NCBI GenBank assembly: GCA_949751835.1
Contig: CATKHK010000023.1
Coordinates: 310,001-374,000, forward strand
Reading direction: 5' to 3'
Source of the DNA: Blepharisma japonicum
Lineage: Eukaryota > Ciliophora > Heterotrichea > Heterotrichida > Blepharismidae
DNA: 64,000 nt
A program made the translations under genes and the position numbers. Positions 1 to 64,000 of the stretch are shown here, in pieces. Under the pieces are notes generated by a model, which was given only the letters and a program-made list of their open reading frames with translations, did no database searches and had not been told where the DNA came from. Position 1 is the first letter of the stretch. Each line of letters begins with the position of its first letter.

Positions 1-2
1 TT

Positions 3-1250
3 GATCCATTGAATTGCCCATTTAATAGTAGATTAATTCAAGATTTTCAAACTGGAGAAATAATTTATTACTTGATAGTTTCTTTTTGGACAATTTTTTC
101 TTTGATAATTTCAGCTATTTATTTGAAAAAATTTTGGAAATTGACGTTTCCTGATATCAATGTGAAAAGAGAAATAAATATTAGAGATTGGATTGTATAT
201 GTTTCTATTTTAATCCAAAGCTTTCAGCTATTAGCTTTAGGACCTGATTTAAGTTGGTTTTATTGGAAAATTTCATATGGGTTTAATTTTTTATCAGGAA
301 ATCTATTAAAAACTGCTAATTATCAAAGTGAAATGTTTTGGCCAGGAATATATTTAGCATTAGCAACTTGCTTAGTGACTCTATCTTTAAATTTATTACT
401 CATATATAAAGTTGATTTAAAAATTCGGTCTTGCTATATTTGATTAATTTGTGAATTCGGAAGAGAGTCCTTGACCTATATTAACAATATCTGCTTTATC
501 CCTGTCATTAATTCTCTTTTTTGGCTATATGAATGCACAAAAAGTGTCGGTCCTAACTCATTTGATACATTCTTATATGGAGATTGCAATTCTTTTTGCT
601 GAAAAAATTGGCATATAGTGTTTTTATTTCTTTCAGGAATAGCGCTTACCATTTTTATTCCAATGACTATACTTTTAAGACCTTATCATGAATCTTTCAA
701 TAGCGAAAAAAATATTTACTGTAATCAACATTATTTGATAGCCAAAAGCATTGTTCAAATATTAGCAATCGCATTTAATTCTACTTTTGGAAAATACAAT
801 AAAGCCTTGCATGGAGTTTTATACATACTGTTGTTAAGCATTTATATAACTTATTCATTTATATTCAAATCTTATAACTACACCAGGGCAAATCTATGGA
901 ATATAGCCTCTCTATTTTGTGTAGTTTTAAGCACTGTCCTTTCAACTATTTATTGACTTTTTCCAAATATCAGTGCAATTTTATGGATTTGTATATTGAT
1001 TGTAGGATGAATATTGATTATTGTTATTGCATATTTTATACAGCTATTTTATTATTGTAGCCTTTTATTTTCAAAAGAAGGATATGATATTAGTTTACTA
1101 TTCAAATTTGAGCTTTCTTCTCAGATAAACGCATCACAGATTTCTAAACATTCAGTGGAGAGAAAATATGAATTTTCTGAGAGTTCCCTATTTGAAGCCA
1201 AAATTTTCCCTGAAATGCTTCAAAGCACACATGCTGATGTAGGTATTTAA
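3..1250 (+). CDS. polytopic membrane protein, 5' end outside the window
   Basis: C-terminal 415 residues of a membrane protein; the frame is open from the left edge and no convincing start is present, so the N terminus lies upstream. The frame runs through four in-frame TGA codons (441, 591, 954 and 1005), all in hydrophobic or aromatic surroundings, read as Trp. At least seven hydrophobic spans are visible, for example residues near the left end (IIYYLIVSFWTIF), a central FLFLSGIALTIFIPM segment and a long final one (ILWICILIVGWILIIVIAYFI), followed by a polar Ser/Glu-rich tail of about 65 residues that is probably cytoplasmic. Family not recognised; ciliates have many large surface proteins ending in such multi-pass domains, which is one possibility. 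Ends at TAA. Confidence 0.7.
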
Positions 1251-1494
1251 TTCAGAATTACCTAGGATATAGCAGTATAAATAATATAATAGCGTATTTA
1301 AATATATTAAATGGTTATTGCAATTCTTTGGCAGAATTCTATTTTATTTATAAGCATAATTTAGTTGATCAATTAAAAGATGTTACCTTATATTCATAAA
1401 TTTACTATAAATATATGAATATAGTTATCGCTAGATTTTTCTTTTCCATTTTCATATTATCTGATATCATAATTCCATTTAAAACCAAAAATAA

Positions 1495-2385
1495 ATGCAT
1501 TTCAAATTTTTATTGGTAATTTTCACACAGTGCTGCTGCCAAGATTCCAAAGACCAAGAAGAGCCATCTCTCCAACATGCAGTTCCTACAGAAAGTCAAA
1601 ATAAACACCTTCGAAGTTTTGATCAAAGTCTTCAAAACCTCCAAGGTTCTTTTTCAGGCGACGAAAACTCTCTTAACCTCGTATTATCCGAAAAAGAAAT
1701 CGCAGATTCTCCTAAATTAAACATACAAATTCTTGAAAGTCTCGGGTCAACTCCAGGAACCGTCATAAATATCAATGCTGGAGGTTGTATTAATTCTCTG
1801 CGCAAAAAACAAGACTCTCATACCTATATAGGATCCGCTTTAGAAGATTCCACAGGCGTTTTAAACGATCTTGCAATCCTTGAAGAAGAAAAAGGAATGG
1901 GCAAAATGCATCTAGTAATTACATTTAATCCTACAGTTAAAAAATACAGCATAAAAGATCTTGGACAAGGCACCGGAACTTTTGTAAGAATTGACAACCC
2001 TTTGAAGCTGAAAGAAAATTACATAATTTCTTTTGGGGAATCCCATATGGCTATTCAATTTTTAGACCCCAATGAAGATAGTATTGTCCTTAAATTTTTA
2101 GAAGGGCCAAAACAAGGAGAAACCTATACTTTTAGTAAAGAAGACCCAGCTGTATTAATAGGAAGAATGGTAGACTGCAGGATAAGATTTGACGATTTTA
2201 ATATGTCAAGGTACCAGAGCAAAATACAGTATGATAATGAAAAAGGGTGAATGCTGATGGACGGAGATGGCGGGAAAAATTCCACTAATGGGACCTGGAT
2301 TTTTGTGGAAGAAGATTTTGAGATCCATGATAAAATGGTATTTAAGGCTGGGAAAACCCTTTTTCAAGCTACTTTGATAGACTAA
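1495..2385 (+). CDS. FHA-domain protein
   Basis: About 291-296 residues. The C-terminal 100 residues are a good forkhead-associated (phosphothreonine-binding) domain: a GR-x-x-DC-x-I-x-F start, the DFNMSRYQ core (Ser-Arg phosphate contacts) and an NSTNGTW strand. A second, more diverged FHA-like segment precedes it (residues about 80-180, with DLGQGTGTFV). The frame reads through TGA at 2248 as Trp. A Cys-rich start (CCCQ) after a possible 15-nt in-frame intron (1516-1530) could be lipid-modified. No catalytic domain is present, so it is probably an adaptor. It ends at TAA 2383-2385, directly abutting the stop codon of the convergent gene. The next minus-strand gene but one also carries FHA domains. 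Confidence 0.75.
1516..1530 (+). other. possible 15-nt intron (in frame, not forced)
   Basis: GTAATTTTCACACAG has GTAA, A at position 10 and CAG like the proven introns here, but contains no stop and keeps frame, so it may be coding. Splicing would place CCC right after MHFKFLL. Confidence 0.5.
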
Positions 2386-3393
2386 TTATAGTAATATTTT
2401 ATATTTTTCTTCATTAGGGACTGCATTTACACAGATTTTCCCATCATAACTAGCACTAGCGAAAAACCAAGCTTCAGCGGCACTCCAGCATATACTGTAC
2501 ACAGAATCATCAAATTCTTCAATTTTGCTTAACATTTCGTCGTTTTCTCTTTCAAAAAAGCTTTCGTCTACTGGGGCTGAGCTTCCTGATACAATCCTGT
2601 GAAGTCCGACTGTATTATCTGAGCTAGAAGTAAGAAGGAGCTGGTCATGGTAGTTATTGAACTTTACTTGTCAAACCCAGTGAGAATGCTCCTGCAGGAT
2701 TTTCAAGCAGCTGTCTTGTTTTCTCATGTCCCAAAGCCGAATGGTGGTGTCTTTTGAGCAAGTTGCTAGATGATATGGATTATTTGGGTTGAAATCAATA
2801 TCAAGAATTTTGTCTCCATGTGCATTAGGAATGTAGTATTTTATGTTTTTTTCTCTATTATCATATATATGTAAGCAAGCTGGATATGTAGCGATCGCAA
2901 ATAAAGAAGAATGATGAGGATCATTGCGACTTGTGGTAATTGATGGAAGATCATAAGAAAAATTTGGTGAAAATGAAGAGAGATCATAAGAAATCATAGA
3001 TGTGGAGGTTGATACAATAATCCCGGTGTCTGTCCAATTCAGAGAATTTATTCTTGAAGTCATTTTGATTTCTTGTAGGACTTCTAAATTTGACTCCGCA
3101 AATTGGACAAGTTCAAGCTCATTATTTCCGTTTGCTATAGCTGCTTTGTTGGGATTCAGATGATTTGTATTGATAATCCAAATTTCGCTTGGATGCTCAT
3201 AAACTGCTGTTTGTTCTACTGCGGTTCTATCGTCATCATAGCTCAGCAAAATTACCTTATTAATAGCTTTCAAGCTTTGTGTTCCGACTAAAAATTGATT
3301 GACTTCTGTATTGTATTTAACTGGGCATATGCTTCTGCACTATGTTTATGATACCTTATAGTCTTCTCCTATTCTATAAACTGCTTCTTGCAT
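2386..3393 (-). CDS. EIPR1: EIPR1/TSSC1-like WD40 protein
   Basis: 330-residue WD40 protein. Several stretches match what is known of EARP-interacting protein 1 (TSSC1): FLVGTQSLK near the start, a DLDFNPN-x-PYHLAT repeat, LQEHSHWVW, HDQLLLTSSSD, DSVYSICWSAAEAWFFAS-SYDG and the extreme C terminus KYKILL. In animals the protein binds the EARP and GARP tethering complexes and acts in endosomal recycling and dense-core vesicle traffic; the same role here is inferred. One 15-nt intron (3340-3354) is needed to join the first 13 codons to the rest, and TGA at 2671-2673 is the Trp after HSHWV. The start was set by the homology of the first exon. Its stop codon touches that of the FHA gene. Confidence 0.88.
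3340..3354 (-). other. 15-nt intron in EIPR1-like gene
   Basis: GTATCATAAACATAG; contains an in-frame TAA, so it must be removed to reach the conserved FLVGTQSLK segment. Confidence 0.88.
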
Positions 3394-3432
3394 ATTTTTA
3401 CTTAAATTTATTTCATATGTTTTCTTATTAAA

Positions 3433-5145
3433 TTATCTTGAGCTGCCTATACCACAATTAAGATTTACCAAAATTGCTGTCACATTGTCATTTGTTCGGT
3501 TTTGGAAAATTACTTCGTTTACAAGCTCTCTTACAACTCTGTTGGGATCTTGCTCCGTCGCATGCATCAGGATTAGTTTATTTTTTATTATTTCAACAGC
3601 TTCTTGGCTTGTATAAGCATCAAATAGCCCATCACAAGCAATTAATAAAAATTCGTCTTCTTGAGGATTAATAAAGATTTGAGAAATATCAGGCTCAATC
3701 GAAACAAGTGGGCCATGCAATTGATCAGGGTCCCCATCTGTAGTAATTAATTTATATTCAAAATCGCCGAAAGCTCTAGAAACTGCTAACCGAGATTGAA
3801 GGCGGCCAAGCGTTACTTTTCCTCCAAATTTTTTAATTCTTTCGTGCTCTATCGGGTTATTAGGCTTGTGATCATTTGATAGATTAATTGCAGTACCATT
3901 TCTACACAGAACAGCTCTTGAATCTCCTAAGTTTATAGTGATTATGCGATCACCCATGATTATGCAAGCTATACATGCAGAGCCAACACTATGAGAAGCT
4001 TCGGGGTATTTTTCATAAAATTTTTGGTCTACAATAGAAAAGGACTCGATTATGGTATCTCTAAGCGTGTTCATCACATCTCTAGTTCTTTCATGTCTAT
4101 CTATTAGCCTCTGTCTTATTTCATAATGAAGATTCTCTTTTAAGAATTCTGAGCATATATGTCCACCATGCCCATCATAAACTGCATAATATGCTAATGG
4201 TAATTCTTCAAATATAAACAAATTATGGCAAATCACATCTGTATCTTCCATTTGTGGTCTATTTCCTTGTGCCGATCATCGTCCTACATTAAATCTTGAA
4301 GCTTCAAATTCTAATGACCCTATTTTTATAAAATTCCCTGAAAATAGTGGCAATTCTTCATCATCTTCTAGTTTTCTATATACTTCATGAGTCCCTTCAT
4401 TTTGGTTTATCAAAAAATGCCATGGCTTTCTATAAGAAATTCTAGCTTGCAATGGGGCTAAATTTGGCATAACAACATTACAGTTTTTATCACTTCCTAT
4501 AGTCACGTCTAAATAATGGGCTCGAAATTCAAAATTATCACAACGAAAAACCAAGGATTTAAGAAATCGAGGAAGCTTTTTGGCTTCATATAAATTAGTG
4601 GTTAACTGGATTTTTTCTTCTGGAGAAATTTGAAGTGACTCTATATTTATTTCAAATAATTCATCAATTGAGCTGTATTGAGGAATAGTTGTGTTTTCTA
4701 GCTTTAATAGCGAAATAATGCAGCTTTGCAAGGAAACTTCTTCGCCTTCGCTGACGCTGAAAATAAAATTTCCAATTTTATAAAGAGAGCCCATGCTTAT
4801 TGGTTCTCCGGGTAGTAAGGTTTCTTGCACTTTAATTCAGGTACCAGTATCCGAGTGCAAATCAGAAAGTAAATATAAAGAAGAATCCTTTAAAAATTGG
4901 ATTTTAGCGTGTCTTAATGATAAATTGGCATTTTCTATATAAGTTGTGACATCATATTGCTCTGGTTTTCCTGATCCAATGATTTCGCCTCTTGACTAAA
5001 TAAAATTTACTGAAGTATTTACATAAAAAAATCGTCCTTTATATAAGCCATCTGTGCATTTTAAAACTAGCTCATTTCGTCCTACTCCAATATCATCTAG
5101 TGTTTCTCGTTCTGGATTTATAATGAAAGAAACTTCAGGCTCCAT
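3433..5145 (-). CDS. PP2C-type protein phosphatase with two N-terminal FHA domains
   Basis: 565 residues. Residues about 15-100 and 185-280 are FHA domains (first: GEIIGSG, NLSLRHAKIQF, LHSDTGTW; second: VTIGSDKNCNVVM, LQARISY). Residues 285-565 are a PPM/PP2C Ser/Thr phosphatase with the metal-binding signatures QGNRPQMED, YDGHGG, LGDSRAV, VSRAFGDFEYK, ACDGLFD and TNDNVTA, all intact, so it should be active. FHA plus PP2C is known from plant KAPP, where the FHA domain recruits the phosphatase to phosphorylated receptor kinases, but KAPP has one FHA, a membrane anchor and a different layout. TGA codes Trp at 4276 and 4840. One intron (4996-5010). The upstream part has no membrane anchor. Ends at TAA. 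Confidence 0.85.
4996..5010 (-). other. 15-nt intron in FHA-PP2C gene
   Basis: GTAAATTTTATTTAG; an in-frame TAG ends it, and removal joins the two halves of the first FHA domain. Confidence 0.87.
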
Positions 5146-5351
5146 TTAATTTTCTTAGGAAAAAGACGATTATCCCTTAAGATTTCCCAAATTCTGCTTC
5201 TTAATTAAATGCATAAAACGAATAAATCTTAGATCTGGGAAATACTCTGCCTTATTGTCTTTAAATTAAACTAATCAAGCCTATAGGATTGTTTAAATAA
5301 GCAAATTAAATTCCTGAAGAATTATCAATAAAAATATTATGCTCAATCCGT

Positions 5352-5609
5352 TTATCTTAAACGCTTTGCTGGGCTTGGTACGTTTGGAGAGTAAAAGCCA
5401 CCTTCAGCTTTCTCATTTTCTATGCAGGCTCTAAGATGAACTAAATTTTCTAAAGAATTGTCTTGACTGTAGGCGTTGCGTTCCCTTCTGCAAGCTAAAC
5501 TTATAACGTCGTTGAAGTTATTTGCATAGCACATATAAAATCTATAGAGAGTATAAAGACTTCCAAACCCTCCAATAACTAAGACTGCTTCTTTTATATG
5601 TGCTGACAT
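5352..5609 (-). CDS. small membrane protein, function unknown
   Basis: 85 residues with one likely membrane helix near the start (AVLVIGGFGSLYTLYRF) and a polar, charged remainder ending in AKRLR. No family recognised. The ORF starts at a proper ATG and ends at TAA, and its codon use and higher GC relative to the flanking AT-rich DNA argue that it is coding. It lies alone between two AT-rich spacers of about 200 and 480 nt. A short mitochondrial or ER membrane protein is possible but not shown. Confidence 0.55.
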   Translation of the reverse strand: MSAHIKEAVLVIGGFGSLYTLYRFYMCYANNFNDVISLACRRERNAYSQDNSLENLVHLRACIENEKAEGGFYSPNVPSPAKRLR

Positions 5610-6092
5610 ATTTTATAAAGCTAAAGCCAAGAAATCAATAAATTGAAAGCATGGCTACCTTATAGATTCTTCATTTTCTTTATTGTCTCATTCGATTAAC
5701 AATTTCTTATTAAAACATTACTTTGAATTAATCACTTATAATATGTAATAAAAGAAATAACTATTTATTATTTAAATAATTTTTATAGTTTAAGAACAGG
5801 TATAAAATTGCATATTCTTGGAAAATTAAGAAAACGATGTCAAAAATATGCAATTTATTTTATAAAGACGGTTTCCCACTGGGGGTGGTGCGAACTAATT
5901 ATTTTTTGCAAAATGAATTTAGCGATTATATAAGACACATTTAGCATTCTCTCCAATTTTAATGAAAAGATAAAGTCACATATAAAATGATTCTTTAGCA
6001 ACTTTTGTATAGCAAAATTGCAATAATCTATTTCATCTGACAAAAAAATGGAATTATGCAACTATGGTATCAGAATAAATAAATTATAATCA
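5610..6092. other. AT-rich spacer between divergent genes
   Basis: Very AT-rich. A 68-codon minus ORF (5855-6061) is present but has no recognisable features. It should hold the promoters of the small membrane protein and the pseudokinase. Confidence 0.5.
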
Positions 6093-7349
6093 ATGGGATG
6101 CGGAAAACCTGCAAAAACTGTTGATAGCATACGTGCATCAACTTCTCTAGAAAAAGAAATAACCAAAAATCCAATTCCTGAAAAGAAAAAGAATAAACAT
6201 GCAGTTTCTTCTGAAGACATAAAATTTGGGACAGTTACATCTGATTATGAAAAATTTCAAACAATTGAAAATTTCCAAGATTATCAGATACTTAAGGCTC
6301 GGCATATCTCCAGTGATCAAAACAGGATGATTAAGATGATCCCAAAAGAGAAACTTACTGAAAAATTTTTATTTAAAAATAATTCTTCCAAAGAGCTAAG
6401 GGAGTCAAAAATATTAAACATGCTATCTCATCCTAATATCCAAAAATGTTTAGGGGTTATAGAAGATAACACTCGGGTTGGCATTGTTTATGAATATCTC
6501 AAAGATATAGAGTCTTTACAATCACAGAATAAGATTTACAGTGAATTAGAAACCTCCTATATTATGAGGCAGATATTTACTGCTGTATCTTATATACATG
6601 CTAAAAAAGTAGTTCATAGGAATATAAATTTGAAAAATATTTATATCAATAGTGAATTATCAGTAAAAGTATGCAATTTTGAAGACGCTTATATTAAAGG
6701 CCAAGAATCACCTATTGAATTTTTAGGAGAGCTGCCTTTTATTGCTCCTGATCTCAAAAGCAGCGGATATCATGAAAAAAGTGATGAGTGGAACTGTGGA
6801 GTTGTAATGTATATGCTTTTGACTGGAGAATCTCCATTTAAAAATCAAAATGAAGAAGAAATCAAAGAGATAACAGATATAGCAAGCTATTTAAGAGAAA
6901 TAGAAAAATATAACTCTTTATCTCTTCAAGCTAGATATATAATTGAGCAGCTACTAAGTAATAATTTATTGACAAGAATATCAGCAGAAGCTGTAAAAAA
7001 TTATCCATGAATGCAAAAAGGATATAGAAGAAGTAAAACAAAGAGAAAAACAAATACACAGAAAGAGCTTAGTATGACCAGCTCAAGCTTGTCAAAAGAA
7101 AATGACTACCAAGAAAGGCATCTATCTTATTACCCAGAAAATAAAAACTCAGCTGATTCAAATTATATTGACATAAACGAGCCTCATGATGAATTTTTTG
7201 AGGATTATGATATTTTTTTGAAAAATTGGGTAAAAAAGCTTAAATATAAAGAGGGGAAAATTCCTAATAGTTATCAAGATTTTTGTGAAATAGAGACGAG
7301 AAAATATGGAGAATTTATCCTTGATATTCAGGAAAACTCCGAAGCTTAA
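6093..7349 (+). CDS. N-myristoylated CaMK-like pseudokinase
   Basis: 418 residues. Starts MGCGKP, a good N-myristoylation and palmitoylation signal. Residues about 60-310 have a protein-kinase fold of the CDPK/CaMK sort (Lys of subdomain II in IKMIPKEKL, HPNIQKCLG, the SYIHAKKVVH helix, DEWNCGVVMYMLLTGESPF, and NYPWMQK read through TGA 7008). Key residues are changed: HRD is HRN (VVHRNINLKNI), DFG is NFE (VCNFEDA), the Gly loop is not recognisable and APE is APD. It is therefore probably catalytically dead and scaffolding. The C-terminal 110 residues are basic then acidic, without EF hands. Stop TAA. Confidence 0.82.
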
Positions 7350-7385
7350 CTGGTTTAGTCTTGTAGTTATAATCTAATTAAATTA

Positions 7386-8834
7386 TTATTTAGGCGACCC
7401 GGGAGTTGTAAGATTTCGAGGGCTTTTAGGGTCAGAATAAGAAGAAAAGAAATCAGCAACTCCATCCCATCGCTCAGTTTTCTTTAAATTAGGGATTACG
7501 TATTCTTCAAATCTGCTTGGCAGACGTTGGGATTCTGGAGATTTGCTACGGCTTAAACTCTTGCTGTATTATCATTACTCATTATTTTTGCTTCTTTTTA
7601 GTCTATCCTCTTTAACTATGGCTGGCTTATTTTTGTCCCATTTTCCTCTGCTTGACAGAGGACCATCACCTGAGAGATCTTCGGTCTCAATAGTGTCTCT
7701 CGGACTATAGGTGACTGCAGATGAAATTTGTTGATTTAATAAAGCAAGCCTTGAGTTTTGTTTATCTAAAACTGATAGTAATTGCTGACTTTCCCCGATA
7801 AGTTTTGAATATTCATCTTCGTCTCTAAATGAAGAAGGATCATATTTTTCAGCACAAGAAGGGTAGTGGCTGCTTATTAATGAATTAAAAGTTTTGTCAG
7901 TTTGAGTCTGGATTAATTTATCTGATAATTTTTTATTCTGGTCTAAAGATGCAGCTCTTTCTCTAGTAGAGGTTGCATAATAAGAATCACAGTCATAATT
8001 AGTATTCGTAGCTTCTTCTTTAGAAATTTCTAACTTTGAAATCTTTGTATGATGAAAATTTCTTAAAGGGGAGTTTTTTCTTATCCCATAATAATTTATT
8101 AAATCCACAATAAATTTCATCATTTTTAGCAGTACATCAGGAAATTCTTGTTTTTCTATTGCCTCTCTTAATTTTTTAGAACAAATTACTCTTGATTTGA
8201 ACATAGTGTACACACTTGGAGAATGATGCACTTTTTCAATGATATAATTCACATACTGCATAATTTTCCCCAAAACCCCTAATGATTCGTCTTCAAATTT
8301 CCTTTCAGCTTCTTTTATGTAATTACTGCTCACTAATTCTTTTCTCAATGCTTGATTAGCAGATTGCAACTGCTCCCATCCATTTATCTGCATTTTTAAT
8401 GCTTCAGCCAACTCTCTAATCCTGCTTTCCTGATCATTTATTATCTTGCTTTTCTCATGATTCATTTTTTTCAATTTTTTCAATTCTTCTTGCAAGCCTT
8501 CGCTTTTGATTTTTAATTCTTCAGTTAGTCTAATTGCTTTTCTTCCATTCATAATTTCTACTTCAAAGCTTTGCAATCTTTCACGCAGATGCTTTTCTAT
8601 ATAGTCTTTCTCTGATAAACTTGTTTTTAATGCTTCTCTAAGTGCATCTCTTTCCTTTCTTAGTGATGAAATGGCTTCAGTTGCTTTTGATAAGTCCTGC
8701 TTCATTAATTCAAATTTTGAGGATTCGTGGCTTTTAGAAGAATCATATTTTCTATCAGTATAGCTGTAAGAAGACTCTAATAGTTCCTCAGCTTGCAAAG
8801 GCATATGCAAATCAATATTGCGGCGATATGACAT
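7386..8834 (-). CDS. coiled-coil protein
   Basis: 477 residues. Residues about 25-180 form a strong coiled coil (heptads around SSLRKERDALREALK, LKIKSEGLQEELKKLKK); the rest is polar and Ser-rich. Family not recognised. An open frame extends upstream to 8900, but the preceding DRC7 gene ends at 8854 in the same region, so the start at 8834 (MSYRRNIDLHMP) is preferred, 19 nt after that stop. A 15-nt intron (7564-7578) removes a TAA and adds a 59-codon tail rich in SRSKSP-like motifs, ending at TAA 7386-7388. Its position behind two axonemal genes suggests, but does not prove, a ciliary role. Confidence 0.75.
7564..7578 (-). other. 15-nt intron in coiled-coil gene
   Basis: GTAATGATAATACAG; holds an in-frame TAA. 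Splicing opens a further 59 codons of plausible coding sequence. Confidence 0.75.
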
Positions 8835-8853
8835 TAATGCTAATAAATTTATA

Positions 8854-11385
8854 TTAATCTCGTTTATGATATTGGTGCAATGCTGCCAAAATTGGCTCAT
8901 TTTTAAGCTTCAAGCTCATTTCTGCATATTTCTGCAAGGCTTGCTCTTCATGGCGTGCAACTCTTTGCTCCAAGATGTTGATCTTGAAGTCCATGTCTCT
9001 TGTAGATTCATCATATTTCTTTTGTTCTTCAGCAGTGACGTGGTCACCTTTTTTAGCGAATTTAGCCTATATAAAAATTACAGCATCATCATTCAGTGCT
9101 TTTCTTTCTCTTTCTAAGCTCTTTTTAATGATATCAGCTCTGTGTAGAAGTCTTTCTTTAAGTAAGCTCATAACTCTGTTTTCTACTTCTTGTGCTTCTT
9201 GAGCATTAAGCTGGCGATTCTCTAAGCCCATTTCTTTGAGGACTGGAGTTAAATAATCAATTGCAGTTACCTCTGTGACTTTTTCTTCTTCCCTTTCGCG
9301 TTCTTGCTCTTTACTTTTTTCTCTAGCTTTATCATATATAGTTTTGCTAATAAACCCTTTAACAAGCGCAATATTCACATCATTCTTTCTTCTAAGCTTA
9401 GACCACTCGTCTTCTTGTTCCTTATATTTCTCCATTTCTTGTTTCAGTGCATTTTCTTGGCTTTTTATGCCAGCGTAGCAAGCTTTTTCCATATCTTGCA
9501 GCTGGTGCAGCTTATCCTGATAGACTTCGTCGACTTCTTCATGCTCTTGCCCATCCTGCACCTTTGCTAAAGCTGTAAAATCGTCTCTTGGGTATTTTAT
9601 CACATTTCTTTTAATACTTCCAGGCTCATAATGATAAAAAACAGTTACAAATTTTTTCTTCATATCATAAATAATTTTTTCGATTCTGGTCCCTTTAGGC
9701 AAATTTGGATTTTTGTCAAATTTTTGAGTCATACTAGTAATGACTACTTTGTCTCCTAGGGTATAATCTCTAGCTGTAGACTCCCTTTTCTCGATTTTCC
9801 AGGAGCGGTATATCATAAAATCGTCACGGTCTTGGAAGTATTCTCGTGTTTTTTCATCGTAGACCTCTTCACGACGAATAAGACCATCAGTATTTCTTGT
9901 AGGGTAATAAATGGTTAATTTGCTTTTTCCATCTATTTCTACTATTTGTTTCCAATGGTATGGGCAGCCTGGATAATATTCTTCCACTGTTTTGTATTCT
10001 AATGGAAAACGTCGGCGTATAGCAAGCTTGTCAATCCTTCTTGCATAAATCCATCTGATTTCTTTGACAATATGGCGCTTATAGTCATGATAATATGTAA
10101 GCCTTCTTACAAGCCCATCAAATTGGCTATAATCAGCATAATAGTCAACTTTGCATTTTTCATAGAAAAGTGTTTTTTCGCCCATTGTCCATTTTCTTGC
10201 ATATACTTCTCTATCAATTCTCATTTTAGGCGACCATGGTGGTGGTAAATCTAGCACATGCTCAATCTGCTTTACATATCCATCAGTTCCTATTTCATCT
10301 GGGTTCATATTTGCGTCATCTACAGCGCCTTCTTCTCCTTCTTCATCGAAATGTTCTTCTTTTTTGCTTTTTTCTTTGACATTGCTTGTGTCTAGCATGA
10401 CATATTCCCAGTCACTACCGTTGTAAAAGTCAAAGCTTACCTCTTCTACCCCTCTATTAGGATACATATTAATCCAGAAATTCTGGTCATTCCATACAAA
10501 TTCTATATTCTCATATTTGCTGTCAGTCAAACTGAATGATCTCCCAGTCGTTGGCTCTACAAAAAAGCTTTCCTCGACTCCTCTTTTGCCTTCTTTAATA
10601 AGTATCCAGCAATGTAGCCTTTTGCCTTTCCACACATCAGGAGGCAAAATTTCAGGAGCGTCATCATCTATGGTATTTTCTATTTGAAGCCGCAGTTTTT
10701 CAGCTTCTTCTTCTTTTTGCCTTTTTTTGCTTAAAAATTCTGAAATTGGTGGAGGTTTCACTGGGATTTCGAATTCTTCTTCTTCATTTTGTTCAGCTAG
10801 CTCTGCTGTGTCTGGCATTTCTGACTCTAAAATTTCGAGAGGGCATCTTGTTCGTGTTTGGTCTCTTGTGGTAATTTCTTTAGGAGCATGACCATGCACA
10901 CAATAAGCATCATACCCAGCTCCTATTAGAATTGAGCACAAAACCATTGCAAAATCAAAGCAATCTCCATACTGCCAGGCCAAAATATTTGTAGGAGAGG
11001 GAATGTGGTTTGGGTAACGATCTGGAGGGTTGAGTTCTTCATATTGTAAGAAATTCGCAACGAATTCTGCAGATTGGGTCCATTCATAGAGCTCTAGAAA
11101 CGGCAGCTGGGTTGGCCTCACTGTGGTGCAGATGAATTTTTCAACCCCACATTCGTTTTTAGGGTAAAGAAGTAAAGTTCGCTTGAAATGTTCCCTATAC
11201 ACAAGTCTAAACTGCCGCTCGTAGTCTTTGACATGCTCAAGGACTAAGTCTTCTTTTGCTGAGTTTTCAATGAAACAATAAGGCAGATTTGGGTTTTTGG
11301 CGAAGTTGGCACATTTTACGTTCTTTTGAGAGACGAGAGTCTCTATTGCATTCTTTAAGAACTCTTTAGGGAACATTAAGTCCAT
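8854..11385 (-). CDS. DRC7: dynein regulatory complex subunit 7 (DRC7/CCDC135/FAP50)
   Basis: 838 residues, close to the usual length of about 870. The N-terminal part has the transglutaminase-like segment typical of DRC7 (WQYGDCFDFAMVLCSILIGAGYDAYCVHG, split here in description, at about residues 135-165), followed by a long charged middle with RRFPLEYKTVEEYYPG and a C-terminal coiled coil. DRC7 is a subunit of the nexin-dynein regulatory complex that links doublets in motile cilia. The first ATG after the upstream gene's stop (MDLMFPKEF) was taken as start. A 15-nt intron (9067-9081) removes a TAG and adds 71 codons, ending at TAA 8854-8856. All 13 or so Trp codons are TGG. Gap to the upstream gene 40 nt, downstream 19 nt. 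Confidence 0.9.
9067..9081 (-). other. 15-nt intron in DRC7
   Basis: GTAATTTTTATATAG; ends in an in-frame TAG. Removing it extends the coiled-coil tail to 8854. Confidence 0.88.
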
Positions 11386-11425
11386 TTTATAAGAAGTAGA
11401 GGAATTATTTAAAATATGAAACAAG

Positions 11426-14400
11426 CTAAAAGAAAGGCTCACCTAGGGCTTTAGCAAGGTCTGCAGCCGATTTTAAAGCTGCGTGGTTAATTTTCTTTTT
11501 AAATGGGATGTCATTTTCCCGATACATACGGGAGAGGGAAGGCAATGAAGGGACTCTTCCTTTGCTACTTAATGTAGGAGCATCTGTCCAATCAACGCTG
11601 CTATTTTTTTGCTTTTTTCTTTTATCCAGAGTTCCTTGTCTTTGCATTTTTGCAAGCTCTTTTTGCCTTTCTACCTTACCAACCTTATGAAGCAACAAAT
11701 CAAAAGTCATGACCCCATTTTTTGCGTTTTTTACTGTGTATTGTTTAGTTAAATCTTCTTTTTTCTTTGTTGCTAGCGCAGCTACTCTTGGACTTGTAAC
11801 GCTAAATTGATAATTTCCATGATCATAATCAAAATCATTGCTAAGTTTCACTGCATTTTGGGGGGTCATGAAATTTCTCCCTTCTTCATTCATCCTTGGA
11901 GTTTCAAAAACTACTTGTCCAGTCATTTTATCATTTTTCTTGATTTTTTCATAAATTTCTTGGAATTCTTCTTCATCTCTTTTAATGAATTTATTCACAT
12001 CTAAATAAAAATGCCAAGGGACGTGGTGTTCCAGCTCTTTTTTGGAAATGATTTTGCTTTTAATAGTCCCCATTCCTTGTTGTAAGCACCCAACTGTTCT
12101 CCCATCCTCAGCAGAAATAATTTTTGCAGTTTTATCATAACTTGTTGTAATAATAGTCTCATTTTCTCTAATTAAAAATACATGTCTAATACACTCTGTA
12201 TGAAGTTTTAATGAAAATAAGACTGTAAGAGTATCGTTTGGGATATCTGGGGCTGCCAATATAGATTTATTTACCAATGACATCATTTTATTTTCTCTTC
12301 CATCAGTAGATAATGGCTCAATATCCAGAATATCAATTATTCCTTTAAATGAGAGGGCTTGAAAATTCCCTCGGTCATCCCCTGTAAATAATATATGTTT
12401 AGGCAATAAATAAGCAATCCCTTGGACTACAGAAGTAATCCCATCAAGATCTCGATTTGTATACGAAAATATTTTGAAATATTTGTAGGGGAGAGGGTGG
12501 AGTGCCCATAAGATAACTTCTCCAAGAGAATCACAAGCAATAATAAGTGGCATTCTATCAATAATTTGCATTACAGTAAGCTCTCCTTGGTGCACCATTG
12601 GCTGTCCTGCATAAGTAGCATCTTCAGTATCCCAAATATGAATTACCCCTTCACTAGTCCCAATAATTAAAATTTCTAAATAATAAGCAAATTTGATAAC
12701 TGGTATTACGCATCCTAAGTTATCAATAGTTTGCAGCACAACTGAGTCGCTTAATGATTTATCTTCATGTATCATAATTGTCATATCTAATGACCCAGTT
12801 GCTATATATTGAGCTTTTTCTGAGCTAGCTATGCAGTTGACCTCTCCTTTGTGATCTGTGAGCTGTTTCATTAATGCGCCATTTTTTATATTGTATACAC
12901 TTGTGTGGCCTTTTATATCTCCAACGAAAACTCTTTTCTCTCATCCATCAATTTCTACACAAGAGATTTCACTTTCTGCTGATGCTGCATACATGTTTTC
13001 AGGCTTTCCTGTGAAGGCGTTCCAAACTTTGACTTTATTTGTGATGGGAGTAATAAATTTGTAATAGTTTGGGGTGTAAAATGAAGCAAGAGGCATGCTG
13101 TCGTCGACGAAGTTTGGGTTTAGGTTTTTGTCGTAGTCATAAAAAGCGAGTCCTTTACCACCGAAAACGATTCTTTCTTGTTTTTTAAGAAAGGTGAAAT
13201 CTGATAGGGAAAAGCGAGTTCCTGATTGCTTTTCTTCTAAATTAAAAGTTTGTACACAGCTAAGATTTCTAATATCCCATACCTTTACTCAGCCATCTAT
13301 ATCAGCAGATATTACTTGTGGACTGTCTGGCAAAACTTTAACTCCTACTAATGAAGAATTATGACCTTCTATTTTAAATGCAACAGTATCTATATATGGG
13401 TTTCATACATAAATATCATGATCAAAACCAGCTGAAAACAAGAGCCGATATTCAGAATTAAATGCAAGATTTAGCACACCTTTTGTATGGCTTCCATAAA
13501 TTCTTCTAGGAGTTGCAGAAATCATATCTCAAAGAATTACTCTGCGATCCTGTGAACAAGAAAACAAAAACTCAAGCTTGGGGACTGCTATTAAGTCTGT
13601 GACCATATCTTCGTGGCCTTCTTTTAACACTTTTATAGGCTCATTTCTCTTTTTTTCTTCAAAATTCCATATATTTATAGCTCCAGTATTGTCTCCGGAA
13701 TATAAAATTCCATGGCTACTATTTCAAGCCATGCTTCTCTGAGGACTTTTTGCATAAAGAATTGGGTATCCACCCTTATAGTTAAGGGAATGAAAATTGG
13801 ACCCATTTGAGCACCAACTCCTGATTGTTCCGTCATTGCAGCTTGTAAGTAGAAACTGGTATTCTGGCTCAGGTAAAAAAATTGCATTATGAACTATAGC
13901 TTTTTTAGGTCCTCTATAAGGGATTCCGTTCTTCTCCCCACCTATATACTGTGATTCTTCATTTTTTACCTGTAAATCTCTACCCATTACTTGTCCTGTT
14001 TCTGGATGGTAAAATTTCACAATATTTGAATAATCTTCAATTACTCCAATTCTATCTAAAGCTTCAAGGTTTATTAATTTTTCAATAATTCCTTCAGAGC
14101 TGTAAGCAGGCTTTATGGAGCTTAATGAGTAGTTTTTTATGGAGTCGACCCTTGTTTTTTTCATTGCATTCAGTGTTGTAGCTTTTTCTATTATGTAGTT
14201 TGTGAATTCATCTCAGTCTAATCTACCGTTTCCATTCATGTCAATATCTCTTGAAAGCTGCAATAGGAGTTTTACCATAACTTTATCTCTGTTTTGTAAA
14301 GTCGGCTTTCAGTGTTTTAAATGGTTTCTTATTATAACCACGAATTCTTCTAGTGTGAGCTCCCCATCTCTGCTTTCAAATTCTTTTTTTAAAGAACTTA

Positions 14401-14524
14401 TAGTAAAAGGATCAAAATTCATTGTCAAGTCTAGTAAAAGCTCTTCCTCGATTTCAAGTTTGTTTGAGTAAGATGTGCGTGGTGTGAGAGGTTCTGGACC
14501 TTTATGAGTGACTCGTTTTGACAT
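11426..14524 (-). CDS. EF-hand/WD40 repeat protein, CFAP337 (WDR49)-like
   Basis: 1032 residues without a needed intron. Residues about 40-115 hold an EF-hand pair; the second loop DMNGNGRLDWDE has all acidic ligands. From about 145 to 720 there are many WD40 repeats (LTSCNDGTIRSW, YSGDNTGAINIW, FSCSQDRRVILWD, IGTSEGVIHIWD, ITTSYDKTAKI). The tail is basic and low-complexity. This EF-hand then WD40 arrangement matches the CFAP337/WDR49 and EFCAB8/WDR64 group of ciliary proteins; which member is uncertain. TGA is Trp at about seven places, including the EF loop and a DGWEKRVFVGD blade. It heads a minus-strand run with DRC7. Stop TAG 11426-11428. Confidence 0.82.
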
Positions 14525-14673
14525 TTAAAAAAAGGAAATTAATATGGATTTTTCTTGGGTTTAAGAGATGTATTGGACAAGGGTTATCTTTTTAGATAAA
14601 TAAGCTGCGCTCAGAAGGATTTTCTTAAGAATGATGCTAAATTTATTATCCATTGATTATATACTAATTATCG

Positions 14674-15564
14674 TTATTCCTTAAATCTCTTGCAAGGACT
14701 TTCAAGCTGTGAATCTGTAACAACCTTTCTTTTCAAATTTTGGCTTTGAAATGGTAATGAATCCTGAGAAAAAACAACCTCAATTGCATTTGCCAAATTC
14801 TTCGAAATTTCAGCAGATTGAGAAAACTCTTCAGTTTTATTGATTTTGTCAGAAAGATTCAGCTTCAATAACTCCATATCTCTGTCATCAGGCTTTGTCC
14901 TTGCCCAGCATCTCTTTTTCTCTGAATGAGACCAAATTGACTGCTGAGATGATAAAATAAACCCACGGTTTAGCTCATTCGATGAACTTTCTACTTCTTT
15001 AATTATAGACAGTCCTGGGGATTTTCATTGAGAATTAGCCAAATCATTAATTTGAGGGGTTTGTGAAGGCGTGATATATGCAGATTTCTGTGATATTTCA
15101 GAGTATTCTCCAAAATGCAGCTCAATTTTGGCTGGTGTGTTGATAATTTCAAGCGAATTTTCTGATAATTCTTGCAGTGGAGACTCCACTATTGTTGATA
15201 AAGAGCTTTTTGGGTGAATATTTTGCTTTTGAGCACTATCAGGGACTTTTCAAAACTGAGATTTAAATAATGTTTGGCTTGATGATTTTCTTGACTTTTT
15301 TGCGCTGGAGAGGTCTTGGCTTAATTTTTGTTTATTAATGTGCTCAGGTTTTAAAGAAGAACTGCATGTAGAAGGAGAAGGCATTAAGTCGATAAAGCTT
15401 GATTTTTGGCAATCGCTCGTTATGTATAAAGACTGGCTTAGGCTTCTTGAAACAGTCAAAGAAGAGTCTGAGTTTTCTTTATTTTCGTCAAGCTGTTTAT
15501 TTACTTTTAAATCTGTAACAGGGGAGTTGTGGCGACGTGAGATTTCAGTTGGTATTACTTCCAT
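14674..15564 (-). CDS. low-complexity Ser-rich protein, function unknown
   Basis: 296 residues, rich in Ser, Lys and Gln, with no recognisable domain and probably mostly disordered. The C-terminal NLKRKVV ... CKRFKE has basic clusters that could be a nuclear import signal. TGA is Trp at 15250 and about 15030, which joins two otherwise separate open stretches; the intervening sequence reads well (TPSQTPQINDLANSQW). It lies between the CFAP337-like gene and the DYRK-type kinase, all on the minus strand. Stop TAA. Confidence 0.7.
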
Positions 15565-15693
15565 AATTTGAATTTAAAATAGCTTAATTTGCATTTTTAA
15601 TTTAAAATTATCGAAAATGACCTATTTAAATATTTACCAAAAAATAATTAATTAAAATATATTCAGAAAATTACTTAATACATTAGCTGTAAT

Positions 15694-16935
15694 TTACATC
15701 ATGCCCTCATCTTGTGAATAATTTGAAGATGGTGCAGTTGATTTCTTGGAAAAAGGTGAAGAAAACTCAGAGTCTGGGGATACTGACTTCAAGGAATTTT
15801 TAGGTGACAATATAACAGGCTTTACTAAAGTTGGGTACATAGTAAAAAAGAATGGATGTCTCAGCGCCTCTTGTGCTGTGATTCGTTTATTCGGCTCAAG
15901 TTGCAGCATTTTATCAATTAAGTCAATGAAATATTGATTACTTATATAGTCCTCCTGTCAAATCCCGTATTTTTCTATAAACTCTCCAATTGACGTTGGT
16001 TTCGAACTTTTCGGCTTATAAGGCTCCAGCATTGTAATTTTTTCCCCGATATTAAAATACTGGGTCGCCTTTTGGCTGTTTCTGATCATATTTTTATTAG
16101 GGAATCCCCTCAAATTCACAATTCTCTGCATTTGGTCATAACTATTAGAACCCGGGAATAATGGTCTTCCAGTATGCATTTCTATCAAAATGCAGCCTAA
16201 GCTTCATACGTCAATTTCGTTATTATAAGGCAGCCCCAACAACACTTCAGGGGCCCTGTAATACCTGCTTTGTGCACATTTAAACTGAGCTTCTGCGCCT
16301 TTATAAGAACTTCCAAAGTCAATAATTTTTATTCCAGCTCTATCAACTGTTTTTAGCATAATATTTTCTGGTTTTAAATCACTATGTATAACTCGCATAT
16401 TCGGAAGTGCTAGTAAGCTTAAGCCTGTTAGCAGCTGCCACGCGAAAATTCTAATTGTCTCAAGAGGGAAGCCTTGGAAATTAGTTTCTTTTAAAAGTTG
16501 GTAAAAGTCCTTGGCTAAATACTCAAACACTATGCATGTGACACCTTTTCAAGTAAAAGTGTCAAGCATTTTTACAAAAAAGCCTTCTTCTTGGTCTGCT
16601 TCTCTTAACAAACCAAGAATTTCAATTTCACTTTTGGCTTGGGACTGGAATAGAGGCTCATTTCGGATAATTTTTATGGCAACTGTTTGTTTGCTGGATA
16701 AATCGAGTGCTTTGACGACTTTTCCGAATGCGCCTTTCCCATTTGAACATATAACTTCATATCGCCCATTGTTGAGCAAGGTGCCCTTTTCTATCTTCCC
16801 TTTTGAAAGTAAGGAATCATCAAGATCGCTTGGAACTGATGCAAAATCTTTGCTCTGATCATTTTGAGATAAAGCTAGAGAAGCGAGGGCATCACAAAGA
16901 GATGAACTCGTTGAAGTGAGTGAGTCGGAATCCAT
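15694..16935 (-). CDS. DYRK-type protein kinase
   Basis: 413 residues. Catalytic domain about 59-395: Gly loop [32 protein letters not shown] (HSD in place of HRD/HCD, catalytic Asp kept), IIDFGSSY, and the activation loop [13 protein letters not shown], where the second Tyr is the autophosphorylation site of DYRK kinases. [12 protein letters not shown] is read through TGA 16204. The [21 protein letters not shown] start and RNE motif favour DYRK over other CMGC kinases. These kinases self-activate on Tyr and then phosphorylate Ser/Thr in cell-cycle and growth control. No DH box was seen in the short Ser-rich N terminus. Three TGA Trp codons. Stop TAA. Confidence 0.88.
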
Positions 16936-17886
16936 TTTTTATTGGGCCTAAAGAATACTCCAGATTGCGAAGAAGAAAAACAAAAGAAATAGATCGTAGT
17001 AATAATACAAATGAGGAAAAGAAAAATAGAGCAAAAATAAAGACTTTTTAGGAAACGATTTATAAAAAGGAAGTTGTGTGGAGCGAAATGGTAACGAAAT
17101 AGCAGGATTTAGGAAAAGGTCTCAAAAATTGTTATAGGAAGATGGGTGTGAACTTTTGGCTATAGAAAAAGAAATGTAGATGGGGATAAAAATATAGGAA
17201 GAATTTGTGATAATAAATTAAGTTAATTGGGCTTTTTATGATGATATAGTCATTATTTAAGTTATAACTATAACCATGTTATTTTTATTTTTAGTATAAA
17301 ATATAAGATTTAATTATTAATTCTGAAAATATAATTTAGTTCATGTAGTAATTAGCCTACATATATTTCGACTATGAGAGATTAGTAATAAAATTACTGC
17401 TTAAGAGTTAAAATAATTAATATAATAATTAAACAGTTTCGTAGATATGTTCTGTGTACTCAACAATTTATATTGCCAATTTCGGTGAAAATTATATAAT
17501 CAATTAATAAAATATAGCTAAGTTTATGATCAACTAATTCCTATCATATTTGTTCGTAAATTTATAAACAAAAATTAAACTTACAAAACACCTAAATATC
17601 AGATAATTTTATATTTTTTTAACTTCTAGGACTTAATATGGGCTTTAATCGAAAAGAAAAGCATCAAGATAAAAACATATCAGTCTCAAAGCTGTATTAT
17701 TTTATTTTTTACAATTTCTTATTATAAAAATTTGATTTGAAATACTCTTGTTAATATATATAATTCTATTTTCTTTTTTTAATATTAAATCTTGATATTA
17801 TTTATTACACTTCATACGCCAGAATGGAGGAGAAATCAAGCATGTCAAAGATAAAAATGAGTTTTAATAAATCCTAAATCAGTAAT
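16936..17886. other. longest gene-free stretch, 951 nt
   Basis: Between two divergent genes. The first 250 nt next to the kinase start are purine-rich on the + strand; the rest is extremely AT-rich with stops in all frames. I see no tRNA-like or snRNA-like segment. It presumably holds two promoters. Confidence 0.5.
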
Positions 17887-19161
17887 ATGCAGCTTCATAA
17901 CACTCCCAAATACTTTTCTTTAGGCCTCAAAAACAAGCCTCAAAAATTATCTAAGCTTACCATCGAATTGCCTGAAACAGATGATTCTTTACCTGAATCT
18001 CCAAAAGTTCAAAGCTGCAAAGTGGCCAAGAGGTCCCCTTCTCATAGGCTTATGGGGTTTTCAAGGTCTAAAGCCATGAGCAAAACGCCAACAAATTCTC
18101 ATCCACCCTCTGCTAAGACAAAAATGAGCCATTCTACAAGCAGTACACCTATAGGTACATTAAAATCATTTCGATTCCCAGCTACAACAAGAAATGCCGA
18201 TCTCAACAAAACCCCTCTTCCAATAAAATCTATATCAGCTAAAAATTTGCTGAAACCGCGAATCAATCTAATAAAAAAGAAACTAAAACCCCGACTTATC
18301 AGTAATGCGACATTTAAAAAAATGTCTCGAGGTCTCAACAAAAGCCAGAAAACAGAAAAAATCCCTGAAACAGGCTCATCTCCAAATTTAAGTAGCATAA
18401 TCACACAGCTAAAATCAAGCCAGCCTTATGAAGCTAACCAATCAGATGAAGACGAAATTGAAATAACCAATGAATTATGATACAAAGAGCACTTATTTAA
18501 TACATTTCAAGGTCTCCATTTAGTCCAAATGTTCCCTCCTGCAGATTTAAAGATGATTAAAGAAAAACAAATGACAATTCCTCGCAGAAAAGGCTATGAA
18601 ACTACAAAAACAGTGATTTTTGACTTAGATGAGACCTTAGTCCATTGCAGTGAAAATATTGAAAATTCTGATGCAATTTTGCCTGTTACTCTGCCATCTG
18701 GGGAGCCTATAGATATCGGAATTAATATTAGACCTTATGCTGTAGAGTGTTTAAAAGCTGCTAATAAACACTCGGAAGTGTTTGTATTTACTGCCTCACA
18801 TCGCTGCTATGCTGACGTTGTTTTAGATTTTTTAGATCCGAATAATGAATTAATTCACCAACGATTTTATAGAGAAAATTGTCTTGAGGTTGGAAAAGCA
18901 TTAATAAAAGACCTCAGGATTTTTAACAGAAAATTAAAAGATACAGTTATAGTTGACAACTCAGTCTACGCTTTTGGGTATCAGCTTGACAATGGAATCC
19001 CTATAATTTCCTGACACAATAATAAGCACGATAAAGAACTTTTCAATTTAATTGACTATTTAGAAGCATTATCTAAGGTAGAAGATGTCAGAGCTGTAAA
19101 TAGGCACGTGTTTCACCTTCGAACTTTTTACGAAGATTATATCAAAGAGTATAACTTATAA
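17887..19161 (+). CDS. SCP/FCP-like (NLI-interacting factor) phosphatase
   Basis: 424 residues. The C-terminal half is a HAD-type CTD small phosphatase domain: DLDETLVHC (residues about 245-253, the catalytic DxDx(T/V)), NIRPYAVECLKA, FTASHRCYADVVLDFLDP and VDNSVYAFGYQLDNGIPIISW, where the final W is TGA 19012. Such enzymes remove phosphate from Ser in the RNA polymerase II tail or other proteins. The N-terminal 200 residues are basic and Ser/Pro-rich (SKAMSKTPTNSHPPSAKTK), probably disordered. TGA 18478 is also Trp. It ends 16 nt before the convergent unknown gene. Confidence 0.87.
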
Positions 19162-19177
19162 TTACATCAAAAATGCA

Positions 19178-20026
19178 CTAGTTAATTAACCTTCTACCGA
19201 TTTTTTGTGTACCTAATGGAATATTTGTAATTTCTTGTAAAATTATGTTGGAAAATTTTTTTGATAAATTTTGCACTGGACTTGGGGTGGAATCTTGTGG
19301 GGCTTTACCTTCAGATTTTACAGATTTGTCTGAAGAAACTTTTCGCTCGTCTGAGTTTTGGCTTTTGGCTGAGAATTTAAAATACTCATTGACTTTGGTT
19401 TTTCTAGATATTGGTGTGTAGCAATTATCGCTTTGTGTTTTTAATCTTTCACATCTTTTATAATGAATTTGCCTTTCTTGCACTTTTTGCATATAGTAAT
19501 CTGAATTATTTTTATAAACTTTTTCAAACCCATCTTTTCTTTTAACATACAAATCCTCACCTATTCTATCATTTTTTTTCTTTTTTCCAGAAGAATTTCT
19601 AACAAAGTCAATGACTTCTCCTACAACATAGCCCATTTCTTCTTCAAAAAGTTCGGCTAGTTTGACTGGGGTCGTACGAGGAGATTTATGAACATAAAAT
19701 TTGAAGATTAAGCCATTATTGGTATATAGGGGAGATAGAAAAGGAATATCAAGGCAAGCTGAAATTAATTGAGAGCTAGAGTAGTTAGAAAGATGCTCTT
19801 TGCTGGTTAGGTAGGAAAGAGGCATAAATGAGGATGATTGAAGTGAGGGGTCCATTTGGATTATTTGTTGAATAAGAGCTGTGAGGAAACTGCTGGGCTG
19901 AGGGTAGAGAACTAGGTAAGGATTACTGTGAAAATTGTCAAGTGTGACATCAGAAATAATTTCTGTTTGAAGGTTCGAAGAAGTTGCTGGGACAAATATA
20001 AAGGGCGAGATTTCCATTATCTCCAT
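19178..20026 (-). CDS. protein of unknown function
   Basis: 282 residues in one uninterrupted frame from ATG to TAA. The N-terminal half is hydrophobic-patterned and folded-looking (NPYLVLYPQPSSFLTALIQQI, FKFYVHKSPRTTPVKLAELF), the C-terminal half basic and Ser-rich. I do not recognise the family. It is convergent with the SCP-like phosphatase gene, 16 nt apart. A second Met three codons downstream is an alternative start. Confidence 0.7.
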   Translation of the reverse strand: MEIMEISPFIFVPATSSNLQTEIISDVTLDNFHSNPYLVLYPQPSSFLTALIQQIIQMDPSLQSSSFMPLSYLTSKEHLSNYSSSQLISACLDIPFLSPLYTNNGLIFKFYVHKSPRTTPVKLAELFEEEMGYVVGEVIDFVRNSSGKKKKNDRIGEDLYVKRKDGFEKVYKNNSDYYMQKVQERQIHYKRCERLKTQSDNCYTPISRKTKVNEYFKFSAKSQNSDERKVSSDKSVKSEGKAPQDSTPSPVQNLSKKFSNIILQEITNIPLGTQKIGRRLIN

Positions 20027-20412
20027 TTTGCTATTAACATATAAGGGGATACGATGTCTTCTAATATGTATTTAAATATTCAAGAAAAAACACCCTTTAT
20101 AGAAAATTAGATAAAAATTAGCTCAACACATAAATATAATTACTGTAATGATAAAAGATAATTATTAAATACTATAGATCATTTCTTTGGTATAAAAATT
20201 CATAAATAAAATCACTTTTAAATAGCTATTTGAAAGGAAAATTAGGTTATGGACTTATCGTTCTATAATTAAATAAAATTTTATAAAATAATAATTTTAA
20301 ATTTTAGTCTCTTTTGTTCTTTTAAACTTAGTTTTAAAGATAAAGTTAACTAAGAGCTCAAATCTCATGGCTAGATTAAAAGATGATAGGATTATAATAA
20401 TTAGTGGCGAAA
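20027..20412. other. AT-rich spacer before eL42
   Basis: Shared upstream region of two divergent genes; no coding or RNA feature seen. Confidence 0.5.
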
Positions 20413-20706
20413 ATGGTGAAGATGCCGAAAACCATTAGGACATATTGTCCTAAGCTGAAGACCCACACTATCCACAAAGTCACTCAATACAAGAAAGGGA
20501 AAGAATCCTGCTTAGCCCAAGGCAGACGAAGATACGATCTCAAGCAAAAAGGCTACGGTGGTCAGACCAAGCCTATTTTCAGAAAGAAGGCCAAAACTAC
20601 AAAGAAAGTCGTTCTCAGACTTGAGTGCACCAAATCAAAAGTCAGAAGGCTAAAAGTTATCAAGAGATGCAAGACTTTCATAATCGAGGAAAAGAAAAAG
20701 AAATAA
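20413..20706 (+). CDS. RPL36A: 60S ribosomal protein eL42 (L36a/L44)
   Basis: 97 residues. [60 protein letters not shown] and KRCKTF match eL42, which lines the large-subunit E site. The first ATG in frame by homology is 20413, not the upstream GTG. Odd feature: the family's four-Cys zinc site (CxxC near residue 12 and a C-x4-5-C pair in the seventies) is half gone: YCPKL keeps only the first Cys and [10 protein letters not shown] lacks the partner. Codons end in C or G more often than in the neighbours, as expected for a highly expressed gene. Stop TAA. Confidence 0.95.
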
Positions 20707-21033
20707 ATAAGTAACTAGCACTTATAGACAAACATCATTAAATTATCATTATATGAGGAAACTGGATTCTTAATAATAGTTGCTTGCTTTGCTTAAATAT
20801 AGATACGAATATGAATTTGAGGAGCTAATATGCCTTAGTTTCGATATTTAAAGTATTTGGTTGGTATCATTAAGAATTATTGAAAAATCACAGCTTATAA
20901 TAACTAGTTACTAAAAAGTTCAGTTTATTGCATAAAAAATGATATATCTTTACGATATTTACTTTAATAGTTCTGCAATTAATATTTAATGCTTATTTAG
21001 TTAATTATCTTGATAAAAATTGATTATAATTGC
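20707..21033. other. AT-rich spacer between convergent genes
   Basis: 3' flanks of eL42 and the Bax-inhibitor-like gene. Nothing recognised. Confidence 0.45.
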
Positions 21034-21759
21034 TTAATCTTTTACTAATTTCGCTTCGTCCTCCTCTTTTCTTTTGTTACAGCATTTCTGTATAATTACG
21101 AATTTCAACATGAAAAAGTCAACGTAAACACATAAAGCTCCTAATACATATCTTTCTCTCGGGATCACCCTGAATTTTCCTTGAGCAATCATCTTCGAAT
21201 GGACAACTGAGAAAACGCCAAATCCTGCAAACATAAAAGCAACAATTAATAAAGTCAAATGCTCTGCTTTGAATATAAATATTTGAGCTATTACGTTGAC
21301 AACAGTTATTTCTAATATCCACAATAGTGCTTTCGGCACTTTATATGTTTTTCTTTCTACTGTCACAGATAAGAAAACTGCAAAACTAACTGTCACATAT
21401 GAGATTAGCAGTATAAATCCTGTCCATTGAGAAAAAAACAACACAAAAAGTGACCCCAGCATTGCTCCTAGCCCAAGTGTAAAAAGAACTCCAAAGAGAG
21501 CAGACCAACATAAGCTTTTGCCTATAGCTTCAACTTTGAAGAGGATGATTGCGATCGGAATAAGTGAAGCTTTAAAAATCAATGCTAAGTAAAGTTTTGA
21601 TTCTGAGAATTCATAGACTTCATCGATAAAGAAAAAGAGACAGGCTACACTAAATACAAATAAAACATGTATCAAGCGCAAACCGATGATTTTTCTTAGG
21701 TAAACCAGCTCTTCATAGTCAGAATTCTCCTGTGATAGAGAGAAACTTGGATCTTTCAT
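21034..21759 (-). CDS. Bax inhibitor-1/TMBIM-like membrane protein
   Basis: 241 residues with about seven membrane spans (for example RLIHVLFVFSVACLFFFI, LFGVLFTLGLGAMLGSLFVLF, LLWILEITVVNVIAQIFIF, LTLLIVAFMFAGFGVFSVV). The C-terminal ERYVLGALCVYVDFFMLKFVII resembles the family signature YxxxALxLYxDxxNxF of TMBIM/BI-1 proteins, which are Ca2+-leak channels of ER, Golgi or mitochondrial membranes. The acidic and basic tail KRKEEDEAKLVKD is cytosolic. The overall resemblance is moderate; another 7-pass family is possible. Stop TAA. Confidence 0.6.
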   Translation of the reverse strand: MKDPSFSLSQENSDYEELVYLRKIIGLRLIHVLFVFSVACLFFFIDEVYEFSESKLYLALIFKASLIPIAIILFKVEAIGKSLCWSALFGVLFTLGLGAMLGSLFVLFFSQWTGFILLISYVTVSFAVFLSVTVERKTYKVPKALLWILEITVVNVIAQIFIFKAEHLTLLIVAFMFAGFGVFSVVHSKMIAQGKFRVIPRERYVLGALCVYVDFFMLKFVIIQKCCNKRKEEDEAKLVKD

Positions 21760-21993
21760 CGTTAATTATTATTTCGCTATTCAAATATTCTGAATAACTG
21801 ACATTAACTATTTAACCACCATAAATTTACTTATCAAACCTATTAAGCTATAGCTTATTGTAAACTACCTCAATTACTTTTTTTTAATTTTCAATGAGTC
21901 GCCAGCGTATTTTTTTCAATTTAACGTCTATTCTAACTGTTAAATTCATTATAAATTTGCTCAATATTTTCATAATTAGCATAAATCTACTGG

Positions 21994-23436
21994 TTAAAAG
22001 TTTATAGTTTTAGAAAAAGTTGCTAAACAAGCTTCTTTAATTGCTTCTGAAAAGCCTGGATGTCCATGACAGGTCCTTGCAATGTCTTCTGCAGCTGCTC
22101 CGTACTCGATCCCAACAACTCCTTCCATGATGATTTCTCCAGCGTCTGGCCCAATGATATGAAGTCCTAATAACTGGTTGCTTTCTTTATGGGCTAATGC
22201 TTTGACAAATCCGTCCATCTCTTGGTTAGCTCTTGCTCTTGAGTTAGCCATAAATGGGAAAGTTCCTTTGGTATAAGGAATATTGCTAGCTTTTAATTCT
22301 TCTTCAGTTTTACCAACTTGAGCAACTTCAGGGTGTGTATAGACGACACCAGGAATTGCGTCATAGTTTACGTGGCCACCTTGGCCAGCTATATGCTCAG
22401 CCACAAAAACTCCTTCTTCTTCAGCTTTATGGGCAAGCATTGGCCCTCTAATGGTGTCTCCAATAGCGTATATATGAGCATGCCTTAAAGTTTGTAAATG
22501 ATCATTTACATTTACGCGGCCTTGCTTGTCTCTTGATACATCAATATAATCCAAATGCAGCCCTTGAGTATATGGTTTTCTTCCTACAGCTACAAGAACG
22601 TAGTCACAATCAATACTATCAGGGACATTTTTACTATCAGGCGAAGCTGGCTCAATTTTTACATGAACAGAATCAGCTTTAGCTTCTCCTCCTACTACTT
22701 TTGCACCTAAGTGGAACTTAATACCTTGCTTCACAAGGATTTTTTGCAAACTTTGTGCTACTTCTAAATCAAGTGCTGGGGCAAGTCTATTTAAAAATTC
22801 TACTACAATGACTTCAGTACCAAGTCTGCTATAAACGCTACCTAGTTCAAGCCCAATAACTCCAGCTCCAATAACAACCATACGTTTAGGGATTTCTTTT
22901 AAAGCCATAGCGCCTGTGCTTGAAAGGACTCTATTTTCGTCAATCGGTAAAATTCCACCTGGGACTTGGCTTGGCTCAGATCCAGTTGCAATAAGAATAT
23001 TTTTAGCTCTTATAGGGTTTGCGTTATCAATGGTCAAAGTATTAGGATCTTGAAAAGCTCCTGCACCTTTAAGATAGGTGACGCCATTTTTCTTAAATAA
23101 TCCTTCGACTCCTCGTGTTAATCCAGAGACTGCTTGCTCTTTATTTTTCATCATTTGAGGGAAATCAAGTTTTATGTTGTCAAATGAAATTCCGTGGTCT
23201 TTGAAATGTTTCTGGGCTTCGTAGAATTTGTGGGAGGAGTTCAATAAAGCTTTTGCTGGGATGCAGCCGACATTCAAACAAGTTCCTCCTAATGTACCTC
23301 TTTTTTCGATGCAGGCTGTCTTAAGACCGAGCTGAGCTGCTTTTATTGCTGCAACATAACCACCAGGACCGCCGCCAACCACTGCTAAATCATAATCAAA
23401 GCTTGCAAAAGCACGCCTAGTTAGTCTACAAAGCAT
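21994..23436 (-). CDS. DLD: dihydrolipoamide dehydrogenase, mitochondrial (E3)
   Basis: 480 residues, uninterrupted. After a short basic targeting sequence (MLCRLTRRAFASF) comes the FAD-binding GGGPGGYVAAIKAAQLG, the redox disulfide GGTCLNVGCIPAKALL, the NAD-binding GAGVIGLELGSV and the C-terminal HGHPGFSEAIKEA with the active-site His-Glu pair partly visible (HCHGHP...E). It reoxidises dihydrolipoyl groups of the pyruvate, 2-oxoglutarate and branched-chain dehydrogenase complexes and the glycine cleavage system in the mitochondrial matrix. Length matches the family. No intron and no Trp codon of either kind. Stop TAA. Confidence 0.97.
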   Translation of the reverse strand: MLCRLTRRAFASFDYDLAVVGGGPGGYVAAIKAAQLGLKTACIEKRGTLGGTCLNVGCIPAKALLNSSHKFYEAQKHFKDHGISFDNIKLDFPQMMKNKEQAVSGLTRGVEGLFKKNGVTYLKGAGAFQDPNTLTIDNANPIRAKNILIATGSEPSQVPGGILPIDENRVLSSTGAMALKEIPKRMVVIGAGVIGLELGSVYSRLGTEVIVVEFLNRLAPALDLEVAQSLQKILVKQGIKFHLGAKVVGGEAKADSVHVKIEPASPDSKNVPDSIDCDYVLVAVGRKPYTQGLHLDYIDVSRDKQGRVNVNDHLQTLRHAHIYAIGDTIRGPMLAHKAEEEGVFVAEHIAGQGGHVNYDAIPGVVYTHPEVAQVGKTEEELKASNIPYTKGTFPFMANSRARANQEMDGFVKALAHKESNQLLGLHIIGPDAGEIIMEGVVGIEYGAAAEDIARTCHGHPGFSEAIKEACLATFSKTINF

Positions 23437-23700
23437 ATTTATGATGATGTAGTTTTTATGGTAATTAAAGGAATAGTGGCTGTATCAATAAATTTACTGT
23501 ATTTAAATACTAATTTTTTCCGAAAATTGTATAGGAAGAGAAAAATAACTTATAAAATTAATAAATTATTGATATTAGGGCAAAATTATTTAAAATAAAT
23601 AATAGTTGTATTAGAATGAAGCAGATTTTAGTATTCACTAAAACTTATTGATAGTAAACAGGTGTTATTTTTATAATAATCGATAGTAAATATCAAAAAT

Positions 23701-24696
23701 ATGACAAACATAATGATTGAACCATTGGAAAAATCCCCGATGCTTAAAATGTACTCCCGAATTGGAAAGGCTTCGCTTCATCAATACTCCTCCCTTTTCA
23801 CCAAAATTTACAATACTCGCAGCCCAGACTTGACAACCGAAAATCCAAATCTTGATGATGTCTTAAAAAAAATTTCTGAAAAAGAAGAAGCAGCCACTAG
23901 AAGAAAAAGGAGCTCCCAGCCAAAGCCAAGCTCAGCATTTACGTCAGTGTCAAGAGAAACATATTCATCAATAGGAAGTCGAGCAAGAGTAGTCCCTGAT
24001 CCTGGATGGTATAATCCTTCATATGAACTTACTTCTTCACATGCATTATCAGTCCCTAAATTTAAGACTAGGAAAACTCATTCAAGAAATAAATGAGATT
24101 CATTAAAATCGTCAATGCTTGATCATCAATCAGGAAGCCTAACTGAAAGAAATAGCCAAAATGAGACTAGCGATAACTATGAGCTGACTGAAAGGCCAAA
24201 AGGCAGAGTTAAATGTGGGATTAAGTTTGATTTACAGCTGAGCCGGCCACCTTTTGCAAGTGGAAAAGGGCCTCCACATCCTAATAGGTTTAACTATAAC
24301 CCAAAGTCGACTATGGTATCTTCTACAGTTGATTTTAAAAAAATGCTAGACAGAGAGGATTTCTATCATACTAAAAAGAAGAAATTAATGAACCCGAACT
24401 TTTTATTACTGAATTCAAAACTTGCAAGAAAAATTATTGATTTTTCCCCTCAAAGGGTGGATACAGGATTAGGATTGCAAAGGAGAAGCTCAATGGAACA
24501 TTTTAAATTGAGTTCTGGTAAGAAAAAGATGCATAAGAGAGTTTTAAGCGTCCCAACGATTGAGAAGTTTGACCCTGGATGTAAATTTGACCCTGAATGT
24601 AAATTGCTTTTTAACAGAAACCCACAAAAAGAAACAAATAAATTGTGTTTTGAAAAATTCGAAAGTGCGATAATTAAATTATCGAAAATTGATTAA
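23701..24696 (+). CDS. basic protein of unknown function
   Basis: 331 residues, Lys/Arg/Ser-rich. TGA 24094 is Trp and joins two open stretches. A PDPGWYNPSYEL segment resembles the Pro-Gly-rich repeats of sperm-tail (SHIPPO/STPG) microtubule proteins, and GKGPPHPNRFNYNPKS may be a second, but this is weak. Near the C terminus six residues (FDPGCK/FDPECK) are duplicated by an 18-nt tandem repeat. A start at Met5 or Met14 is also possible. Stop TAA. Confidence 0.7.
24571..24606 (+). repeat. 18-nt tandem duplication inside the gene
   Basis: Two adjacent copies, GACCCTGGATGTAAATTT and GACCCTGAATGTAAATTG, differ at two bases and encode DPGCKF and DPECKL. Confidence 0.85.
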
Positions 24697-24818
24697 ATTC
24701 CATCATTTTATAAGTAATTTTTAGCAATAATAAATTTATTGAAATTGCATAGGATAAATGTTTTAAATATATAAAAAAAATAATTTAAAAATCACTATGC
24801 TTGACGAATAAAACTAAA

Positions 24819-26237
24819 ATGGAAGATCCTGCCCAAGACAACCTTATTAAAAGCAAATACAATCAGAAATCTCACGATCTCAGTCAGACTAATTGACGTT
24901 ATCTTCTTTTAGCTTTATCCGGTCTCCTCTGCTTTGGGAGTTATTTTGTATATGATAATCCATCTCCACTTCAGCCACAAATAGAAGATGTATATTTTAA
25001 ATAGAGACTTAATATAGACTCCTTTGATTTCAACTTATTATATTCTGTTTATTCCTTCCCGAACATAATTCTACCATTTCTTGGCGGATATTTGGTAGAT
25101 GCAGTTGGAGTGCGAGCTGCTGCTATTTTATTTGCTAGCTTAATATGCACAGGACAAGCTATTTTTGCTTTTGGAATTGGTGTAAGTTCATTTGCTATTG
25201 CAATTATAGGAAGAGTTATATTTGGATTAGGAGGAGAAAGCCTAAGTGTTACTCAAGGCTCTTTAATTTCCTTTTGATTTGCAGATAAAGAATTATCAAT
25301 GGCTCTAGGTATGTCAGTAAGCATTTCTCGTCTTGGGAGTGTCCTAAATAATATTTTAGAGCCTCAGTTCAACAACTCGACAGGATCTATTGACTTTGGC
25401 ATCTGATTTGGATTTTTTTTATGCATTTTCTCGCTCCTCATAGGATTTGGGATTGTTTTTCTTGATAAAAAAAGAGATAAGCGGCTAGGAATAAAAAATA
25501 AAAAGGTAGGGGAAGATTTCAGACTTTCTGATATAAAAAATTTTAAATTTTCATTTTGGATGATTTCTATAAACTGTTTGGTAGTTTATATCTGTGTTTT
25601 CAACTTTAATAATATAGCCAGCGGTTATTTTCAAACAAGATTTAATTGATCATCAGCTGAAGCAGGGTACTGGATCAGTGTAACATTTGGAGTTGCTGCA
25701 ATTTGCTGCCCAATTTTTGGGATGCTTATCGATAAAATAGGAAGGAGGACTGTGCTAATTTTTATTTGTGCAGTTTTGATGATAATTGTCCACACAATTT
25801 TGGTGTCATTGCCTGATTGTGATAAATGCGCTTGGGGTGGGCTTAGTCTTTTTTTATTAGGATTTGGGTATTCTATATATGCGTCCGTAATTTGGGCTTC
25901 GATTCCATATATAGTCGAATCAAAATCAGTAGGATCTGGGTTTGGAGTAGCTATGTCAATTCAAAATTTAGGACTTAGCTTTGGACCAATGATAGTTGGA
26001 AAAATTTATGATAAAACAACTAGTCAGCATGGTTATATGTGAGTCTCAATTTTCTTTATTTTCATGGGAATTATTGGGCTTATCACTGCAAGCTTGTTAT
26101 GGATATATGATAATAAGCATGGAGGAGTGCTTAGTTCAAAAAATCCTAAAACTATGATGATTAATTATTCAGAAAATACTCTAGGAGATATAGTAAAGGA
26201 GAGCGAAATGTCGATAGATGTTGCTAGGACCCAATAA
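24819..26237 (+). CDS. MFSD1-like lysosomal transporter (major facilitator)
   Basis: 467 residues, about 12 membrane spans. FVYDNPSPLQPQIED, NLLYSVYSFPNIILPFLGGYLVD, IGRVIFGLGGESLSVTQG and WFADKELSMALG closely follow MFSD1, a lysosomal dipeptide uniporter in mammals. The second half carries the MFS loop GMLIDKIGRRTVLIFI. TGA is Trp at about seven sites. A 15-nt intron (24990-25004) sits after IED. The polar C-terminal tail of about 45 residues is probably cytosolic. Substrate here is inferred only. Stop TAA. Confidence 0.87.
24990..25004 (+). other. 15-nt intron in MFSD1-like gene
   Basis: GTATATTTTAAATAG; ends in an in-frame TAG. Splicing gives PQIEDRLNIDS, in line with the family. Confidence 0.9.
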
Positions 26238-26870
26238 CTAATTTTTGATTCTCTTAATAAAATATTAATTTCTAATGATGACTTGAAATCTAATATTATT
26301 GTTAATCTTATGAAAATACGAAATTCAGATATATATCAGAAATTTATAATAAAATTAAAATTCTCTTGGTATTTGCAATTAATATTATAATCATGATTAA
26401 TAATTTTAAATTTATTCGAGAATATTTGTTGTAAAATTGCTAGAATTATTAAATCATTTGGTTTTCTAAATGCTTATAAATTTATGTAAATGGATTTCTT
26501 AATAAATTGCATTCCGATTGTAGTGACATTTTTTTTTATTCTTCCAGTTTAACTATTAGCTGGGTAAATTAAAATTCCTTAAATTTCAAAATTAAGGCTA
26601 ATTAATTATAATTAGATAGCCAGCCTATGTAAACAACATTAACTTCTGTCTTACTATGCTTTAATATTTTATTTTTTATGGTATAACTTTCAAATATACC
26701 TCTCATAAGAAATGCTAATTTGAGAAATACTAAAAACCTAAATATGAAAAGATTCTGAGTAATTTTAGCTTTCTTATTTGGCTCCTTCTTAATAAATTTG
26801 TTCCTTTATTCCACCATTTTCCTTGCAGAGATTGTTCAGTTAAGCCAGCTTTATATTTTTTAATCATAAA
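26238..26870. other. AT-rich spacer with a possible 39-codon hydrophobic ORF
   Basis: Mostly stops in all frames. From 26744 to 26863 an ATG-TAA frame with one TGA encodes 39 residues with a strongly hydrophobic core (VILAFLFGSFLINLFLYSTIFLA). It ends 7 nt before the zinc-finger gene, so it could be a small membrane peptide, a uORF or chance. Confidence 0.3.
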
Positions 26871-27359
26871 ATGAAGCTGTTTTATTTTTGTACCATAGAG
26901 GGGTGCACAAGAAAATACTCAGATAAGTTCAATTTATCCAGACATATAGATGCTTTCCACAAAGATGATAAAAAGTATCAATGCCCCACTTGCCATAAAG
27001 TTTTGTCTTCTAGACAAAATTTAAAGGAGCATGTTTTTACCCATTCAGGCGATAAGCCTTATCAATGCCAGGAACCTGGCTGCGGGATGAAGTTTAGACA
27101 AGGAAGTCAGCTGTCAGCTCACAAGCGGATTCATATTGCGGTTCAGAAATATTCATCAAAGATTGGAGAAAATTCATCAGCGATTAAACAAGAAAAACCA
27201 AAAAATTTGCTAGCTGATTTTGTGGAAAAAAGCGAGGAATGCAAAATAGATATAAAGCAGCTGGAAAGAAGTGAAATGCCTGCACTTCCAACGATAGGAA
27301 ATGCACAAGATTTTGCGAATTTGCCAACATACATTTTATATTCGTACAATAATTACTAG
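26871..27359 (+). CDS. C2H2 zinc-finger protein
   Basis: 162 residues. Three tandem C2H2 fingers at about 7-30, 38-58 and 66-88: CTIEGC...HIDAFH, CPTCHKVLSSRQNLKEHVFTH and CQEPGCGMKFRQGSQLSAHKRIH, with the TGEKP-like linker SGDKPY between fingers two and three. This spacing is that of sequence-specific DNA-binding fingers (TFIIIA/Kruppel type), so a transcription regulator is likely. The C-terminal 70 residues are unrecognised. No TGA codon. Stop TAG. Confidence 0.88.
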   Translation: MKLFYFCTIEGCTRKYSDKFNLSRHIDAFHKDDKKYQCPTCHKVLSSRQNLKEHVFTHSGDKPYQCQEPGCGMKFRQGSQLSAHKRIHIAVQKYSSKIGENSSAIKQEKPKNLLADFVEKSEECKIDIKQLERSEMPALPTIGNAQDFANLPTYILYSYNNY

Positions 27360-28014
27360 TATAAAATAACCAGCTTTTATTGCATCAATTAATAGATAAT
27401 TTGAATTAATTTATTGCTTATTTTATATACTTCCAAAGTTAAAAGGGAGTAGTTTAATAACAAGATTATGTTAGGTAACAAAAATTATCAATCTTAGCAC
27501 TATATTGAAGTCTCAAAAATAGTTTTTCATTTAAAAAATATGTGCTTGACTAAACTCTAAAAATAGGCAATTTTTAAAAATATCAAAAATTGGGCATAAT
27601 CTTTTATTTCCAAAAATGTCTTGAAAATTATGACTCTTTAAATTTATAAATCCTAATTTAAGACAATAAAAGTATTAAGCTAACTATTTTCAACGACCCT
27701 TATAGTAATTACTATGTTTTATTAAAAATTTATTTGAAATTACCAAAATAATTTTCAAGTTTTTAATAGTCTTATAAATTATTAAACCATTTTCCATACA
27801 TTGCTTGGCTTCAAAAATACACTTTCCTACAAAGAATTTAAAGAAGCTCTTATTTTACTAAAACTAGAAAAAAGGAATATTAAAACAATAAAATGAACAA
27901 ACAAAAATATATTAATTTACTTCCAAATTAAAATCTTTTATTAAATATAAGCCCATATTCATTTGCCCAATTTTGGCGGTATGCAATTAACATAAAAATC
28001 CCAATAAAATAAAA
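27360..28014. other. AT-rich spacer, 655 nt
   Basis: No ORF of note, no RNA-like structure seen. Lies between two plus-strand genes. Confidence 0.5.
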
Positions 28015-29184
28015 ATGGGAAATAAGTGCTCATGTTATAAACAAGAATCGTTCAAAGAAAGCCAAATTACTATCGAAAAACCTATTAATGGAATCAAAGA
28101 CACAAGCTACGACTGCATTCATCCTTCCACCCCTGAAACTAAGCCACAATCTCCTATAAGGATGAATCTTTCCGACCTAATTAAATTGCAAAATATCGCA
28201 AGAGGGTACATTGCCCGACGGCAAATAAAATCTCTTAAAGGCAGCCAAATAACCCAAGTCCAATTTCCATCTCAATCAGAACAATTAAAAGAGCCATCTC
28301 TAAACAATCTCTCTAAATCTCAAGACTTTACTTACAAGTCTATCATTAGAACAGAATTAAAGCCAGTCCCAGAATCAAAAACCCTAGAATATTCCAATAA
28401 ATTTGTAGAGTCCGCAGAGCGAAATCTTGGCCCCTACACAATTGAGGAAATTTTTGATGACCCCATGCCTCGAATTAAGCGAGGTCCTATTGAAATTGAA
28501 AATAAAGCCATTTATACAGGTGAATGGAACGATAAAAATCAACGGCATGGCTTTGGTTTGCAAATATGAATTGATGGCTCTAAATATGAAGGATTTTGGA
28601 AAAATGACATGGCAAATGGAAAAGGAAGGCTGATACACGCAGATGGAGATGTGTATGAAGGAGAATGAAAAAATGACAAAGCCCATGGATTCGGGCTTTA
28701 TATGCACACCGATCTTACAAAATATGTCGGGAAATGAGAAAATGATAAACAGCATGGAAAAGGTATAGAAACTTGGCCAGATGGAGCCAAATATGAAGGA
28801 GATTATTTTTTTGGAAAAAAACAAGGATATGGAAAATTTCGATGGGGTGATGGGAGCACGTATGAAGGAGAATTTTATGATAATAATATACATGGAAAAG
28901 GCGCTTATAAATGAAGCGATGATAGGAAGTATAATGGGGAGTGGAAGGATAATAAAATGCATGGAAAAGGAATTTTTACTTGGCCGGATGGCAGGAAATA
29001 TGATGGAGAGTATATTGAGGACAAAAAGCAAGGGTTTGGAGTTTTTACGTGGCCTGATGGAAGAAAATATGAAGGAAATTGGTTTAATGGCAAACAGCAT
29101 GGAAGGGGTAAGTATTGGACTGCTCAAGGAGTCGTTAGAGAAGGAGAATGGAAAGAGGGAAAAAGGGTAAAATGGGATACTTAA
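28015..29184 (+). CDS. myristoylated IQ-motif/MORN-repeat protein
   Basis: 389 residues. The start MGNKCSC is a dual-acylation (myristoyl plus palmitoyl) signal. At about 60-75 lies a calmodulin-binding IQ motif ([17 protein letters not shown]). From about 160 to 385 there are nine or so MORN repeats of 23 residues ([59 protein letters not shown]). MORN proteins bind phospholipids and organise membranes and cortical or ciliary structures. Four Trp codons in the repeats are TGA, so a standard-code reading breaks it. Followed 31 nt later by a coiled-coil gene on the same strand. Stop TAA. Confidence 0.88.
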
Positions 29185-29215
29185 TATTAAATTTAATAAA
29201 AAGGGCGTGTTGTAA

Positions 29216-30460
29216 ATGAAAAGATCACTTAGTGACAGGTATCAAAACATATCAGAGCTTGAGCAATCGTTGGCGAAAATAAAAATGCAAGGAATCCAAG
29301 CAGTTTCACAGACAACTTTGGCTTCATTAAGGCACAAGTATGAGGCTATTCAGTATCAGTCTAGCTTGACAACTCTAAATTTCATATATGATGAATGTGT
29401 GTCTTTAGCACAAGAAATTATTTCCAATCCAAAAGTAGAGAGAAGCAACACAAATATACCAAATTGTGACCCTTTAATTGAAGAAATCCAAACAAAGCTA
29501 GAGAATTCAAAACAAATTCTTGAAAATACTAGAGAAATTGATAGGGCTTCTAATGAAGTATATTTTAGTGCGGAACTAATTCAGAGTCAAATAGCAAAAA
29601 TTGAAAGAGAAATCAGCAAGTTAAAAGAGAAAGAAATAGTGAATGAAAGAAAAATCATGGATTTATCACCTTTGGAATATGAAAATAGAGAAAAATTAAA
29701 TGAATTAAAAAGGGAAAAAAGCAAGTTGGAAGAAAGATTAAAAGAGATAGAAAGTCATGAAAAGGAGAAAATGATAGAGCCAAATACAGAAATTTATATA
29801 GAAAAGATCGAAAAAATAGAAGCATGCCTAAAAAACAGGGAAAATAAAATTTCCCAGCTAGAAGAGCAAATCCAATTCAAAGAAAAAGAAATTTCTAACC
29901 TTGTAATTATAAAATAGAAAGCTTCATATATTTCTATAAGCGGCATAACGAATAAATTGCAACAAGATGTTAAGGACCTCTATAAAGCATTTGATAACGC
30001 TTTAAGCCTTGGCTTAAGCATCAAATGTGACACTAATAAACTTAAAAACGAGCTTGAAATTAAAGATAAACAGCTTGAAGTGATGAAATCTCAATACGAA
30101 ACTCGAAAAATGGAAATTGAAGACCAGCTGTCAGACATTTTTAAAATAGAAGAAAATATCCCAAGTATTGAATCAGAAATCCAACGGAAATCGTCAGTCT
30201 TAAAGAGTGTAAGCGTAATTCAGATGAAAAATGATCTCTCTGTAAAAAATAACCAATTTCAAGAAATAAAAGATAAATTCACCTCTACAAGAAAACCGTT
30301 CTATGAAGCTTTATTTGAGAAAGCCAAGTCTGATATTGAAAAGAAACAGCGGCAAAAAGTAATAGAAAATTAGCTTGAAAAAGAAAAAGCGAAAATAAGA
30401 GAAGCAAAAGAAGTGGAGAAAAATAAAGAGTTCATTAAAATCCAAAATAGATATAAATAA
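29216..30460 (+). CDS. long coiled-coil protein
   Basis: 404 residues, nearly all predicted coiled coil by eye (Glu/Lys/Ile/Leu heptads such as LKREKSKLEERLKEIE and LKNELEIKDKQLEVMKSQ). Two 15-nt introns (29903-29917 and 30359-30373) each remove an in-frame TAG. No Trp codons. Family not recognised; structural or scaffold role likely. It lies 31 nt after the MORN gene and 38 nt before the exchanger gene, all on the plus strand. Stop TAA. Confidence 0.78.
29903..29917 (+). other. 15-nt intron in coiled-coil gene
   Basis: GTAATTATAAAATAG, in-frame TAG at its end; the downstream frame continues the coiled coil. Confidence 0.85.
30359..30373 (+). other. 15-nt intron in coiled-coil gene
   Basis: GTAATAGAAAATTAG, two in-frame stops (TAG, TAG region); splicing adds 29 charged residues. 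Confidence 0.83.
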
Positions 30461-30498
30461 GGATTTTTGTTCTTATAAAATCATTAATTTAATAAAAT

Positions 30499-32116
30499 AT
30501 GGCTGCACTAGTAGTAGAGTCAATCCTTTGCACTATTCTTGTCAGTATCTTTATGGTACTAAGTGTTTACATCCCAACATGGAAAGTAATTTTTTATTCA
30601 GATAAACTATTTCCATGAATCTGGCATTATCATTATTATAGGGATTTGTATTGGTTTAGTTATGGACGCAGTAACTATTATACAGATAGGCGATCCTTTA
30701 GCCAAATTTAACAGCCAAATTTTCTTTGATTTTATGCTGCCTTTTTTAATTCTATCAAGTGGCTATAACATGAAAAGGCGGCGCTTTTTTGCAAATATTG
30801 GGATGATATTATTGCTTGGAATTATTGGAACTTTAATACAATTTGTACTTGTAAGCTCATCTGCTTATTTATTTAGTTTAGGAGGAGCTTTAAAAGACCC
30901 AGATGGACAAACTTATCATTTTTCGCCAAAAGAAGCGGTAGCGATAGGAGCACTTTTAGCGTCTTCTGATAGTGCTTGTGTGCTAGCATTGGTAAATGAA
31001 TCAAAAGCACCTAAATTACATTCAATTATTTTTGGAGAATCAATTATGAACGATGCAATGTCCATTTTACTTATTCACACACTTCCTATGGTCAGTTTAA
31101 CAAATGTTTCTGCGTCAGAAGTTTTTGTGTTTTTAGGAGTATTTTTATATTACGCTGTGACTAGTATTTTGCTAGGAATTTTTTTCGGGGTAATTTCTGC
31201 CATTTTAACAAGAAATTTTGAAATATTAAGAGAAGACCCAAGTAAATCTATAGCGCTGCAGCTATATGTATCACTTATGAGCTATATGTGCGCACAAGCA
31301 TTCGGATTGGCAGAAAATGTCACTTTAATGGTATGTGGAATTATTTCAGGACATTATGCCTGGCATAATTTAGGCAAAACTTCCAAAATTGTGGCTTCAA
31401 ATGGAATTTCTTTTATTGGGGATGCTTCAGAAGCTTTGATTTTTTCGTATTTAGGCTTAACAGCATTTTCATATAAAAATGATCATATTGACTTTGTATA
31501 TATTTTTACTATAATCTGCTCAACAATGCTCGCAAGGCTAATTAGCACTGTTTTGCTTTTATGGGTAGCTAGGTTAGTTACAAGACACAAATTTCATATG
31601 ACAAAACGAGCTATTTCTATTGTATGAATGGGAGGGCTTATTCGAGGAGCTGTCGCTTATGCATTAGCATTAGATCTTGACTATAAAGATAAAAAGATTA
31701 TTACAATTACTGTTTTAGGCGTTGTTATTACTACTGCTGTTATATTTGGGTCTTTATTGCCATTATGGGTTGCGAAAATAAAGCCAGATGGCTTAGATAT
31801 TGTTTCTATGGCTAATGAAATTAGAGACGAAAGCTTAAGTATGTCAGTTTTGGGCAAAAGGAAAAGTCTTTATATCACAAAAGAAGAAGTTTTGCCTAAA
31901 AATTGAATTCATAGGCATTGGAAAAAAATTGACGAAAAATATATTAAGCCTTGCCTCATTCATCCTGATCCTTTAAAATTGCATTATCGAGAAGTAGAAG
32001 AGTTAAACGGAAGAATGCAAGAAGTAGTTGAAATGAGCATGGAATCGATTTCTATGTCATTTAAAGATAGAAGTTCCCAAGACACTTCAGCTTTTTTTGG
32101 GAGAGAAATGAGTTAA
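30499..32116 (+). CDS. Na+/H+ exchanger (NHE/CPA1 family)
   Basis: 533 residues, about 11-12 membrane spans. NHE landmarks: FHESGIIIIIGICIG (family PESGxxxxxG), FFDFMLPFLILSSGYNM, the ion-site segment LLASSDSACVLAL (usual ATDPV is changed, Asp kept), IIFGESIMNDAMSILL with the Asn-Asp pair, and GGLIRGAVAYAL. It exchanges H+ for Na+ or K+ across plasma or organelle membranes. A 16-nt intron (30586-30601) corrects the frame between the first exon and the rest; Trp at 31625 and 31904 is TGA. The cytosolic tail is short, about 90 residues. Stop TAA. Confidence 0.9.
30586..30601 (+). other. 16-nt intron in NHE gene
   Basis: GTAATTTTTTATTCAG; the two coding parts are in different frames, offset by 1, and only a 16-nt removal gives the conserved HESG segment. 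Confidence 0.92.
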
Positions 32117-32246
32117 TTATCTTCACATGTAAAAAATTCACCAATAATAGCCCTTCTAAAATTATCTATATATGTTAGCTTTTGTAGATTTAATTTTAAA
32201 TAATTAAAAATTTATATTAAAAATATTTAAAGATCTATTGCTTTAA

Positions 32247-33062
32247 ATGTTCCTACATAATCTAATTTCAAAGAGCAGATGCTGAAGGTTTTTTTCAGAT
32301 ATCAACTTTTCCAAAGATTATTACAAAATTCTTGGGATACCTAAAGTATCAACAAAAGCAGAAATAAGAAAAGCTTATTTAAATCTCGCCAAAATCCATC
32401 ACCCAGATACAGCAACTGGAAATGAAGAAAAATTCAAACAGATTGGGGAAGCTTATGAAGTTTTAAGTGATGAAAACACAAGGAAACAATATGATGCTGG
32501 TCCAAGGAAATCAGCAGAATATTCTCAATATTCAGAATCAAATTCGCAGTACAGAAAACAAAGCTCATATAACTGGAACAATAGCTCAGGCCAACAATAT
32601 GATCAATATTATTGGCACTCTTCTAAAAGCAGCCAAAATTCATGGAGATCTAAAGAAGGATTTTATCATAGTGATTGAGAAAAAGATTGAGGAGAAACAT
32701 TATCAGGGGATTGATACAAAAATCAGACGTTTGCGAACAGAAAAAAATACTATAAAGAAAGAAAAAACCAGAAAAGATACGAAGAAGAACAAAATTATTC
32801 CAAGGATTATGACTATGATTATAGAAGAACTGATCAATCAGCATACAAGAGAAATGAACAAATTATTTCAATTAATATTTGACTGCTTATATTGTCAGGC
32901 CTAATGATACTTCTGCTGTTTAAGAAGCCGAGAAATAATACTGATTATTTTAGAGATAACTATGAAAGTCAAAATTACCCTTATGAGAGACCTCACCCAA
33001 AGCCAAACGTATTTAAGGACCAATTAAATCTACTGAATTTAAATATAACTAAGGATAAATAA
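32247..33062 (+). CDS. mitochondrial DnaJ-domain protein with C-terminal membrane anchor
   Basis: 271 residues. N-terminal basic, Ser/Phe-rich sequence ([19 protein letters not shown]) looks like a mitochondrial presequence. Residues about 24-90 are a J domain with DYYKILGI, the HPD motif (KIHHPDT) and [14 protein letters not shown] Tyr/Ser/Asn-rich middle follows, then a membrane span ([17 protein letters not shown]) and a polar tail. It would recruit Hsp70. At least five Trp codons are TGA. The start was chosen because this ATG gives the presequence directly upstream of the J domain. Convergent with the CHORD gene, 19 nt apart. Stop TAA. Confidence 0.87.
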
Positions 33063-33081
33063 TTGCTATTTTTAATCAATT

Positions 33082-33678
33082 TTACTTATACTTAATTTTG
33101 TGAACTCCAATTGAGCAAGTTGGAAGCTTCATAAAATCGTCCCAATCCCATGCTTCCGCATTGCAGCAAGTCCAAAACTTCTTTACATCATGAAATCCAG
33201 GGCCGCTTGAATGATAATGACAGCTTCCTTCAATATTTTCTTCTAAGTTAAAATATTTATTGCATCCAAAATTGGCACATGCATAAAGTCCATCTTTCAT
33301 GACTGGTATTTTTTCCTGTGTTTTCCTATTTTCTGCTTCCTTTTTCCTTTTTTCTTCCATTTCTCTTTCAAAATCATCAATTGATCTCACTTTATTGGTT
33401 TCTTCTCTTTGTATTGCTCGCTCTGCATTACTTACTGTGCTGGATTTGTAAAAATTTGTGTCTTTTTTCTGGTCAGAGTGCGCTCCTACTTGGCAGCCTC
33501 GAATTTGTTGGAATTCGTCCCAGTCATAAACGACTCTATTGCAGCATGAATAGCCTTTTTTTATGTCATGGAAAATAACTGGGCCTAAATGATAGTTGCA
33601 AGCTGTGTCATTATTTTCGCTTGCCAAGTATGATTGATTGCAGCCAAGGTTTGTGCATTTGACTGGTGCTTCGACCAT
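33082..33678 (-). CDS. CHORD-domain protein (RAR1/CHP-1 type)
   Basis: 198 residues with two CHORD zinc modules at about 7-67 and 130-193. Each has the Cys/His series (CTNLGCNQSY, CNYHLGPVIFHD-KKGYSCCNRVVYDWDEF, C-x2-GAH; then CANFGCNKYF, CHYHSSGPGFHDVKKFWTCC, DWDDFMKLPTC-x2-GVH). A charged linker separates them. There is no CS domain, so the layout is closer to plant RAR1 than to animal CHP-1/melusin. CHORD proteins are Hsp90 co-chaperones. The neighbouring convergent gene encodes a DnaJ protein, which may be coincidence. All Trp codons are TGG. Stop TAA. Confidence 0.93.
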   Translation of the reverse strand: MVEAPVKCTNLGCNQSYLASENNDTACNYHLGPVIFHDIKKGYSCCNRVVYDWDEFQQIRGCQVGAHSDQKKDTNFYKSSTVSNAERAIQREETNKVRSIDDFEREMEEKRKKEAENRKTQEKIPVMKDGLYACANFGCNKYFNLEENIEGSCHYHSSGPGFHDVKKFWTCCNAEAWDWDDFMKLPTCSIGVHKIKYK

Positions 33679-33838
33679 TTTCCAGAATTATTTATAATCC
33701 ATTTCTCAGCCACTCCACTTGAAATTTCTATTTGGAGGGCAAATTTTAACCTTTTCAGATCTTCACACGCTAAAATGTAATAAAACTCTAATAAAATTAG
33801 TCAAAAATTATAATATAATATGGGTTTATGTCAAAAAC

Positions 33839-34888
33839 TTAAGATTTTTCATTGAAGTGAACTTCTTCTTGGTTTTCCAAATCGTCTTGAGCTTCTTTTG
33901 AATACAATTCAATGTCAAGTTTTCTATTATGAATTTCCATATCAGCTTGAGGTGTTAATGAACCTTTTATATTACCAATTATATGAGAAGGTGTTACTGA
34001 TTCAGATTTGATCTCGATCATTAATGAATCTTCTTCTTTTTCGTTATTTTCTTTATTAAATGAACCACTTCGAGGATCAACTAATACCAATTCTCCATCT
34101 TCAATTTCAAGCATATTTACAAGTTTTTCGTAATCCTCTCCTCCACATAAATCATTAAATTCTGTCTTTGTCAGCATAAGGCTAAAGCTATCAGTTGTGT
34201 CAACCTCATATACCAAAATTTTCAGTTTTCTGTTTATTTTTTACCTTTTTCCTTTACTTATTTCTATCAAAAAATTCCTCCCACCAATATTTGTTCTTTT
34301 TTTAAAGCATATATTTTTATCTATTTTTGAGCCTAATGGTGACAACCTGCCTTTTCCACTTGCAGGACTTCTAGGGACTGGAACAATACTAGTAATTTTT
34401 CGATCTAAATTATTTTTCTTATATAACCTTCTTCCTCCTAATGTATATGGGTATTCGCACATATAATGAAGCCTTTTTTCTGATTCTCGTCTTTCTTCTT
34501 CTCATTTATTTACGTTATAATGTGGAAGTTTATCTTGGAGTCTTTTTAATAAAGCTTGGTTTTCTTCAGTGATTTGAACGAGTTTACGTTTCCTCACAGC
34601 AAGATTTAAACTCTTTTTATGAGTCTGAGAAAAAGACCGATTTCCTCGGGTATTCATGATGTGGGACATTTTTTCAAGTAAAAGCCGATTTTCACGTTCG
34701 ATTTCGGTAAATCGTTCTTCAGTTATTTGATCTTTTTTAGGCTTGTGCTTTAATTGGCCAAAAGTTACGGGACAGCTTTTATCGATTGCAGATTTTATTC
34801 TACGGAGCTTGTTATAGTGGATTTGCATTGTATGTTCATCCCATCTCTTAGAGAGTTGCTTGTTGCAGACTGGAATTGATCTGAACAT
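33839..34888 (-). CDS. CFAP97/Hemingway-like protein
   Basis: 344 residues. The N-terminal 130 residues resemble the CFAP97 (KIAA1430, Hemingway) domain: RENRLLLEKMSHIMN and ENQALLKRLQDKLPHYNV, an interrupted pair of basic helices. Family members are needed for motile-cilium or sperm-tail formation. TGA 34502 is Trp. A 15-nt intron (34230-34244) removes a TAA and adds the acidic C-terminal 125 residues, which are not recognised. Stop TAA. Confidence in the family is moderate because the domain is short. Confidence 0.72.
34230..34244 (-). other. 15-nt intron in CFAP97-like gene
   Basis: GTAAAAAATAAACAG with an early in-frame TAA; the frame resumes and runs 130 codons. Confidence 0.83.
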
Positions 34889-35504
34889 CGTTAAGTATTA
34901 AAATGGAAAATCAATTAATTTAAGTTAATTTTTGGTGAAATAAAAATTTATACTGATTTTATTAAAGATTCTGAAAAATTTAGAAAGAGTTTTTAATATT
35001 TAATAAAATTAGTTTTAAAAAATATAACTGGTTATCAAAAACTTATTACTTTTACACAAATTTTTATTTTACAAGATCTATTTATTATAAGAGTGAAAAT
35101 AATCATTAGTTCTTTAAGAGAATAAATTCTTGATTAATTATAATCAAAATGTAAAAATAAATGGAAAAACTAAAGGAAAGTGCTTGGCTCAACAAATAAA
35201 TTTATGGCCAAATACTTTTTTTGATCAAACTCCTATTCGAGAGCTTTATAATTATCATCTAAATATAATCTCTTAAAAAATCTTAATTTTTATTAAACCT
35301 AACAAAAAATTAATTAACCTAATTCACCCCAGCTTCTCCATATCCAAAATAAGTCATAATTTATCTCCTAAATCCCTAATCAAGCTCTTAAAAAATAGCT
35401 AAAGTCTTTATTATCCAATATCACTATTAATTTTATCCCAAAAAGAGTCACTTTTCATATTCGTTTTTATTTCACATTCTCTTAAATTATTGGTGTTATA
35501 AAAA
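34889..35504. other. AT-rich spacer upstream of centrin
   Basis: 616 nt between divergent genes, no ORF or RNA feature seen. The 150 nt before the centrin ATG are pyrimidine-rich (many C/T) on the + strand compared with the rest. Confidence 0.45.
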
Positions 35505-36059
35505 ATGTCCAAGAAAGCCAAGTATGTGTCTGAAAGCGCTACCAGAGACGCCAAAAGAGGTGGATCAAGAGGAAAATCCCCTGGCAGAGGTAAACAAGCT
35601 GAGACTCCAGACACCTCAAACTTGACCCAAGACGAAATCAATGAAATCAAGGAAGCCTTCGATCTCTTTGATTCCGATAATTCAGGCACCATTGATCCAA
35701 AAGAAATCAACGCTGCACTTGCATCCTTAGGCCAAGACAAGACCCCAACCATCTTCAGACTGCTTGCTGGCATTGAAGAACTCGGTGCTGCCATCACCTT
35801 CGAAGATTTCTTAGGCCACATCAGCGAAAGGCTTGGCCATAGAAACGGCAAGGACGGAATCAGAAGAATTTTCGACCTATTTGACGCAGATGGCTCAGAA
35901 ACAATCAACGTTAAAAATCTTGCAAGAGTTGCCAGAGAACTAGGAGAAAGCATGACTGAAGAAGAACTCCAAGAAGCCTTGGCTAAGGTGTCAGCTGACA
36001 AGACATCAATGACTTTTGATGATTTCTATACAGTTATGACCAAGAAGATTTATGGCTAA
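35505..36059 (+). CDS. centrin-family EF-hand protein
   Basis: 184 residues. A basic 40-residue N terminus (RDAKRGGSRGKSPGRGKQ) precedes four EF-hand units, as in centrins and spasmins. EF1 (DSDNSGTIDPKE) is complete; EF3 (DADGSETINVKN) lacks the Glu at position 12 and is probably weak; EF2 and EF4 lack acidic ligands. Centrins build Ca2+-contractile fibres, basal-body parts and, in heterotrichs, cortical myonemes. Codons favour C at third positions far more than the neighbours, suggesting strong expression. No introns, no Trp. The large antisense open frame here (35411-36001) is a shadow of that codon bias. Confidence 0.93.
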   Translation: MSKKAKYVSESATRDAKRGGSRGKSPGRGKQAETPDTSNLTQDEINEIKEAFDLFDSDNSGTIDPKEINAALASLGQDKTPTIFRLLAGIEELGAAITFEDFLGHISERLGHRNGKDGIRRIFDLFDADGSETINVKNLARVARELGESMTEEELQEALAKVSADKTSMTFDDFYTVMTKKIYG

Positions 36060-36283
36060 CTTAACAATATTTAAACATAATAATGGTTATTATAAGAAAG
36101 ATAAATGGGAGAAATAAAAATTTTTAAAAGTTTAAGTAATTTTGGAATTAATTTTTAAAATTAGAGTAATTATTATTCATAAATAGCTCAAAATATAGGT
36201 GCAGAAGAGGGTGCTATTATGATCATGAAAATTAAGTAACTGCTTTGATTATATTAAATTATTAAATTAGAAAATTACAGTGA

Positions 36284-38980
36284 ATGGGCTGCAGCTGCAT
36301 TAAACCAGATTTAGGAAGAGCACCAAGCTATATAGTACCAGAAAGCCCTATCCAAAACCAAAATAAGCCAGATTTCAGCAAAATATCGACGATATTTCCA
36401 TACCCCGGATCCACAGGACCTAAACAAAGGCACAAGAAACCTATAATCGATCTAAGAAGAATGCTATATACCAATTCTGAAGCAAGCTCAGCAACTGTGA
36501 ATGATAGAGAAAAAAACAAAGAAGATGTAAAATTAATACTGGAAGTCATTAACAAGCATTCTATCTTGCAAAATCTTGATGAGGATAGTAAAATCGCACT
36601 TGTCAAAAATATGAAATTCTATGAAATAGGACCTAGGGAGATGATTTTTGAACAGGGACAGCCAGGATTTTGCTTTTATGTGTTGTCTTCAGGAAGAGTT
36701 GAACTGAGAGTAGACAGTGAGCGAAAAGGGATCCTAAAAGCAGGATCCGGATTTGGAGAACTAGCTTTACTTGATGACAGGCCTCGCTCTGCAACAGTTC
36801 GAACTATCGAGCGCTGCTCTTTGTGAGGAGTAGACCGCCAAACATTTAAAGATGCCGTTAAAAAAGTAACTGCTTTAAACTACGATGAAAACAAGGCTTT
36901 CATCGAAAGTGTCCCACTTTTTCAGACCTTTACTAATGTACAAAAAGATGCTTTATTGTCTTCTCTTGTCACACAAAAATTTTCCAATTGTGAGAGGATT
37001 GTAAAAGAAGGAGACACTGGAGATTTATTTTACATTATTAAAGATGGAATTGTGTCTTGCAGTGAAAATGATAGAGAAATGAGACAAATGGGGAAAGGAG
37101 ACTATTTTGGAGAGCTTGCGCTTCTTTATGATTCTAAAAGAACTGCGACGATTACAGCAATTGGAGAGGTAAAATTGGTTTCAATTGGAAGGAAATCACT
37201 GATAGAGGTGCTTGGAAATAATTTAGAACAAATTTTAAATAGAAATTCTCAGAGAATAGCTGTAGAAAAAAGTGATATGTTGAAAATCCTTTCAACAGAT
37301 CAAAAGGAAGCAATTTTCAATACGATGAGGGTATCTATTTATAAAGCAGGAGAACTTGTTATCTCAAGAGGTACCCCAAAAGGCTGCAATCTCTGAATAA
37401 TCACCAAAGGTAAACTTAGAGGCCCAGTTGGCACCATGGAAACTTTTTCGTGTATAGGTGATACAGAGCTCTTTGAAGACCCCAGAGAAAATTATTCTGT
37501 AGATTTTATTTCAGAAACCGAATCAATTATAGCACATATAACCAAAGAAGAAATCGAACAATGTATAGAAGGAACACTTAATGAAATCCAAGCTATGAAT
37601 GAAATTATTGGAATATTAAAGAGCATCCAATTACTAAAAGGATTATCTAAAGAAAGATTTAAGCTTCTAATTAGAGCATTAAGAGAAATACATTACTCAA
37701 ACGGGCAAGTTATTGTCGAACAAAACAGCCCTGGAGACTCATTTTTTATTGTAAAATCTGGCACAGTCAGTGTACAGAAAGATGGAATTAATATCCGAAA
37801 TATAACAAAGCATGATTATTTTGGAGAAAGATCGGTGTTATTTAATGATTTTAAAAGAAGTGCAACTGTTGTGGCAAATGGAGAAGTGGATTGCTGAATC
37901 GTTGGAAAGAAAGATTTTTTGAATATTATTGATGATGGGATTAGAGTGCAGCTATTAAAAAGAATTGAATTACAGGATGATATTATTAGTTTTGATGACA
38001 TTTTACCTATCAAAATAGTAGGGAAAGGTGCTTATGGAACTGTTTATTTAACAGCTCATAAAAAAGCAAAGATTTTTTATGCTTTAAAATCAGTTTCAAA
38101 ATCAAAAGTCTTCAAATGTGATATTTATCAAAATATTTTGCTCGAAAGAAACATCATGCTCCAATTAGACCACAACATGATTGTAAAGCTTGTAAAAACC
38201 TTCAAAGATGATTCCAGATTTTATTTTCTTATGGAATATGTACAGGGACAAGATCTATTTGACGTTCTCGCTGATTTAGGAAGTGTAAAAGAAAGCGACA
38301 CAAAATTTTACGCTGGGTGTTTTGTATTAATATTTGAATATTTGCATGAAAGGGATATAATTTACCGTGATCTCAAGACAGAAAATGTCATGATTGATGA
38401 AGAAGGGTATCCAAAACTTATTGATTTTGGGACTGCCAAAATAAGCCATGAAAGGTCTTATACAACTGTCGGGACGCCTCATTATATGGCTCCTGAGGTC
38501 ATTTTAGGCTCTGGATATTCACTTCAAGCTGATTTGTGAAGCCTAGGGATCCTGATTTATGAATTTCTATTTGGAAGAGTCCCATTTGGAGACAATCTTA
38601 ACGATCCTCATGAGATTTATGATAAAGTCTTGGAATATCGACTTATGTGGCCAATGGACCTGGACCCTGCTGCTAGCTCGAAAAACTTTGTGCAACAGCT
38701 TTTAAACAAAAATCCTGCTATGAGAATGGGAGGAGTTACCTCAAAATTAAAAGAACACAAGTGATTTGTTGGGCTTTCATGGGTAATTTTTACGTAGGAA
38801 CGACTAATTACAAAGCAGTATAAAGCTCCTTATATTCCTAAGCATAGGTCGCTTACATCTGATTTGGCTAACGCCAAAAAGAATCCTAGGAGTTTACAAG
38901 AGTTCATTTTATATGATGAACAATGTGAAGATTTTCCACGAAATCTTGAGTATCCTACAGATTGGGATGCTGATTTTTAA
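36284..38980 (+). CDS. PKG: cGMP-dependent protein kinase, alveolate type (four cyclic-nucleotide domains)
   Basis: 893 residues. Start MGCSCIKP is an acylation signal. Four cyclic-nucleotide-binding domains lie at about 90-200, 212-330, 335-440 and 450-560; domains 1, 2 and 4 keep the phosphate cassette (FGELALLDDRPRSAT, FGELALLYDSKRTAT, FGERSVLFNDFKRSAT), the third is degenerate. Kinase domain about 575-830: GKGAYGTVYLTA, YALKSVSK, YRDLKTENVMID, LIDFGTAK, GTPHYMAPEV, ADLWSLG. Four domains with a defective third is the arrangement known from apicomplexan PKG, unlike the animal enzyme with two. Five Trp codons that matter are TGA (36824, 37394, 37895, 38537, 38761). A 15-nt intron (38783-38797) joins the AGC C-terminal tail. 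Stop TAA. Confidence 0.93.
38783..38797 (+). other. 15-nt intron in PKG
   Basis: GTAATTTTTACGTAG; in-frame TAG. Splicing restores the AGC-type tail ending YPTDWDADF. Confidence 0.9.
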
Positions 38981-39076
38981 TGTTTTATATACTGTACATG
39001 AATTAAACTGATATCTACTGAATTCTGAAACCATATTTATTTCGATTTAAGTCTAATTTTATAAGAAGTTATGAGC

Positions 39077-39093
39077 CACCCTTGATCAGGGTG
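39077..39093. other. short GC-rich hairpin between convergent genes
   Basis: CACCCT-TGATC-AGGGTG can pair over 6 bp with a 5-nt loop, standing out from AT-rich surroundings between the PKG stop (38980) and the CCT-gene stop (39106). Function unknown. Confidence 0.4.
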
Positions 39094-39105
39094 AGCTATT
39101 TACAG

Positions 39106-39492
39106 TTAAAGCGCCGCCATTGAATTTTCGTCAACAGCTGAGTCGCTATCTATTTTAAAGCAAGCCATGCTTATTTCGTCCTCCGTGCCGCTTCGGGAAG
39201 GGGTCTCTTGTTTCACGAATCTCCCACAAACTCGTGTCCTTTTATCGGCAGATTCTTTTCGGCTTTGGTACCTTACCTTTTTATCGTAGACTCGGGAATG
39301 TTTCTTTTCGAGGTAGCGTTTTACCTTGTTGGCTCTTTCAGATTTGGTTAAGCTGCCGAGATAGGAGTTATCAGGGTTCATCAGAAATTGTGAAGCAGGG
39401 ATCAGAAGAAAATGAGTAACCGGCTTGATTGCAATTGGCATTGCTATATCAGCATCATAATTGTTGTCAAGTGGATAGTCAGGGCTGTCCAT
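39106..39492 (-). CDS. CCT-motif protein (CONSTANS/TOC1-like motif)
   Basis: 128 residues. Residues about 52-94 match the CCT motif of plant CONSTANS, COL and TOC1/PRR proteins: [40 protein letters not shown] and VK, with the basic pattern and the final GRF conserved. In plants this motif binds DNA together with NF-YB/NF-YC. No B-box or receiver domain is present, so it is a stand-alone CCT protein. The rest of the sequence is acidic or hydrophobic and unrecognised. One frame, ATG to TAA, no intron. Likely a transcription cofactor, by inference. Confidence 0.87.
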
Positions 39493-39977
39493 ATTTTTAT
39501 TAATATAACCTCAGGCTGGGATGCGCGAAATCCATATTTTAAAAGAAGAGCCTGCAAAGAGATATGAATCAGAAACTCTGAGGAGCAAAAATTAAGAAAA
39601 TAAAAAATAAGTTGTGGGATTTAGATTATCAGGAAGAAACAGTAATATTTTATAAATTTTGGAAGTTTGGGATTATAGCATTTTTGGAGAGATTATTGAT
39701 AATCCAAAGCAAATTTTATATAATGAAGGTAATATCAAGATTTAAATTTTATAATGAAATGCATTTCTGTTGAAATATATTTAAATTTTTTACCGTTTTA
39801 ATAACTAAGGTCCAAAAGTTTAACTGAGCATGATACTATTGAAGGCTTTTAATCTTAATTACAAGATAATTATTTCTGTAAGAGAACAAACAATTTGAAA
39901 AATCTTAATTTTTGGAAATTTATTCTTAAATTTGAATTAATTATATCTAAGATTAGATAGAACTAACGATTTTTTAA
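39493..39977. other. AT-rich spacer, 485 nt
   Basis: Between two minus-strand genes; stops in all frames and nothing recognised. Confidence 0.45.
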
Positions 39978-41006
39978 TTAACTACTAGGGTTTGGATTTT
40001 GAAGTAGTGGTTGTTGAAGCTCTGGCTCATTCCTCTGTCCTTGATTCCTCTTATTCTTAATATAATTCATTGCAGCACTTGATGCGTTTTTTGTCTCCCT
40101 TCCCACTTCTCCTAAAAATTTCATTGTATCCTGCTTTACTTGTTGCACTGTCGGATTATTATTGAAATAATTATAAGATATCGTCGCACCTTCTACAAGT
40201 TGATTTGCTGTTGTTTTAGCAACATTTGCCACATATTGAGCACGAGGATGCTGTGACAGCTTTTTTACCTCTTCTGAGACTTTATTAATAGCATCTGCGC
40301 CTTGCTCATTGAATTTTTGAAGAGTTGGATTGGTATTTGCATAGTTATTAAGTGCATTAGCAGCTTTATTCCCAGCCTCGACGGTTTTATTGTATGCGCT
40401 TTTAGCCCATGCCTTCCATCCTGTAGGCTGAGGTTCTGGAGGGACATTTACGTTTTGAGGAATCCCACCCGGAAGTGGAGCATACTGATTTCCTATATTT
40501 GGCTGAGCATATTGAAGATTTTGTTGAGGCAAAACTGGATACTGCTGAGGACCTGCAGGTGCTAAATTCGGGTATGCTGGATTATTTTCTTCGATTAATT
40601 GTATCCCTATATCTGCTGTAGGGAAATCTACATCATAAGGTTCATTTTCTGAAACAACTTCTAGCATTCCTCTATAATATGCTGCAGCCTTCGTCCTATA
40701 TTTGAAGGCAATAGGTGTTTCTCTGGTAATGTTATATTGTGTGAGAAATTCCCTAAATGCTGAATTCCCACCGGCTGCCATAAGCTTTAGCTGCTTAATC
40801 GTCCACGGTTCTGAGGTCCAAGATTTAACGTTGGTGATAGATGGGCCAAGAACTAGGTGCATTCCTGCACATTGGGCACATATGAGTACTCCATGATTTG
40901 TGGAAGCATGATCTGCACTCGGAGCGCCACAGTCAAAACAGTAGATATTTTCAGGGTCTTGTCTTAGATTGTTGAAAACTTGGTTAATTACTTCTGGAGG
41001 CTGCAT
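39978..41006 (-). CDS. ArfGAP-domain protein
   Basis: 342 residues. Residues 10-125 form an ArfGAP zinc domain (CFDCGAPSADHASTNHGVLICAQC, spacing C-x2-C-x16-C-x2-C, then GPSITNVKSWTSEPWT and GGNSAFREFLTQY). The usual Arg finger right after the last zinc Cys (GxHR) is Leu here (GMHLVLG), and VRS is VKS, so GTPase activation may be impaired. The middle is Pro/Gln/Asn-rich, the C terminus has amphipathic, ALPS-like stretches and three similar segments around Y/N-x-NPT-x-Q (NTNPTLQKF, NNNPTVQQV). Role: coat-vesicle control at Golgi or endosomes, by family. Four Trp, all TGG. Stop TAA. Confidence 0.9.
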   Translation of the reverse strand: MQPPEVINQVFNNLRQDPENIYCFDCGAPSADHASTNHGVLICAQCAGMHLVLGPSITNVKSWTSEPWTIKQLKLMAAGGNSAFREFLTQYNITRETPIAFKYRTKAAAYYRGMLEVVSENEPYDVDFPTADIGIQLIEENNPAYPNLAPAGPQQYPVLPQQNLQYAQPNIGNQYAPLPGGIPQNVNVPPEPQPTGWKAWAKSAYNKTVEAGNKAANALNNYANTNPTLQKFNEQGADAINKVSEEVKKLSQHPRAQYVANVAKTTANQLVEGATISYNYFNNNPTVQQVKQDTMKFLGEVGRETKNASSAAMNYIKNKRNQGQRNEPELQQPLLQNPNPSS

Positions 41007-41285
41007 AATTTATATATAAAAATTTTATTCGACACATTTCATGATGACGTATCTTATCATGTCTGATATATTAATATCTTGCATATTATTCAAATTTAAA
41101 TTTGGAAAGAATGAAAAATTAAGAAATTGATGAGATACTTAGGATTGGTCAACAGTTATTGAAAAATCTAAAAATAAAATACAATTTTGGTTAAAAGTTA
41201 ATGGATATTTTTGATAAATTTTAAATGAATTATTTTGGTATTAAATAATATATAAAAATAATTAAGTTTTGGCAATTTTTTTACA

Positions 41286-42653
41286 TTATAAACAGCGGTT
41301 CAAGCTTATATCAGAAGTGAATGGACTATCACATCTTACAATTTCGGAGAAATTCAGGGGAGAACTGGACTGCCTTAGCGGGGATTGATAATTGCTGCTT
41401 CTTTCTCTTCGAACTGACAAGCTGTGAAAAGAAGTTAAAGAAGGATCTTTCTTTATGGTAGAAGTCACATCTCCTACTGCAAGCTTACTTTTGGCCTTCA
41501 ATAGTTTTCCAATCAAATATTTTATTTCATTTTTCAAAGCAATTTCAGTCTCCTTTCAATTTTTAGCTGATAGTTGGTGCTGAAGATTATTTTCTTGGGT
41601 TTCTATTTTAAGCCTCCCTATCTCTAATTCTGTTTTTTCTTTTTGAAGTAGAGAAGACTCAAGCTTAATTAAGGTATCTTGCAGTTCTTCATCTTTAGCC
41701 TTTAATTCTCCTTTTAATGCTTCACAATTTTCACATAAGCTCAGAGAATTTTTTTGTGAGTTAAGAATTCTATTCCTACTCTCCATTTGTAACGGCCTAT
41801 CTTCGTAAAAAGAAGAATTTTCTATTTCATTTTTTGGAGACTCATATTGATTTTCTATTTGCGAAGAATATTCTTTCGGACTTCTCAACCTTTTTTCTAT
41901 CATATATTTATATGATTCTAATTGGGAATTCAAACTTTCAATTCTTTTTTGATAAACAGCAATATTATCAGCTTGCTTTAATTTTTCGATTTTATCTTTT
42001 TGGTGGTGAATTTTTATTTGTAGAGATTTAATTTCGGATTTCAAGGTGTCATTTTCTTTATTAAACATAGACTTCAAGTGAAATATTGCAGCATCGGCTT
42101 CTTGTCTAACTTTGTTTACCTCATTTCTAGATTCATCTCTATGTATTTCCATTTCTCTGTTAGCTTCGTGCAACTTCAACTCCATTTGAAATTTTATTTT
42201 ATTTCAGCCTTCATCATTATTTCCACTCAGCTCTCTCATTTGTTTTTCTAAGCTAAATTTCTCATTTTCCAATGTTTTTATTTTGGCCTGGAGCTCACAT
42301 TTTTCACTTTCAAATTTAATTTTTTCTTGTTTTAATTCTATTTTTAACTCTTTGTTAGAAATTAGTAAGTCGTAGTTGACTTTTTCGAGGGATGAGGATT
42401 TTTCGGAGTATCTTATTTTGAGGTTGTCAATATCTCTGGTTAATTGGTCGTTTGATTTTTTAAGTTCTTCGAGCATATTGTCCTGAATTATGATTACTCT
42501 GAGAGGGAGAGGGAGATTGTGCTGCATTGCTTGTATAAGAGAATCGTTTAGCTTTTTTAGATTGATTTCGCGGGTTTTGGTTTCTTCTAGTTCTAGCCTT
42601 AAAAATTCGTTCTTTTGATTTAGTAAAGCTTCTTCAATTGTATTTCCAGACAT
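41286..42653 (-). CDS. coiled-coil protein
   Basis: 455 residues. Residues 1-260 and 305-410 are coiled coil (LRLELEETKTREINLKKL, EKCELQAKIKTLENEKFSLEKQM, LKGELKAKDEELQDTLIKLE), with a Ser-rich end. TGA Trp codons at 42204 and 41556 fuse three open stretches into one frame; no intron is needed. Family not recognised; possibly centrosomal or basal-body, but nothing specific shows it. Stop TAA. Confidence 0.75.
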
Positions 42654-42885
42654 TTTGGAAATAAAATATAACTATTTTAGGTTTAATGTTGATGCATTAT
42701 TATTTTCATTCAAAATTAAGTTTTGCTTTATTGACTATATAATGAATAAATAATGATTTTTTTAAATTTTAATTAATTTATTTAAATAGCGAAAAAAATG
42801 CGTTTTTAAAATATTTTATATGATTTGTATAAATTTTAAACAAATATTTCTTTTATTTTCAATATTATTAGATTTAATTAGAATA

Positions 42886-43797
42886 ATGAAGCATTTAGAT
42901 TTAAATTCTCAAGAATTTCAGTCGCCTAAACAATTACCAAATAGGAGTTTCCAGTCTCTCCGGCTAAGAAATTTAAATGAAGAACGATTACGCATAAAAT
43001 CACTGGATAAGAAAGATCAATTGCTATCAAAAATCCAAAGCTCTTCTGATATATTTGAAATAGAAAATAGCTGGGCAGATTTAAAAGAACATTTGACAAA
43101 TACTTCTAGAAATGATGATTCTTCACATAAACTTAAATTACCATTAAGTAAAAGTAGAAGAAGAGAGCTGAGCCCGACCAATACACAATTTCTTTGTAAT
43201 ATTGCTCTAGCCACTCAAAAAGCACTTTCTACAATAAAATTCTTAGAAAATAAAAGAAAAGAAACAGAAACACAATCAAATAATGTCAGTTTAGATAAGA
43301 TTGTGAAAGAAGAAAATGAACATAAAATTAAATGTAACAACTCATACAAAAGTTATAAAACTGAACTTAAAAACACAAGTTGTGATGCAAAGTCTATAAA
43401 AGAAAATGCCAAAAAACAGCAACAAGCACCAATAAATTATAAAAATAACTCTCCATTTCAAAAATTAGCCTTGAATCCCCAAAAACCTCCAAAAAGCAGA
43501 AATAAGCTAACTCTAGCCAGCAAATCGACTAGAGTCATAGATACAAAATCAAAAGATAAGCTCAATAAGAGCCAAGACTTAAAAAATCCACCCTTATCCC
43601 CATATGATGCTAAAATTGATAATTTAAAAGCGCAGCACTTGAAAATCGAAGATTTAAAATTTGAAAATGAAACCCCAAGTATTAATCAACGGTCAAACAA
43701 GCCTAAAAAGTTATCAAAAGCCCAGGAGTTTAAACTCCTTGATAGGCTTCAGAATACCACAAATGTAACAAGAATACTTGAAAGGCTAAATAATTAA
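42886..43797 (+). CDS. basic low-complexity protein, function unknown
   Basis: 303 residues, rich in Lys, Asn, Ser and Gln, mostly disordered-looking. The frame is open from 42820, but the first 22 codons are AT-rich and hydrophobic (FKQIFLLFSILLDLI), so the second Met (MKHLDLNSQEFQSP) is preferred; if the upstream Met were used the protein would have a signal-like start. Near the C terminus KAQEFKLLDRLQNT and ILERLNN may form a short helix. No family recognised. No intron, no Trp TGA. Stop TAA. Confidence 0.65.
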   Translation: MKHLDLNSQEFQSPKQLPNRSFQSLRLRNLNEERLRIKSLDKKDQLLSKIQSSSDIFEIENSWADLKEHLTNTSRNDDSSHKLKLPLSKSRRRELSPTNTQFLCNIALATQKALSTIKFLENKRKETETQSNNVSLDKIVKEENEHKIKCNNSYKSYKTELKNTSCDAKSIKENAKKQQQAPINYKNNSPFQKLALNPQKPPKSRNKLTLASKSTRVIDTKSKDKLNKSQDLKNPPLSPYDAKIDNLKAQHLKIEDLKFENETPSINQRSNKPKKLSKAQEFKLLDRLQNTTNVTRILERLNN

Positions 43798-44181
43798 ATA
43801 ATCAATATGCTTCTAATAATCATCTTTAATTTAAAAATACAGATTATTTATAATATAACTCGTAGGTAGTTTTACTATAATAATTTTGACTCTAATATGC
43901 TATCCCAGAAAGCTACATTGATACAAATTATAATTCTTTATAAAATAATGAATTATTGACTGGAAACTGAAAGAACTATATATAAACATTAATGAAATAT
44001 CTCATCATAAAGAATTCATTCGGACATTCATTGCCAAAAATGGAAAGATTTATGCTGAAATAAGCAAGCTCATACCCTTCTTTAATCATCTTTCTTAAAA
44101 CCCCACAATTCTACACATCAGGACAATTTTTAATATAAATTATAGATTGTTTTAATCCAAACTAGAGATTTAATCACTTAT
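43798..44181. other. AT-rich spacer between convergent genes
   Basis: 384 nt, no feature recognised. Confidence 0.45.
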
Positions 44182-44523
44182 TTAATCTTGTTTCTTCTGA
44201 GTGAATTCTCTGATCTTTGCGCTGACGACTTCGACATATGAGCCTCCAAGCTGCTTTAAAGTGTTATATACGAGTATTGATCCTTCTACTTTTGGAGCAA
44301 CCAATAGAATGATTACTAAAGTCTTGAAAATTGCATATAAGGTGGAATCCAAATACCATCCCAATGTCTGAAGTACTGCAAAAGCAAACCAATAAAAAGT
44401 CCAGGTCATGAAATCTTTGTCGTAGTCTTGCTTGGTTTCATTCATAAAACTTAATGTTTTGAAGGCTGGATAGACAACTCCACAAAGAATTTCTATTAGG
44501 AAACACAAAATGCACCAGATCAT
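44182..44523 (-). CDS. REEP/DP1/HVA22 (Yop1-like) ER-shaping protein
   Basis: 113 residues. Pattern of the TB2/DP1/HVA22 family: LCGVVYPAFKTLSFMN, then WTFYWFAFAVLQTLGWYLD and FKTLVIILLVAPKVEGSILVYN, followed by a short amphipathic C terminus. These reticulon-like hairpin proteins curve ER membranes into tubules. The length is near that of the minimal Yop1/HVA22 core. Trp codons are all TGG. It starts at the first ATG and lies 33 nt downstream of the cyclic-nucleotide-binding gene on the same strand. Stop TAA. Confidence 0.88.
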   Translation of the reverse strand: MIWCILCFLIEILCGVVYPAFKTLSFMNETKQDYDKDFMTWTFYWFAFAVLQTLGWYLDSTLYAIFKTLVIILLVAPKVEGSILVYNTLKQLGGSYVEVVSAKIREFTQKKQD

Positions 44524-44556
44524 TATATTTATTATGAAATGGCAGCTTAATTAAGA

Positions 44557-45930
44557 TTAAAATAAACTAGGTACGTCAAGATCAAATTGATGAGATTTTG
44601 ACAATAAATTTATGGTGTCTTCTTTATTGGGATTATAAAGCAAGTTAAACTCGTGTGTAGTTATCACTAAAACTGATGTTTGGGCTGAGTCAGAAATCAC
44701 AGAGTATTTGGCAGGTTCATGCTTTCCTAATAAAATTCTTTGCCCAAAATAGCTGCCTCTTGGAAGATAAAAGTCTCGTTTGCTTTTTTTGTAAGTGATT
44801 CTGTTAGTTTTTTTGGAATATCGAGGAGTTTTGAAAGGGTAAGTCATTCTTACTCTTCCTGAATAAATTATATACATTCCTTTTGGAATTACTCCAGCTG
44901 CCAAAACTACCTCATCAAGGCAAAAATACTCCTTGTTTAGTGTATTTGCCAACAGCGCTAAATCTATTGGTGCAATATGCTCAAAGGGGCTCAAGCTATT
45001 TAAAAAATGAAGAATTTTGCTTTCAATATCAATGTTTGCCCTAACTGCTAATGTGTAATCTTCTGATGAAATTTTAATTAAATGACAAGATTCTGCTGCA
45101 AAACATGTAGCGCTTCGTTGTGCTGCTTCATTATTTACGTTTCCTCTGACTATTGCATATTCCCCTATCACTTCTCCATCATACCTTGAATTAATGATCC
45201 ACGAAAGCTCTCCTGGCTTTGTGGACTCTTTTTGAACTCCTATAGATCCTCTTAAAATCACATATAAATGTTTTCCTATATCTCCTTCTCTGAAGATAAT
45301 TTCCCCTTTATTATAAAATTCATATTTCCCAACCCTCAGCATTTGTTTTACAATATCTGCTTTATACTGCAGAAAAAACTTTAAATGTCTGGTTAAATTA
45401 TAGATTTTTTCTATATCTCGGGCAGGTTTTTTCATTTCTTCAATAATAAATTGGCAAGATTGCAAAGATAAAATTTGAGTATCAGAAAAAGGCTCTGTGG
45501 TCCTTGTTTTTACTGAAGGTAATAATAGTTCATTCATAGATAGCAGCTTTCTTCGGTCATGCATGGGGTTTGTGGATGATTTTACATCTTTTTGTTTGAA
45601 TCCTGGAGGAGATAGCATTTCTCGATCTATGATATGGTCTGTAAGTTTTAGTTTTAATGGTGTAGCATATGTGGCAGGGAGCTCTATTTTCTTTCTAATA
45701 TTTGCTAAGTCTTGTTCATTAAATTTTGAATGATCGAGACTAGGAAGCTTGGTAACTGATTTATAAGGACTGTTAGTACTAGATTGGTCTTTAGTCTGCA
45801 AAGTGCTCATTCTTCGTGTAGGAGTTTTGAAATTGAAGTGGGTTAACGATTGACTTTTTTGAGGAGTTCTCACATAATTAAAAAGGCTTTTTTTTAGCGT
45901 TGTTTTGCTAGAAGTTTTGTTGGTATCCAT
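44557..45930 (-). CDS. cyclic-nucleotide-binding-domain protein without catalytic domain
   Basis: 457 residues in one frame. After a basic Ser/Thr-rich 130-residue N terminus come two cyclic-nucleotide-binding domains at about 195-300 and 315-440. The first has IIFREGDIGKHLYVILRGSIGV and GEVIGEYAIVRG ... RSATC (phosphate cassette partly kept, with an insertion); the second (LDEVVLAAGVIPKGMYIIYSGRVRM, GSYFGQRILLG) is more degenerate. No kinase, channel or GEF part follows, so it resembles CNBD-only proteins or a regulatory subunit. Ligand unknown. Stop TAA; head-to-head with TTC5 across 99 nt. Confidence 0.82.
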   Translation of the reverse strand: MDTNKTSSKTTLKKSLFNYVRTPQKSQSLTHFNFKTPTRRMSTLQTKDQSSTNSPYKSVTKLPSLDHSKFNEQDLANIRKKIELPATYATPLKLKLTDHIIDREMLSPPGFKQKDVKSSTNPMHDRRKLLSMNELLLPSVKTRTTEPFSDTQILSLQSCQFIIEEMKKPARDIEKIYNLTRHLKFFLQYKADIVKQMLRVGKYEFYNKGEIIFREGDIGKHLYVILRGSIGVQKESTKPGELSWIINSRYDGEVIGEYAIVRGNVNNEAAQRSATCFAAESCHLIKISSEDYTLAVRANIDIESKILHFLNSLSPFEHIAPIDLALLANTLNKEYFCLDEVVLAAGVIPKGMYIIYSGRVRMTYPFKTPRYSKKTNRITYKKSKRDFYLPRGSYFGQRILLGKHEPAKYSVISDSAQTSVLVITTHEFNLLYNPNKEDTINLLSKSHQFDLDVPSLF

Positions 45931-46029
45931 TATCTTTGTATTTATGAGGATAAATTAATAAAAACTGCTTCATTTAAATTCATTTCAATTTTCATAAAAT
46001 TCAATTATTTTTATAAGGACTCATATTAA

Positions 46030-47295
46030 ATGGAAGAAGATCCAACTACACAGCTTCTAGCTTTACTTCAATCTAAAACTGAAGAGCTAAATACTCTTCA
46101 ATCCCAGCAAAACTCTTCACAATCCACTACCCTTTCCCGAGAAATTATCAATTTAGTTGATACTGCTCCTCCACTTAATGGCCTCCCCAAACTCGCCCGA
46201 GCCAAACTCCTCTATTATAAAGGCCGTGCATATTCCACAAAAGACACCTATGACAAATCAGCTGAAGATAACCTTACCAGAAGTGTCAAGCTTGACCCCA
46301 CAAATGGAGATGCCTGAAATTGGATGGGTGAAATGCTATACTTAAAAGGTGATTACGCCCAAAGTAAACGGTGCTTTGAAGGTGCCTTAGAGCATACAGG
46401 TCCTAATAAAGAAATTTTAAGAAAATTATCAATGATTTCGAGATTTGTGGGAAATGATGAGGAAAGAAAAAATAATGTGGCTAATAGTGTAGGACTAGCT
46501 AAGCAAGCTTTAGCTATTGATATCAAGGATGGAAATTCTTGGTATGTACTTGCAAATGCTCATTTGACGAATTTTTTTATTAATAGGCCATCATCTGAAG
46601 AATTAAATAGAGCATTGAAAGCATATGGACAAGCTGAACACTTTTTGGAGGCGCCGAATCCAGATTTATACTATAACAGAGGAGAAGCTTATAAGTATCT
46701 GGAAAGGTATCAAGAAGCGATAATAGAGTTCCAAAAAGCACATGAATTAGACCCAGCGTTAAATGCTCAAGGACAGATTAATCAGATTGTAGAACTAGTG
46801 AGCTTAATTAATCAAAAAATCAGGACAAGCTGCGGAATCAAGAAAAAAACGTTATCTGCTATGGTAAAAACAATACCTATCACAATAAAAAGCAAGCCAT
46901 TTGGAGAAAATTATACCCCTGCCCATTTAGGGCTGCTTGAGGCTGGAAAAAATCAATCAAAAATCCTTATCTGTAAAGTCTTAGGAACTGCTGCAAGTGG
47001 ACCAGAAGCGACTCCAGCCGTTTTTATTGCTTGTGACTCTCAAGGTATCTTTTTCTGTTTAAGTGTTTACAATATAAATTCACAAATCCATCAGCTTATT
47101 ACTTTCGAGTCAGTCCTATTTATAGGAGATCCCTTGTTATCAAAAGTCCAGCTTACTTTTGGAGAAATTGTAAAAAATATATAGAATATTGAATATTGAA
47201 ATATAAAAGTAGTGGACCCGAATTCCCTGCTAATTGATAGCAAAAAAATAGAAGGAGCATGCAGTCCAGGGGTTGTTGTTAACCAGGCTTTATAA
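46030..47295 (+). CDS. TTC5: TTC5/STRAP-like TPR protein
   Basis: 416 residues (human TTC5 about 440). TPR units from about 60 to 260: LLYYKGRAYSTKDTYDKSAEDNL, LKLDPTNGDAWNWMGEM, YLKGDYAQSKRCFEGAL, SWYVLANAHLTNFF and LYYNRGEAYKYLERYQEAI. The last 150 residues correspond to the TTC5 OB-fold domain (SKPFGENYTPAHLG). TTC5 binds p300/JMY as a stress cofactor and also senses nascent tubulin in tubulin mRNA autoregulation; which role applies here is unknown, though tubulin control would fit a ciliate. TGA 46315 and 47197 are Trp. A 15-nt intron (47170-47184) removes a TAG and adds the last 37 codons. Confidence 0.88.
47170..47184 (+). other. 15-nt intron in TTC5
   Basis: GTAAAAAATATATAG, ends in an in-frame TAG; the frame then continues 37 codons to TAA 47293-47295. 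Confidence 0.85.
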
Positions 47296-47347
47296 TATTT
47301 ATTAAAGAAATTTAGTGTTTGGAATTTTCTATTAATTTTGCCAAATC

Positions 47348-48415
47348 CTAAAACACACTACACCTATTTCTCAAAATATCGGGGGTTGGGCATTCATGCT
47401 TCTGATGCTTTTCTAGCAGCTTTGTCTTGCAGTCAAAACAAAAATACCTTTTCCCTTTGCATTCTTCTGAGATGCATGCCATATACTTGCACCCTTTGTT
47501 TTTCTCGATGAGAACTTGGCATCAAGGACACTTTGTAAAATTTTCATTTTCCATTAAAGCTTTCATATCTTCGTTCATATTCATTCTTTCTTTATATACC
47601 TCACAGGTCATCTGAGGGTGTGGAGGGTTTTGGCATCGTGGGCATCATTTCTGGGCACATCCTAAACACTCAACTTCTTCAAAATTGCAAGGAACTAAGC
47701 ATTGGTAGGTACAGTTAGGGGTTGGACATTTAAAATAGACTGTGTTTAGTTTGTCTTCTTCACTTGGCTGCCAGTTTTTAAGCAAATAAGTTTCTAATTT
47801 TTCCCTTTCTTCTATGGAAAGTCGGCTTGTGATAATCTGCATGTCAATCTCATGGCCACACTCAGGGCATATAAAATGCTCTCGGGCTGTTTTTCCTTGG
47901 GTAATGAGGTCGGCGAAGTATCCTCTAAAGCATTCTTCACAGTACCTGTGGTCGCAATCTAAGGTGATGAATTCGCTAGCTCGCTTTGACATGGTGCAGA
48001 TACCACATTGAAGAATTGGTTCTAGGAGCTTGTCAAATTCATCTTTTCCGCCATATCCTAAAGCAATGGTAGGCTTAGGAATTTGTTTGGCACAGCCTTC
48101 AATTGGGCATTTCGAATTCCAATATTCTTTGATGTTCCCATTTGTAATTTTTTCTACTAAACTCTTTAAGCAGTCAGGGGTGCAGATAAAATGATTGCAT
48201 GGCAATTTTATTGGATTTTTTAATTCTTTTGTGTGGCAGTTTGCACATTCCGGATTAAAAATAATTTTCGGTATGCACTGATATTGAGAGTTTTTCATTA
48301 AAGGTCCAATTTTCTCTAGAATTTCTTTGCATTTCTTTTTGGAGTACTGTTTTGGGTCCAGGCTTTCATTGAGTTGTTTTATATACATAGCGATTTTAAT
48401 CACAGAAGGATCCAT
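47348..48415 (-). CDS. RBR-type (RING-IBR-RING) E3 ubiquitin ligase
   Basis: 355 residues. RING1 at about 135-190 (CGICTMSKRASEF, CDHRYCEECFRGYF, CPECGHEI), IBR at about 225-265 (YFKCPTPNCTYQC, CLGCAQKWCPRCQNPPH, with W from TGA 47645), RING2 at about 290-345 (CPWCQVLIEKNKGCKYMAC), where the Cys in KGCKYMAC is the catalytic thioester Cys of RBR ligases. A further zinc-like module precedes RING1 (CANCHTKELKNPIKLPCNHFIC). All zinc ligands look intact, so it is probably active. Second TGA Trp in RING2. Stop TAG. Its start is 40 nt from the stop of the next minus-strand gene. Confidence 0.92.
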
Positions 48416-48455
48416 CGTATTTATTATTTTAATAATCTATAAAAATATTTAACAT

Positions 48456-50174
48456 CTACGAATTGGGTCCAGGGACAGGTGTTACTAGTTTTGATCTCTT
48501 TTTGTCATGGCTTGGAAGCAATGGTAAGATTATGTCAGGAGAATCGTGGTCTGGCAGCATGGATTTATTAAATGAAGAGTTTATGAGGTTTCTTACAGTC
48601 CCTACAAGTTTGTCCATTTCAGGAACTATTGAGTTTGAAATTCAGTTGAGGAGGGATGAAGAATTTCGGTAAATTTCAAGCCTCTTTCGGTTTTTTGTGC
48701 CTGGAGTATCTGTAGAATCAAGAAGAGATTTTACGGTAGCGTGATGAAGAATAGCTTGCATTTCTAGTTGTTTGTGTAAATCGTCAATGGCTTGTGCGGC
48801 AGCTACCATATCTTCTTGTTTACTTAATATATCATTCATTGAATAAAGGTCTTCTTTATCTGCTTTATTTTCAATTTTTTGTGTTAATTCATCAAAATGG
48901 TTATAAAGATTTAAAAACAGCTTCATATCTTTTTTGAAAATTTTGAAATTAAAATCAAATGTGTCGAGCCGAGAATTTACATAATGAATATTATCAATAT
49001 GAGCTATCTGCCGGTTATCAATAGTAGTAAAATGGTTTTCTGTGTTATTTTTAAACAGAACAAAATCGATCTCTTTGCAGAAAGTCGGGAGAATTTGTTG
49101 GATTTTTGAAAGATCGTCTTTTGACGCTTTATCAAGAAGGAGCTCATCATATCTTTCTATTATTTTTTCAAAAAGTTCTGTTTTTTTAGAAAAAATGTTT
49201 ACTTTTATGTCAAAATTTCTTATTTGTGGTTCTATTTCTCCTTTGAAATCATTGAAATCTTTTTGTTCAGTTTTTTTATTAACTACATTTATAACAAATT
49301 CAATATCGGGATTTCAAGGTTTTGAATGAAGTGAATGATTTACTTTATTGATTTCTGATTTAAGCTTATCTGCTATTCTAAAATGCGTCTCTTTATTTGT
49401 ATCAATTTCTTTTTTAGTCTGATTAATTTTTTCTTGTATCTTTTCAATCTCTTCAATAAATTCTTTTTTTTTGCAATAGTCTCCAACTTGTCCCATAATA
49501 TTATCAATAATTGTTTTCTCTAAATTAGAAATCATATCTCTAGATGCATAAGAATTCATTTTTTGGTTCAACCACTCTACCTGTTGATTTAGTCCCCTAA
49601 ATTCTTGCAAACTTACTAATTTCATCATTTTTTCTTCGATATCTTTAATATCTCCAATACTTGCCTTCGTAGTCACAGTATCAGATAATTTATTAAACAA
49701 TCCAAAAGGGGCTTTTAATGCGAGATCTTCTTTTAGATCGCCAATTTTATTTTCAAAAAAATCTTCTCTTTCAGTCATTGCGGCTTGATTCCTAAACATG
49801 ACTTCTAGCTGGGACTTGAAGATGTCTAAGCTGTCTTTAATTTCGTAATGTTGATCATAATTGGAGTCTTTGAAGTTATCAAATTCTGCCCGAAGTTCCC
49901 TTAAAATATCATAAGGCTCAGATAGTTTGTTGTTGATTTCAGTAAGTATGTTGGTTTTTATTTCTTTTGCCAGTGAATTTAAGAAAAAAAAACCTTTTTC
50001 AAATAACGATTTTCCTTGAATGAGATCTCGAAAATCTTTTAGGATAGGAAGGAAGTCCAAAACTGTTCCACGAATTTCATTGTAGGATTTGCTAAGTTCA
50101 GATATAGATTCTCTTATTTCTAGAAGCGGATCTATCTTTTGCTCTTCAGTATTTTCAGACTCTTCTGTTTCCAT
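48456..50174 (-). CDS. long coiled-coil protein
   Basis: 572 residues, Glu/Lys/Asp/Ile-rich with extended but loosely periodic coiled coil (for example RESISELSKSYNEIRG, FIEEIEKIQEKINQTKKEID, KADKEDLYSMNDIL, DKASKDDLSKI). Several KAxxEDL/KASxxDL segments recall repeats of DUF4795-like or paraflagellar proteins, but I cannot name the family. TGA Trp codons at 49314 and 48642 fuse three open stretches. The first in-frame ATG is 50174; the open frame upstream begins with GTG. The Pro-rich end (LPDHDSPDIILPLLPSHDK) stops at TAG 48456-48458. Confidence 0.75.
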
Positions 50175-50555
50175 AATAATTTCCACATTTAAATAATTGT
50201 TTTTAAGTAATTATTGATTAGAAAAGAAATTTCTCTCTTTGTAATTTGTTTCAAAGAGACTGAATTAAAGCAAATTATCTATATTTTAAATAGAATACTA
50301 ATGATATAATTTCATTAAAATTCACAAAGGATAATTTGATCATAATTTCAAGCATACATTAATAAATACATTTATTGCCAGCTCATTGGCATTTTTATTC
50401 AAAAACCCAAAACCTAAATTTCACAATGGCGCAGTTATAAAATCAATATGTTGAAAAAATTAAATAAATAGGACCTAGCCTTCATGATTAATCAAAAATT
50501 CCTCTTCATCTCGTTATAATTTATTATCTCTTTGTAATTCTAAAGTTGTATTAAA
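50175..50555. other. AT-rich spacer between divergent genes
   Basis: 381 nt, no feature recognised. Confidence 0.45.
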
Positions 50556-51519
50556 ATGGTTAGTGCGACCTGCTTTTCAACACTTGGAGTAACATGATGC
50601 AGTATCGCTTATATTCTTGCTGGTCTCTCATTTCTTGAATTACTTGCTACAGTATTTTAAAATCAGGGCTATCAAGTTTGAATGCATCTAAAATTATTTA
50701 GGATTTTCATGAATAAAGTATTAGCAATTCTGTATATCCAGCTTTTGCAAACAATATTTATGTTTATTCATTATATGATTATTGATTCAGCTTTTGATAT
50801 TTTGTTTTTAATTATGATTTATTTACAGTTCGTTGAAAATACTTTGGTGTTTTATTATTTTGCTGGGGAAGCCTCAAAAATGAAAAAGGGGAAAATGTAT
50901 AACATTATGGGCATTTCTTTGCTTATCGCAAACATCAGCTATTTAACTGGATACATGATTTATATAGGGATTGCTAGTGGCTCAGACGAGGATATTTATG
51001 ACTGCACGAATGGCATTTGGATATACTTGCGGGCAAGTGGATTAGTACTTACAGTCCTTTTCTTTATTTTAGGGGTTAGAATGGCTTATGAGCTCAAGAT
51101 TTTAAAGCAAAATAGTTTAATGATCAACACAAGCAGAGAAAAAGAACTATGGTAATTTTTCCATCAGGTTTTTGATTTTAATTGTGCTTTTTGGTAATAT
51201 TGTTGCTATGGTGCAGACCATGATACAAGTTTTAACGCCTCATAATGATTGTATAGCTCTATTTTCAAGTGCAAGCTTAGGAATCAATATCTTTTTATTC
51301 CTTTTAATAAGATTTATGAGTCAAGATATATTCAATGTTTATTGTTTATATGTATTCTGGGCAGGAAGAAAAGATTCAAGTGCTGAGGCGTCAGGAGTAA
51401 ATTTAATATAGATTTCTCTTCCTATAGATGACCCATTTGGATCACCATTGATGAGCCATTGCTCAAAAGAAATAGTAGAAGAAAATGTGGATTCAAGCCA
51501 AGAAATATCGTTTTCTTAA
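50556..51519 (+). CDS. seven-pass membrane protein, GPCR-like topology
   Basis: 305 residues encoded by four exons. Seven hydrophobic spans are visible: SIAYILAGLSFLELLATG, VLAILYIQLLQTIFMFIHYM, ILFLIMIYLQFVENTLVFYYF, MGISLLIANISYLTGYMIYIG, IYLRASGLVLTVLFFILGV, LWFLILIVLFGNIVAMVQTMI and LGINIFLFLLIRF. A short N terminus and a Ser/Glu-rich 45-residue cytosolic tail fit a receptor, but no GPCR signature (DRY, NPxxY) is present, so only the topology is claimed. Introns of 15 nt (50652-50666), 16 nt (51152-51167) and 15 nt (51397-51411). Trp at TGA 50595 and in YQVW. Stop TAA. Confidence 0.75.
50652..50666 (+). other. 15-nt intron in seven-pass gene
   Basis: GTATTTTAAAATCAG contains an in-frame TAA; joins LAT to GYQVW. 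Confidence 0.83.
51152..51167 (+). other. 16-nt intron in seven-pass gene
   Basis: GTAATTTTTCCATCAG; needed to shift frame by 1 so that ELW continues into FLILIVLFG. Lacks the A at the usual place (A is one base later). Confidence 0.82.
51397..51411 (+). other. 15-nt intron in seven-pass gene
   Basis: GTAAATTTAATATAG, ends in an in-frame TAG; splicing adds a 35-residue tail. Confidence 0.75.
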
Positions 51520-51589
51520 GACGGTGTATTCTATTAAAATGAATTATCATAAAAGAGTAATGTTCATTTTAAAATTAATTAGAATCAAT

Positions 51590-52135
51590 ATGAACTGGTA
51601 TTCAACAATTTGGTATTGGTGGAGCTGGTACTCACTTTTTCCATTCGCATTCATAACTCTTTATCGTCTCCGAAACCAAGAAAGCTCTTTCACCCTAAAG
51701 GAAAAAGCACTGAAGACTTATACTTTAGACAAAATATTCAGAATTTTATTGATTCCAATGATAGTGTATTATATTTTAGACTCAATCCACATTATAATAC
51801 AATATTACCGTATGGAGGGGTGCAACCTGTCATTCTTATCGCATCATTTGGTCACTTTATCAGGAGTTCCAGCATGTTATAAGCTTCCTTATTATCCTTG
51901 GTTCTTTATGGCGCCCATCACATGGCACGCTTTACTAATCGCTTGGCCTTATGAAACGTGGTTGAATTACCCTTATTTAGCAATTATTAGCTTGATGGCT
52001 TATGGACTGATGCAAAAACCCTGGAAAGATCTACCTGCTTACCAATCTGTATTTAAGGTAGGATATTGGCTGGTACCAACATTAGTAGGGCTTTGGTTTT
52101 TCGACTGTAAAAATGACTTAGCTAATGTCCTTTAA
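51590..52135 (+). CDS. polytopic membrane protein, function unknown
   Basis: 181 residues with Trp-, Tyr- and His-rich membrane spans (WYSLFPFAFITLY, ILLIPMIVYYILDSIHIII, YPYLAIISLMAYGLM, VGYWLVPTLVGLWFF). A HHLVTLSG segment and the following PWFFMAPITWHALLIAWP recall TLC-domain proteins, too weakly to name. The frame is open further upstream, across the previous gene's stop at 51519; MNWYS at 51590 is preferred as start, 51539 is the alternative. All Trp codons in it are TGG. Stop TAA. Confidence 0.6.
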   Translation: MNWYSTIWYWWSWYSLFPFAFITLYRLRNQESSFTLKEKALKTYTLDKIFRILLIPMIVYYILDSIHIIIQYYRMEGCNLSFLSHHLVTLSGVPACYKLPYYPWFFMAPITWHALLIAWPYETWLNYPYLAIISLMAYGLMQKPWKDLPAYQSVFKVGYWLVPTLVGLWFFDCKNDLANVL

Positions 52136-52217
52136 CTATAACATAGAAGTAGTTTAACCGAATTATAAGAGTTTTATGAATATATGCTAAATTATATATT
52201 CCTTTAATATCTCTAAT

Positions 52218-53690
52218 TTAATGTTTAGCATATTGTGATAAGTTTGAAGGAACCACAATGTAGTCTGGCTTTATTTCAACTAGAGGCTCATTTAAAATTG
52301 AATCTGAAGAAAATTCGTTTACACTGCCAGAGAGACTTGATGAGAACTGATCATTATAATGACTTTCTTCGGAAGAAATACTTGCTATTGTACACTTCAT
52401 TTTCTTTTTATTTAAGCGATTCCTTGTGAATTTATATAGTAAAGCAGCTATAATGATCCCTAATATTGCAGCTCCCGACACTATCATAATCATTGATGTT
52501 AAAGAAATCCCGCCTTTTGAGCTGCTTTTATTGGGAACATAATTTGATTTTGCTTGAGCAAGCCCAATGGTACTGTCATCAATATTTCAAACTGAATAGT
52601 AAGCGCGTAAGAAAACGTCCCCTAAAACTCAGCTTTCTCCAGCATTTTCTCCTAATAAAAGAGAGCAGAGCCCTGTTGTCGCATTCCAATGAAAATAATG
52701 GAATGCTGAAACTTGAAATTCTTGCCCATTCCCTAAATAAAACGAGAGAGGTGGGTAATTTTCTGTTGAGTTTTCATATGGACACTCGCAGTAAATATAG
52801 CCATTATTTGAGTCCTCCTCACAGCCGGAGTGGAACCGAAAAGCGTCTTTTATTGTTGAATGATCCAAAATTGAGGCTAAAATCATAGAGGTGCCAATAT
52901 CAAAAATCACACTTTTTGATTCAATTGCAAGCCCTGCATCTAAATGAACAGCTGCTAAAGGGACTTCCCAATATCCAGAAGAATTCGAAACGCTCAAATA
53001 AGTAAATTCATCATTATCTGAATAAGTATCTAAATCGCATCCTCCAAGCATAAGATTGGATGGAATAGCATCAGCAACACCATCTTCTTCAGAGCTTAAA
53101 TATAGCGAAAACATTGAGCTATTAGTCACTCCTTGAATCTTCAAGTTTTCTACGAAATTTGCATAGCCGCTGCTTAGTTGGCTGAAGCCAAGTCCTAAAA
53201 CACCATCAGCTAAAAATAAGTTTTCAGTATCTATAAAATTTTCATTGACCAGAACAAAGAATTGGCTGACACCAAGTTCTTCAGAGAGAAATACAGAATC
53301 CGTACCTATTGTCCCGCTAGCAGTAATATTTAAAACCTAAATAAAAGTTACATCAATTATTGTTGACAGAGCGGTGCTTACATAAGTCTTAGACTTTCCT
53401 GGGGCAAATGATCTTTGGATAGGCTCACAATTGAGGCACTCGTCTGAAACCACCCAAAGTCACTGTATAAAACTTACAGATTCAGCAGTGTCCAAAAGGA
53501 CATTGAAAGATTGAGGAGGGTTTCCAATGTTTATTTCCACTGAGTATTGGTTCTATATGTGATATACATTTTTATAGTTGTCAACATCAGTCGATGAACG
53601 CTTTTTGTAAACAGGGATGCTAATGCCGATTTCTTGATAAGGTAGCGAGTAGCAATACCATATTGAAGCTACTAGAATGATAGAAAACAT
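52218..53690 (-). CDS. membrane-anchored pepsin-like aspartyl protease
   Basis: 475 residues from four exons. Signal peptide (MFSIILVASIWYCYSLP), then a pepsin fold: YSVEINIGNPPQSFNVLLDTAESWLWV carries the first catalytic Asp but DTG-S is changed to DTA-E; VIFDIGTSMI carries the second Asp in DIGTS. GVLGLGFSQLSSG and the C-terminal WVLGDVFLRAYYSVWNIDDSTIGLA (two TGA Trp) confirm the family. A membrane span near 405-430 (MIMIVSGAAILGIIIAALLYKF) and a Ser-rich cytosolic tail make it type I, as in BACE-like enzymes. Introns 53553-53567, 53463-53477 and 53337-53351. Because the Gly of the first motif is lost, activity is uncertain. Stop TAA. Confidence 0.88.
53337..53351 (-). other. 15-nt intron in aspartyl protease gene
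   Basis: GTAACTTTTATTTAG, in-frame TAG; identical in sequence to the intron at 63739-63753. Confidence 0.88.
53463..53477 (-). other. 15-nt intron in aspartyl protease gene
   Basis: GTAAGTTTTATACAG has no stop in frame, but removing it gives DTAESWLWV, the exact spacing of DTGSSNLWV in pepsins. Confidence 0.82.
53553..53567 (-). other. 15-nt intron in aspartyl protease gene
   Basis: GTATATCACATATAG, in-frame TAG; splicing leads into YSVEINIGNPPQ. Confidence 0.88.
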
Positions 53691-53950
53691 TATTTATTAT
53701 TTCAATGAGCTTGCCATCTTTGGCTTCTTCTGCATTAGAAACCATTTGATTTTATTCGATCTTTCAGAATTTCATCAACATAGCTGTAGGAGCTAATATC
53801 TCTCTAAATAGTCCTTCTAAAGCTTATTTTTTGTCTTATTATTATAGAATATATGATGTCATATTAAGTTTAGCCACGTCATCATTACCATAAAAAGTTC
53901 ATTTACCTTCCCAAATTCCATTATTATTAGTTTTGGGAATTTGCAATAAA

Positions 53951-54235
53951 ATGGGAAACTGCTTGACTTTCTTGATTCCACCCAAAAAAGTTTCAGAAAC
54001 CCCTGTGGGGAGTATTGATATGCTTACTTCAAAAACAGAAGAAGAAAATGAAAGAAAAGAATCCGAGATGAAAGAACTGAAAAAATTTGAAGAAAAAAAG
54101 ACAAATTTTGAGATTAAAAAATATTATCGGCAGATTTCGATTAAAAAGGCGGAAGAAGAGAAAAAGGATCTTGAAGATATTGAGTGGGCTAAGCAGGTAT
54201 TCAGAGAAGAAGAGCTGGGACAATATGCTGTGTAA
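53951..54235 (+). CDS. small myristoylated acidic/basic protein, function unknown
   Basis: 94 residues. MGNCLTFLIPPKK is a dual-acylation start; the rest is a charged helix (EEENERKESEMKELKKFEEKK, IKKAEEEKKDLEDIEWAKQVF). The first ATG giving MGNC (53951) is chosen over the upstream open frame. It sits 71 nt upstream of POC1 on the same strand. No family recognised; a membrane-attached linker is plausible. Stop TAA. Confidence 0.65.
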   Translation: MGNCLTFLIPPKKVSETPVGSIDMLTSKTEEENERKESEMKELKKFEEKKTNFEIKKYYRQISIKKAEEEKKDLEDIEWAKQVFREEELGQYAV

Positions 54236-54306
54236 AATGATATAAAAATTAAAGAAGAAAATTTTCTTAAGCTAATTTTCGAATAAATTTATAATTGAAT
54301 TTTTAA

Positions 54307-55653
54307 ATGTCAAAGCTACCAAGAATGGAACCTCTAAACTTAAGCGAAGCTGAAAATGATCCACAGCTTAAACGAACATTCCGTGGCCACCGCGGCACAG
54401 TCACAGCTGTAGACATAAGCCCAAATTTAAAGCAAGCTTTATCTGGATCTGAAGACGCTACACTTCAAGTCTGGCACTTTAAGCCTGAAACAAGGCCATA
54501 TCGCTTTATTGGTCACAAAAGTGCTATAACAGACGCCGCATTTTCTCCAAGCGGCGATTTAATAGCTTCATCTTCTAAAGATGAGACTGTCCGTCTCTGG
54601 CAAAATAGCATTGAAGGGCGCTCAGTAACTCTTCGCGCCCATTCAGCAGCTGTCCGAAGTGTCTGTTTTTCCTGTGATGGTGCTTTATTATTAACAGCCT
54701 CTGACGACAAGACTATCAAAATCTGGACTGTTTCTGACAGAAAATTCCAATACTCATTACTCGGTCATGCAAATTGGGTGCGAGATGCAAAATTCAGCCC
54801 AGACGCTAGAATGGTAGTATCAGGAAGTGATGATAAAACAGTTAGACTGTGGGATTTGGGGTCTAAATGCAATATTCATTCTTTCTCAGACCATTCTGCA
54901 GTTATTCATGCTGCAAGATTTCATCCAGATGGAACATGTGTAGCTGCAGGAAGTGCTGATAAAAAAATTAAGATCTGGGATGTTAGGTCACAAAGGATTT
55001 TGCAACATTATGATGCTCATGCAGACGCAGTTACATCTATTTCATTCCATCCATCTGGAATGTACTTACTTAGTTCTTCTAAAGATGCAACCTTAAAAAT
55101 CTGGGACTTAAGGCAAGGACAAGTACTATATACACTATACGGCCATGAAAGAGCTGCAACAGCTGTCAATTTTTCTAATAATGGAGAATATTTTGCATCT
55201 GGAGGAGGAGATAGTATGGTAATGGTCTGGAGGGCAAATCTAGAAAATCAGCTACAAGAAAGAGGAGAAAGGCATTCAACAATGGGAAAAAGTGGAGATA
55301 TACAGGTAGAAGTAAGAAATTCTATACAGAAAACACCTTTATTGCAAAAAAATACAGAAAATGAGAATGAGCAAGAAATTAAGCCACTTCAATTAGGAAA
55401 TAAAAGCCAAAATTTGCAAGAAACTGGAAGATCAAATGAGTCAAAACGAGCAAGTAGAATTCCAGAGGAGCTGACATCTGTACTTGACAGAATTAATACA
55501 AGATTAGATGTACTGACAAGGACAATAGTACTACTAGAGCAAAGGGTATCGAAATTTGAAAATCATGTGGAATATCTTGATATGGTGACAGCTGGAAATG
55601 ATGAGCAGCCACAGCAGTTTCAGCCAACAGCACCATTTGAGCATTTTCAATAA
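54307..55653 (+). CDS. POC1: POC1 centriolar WD40 protein
   Basis: 448 residues. Seven WD40 repeats at about 20-310 (LKRTFRGHRGTVTAVDISP, ASSSKDETVRLWQN, LTASDDKTIKIWTV, VSGSDDKTVRLWDL, AAGSADKKIKIWDV, LSSSKDATLKIWDL, ASGGGDSMVMVW) closely follow POC1, and the C-terminal 60 residues form the coiled coil typical of that family (VLDRINTRLDVLTRTIVLLEQRVSKFE). POC1 stabilises basal bodies and centrioles; it is well studied in Tetrahymena. All eight Trp codons are TGG. No intron, stop TAA. Confidence 0.95.
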   Translation: MSKLPRMEPLNLSEAENDPQLKRTFRGHRGTVTAVDISPNLKQALSGSEDATLQVWHFKPETRPYRFIGHKSAITDAAFSPSGDLIASSSKDETVRLWQNSIEGRSVTLRAHSAAVRSVCFSCDGALLLTASDDKTIKIWTVSDRKFQYSLLGHANWVRDAKFSPDARMVVSGSDDKTVRLWDLGSKCNIHSFSDHSAVIHAARFHPDGTCVAAGSADKKIKIWDVRSQRILQHYDAHADAVTSISFHPSGMYLLSSSKDATLKIWDLRQGQVLYTLYGHERAATAVNFSNNGEYFASGGGDSMVMVWRANLENQLQERGERHSTMGKSGDIQVEVRNSIQKTPLLQKNTENENEQEIKPLQLGNKSQNLQETGRSNESKRASRIPEELTSVLDRINTRLDVLTRTIVLLEQRVSKFENHVEYLDMVTAGNDEQPQQFQPTAPFEHFQ

Positions 55654-55989
55654 GCTATTTAACCTTTCTTAATTTATTACATTGATTAAAATATTTATTG
55701 ATCAAAAAATTGTCTTATTAAAAATCTGCATATATCCCAAGCTGATTTTCATTAAATTCAAAAATCAGTAAATTAAATTGTAATTTTCATATAAAAATTT
55801 CGAATTCCAATAAATTTTCATTTTTCTTCCAATCAACAATTTCATTTTCTTTCCATGGCCATTATTTTATTAATTTTATTAATAATTCTTATAAAGCTCT
55901 ATCCTTAAAATTTCTTAAATAGCCAAAACTATTGAGTTTTAATTTATAAATGCCCAATAACAATAATTACTTGTAAACTGATAATTCAC
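55654..55989. other. AT-rich spacer, 336 nt
   Basis: No feature recognised between two plus-strand genes. Confidence 0.45.
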
Positions 55990-57063
55990 ATGGGAAAGCG
56001 AAATAAGCATCATTCCAAAACTAGCAAGAAAGAGAAGATAATAACTTCTCATGAAAGAAAACACTATTTATTAAAGCTAAATATCGAGAAAAATAGCAAT
56101 TCCAGATTGCCCTTGTCAGATTATTTTTCTGATGACATTAAAATTCAGGACCTGATTCCTGAACAGATTTCACCTTCTCTCAAAGAGTTTCTTGTTTCGA
56201 TTTCATATATTTCTCAGGATTTCATAATGTACTTCAGTCAATTTAAATTGAAAATCTTGACGTTGAAATCCGACATTGTGCTGAGTCAGGATCAGACTAT
56301 TGATGTTGATGTCAGCCTAAGAAATGATCTGATTCAAAAAGTTACTGAGCTCTTAACCAACGGACTCGCTGAAGATATGCATCTTTATTTATGCAAAATC
56401 TTTATGACCTTTATAGAATCCCTTCATGAGCATCTTAAACTTTTGAACGGAAAGAATTATATGCAGAGAATTATTGGATTATATGAATCTTACAAGACTA
56501 TTGAAATTTTGGCAACAGAAATAGGACTGATCACGAAAAGCTTGCATTACTATACAAGCTTTTCATATGAAAATATCCTAAAATCACTATTTTATCTTAA
56601 ATGTTTTATGTTTTACGAAAATCTGATACGTCATCGTAAAAAAGAGGACTCCCACAATACAATTCTAAAAGCAGTTAATAAGCTAGAAAAAGAGCTCAGT
56701 GATCTCGCGGAAAAAACAAAACCATTGCAAATTTTTGATATTTTTTGCTGTTCAAAACCAGTAGAAGAATTCAAAAATTTACTATCAGATTCAATAAATA
56801 AAAATAATTCTGGTGTACTTTGCCATATTAATGGTGAAGTTCATGAAAGAAGAAATAGACCAAGAAAATCGACGATTTCTACTGCAGAAACTTCGATGTC
56901 TCCAAAGTCAAAAGTTAGCCTTTCTTCTGACCTGGATAACGAAATAGAAGAGTTCAAGCACAGGCTTGAAGCTCTAAAACCAGCTATGATAAGAGTGAAA
57001 CCAAAAGTGAATAAAGAGTTTTTAATTCGCCTCCAGCTGCAGATTAAAAATATAAGCTCATAA
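55990..57063 (+). CDS. protein of unknown function
   Basis: 357 residues, starting MGKRNKHHSKTSKKEK (basic). A mostly helical body with Leu/Ile-rich segments (SYISQDFIMYFSQFKLKILTL, LYLCKIFMTFIESLHEHLKLL, SLFYLKCFMFYENLIRH) suggests a folded helical protein; the last 90 residues include a Ser/Lys-rich linker and a final helix. No family recognised. One uninterrupted frame, no Trp TGA, no intron. Stop TAA. Confidence 0.7.
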   Translation: MGKRNKHHSKTSKKEKIITSHERKHYLLKLNIEKNSNSRLPLSDYFSDDIKIQDLIPEQISPSLKEFLVSISYISQDFIMYFSQFKLKILTLKSDIVLSQDQTIDVDVSLRNDLIQKVTELLTNGLAEDMHLYLCKIFMTFIESLHEHLKLLNGKNYMQRIIGLYESYKTIEILATEIGLITKSLHYYTSFSYENILKSLFYLKCFMFYENLIRHRKKEDSHNTILKAVNKLEKELSDLAEKTKPLQIFDIFCCSKPVEEFKNLLSDSINKNNSGVLCHINGEVHERRNRPRKSTISTAETSMSPKSKVSLSSDLDNEIEEFKHRLEALKPAMIRVKPKVNKEFLIRLQLQIKNISS

Positions 57064-57402
57064 TTTGCTAAGGTTTAATTAAAATACCATTATTATGATA
57101 ACTGGAAAAAAATTATTCACTGGGTATTATAAAACATGAATTTATTGTAAATAGTCAAAATATAGCATATTAATTGTGAATAATAATCGAAAATACGACT
57201 GGCATAAGAAAACTTTTGAAATTGATAAAGTTATTATATTAAACAATAAATTTTTCTGAATAAATTATTTTATTTCCAGTAAATATAAACATTGTTTATC
57301 TTTTGAATATCTTTCAGCAATAAATCCAAACCCAAGATCTCCAAGCTCATGGCAAGACTACTTGAGATTATTTCTATTGCATATATTAACAAAATTACGA
57401 GT
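57064..57402. other. AT-rich spacer with a GC-richer patch
   Basis: The first 240 nt are AT-rich. About 57315-57362 is noticeably GC-richer and open on the + strand (NPNPRSPSSWQDYL); it borders the minus-strand gene's stop at 57403 and could be its 3' UTR. Confidence 0.4.
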
Positions 57403-58098
57403 TTATGCTTCCACTTGTCCTTGTTCTCTTCCTTGGAAGTATCTCGTATTAATTTTCGGTAATTCTTCTACACTCTTCTTAAAAGGCAACTTGCTTTTTT
57501 CAGGGTACTCAAATTGCTCTTTTCTCCTGGAATCCCTATGGGTTCCGGGAATTCTTTTAGAAAAAGCATCTGGAGTAATAGGAACTAGCTTGGGTCTTAA
57601 AATTTTAGTATCATACACAAAAGGATTTGGTAGTGGATTTAATCTCGAAAAAGACTTGCTTCACGAAATATTATTATTTCCGTCTTTGAAAATTTGTCTA
57701 AATGTACGGGGAGATAATAAAGCTTCTTGGCTGCTGTCGATAGGTATTGTATCTCCTGCATCGTTTTGAAAAGCTGATACAATTGATGAACCGAAGTCCC
57801 CAGATTTTTGTATATTTGATTTAGACTCAGCTGTCGGTGATTGTGGTTCAAAATTTTGTCCTTTTTTAACTACAATAACTGGCTTGAATGATGCAGGAGT
57901 GCTTATCACTATTTTATCTTTATTAAAACTTGTATGGTTTAAAGCTTGATTTTCACTTGTTTGGGTGAACACACTTTGAACCATCATTTCTCGGTAATTA
58001 TGTAACGCTCCTCGGCTATCAACACTTATAGCATTTCGTTTTGGCCTTCTGCAGCATCCAAAAAATGATACCAGACATCCAGATGATTTATTTGACAT
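57403..58098 (-). CDS. Cys-rich N-terminal, otherwise disordered protein
   Basis: 231 residues. The start MSNKSSGCLVSFFGCCRRPKR has three Cys next to basic residues, a likely palmitoylation/membrane-attachment site. The rest is Ser/Pro/Lys-rich without recognised domains. TGA 57661 is Trp and joins two open parts. The opposite strand also has an open frame of 135 codons (57362-57769), but the minus reading is preferred for its start, codon use and composition. Divergent from the DHHC gene. Stop TAA. Confidence 0.6.
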
Positions 58099-58352
58099 TT
58101 TTACAAATCTTACAGTGTGTGCATTTTTTCGATAAATTAATCGGCAAAAAATAAAGGTTGCATTAATATTTTATCGAATAAATGAATAGTTATTATTTAT
58201 GATTAGTAAAACAGACTGAATTGATGTGAAATTGAACTGTATAAATATTTCAAACATTTTATAAAATTGCCAGAGTAAATTATGAACTATTTAAAGCAAA
58301 AAGTTGCAATTATTCTTTATTTATACGTACACAATTTATAATTTGAATAAAA

Positions 58353-59108
58353 ATGCCATTCCGATTTACAAATGAATCAATTTATTTAGGCATTGCTCTA
58401 CTCTTTATCACAGCCCCAAACATTGCTCACATAGTTCTATCAGCCCTATTAGAAGACTCCTATGCAATCCCATATCTCGTTATTACCTGCTCTTTTTTTT
58501 GTTTGAATATTTTCTTATTATTCAAAACCTCATGCTCAAACCCTGGATATTTGCCTAAAAATTCATCCTTACCAGAAGAAACCACTGGTGTTATAGAAAT
58601 CAATGGAATCACAGTCAGGCTAAAAATGTGCAATACCTGCAATATTTTGAAACCTCCTAGAGTTCATCATTGCAAAGTCTGTGATTTCTGTGTAGATAGG
58701 CAAGATCATCATTGCCCTTGAGTTGCTAATTGTATAGGGAGAAAAAATCATAGAGAATTTGTTATGCTTTTGCTGCTTTCTACACTTGAATCGGCTTATT
58801 TAATTGCGTCTGAGATGTGTGTAGCTATAATAGTTGATGATCCTCCAGGGCACTATGCTGGAGAAATTATTTTAATTGTGTATGGAGCTGTGATGTTTTG
58901 GTCTGTTGGAGGGCTACTTTTATACCAGCTTTATTTGATTTTTTTAAATAAAACTACACATGAGCACCGAAGAAGAATTTTTGGAAATAATAATCCGTTT
59001 AAGTATAGCTGCTGCAGAAATTTACTGTTATTTTGCTCAATGAAAGCTGAAACACCTCCTATAAAACCTAGCCAAGAAATTAACAACCAAATTGAAGAAA
59101 ACAGCTAA
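58353..59108 (+). CDS. DHHC palmitoyltransferase
   Basis: 251 residues with four membrane spans, two on each side of the cysteine-rich domain. [32 protein letters not shown] (in parts) holds the zinc ligands and the active DHHC (D-H-H-C at about 119-122), followed by [12 protein letters not shown]; the W is TGA 58719. The C-terminal KTTHEHRRR is the family TTxE motif. It transfers palmitate to Cys of membrane-attached proteins, for example the several MGxxC proteins in this window, as a guess. Stop TAA. Confidence 0.94.
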
Positions 59109-59160
59109 TGTAATAATAAAACATAAAAAAATGCATTTAAACCAAATATATTTAAGTGTT

Positions 59161-59859
59161 TTAATTCTTATCGCGATTACTATTGACTTCATTAATACGT
59201 AACGCAAAAAGTCTGACCGCAAAAGGCGCTGTCAGTCTTGCAGTTTCTTCATCTGCAAAATGCTTTATAAATTCATCTTTTTCAATTGTTTCGTTCCCGA
59301 GGTTTTCTAAGCCCATGAATTTTTCAAGCATGCCTTGTTCAGCAGCTTGTCTAGAGGCTAAAAGTGACTGGACATAGGCTTTTATTTTGGCTTCTGATGC
59401 GCATGGTCTAGTTTTATTAGAAACTAACTCAGGTAAATGTACCAGAGAAAGATCAAGCATGACGCGAATAATTTCTTGAATAGCTGTCCTTGGCAAGACT
59501 TTTGTGTTACTTCTATCGTAAAGTTCAAAGATAAGTCTTGCTTTTCGCCTTGCAGTGCCGCTGCTGAGCATTATTCCTAAAATAAGCAGAGGCTTAACTA
59601 TCATTCTTCCATCTTCTAATTTATAGTGTTCGTATAGAGCTTCTGATTTAGGGCATTGATAGGTATTTCTGATCTTAATCCCAAGGATAACTGAGATGCT
59701 TTCTCATTGAGCTGGTGAAGCATACTCTAAATCGGAATTCTTTTTAAAGCACATATCAACGTCTCTGACAGTGTTTTTAAAGAACTCGAGTTGTTCTTCC
59801 ATCTGGATGATGGCGATTTCTTCTAGACTTAATTTTTCTCTACTAGATGCGCACCCCAT
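59161..59859 (-). CDS. myristoylated EF-hand-like (calcineurin B/NCS-type) protein
   Basis: 232 residues. Starts MGCASSREKLSLEE, a strong dual-acylation signal. Helices with EF-hand-like spacing (KARLIFELYDRSNTKVLPRTAIQEII, NETIEKDEFIKHF) resemble calcineurin B, NCS or CIB proteins, but the Ca2+ loops lack most acidic ligands, so binding is doubtful. TGA 59706 is Trp. The start ATG at 59859 gives the acylation site and extends 85 codons beyond the shorter open frame. Stop TAA. Confidence 0.7.
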
Positions 59860-60222
59860 TTCGTTTTAATTTTATATGAATTAATAGTCAATTCACAAAT
59901 AAAATATAAAAAAACGCATAGGCAATTAACCTTCTTAATATTAGGAAAAGAAAGTAATTTGCAGGCGAAGTTTGACAGTTTTAAATTTTTTTATTTAAGT
60001 TTTTGGGATCAGAAAAATCAATTATACTGACATCCTTTATTATAGAGTATATATATTCATTGAGTAAATAAACTTATTTGAAATTTGATCTTTCTATTCG
60101 GTTTTTCTGGTTTAATCCTTTGCTTTTCTAGGCTAAAATAATTTGAAATAAATTAAAAATTATGATTTTAGTCTAGATGCAGCAAAATTTAATAGCAAAA
60201 GATAATAATTAATAGCATTCAA
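59860..60222. other. AT-rich spacer between divergent genes
   Basis: 363 nt, no feature recognised. Confidence 0.45.
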
Positions 60223-61242
60223 ATGGAATTACAAGGAAAGATAAATGGGTCTTTTGGAATTCTATTTCTTACTATTTTAGGATTTATAATTTCATTAGAT
60301 TCGTGAGTATTCAAGATATGCTTAATGAATTTATTATCAACCACCTTTACTAGTATTTTTTTGATCATATACAAGCCAAATACTTTGACTTATTCTAAAT
60401 ATGAGGGATTGCGATATCTACTTTATGCGAATATTTTATCAATTAGCTTGACTTATTTATTTATATTTGAAATAGAAAATAAAGAAATCAGCGAAAGAAA
60501 AGGTGAGAAGTAAATAGATATTCTTGAAATTGAGCTTCAAACTACTACATGAATTATCGTAGCCATATTAGGAATTCATAGCTTATTTATTCATTTCTAT
60601 CTAAGCCAGCTTTCAAAAAAGAAAAGCATTTATACATTCGTTTCACCTGATAGATTTTTGCTTAAAGAATTGGAATTTATTTTGAAAATTAATTCAATTT
60701 CGATGACTATTTTGCTTCATCTAAATCTAACAACCTATAACTTACTATTCAGCTTTCTCTCATCACTTCCAATCATTTTATACCCAGCTCCAACACTTGA
60801 GAATTTTTATATTTTTTCTATCGTTGACGAAAATTCAGAATTATATTGAAAAACAATTTTTGCTTCCCAAAGCTATTACACATTCAAATCTATAATTATT
60901 CTACCAATCCTTGTAAATTATATATAGTCTCCAATATGTTGGAGCCTTCACTCTTTTCTATCTTACTTTTTATCGAAACGTACAGCTTGAAATATAATAT
61001 TTTTATATTTCAATTTTCAAGAAAATTACGATTATTCTTTATCAACATTTTTATATGAATTTCTTTTTTATTTAATTTTGCATGCTGCTATATGATCTCT
61101 ATTAAACAAATATGAATTCTTGCAATATAATCTGATACCATTTGGGCTTATTACGGCTCTATTTTGCTCTACGTGGCCTCTACAAGTATTTGGGCTTTCT
61201 ATTGCGGCGCGGCTTATCTATTTAGCTAACGTCATTATTTAG
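60223..61242 (+). CDS. multi-pass membrane protein, function unknown
   Basis: 329 residues from three exons, with about eight hydrophobic spans (FGILFLTILGFIISL, LLSTTFTSIFLIIY, YLLYANILSISLTYLFIF, WIIVAILGIHSLFIHFYL, SFLSSLPIILYPAP, FLFYLILHAAIWSLL, LIPFGLITALFC and AARLIYLANVI). No family recognised; the layout recalls the left-edge membrane protein but no clear sequence match was seen. Introns 60503-60517 (starts GTGAG rather than GTA) and 60913-60927. Four or five Trp codons are TGA. Stop TAG. Convergent with the USP-like gene, 18 nt apart. Confidence 0.7.
60503..60517 (+). other. 15-nt intron with GTG start
   Basis: GTGAGAAGTAAATAG; in-frame TAA. The only intron in the window beginning GTG; splitting a codon (AAA G/AT). 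Confidence 0.72.
60913..60927 (+). other. 15-nt intron in membrane protein gene
   Basis: GTAAATTATATATAG, ends in an in-frame TAG; frame continues 105 codons. Confidence 0.83.
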
Positions 61243-61260
61243 ATACAAATAATTATTAAA

Positions 61261-63996
61261 TTATCTTAACTTAGATTGATAATTAAATTCCCTCCCTCTT
61301 TCTGGAAACGTGTATCTGGGTTCTTCAATATACTCTTCTTGGACTTTTATTTCATTCCCTACATTTTGCTTTAGTTGTGGTCTTTTGCATTTCCAGCATG
61401 ATTCTGAGTACATAGAATTTGTGGATTTACACCCAACACAAGTCCACCTATTTAAAGACTCCTCGTTCTTTTGGCTTGGAAAATCAAATTCTTTTGGTCT
61501 TGGCTTTCTACAATTGCTACACAAATAAAACATTGATGAATTTTGAGTTCTGCATTCCTGGCAACTCCACTTAGAATCATTTTTTTCCATAGGTTTTGCC
61601 TTTGGCTCACTTGGCTTATACGAATATTCTTTCGCTAAATCTTTACTAGAAACTGAATCTTTTAATACAGGTCTGTCAGGATCTGGCCCAAAAGTGACAG
61701 TCCTTCCATAAGGCCTGTCAAGAGTTTCTGGATTCTTTACTCTTTCAGTAGAAATTTTGGCAGCTGAGCTAACCCCTCTCATTTTCCCTGCATCTCTGCT
61801 TGAATAAATATCTTCATCTCTTGCTGTCGAAGTGTTATAGCCAGATTCAGGCTTTTTTATAATTGAAGTATAAGATAAGCGGTCCTCAAACCCATTGGAG
61901 CTCATATTTCTTTTTCTTGCAGAATCTTGGTCTTCTTTATATCTTTCTCTGCCTCTATATTCAGTATCAGGCTTTGGATCACCTCCTTCTAGTAATGCTG
62001 ATAAAGATTTTGGACTTGAATTACGGTTATAACTAGTATTCTCACTTTTTCTTTGGAAACTCGCTCTTAAATCCATATCCTGTTTATTTCTTAGCTCTTC
62101 TTTATTGTATTTTCTATCAAAAGAATCAGTTGAATACATATTTTCTCTTGCATCGCCATAAAAAGTTCTGCTGAATGAGTTTTCATTAGTAGGAAATGCT
62201 GGCTTGTTGTATAAATTTTCTCTGCTGTCAAACTGGCTTTGACTTAAAAGGTCATCTTTTTTGTCCTTTATGGTATACCTACCTTTGTCCTCAGTTTTTG
62301 GAGGTGATGGAGGCTTTGGGGTGGCTTTGGATTTTATTTCATAAAACTTGTCCCAATTTATTGTCCTGCACCCTGCGCATTCGAAAGTGTCGGAATTTCC
62401 TTCTTTTGAGCATTTTTTACAAGTTCATGTAGCTTCTGCTGTTTCTCTTCTTGGAGAATTCTCTTGGTTATAGCTTCTTGGGCTTTCTTGGTAGCTAAGT
62501 CTGGGGCTTTCCAGTGCTGAAATATTTTTTTCATAAGTTTTTGGTCTATCTCTTGATTGGTCTACACTCATACTTTTAGGGTATTTATTTTCTTGTGAAA
62601 AATTTGCTTCTTTGTAATCTTGTGGGACTTCTTTTCTAAATGAATCTGGCTGCCTTGAATATTCATCTCTTTTGGGTTCTTGAGGATAATCATATTTTTT
62701 ATAACTTTCTGAAGGTCTGCTTGAAAAATATTCTGGGACTTTGCTTTGTTCAAAGCGATTAGGAGTATATTGTTTATAAGGCATATTGTAGTCTTCTCGC
62801 TTTTGAGAAATAATGTCGGCTGACTTATTAAGCTCGTCTCGCTTAGGAGGAATTTCTTGGGTATAAGGACTGTAGTCTTCTTTTTTTTGGTAATAAGGGT
62901 CGGTTGTTCTGTTTAATTCTTCTCTTTTTTGAAATAAAGGATTCGTAGGTCTGGATACTTCATCACGTTTTGGGTAAGATTCTTTATTTATTTCTTCTCT
63001 TTTTTGATAAAATTGCTCAGGTGTTCTTTCAATTTCTTCTCTTTTTTGGAAGTTTTGTTCATAAGGACGATTTATTTCGTCTTTTTTTTGTGCGAACCTA
63101 AGAAGTTTTTCAAAATCTGTAGAATTGATATATTGTGATGATGGCTTATACTCTCGTTTTTGTCTAAAAAATAGCATAACTGGCCTTATATTTCTGCTGA
63201 CTGCAACCCAGGCTAGCTGTAGCCACGATAAATTATCATTTGTTCCAAATTCTTCATATAGCGTCCACTTATCAGAATATAGGCAAGCAGGGTTATAAAA
63301 GTGTCCATTAAACCCAATTCAGCTTGATACTTCAAATTCATCTCTTCCTTGGCTGACTTGAGGCATAGCTTTAAAAGCCCTTGCAATTTCTTCACTATTT
63401 GACTCACTTTCCCATTTCATTTCTACTACAAATGCAGGTGGCATCATACTTTTGCCCATTGCATCTTCTATAGCTGATTTCCAGCTATCACTTTCTCTTA
63501 AACTTAATGAAGAAACCACTATAAAGGGGGAGTCTTCATTAGACAATGTAAAAAATGAGTCAGGCTTTCGATGCTCTGCAAAACCTCTTAAGGCCCTGAA
63601 TTCTTCAATAACAAATAAAAAAATCTCTACTGGACTAGTCTTTAATGATTTCAACGACGCTGACATGTAAGGGAGCAAAGAACTTAAATTCAAAATAGCT
63701 GCAGTGTCATTTGAATAATTGAAACTTAATGCCAGTTGCTAAATAAAAGTTACTTTAAGCTTTTCTAGGAAGGAAGAAGCTGGAAACTCTCGTTCCATCA
63801 GTGATTTCAGTACTGAATCAACAGAAAATAAAAATTGAAAAAGGCTGGTATGCGCTGAATGCTCTAAAGTTTCTCCGGCTATAAATCTTGGAGGCTTTCC
63901 TTTTGAAGGTTCAGCAGCTTGATATTTATATTTGGATTCACGATCATCTGGTTTTATATACGAAGTAGATGAGTATGAACGATATTCGTTGTCCAT
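61261..63996 (-). CDS. USP-like (apparently inactive) domain plus 14-residue repeats plus three RanBP2-type zinc fingers
   Basis: 906 residues, complete only 4 nt from the window edge. Residues about 40-275 resemble a diverged ubiquitin-specific protease of the USP53/54 type: SLFQFLFSVDSVLKSLM (where NSCFLNSALQ would carry the catalytic Cys, here HSAHTSLFQ with Ala), and GFNGHFYNPACLYSDKWTLYEEF ... RPVMLFF, matching the His box and C-terminal strand (His kept). Residues 298-406 are eight ~14-residue repeats. RanBP2-type fingers start at W519 (WTCKKC...C-x2-C, W from TGA 62425), W805 (WSCQEC...CSNC) and W846 (WTCVGC...CWKC). One intron at 63739-63753. Such fingers bind ubiquitin or RNA, so a ubiquitin reader is plausible. 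Stop TAA. Confidence 0.72.
62764..63090 (-). repeat. eight ~14-residue (42-nt) coding repeats
   Basis: Consensus QKREE(I/L)NR-x6, e.g. QKKDEINRPYEQNF, QKREEIERTPEQFY, PKRDEVSRPTNPLF, QKREELNRTTDPYY. Seven copies are 14 residues, one is 11. Copies have diverged in sequence but not in length. Confidence 0.85.
63739..63753 (-). other. 15-nt intron in USP-like gene
   Basis: GTAACTTTTATTTAG, in-frame TAG. Splicing joins FLEKLK to QLALSF and extends the protein to an ATG at 63996. Confidence 0.83.
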
Positions 63997-64000
63997 ATTA

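Follow-up and report, generated by a model that had tools for sequence, protein, structure and literature searches.

How little RNA does a spliceosome need? The question is raised by the window (the whole 64,000-nt stretch of DNA analysed here), whose genes are interrupted by 15-mers that run from GT to AG. We favour the reading, to which we give a probability of about 0.9, that a heterotrich ciliate, most likely a Blepharisma, has U2-type spliceosomal introns here, and that their A at position 10 (A10) is most likely the branch nucleotide. They are among the shortest introns known. The pattern is already published for close relatives in the portions of that literature available to us, the 15-nt length for Stentor and Blepharisma stoltei and A10 for Stentor; what is newer is a hint of changes in the splicing machinery that make such cramped introns tolerable.

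Introns of 15 nt in the window

Introns were called in the window and in 200 kb of another contig (C6) by a blind caller, which sought GT...AG flanked on both sides by frame-matched coding sequence, required an in-frame stop at length 15 and ignored position 10. It returned 39 introns of 15 nt in coding context (window 15, C6 24), against 2, 6, 2, 6 and 5 calls of that length when five other dinucleotide pairs took the place of GT-AG. The strictest filter left 113 GT-AG candidates between 10 and 40 nt; 29 of them were 15 nt long, and every other length had at most 6. A 16-nt class barely stands out. An earlier caller demanding at least 20 open codons per side gave just 8 introns at length 15; it was relaxed because short terminal exons escape that rule. 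A further 30 kb scanned with the blind caller yielded one call, with A10, which is below the expectation from average density.

The window set comprises 18 introns extending from 3340 to 63753 (Table 1), as in the preliminary description, whose claim that all 18 carry A10 stands: it holds for 15 of 15 blind calls and for three introns found with a weight matrix. The latter (30671, 53463 and 60913) are not independent evidence for A10, since the matrix includes that position. The description was also right in placing three minus-strand introns within one gene (53337, 53463 and 53553); that strand holds six further introns of the set.

Table 1. Introns of 15 nt in the window, each with A at position 10.
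Coordinates	Strand	Phase	Gene	Found by	Remarks
3340..3354	-	0	EIPR1-like WD40	blind caller	Pfam EIPR1 match range 8-259 covers junction residue 13
4996..5010	-	0	PP2C/FHA	blind caller	junction residue 45 directly precedes FHA match
7564..7578	-	2		blind caller
9067..9081	-	0		blind caller	GTAATTTTTATATAG
24990..25004	+	0	MFS transporter	blind caller	MFS_1 match range 46-395 covers junction 67
29903..29917	+	0		blind caller
30359..30373	+	0	same gene as 29903	blind caller
30671..30685	+	0	Na+/H+ exchanger	weight matrix	no in-frame stop
34230..34244	-	2		blind caller
38783..38797	+	0	cGMP-dependent protein kinase	blind caller	PKG alignment gapless at junction
47170..47184	+	0	TTC5-like	blind caller	TTC5 alignment gapless at junction 380; TTC5_OB match 295-403
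51397..51411	+	0		blind caller	weaker support
53337..53351	-	0	aspartyl protease	blind caller	GTAACTTTTATTTAG; pepsin-family alignment gapless at junction
53463..53477	-	0	same gene as 53337	weight matrix	no in-frame stop; pepsin alignment gapless
53553..53567	-	0	same gene as 53337	blind caller	pepsin alignment gapless
60503..60517	+	1		blind caller	weaker support; stop touches position 10
60913..60927	+	0		weight matrix only	weakest; negative downstream coding score
63739..63753	-	0		blind caller	GTAACTTTTATTTAG

Homologues cover eight of the 18 junctions, five by gapless alignments, two (3340 and 24990) by a Pfam match range that gives match limits rather than a residue-level alignment, and one by a better score for the spliced product. 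The last is the exchanger intron at 30671, where the NHE1 chain 7dsw scores 116.5 bits spliced and 108.3 bits retained; with the best chain, 6z3y, whose match starts only past the junction, the values are 147.6 spliced and 147.1 retained. Retention of the intron at 53463 would insert 5 extra residues next to the active-site DT motif of the aspartyl protease. The least-supported introns are those at 51397, 60503 and 60913. The 15-mers are very probably genuine introns, and their A10 is near-invariant. A search of the window with Rfam gave zero matches at gathering score, and ARAGORN, run with the bacterial code, found no tRNA in it.

The adenine at position 10

A10, which all 15 blind calls of the window have, is present in 38 of the 39 introns of both regions, and in 34 of 34 whose detecting stop is clear of position 10. 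In the remaining five calls the stop touches that position, which is A in four and T in one (C6 86281); this lone exception looks like a false call. The background frequency of A at position 10 is 32% across all GT-N11-AG 15-mers, and no A10 signal emerges when every GT...AG 15-mer of the window is profiled base by base; it is seen only in coding context. The control calls have A10 in 12 of 21 cases, a raised proportion because the required stop favours A, and in 6 of 14 when the stop is clear of position 10. Tested against 12/21, the observed 38/39 gives p ~1e-8, with a Fisher p of 1.6e-4. Enrichment of A10 also extends genome-wide for the one consensus that was followed, GTAATTTTTATATAG, with 78 copies against a total of 5 for its three non-A10 variants (reversed-pattern controls 2 and 4, respectively).

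Contrary to the earlier claim, the remaining positions do not simply vary: position 4 is A in 31 of 39 introns and position 9 is T in 30 of 39, giving a consensus close to GTAATTTTTA(10)TWTAG. Stentor's commonest intron, GUAAUUUUUAUAUAG, is frequent in the present genome too. A contrast between T13 and C13 by phase was set aside because it is confounded by the stop requirement of the caller. Among 35 16-mers, scanned with coding context ignored, A occupies position 10 only in 16, position 11 only in 14 and both in 5, with about 12 of 35 expected by chance from the reversed control; the spacing may therefore not be fixed relative to the 3' end.

The proposal of A10 as branch point is the best reading, in agreement with the available text of the Stentor analysis (PMC9505925) and with a U2 snRNA bearing an intact branch-binding GTAGTA. 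The genome also has a U6 snRNA with ACAGAGA; the recognition sequences of U2 and U6 are both conserved. Position 9 is constrained as well, and by eye the U-rich branch region seems to pair poorly with the GUAGUA of U2, so that A10 could be partly protein-read. A10 would supply the 2'-OH for branching, leaving a lariat with a loop of 10 nt and a tail of 5 nt. A10 and the final G are 5 nt apart, as described before; in the budding yeast data consulted (PMC10711555) the minimum from branch to 3' splice site is 10 nt naturally and 7 at sites opened by Prp18 deletion. That the 5-nt spacing is close to a physical minimum is plausible. An in-frame stop occurs in nearly all 15-nt introns, a length at which the caller itself requires one, and for this reason retained copies would probably be cleared by nonsense-mediated decay.

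Two other readings of the 15-mers themselves have to be weighed. That they are not introns at all, and arise from assembly-error frame breaks, pseudogenes or a chance motif, could draw on the fact that the first picks were made by eye and that the caller has a background of 2-6 at length 15 in which A10 is raised as well; we regard it as scarcely credible against the excess of 39 calls over that background, the eight junctions covered by homologues and the large directional excess genome-wide (78 versus 5). A less remote reading, still improbable, assigns A10 to a longer 3' splice signal in which Prp8, U2AF or some other protein would recognise the A at -6, with branching at A8, A12 or another A where there is one. 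The strong preference for T9 would fit it, as the constraint may bear on the dinucleotide TA, and so would the seemingly poor pairing to GUAGUA. Past position 4, however, no other internal A is near-invariant (A8 in 15 of 39 introns, A12 in 16), and the Stentor analysis, in its available part, names the same A (PMC9505925).

The preliminary description had further pointed out one intron sequence, GTAACTTTTATTTAG, shared by two unrelated genes, and both minus-strand copies are exact. Intron duplication or transposition would account for a 15-nt identity of this kind, and the expected number of identical pairs in a set of 18 introns is just 0.11. The sequence has, however, 17 copies genome-wide against 19-31 predicted by the motif if the genome has, as assumed, 5,000-8,000 introns; in the eight of the 17 copies that were inspected the 10-nt flanks differ, and four are in phase 0 and four in phase 2. 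Duplication is thus very unlikely. The repetition is not special, because a low-complexity motif predicts such repeats.

Relatives and splicing factors

The closest parallel to A10 as branch nucleotide comes from Stentor coeruleus, in which the published account, as far as available here, gives, by annotation, A10 in 8,005 of 8,806 introns and a length of 15 nt in 92.8% (PMC9505925). Its introns are of 15-16 nt and, as in the present genome, AU-rich and mostly GT-AG (PMC9505925). The macronuclear genome of B. stoltei ATCC 30299 likewise has mainly introns of 15 and 16 bp (PMC9942806, in part). Loxodes magnus, of the heterotrich sister group, shares ultra-short introns but with a mode of 17 bp and a negligible number below 16 bp, according to the sections available (PMC11441545). 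Paramecium and other ciliates also have short 3n introns rich in in-frame stops; the accessible part of their description places intron length at about 25 bp or longer, with 3n mostly underrepresented (PMC5014332), whereas in the present genome the standard length is itself 3n.

The set of splicing factors is suggestive. Cwc25 was found and lacks the N-terminal glycine motif, and Prp18 was not found in the genome with the PF02840 profile at E up to 10. The available Stentor text reports the same state, a Cwc25 without the Gly2-4 motif and a Prp18 that was not found (PMC9505925). Slu7, which that text could not find in Stentor by BLASTP and TBLASTN (PMC9505925), was found here by a profile search of the genome. 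The N-terminus of Isy1 is described there as strikingly non-conserved (PMC9505925); here the difference is confined to the extreme N-terminal tip. Prp18 of yeast has been proposed, in the portion of the work consulted, to act as a ruler that sets a lower limit of 10 nt on the distance from branch point to 3' splice site (PMC10711555). We hypothesise that the missing Prp18 is tied to the 5-nt spacing between branch and acceptor. A broader scenario, possible and offered tentatively at well under even odds, is that heterotrichs lost the Prp18 ruler and altered the tips of Cwc25, perhaps also of Isy1, in the active site, which would have permitted the 5-nt spacing and the 10-nt lariat, and that the lineage afterwards became fixed for a 3n length kept in check by in-frame stops. 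If true, the link to Prp18 would turn a structural proposal made in yeast into an evolutionary prediction testable across ciliates of differing intron size.

At an E cut-off of 10 the PF02840 search gave a single candidate (E 0.013), which was rejected. It sits in a 1,123-aa frame whose readable 585-aa piece matches TPR_Sec16, not Prp18, and is presumably Sec31-like.

Other traits of the genome agree with those given for B. stoltei in the available text, namely UGA read as Trp, CCCTAACA telomeres, 66% AT and high gene density, in a macronuclear genome of 41 Mbp (PMC9942806) versus 45.2 Mb here. Given this difference in size, assignment to that species is tentative. Long ORFs picked with TGA left open contain 280 in-frame TGA in 62,800 codons, and the Slu7 and Cwc25 matches have a single TGA each; in the code the genome differs from Stentor, for which the source portion gives the standard one. 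The CCCTAACA repeat has 168 matches genome-wide and 0 in the reversed control; the approximately 100 matches listed are close to the start of a contig or have high coordinates, which for C6, a contig of known length, are those of its very end.

Calling of 15-nt introns and the adenosine at position 10

Introns were called with a codon model trained on 104 long ORFs, requiring GT...AG boundaries, a length of 10-40 nt, coding sequence on both sides in the joined frame and a stop met on read-through; the caller takes no account of position 10. Applied to the window plus 200 kb of a second contig, C6, it yields 39 GT-AG calls of 15 nt, 15 of them in the window, against 2, 6, 2, 6 and 5 calls of that length for five control dinucleotide pairs. 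Under the strictest filter, 29 of 113 GT-AG candidates are 15 nt long and every other length has at most 6. A weight matrix derived from these calls adds three window introns, which are not independent of adenosine at position 10 (A10), giving the 18 counted in the preliminary description. Three other matrix matches without coding support were left uncounted (Table). Intron density is uneven: a further 30 kb (C23:280001-310000, L033-L035) gave one call, with A10, where average density predicts 4 or 5, compared with 15 in the 64-kb window.

A10 is found in 38 of the 39 calls. Because the required stop can itself favour A, the five calls in which the stop overlaps position 10 were set aside; four have A10 and the sole exception, on C6, is probably a false call. 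The other 34 calls all carry A10. A10 departs from the 32% A background of all GT-N11-AG 15-mers (p ~1e-17). It occurs in 12 of 21 control calls from the same caller (6 of 14 when the stop does not overlap position 10), a rate at which 38/39 has p ~1e-8; Fisher's test against the control calls gives 1.6e-4 for 38/39 and 8e-6 for 34/34. Genome-wide, A10 is enriched for one consensus: GTAATTTTTATATAG has 78 copies versus 5 for three non-A10 variants summed, with 2 and 4 for reversed-pattern controls. The original observation is right, and A10 is likely the branch point. The statement that positions outside the splice sites vary was too strong, A being present at position 4 in 31/39 and T at position 9 in 30/39.

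The phenomenon is already known. A10 is reported in 8,005 of 8,806 Stentor introns (PMC9505925), heterotrich introns are given as ~95% 15 bp and the remainder 16 bp (PMC11441545), and a comparison of ten species describes a conserved A for certain of them, Stentor included, and none for the remainder (PMC10946202). This analysis adds confirmation by a position-10-independent caller and a genome-wide substitution test of one consensus.

Homology supports 8 of the 18 window junctions (Table). Against NHE1 chain 7dsw, the Na+/H+ exchanger reaches 116.5 bits in its spliced form and 108.3 in the retained one; the best-matching chain aligns only past the junction and does not discriminate them.

Introns and related features
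Feature	Position	Remark
EIPR1-like gene	window 3340	junction within Pfam match range (match ranges only)
MFS transporter	window 24990	as for EIPR1-like gene
Na+/H+ exchanger	window 30671	no in-frame stop
cGMP-dependent kinase	window 38783	junction ungapped in alignment
TTC5-like gene	window 47170	junction ungapped in homologue alignment
Aspartyl protease	window 53337, 53463, 53553	three junctions ungapped in alignment, one adjoining active-site motif; 53463 without in-frame stop
Uncounted matrix matches	window 1712, 55126, 57810	
Call without A10	C6 86281-86295	
16-nt candidate	C6:178770-178785	A10
Slu7 homologue (L036)	G000:C13:215415-216047	334-aa reading frame

In-frame stops, a repeated intron and the 16-nt class

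A retained 15-nt intron would keep the frame since 15 is a multiple of three. Among 38 matrix matches scoring >=3.5 in coding context, 35 contain an in-frame stop and 3 lack one (permuted matrices give ~2.4 stopless), figures biased by derivation of the matrix from stop-containing introns. A less biased test, on 188 kb of long ORFs, reveals no excess of stopless intron-like 15-mers over codon-shuffled ORFs, with 3 seen versus 3.4 expected for GTA.{5}TA..[CT]AG and 11 versus 18.0 for the looser GTA.{6}A..[CT]AG. Two homology-backed window introns are stopless. The near-universal stops are consistent with selection for detecting retained introns; 3n introns of other ciliates are reported to be enriched in stops (PMC5014332). 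In the window and C6 the stop is mostly TAG at 13-15 (phase 0) or TAA/TAG at 2-4 (phase 2).

The intron sequence noticed in two window genes, GTAACTTTTATTTAG, is indeed repeated, with 17 copies genome-wide (reversed control 4), where the motif alone predicts 19-31 assuming 5,000-8,000 introns. For a set of 18 introns the motif gives an expectation of 0.11 identical pairs, making one pair in the window mildly unusual. Eight of the 17 copies were inspected, including both window copies: in all of them the joined frame is open and the intron contains an in-frame stop, and six pass the caller score limits (L004 and L005 fail). Origin of the copies by intron duplication is considered unlikely given the differing 10-nt flanks and mixed phases (four phase 0, four phase 2) of the eight inspected and the motif-predicted number. 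From these sequence features, the repetition is read as motif convergence.

One 16-nt candidate from the caller resembles the 15-nt class except for an extra T lying between A10 and the acceptor. The 35 matches to GTAATTTTTWWWWTAG, counted irrespective of coding context and with reversed controls totalling 12, have A at 10 only (16), at 11 only (14), at both (5) or at neither (0). Stentor 16-nt introns are reported with A11 in 442/633 (PMC9505925).

Splicing machinery and branch-to-acceptor spacing

GTAGTA is kept in U2 and ACAGAGA in U6. One of three U2 snRNA loci (L029, L030, L031) is clearly more divergent (130.8 bits versus 161.2 and 156.9). Cwc25 has the N-terminus MGLKFLNKKSWH at its predicted start, and human and yeast chains align only from KKSWH onward. 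The human Gly2-Gly3-Gly4 motif is described as missing in Stentor (PMC9505925), and this genome would add a second heterotrich with Cwc25 devoid of it. Isy1, from its residue 10, aligns to isy-1 chain 8ro0 beginning at residue 5 of that chain; its divergence is limited to the extreme tip, five residues longer and different if the predicted start codon is correct, a milder change than the 'strikingly non-conserved' Stentor N-terminus (PMC9505925). A short Slu7 homologue is found here, although BLASTP and TBLASTN searches of Stentor are reported to have recovered neither Slu7 nor Prp18 (PMC9505925). Prp18 has no profile match in this genome at E 0.001, which does not in itself prove absence; clear detection of Slu7, Isy1 and Cwc25 is a partial control. 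The single candidate at E 10 (E 0.013) lies in a frame that looks Sec31-like and not like Prp18.

With A10 as branch and the convention of PMC10711555, the branch-to-acceptor distance is 5 nt. The same source gives a natural minimum of 10 nt in budding yeast, a predicted distance of predominantly 7-8 in Debaryomyces hansenii and, upon Prp18 deletion, nearest used sites at distance 7. Structural work cited there predicts a role of Prp18 as a ruler setting the minimum distance, and Prp18 and Slu7 are reported as dispensable at short distances; Prp18 loss would therefore fit the 5-nt spacing. We put forward the hypothesis, an addition of this analysis, that Prp18 loss may allow such spacing to be tolerated. 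Introns of the red alga Cyanidioschyzon merolae are not known to be as small as 15 nt. Because this alga has neither Prp18 nor Slu7 (PMC10711555), Prp18 loss alone would not suffice. Loss may have preceded, followed or been unrelated to intron shrinkage, and could be common to all ciliates. Among the open-licence papers listed for Prp18, titles and abstracts show no link between Prp18 and heterotrich introns beyond the Stentor table.

Genome features common with Blepharisma stoltei

The B. stoltei genome is described with UGA=Trp, CCCTAACA telomeres, 66% AT and mainly 15 and 16 bp introns (PMC9942806), features common to the genome studied here; its published size is 41 Mbp, compared with 45.2 Mb in 224 contigs for the present assembly. 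The genome is accordingly assigned to Blepharisma as most likely at genus level, and not to B. stoltei. GC content in the window is 30-36% (4-kb steps). Reading TGA as sense makes ORFs more numerous and longer, and long ORFs selected with TGA left open contain 280 in-frame TGA per 62,800 codons. Runs of CCCTAACA give 168 matches to three units versus 0 for the reversed control. The sites listed among these matches, about 100, are close to contig starts or at high coordinates, and those of C6, the contig whose end position was compared, finish at the contig end.
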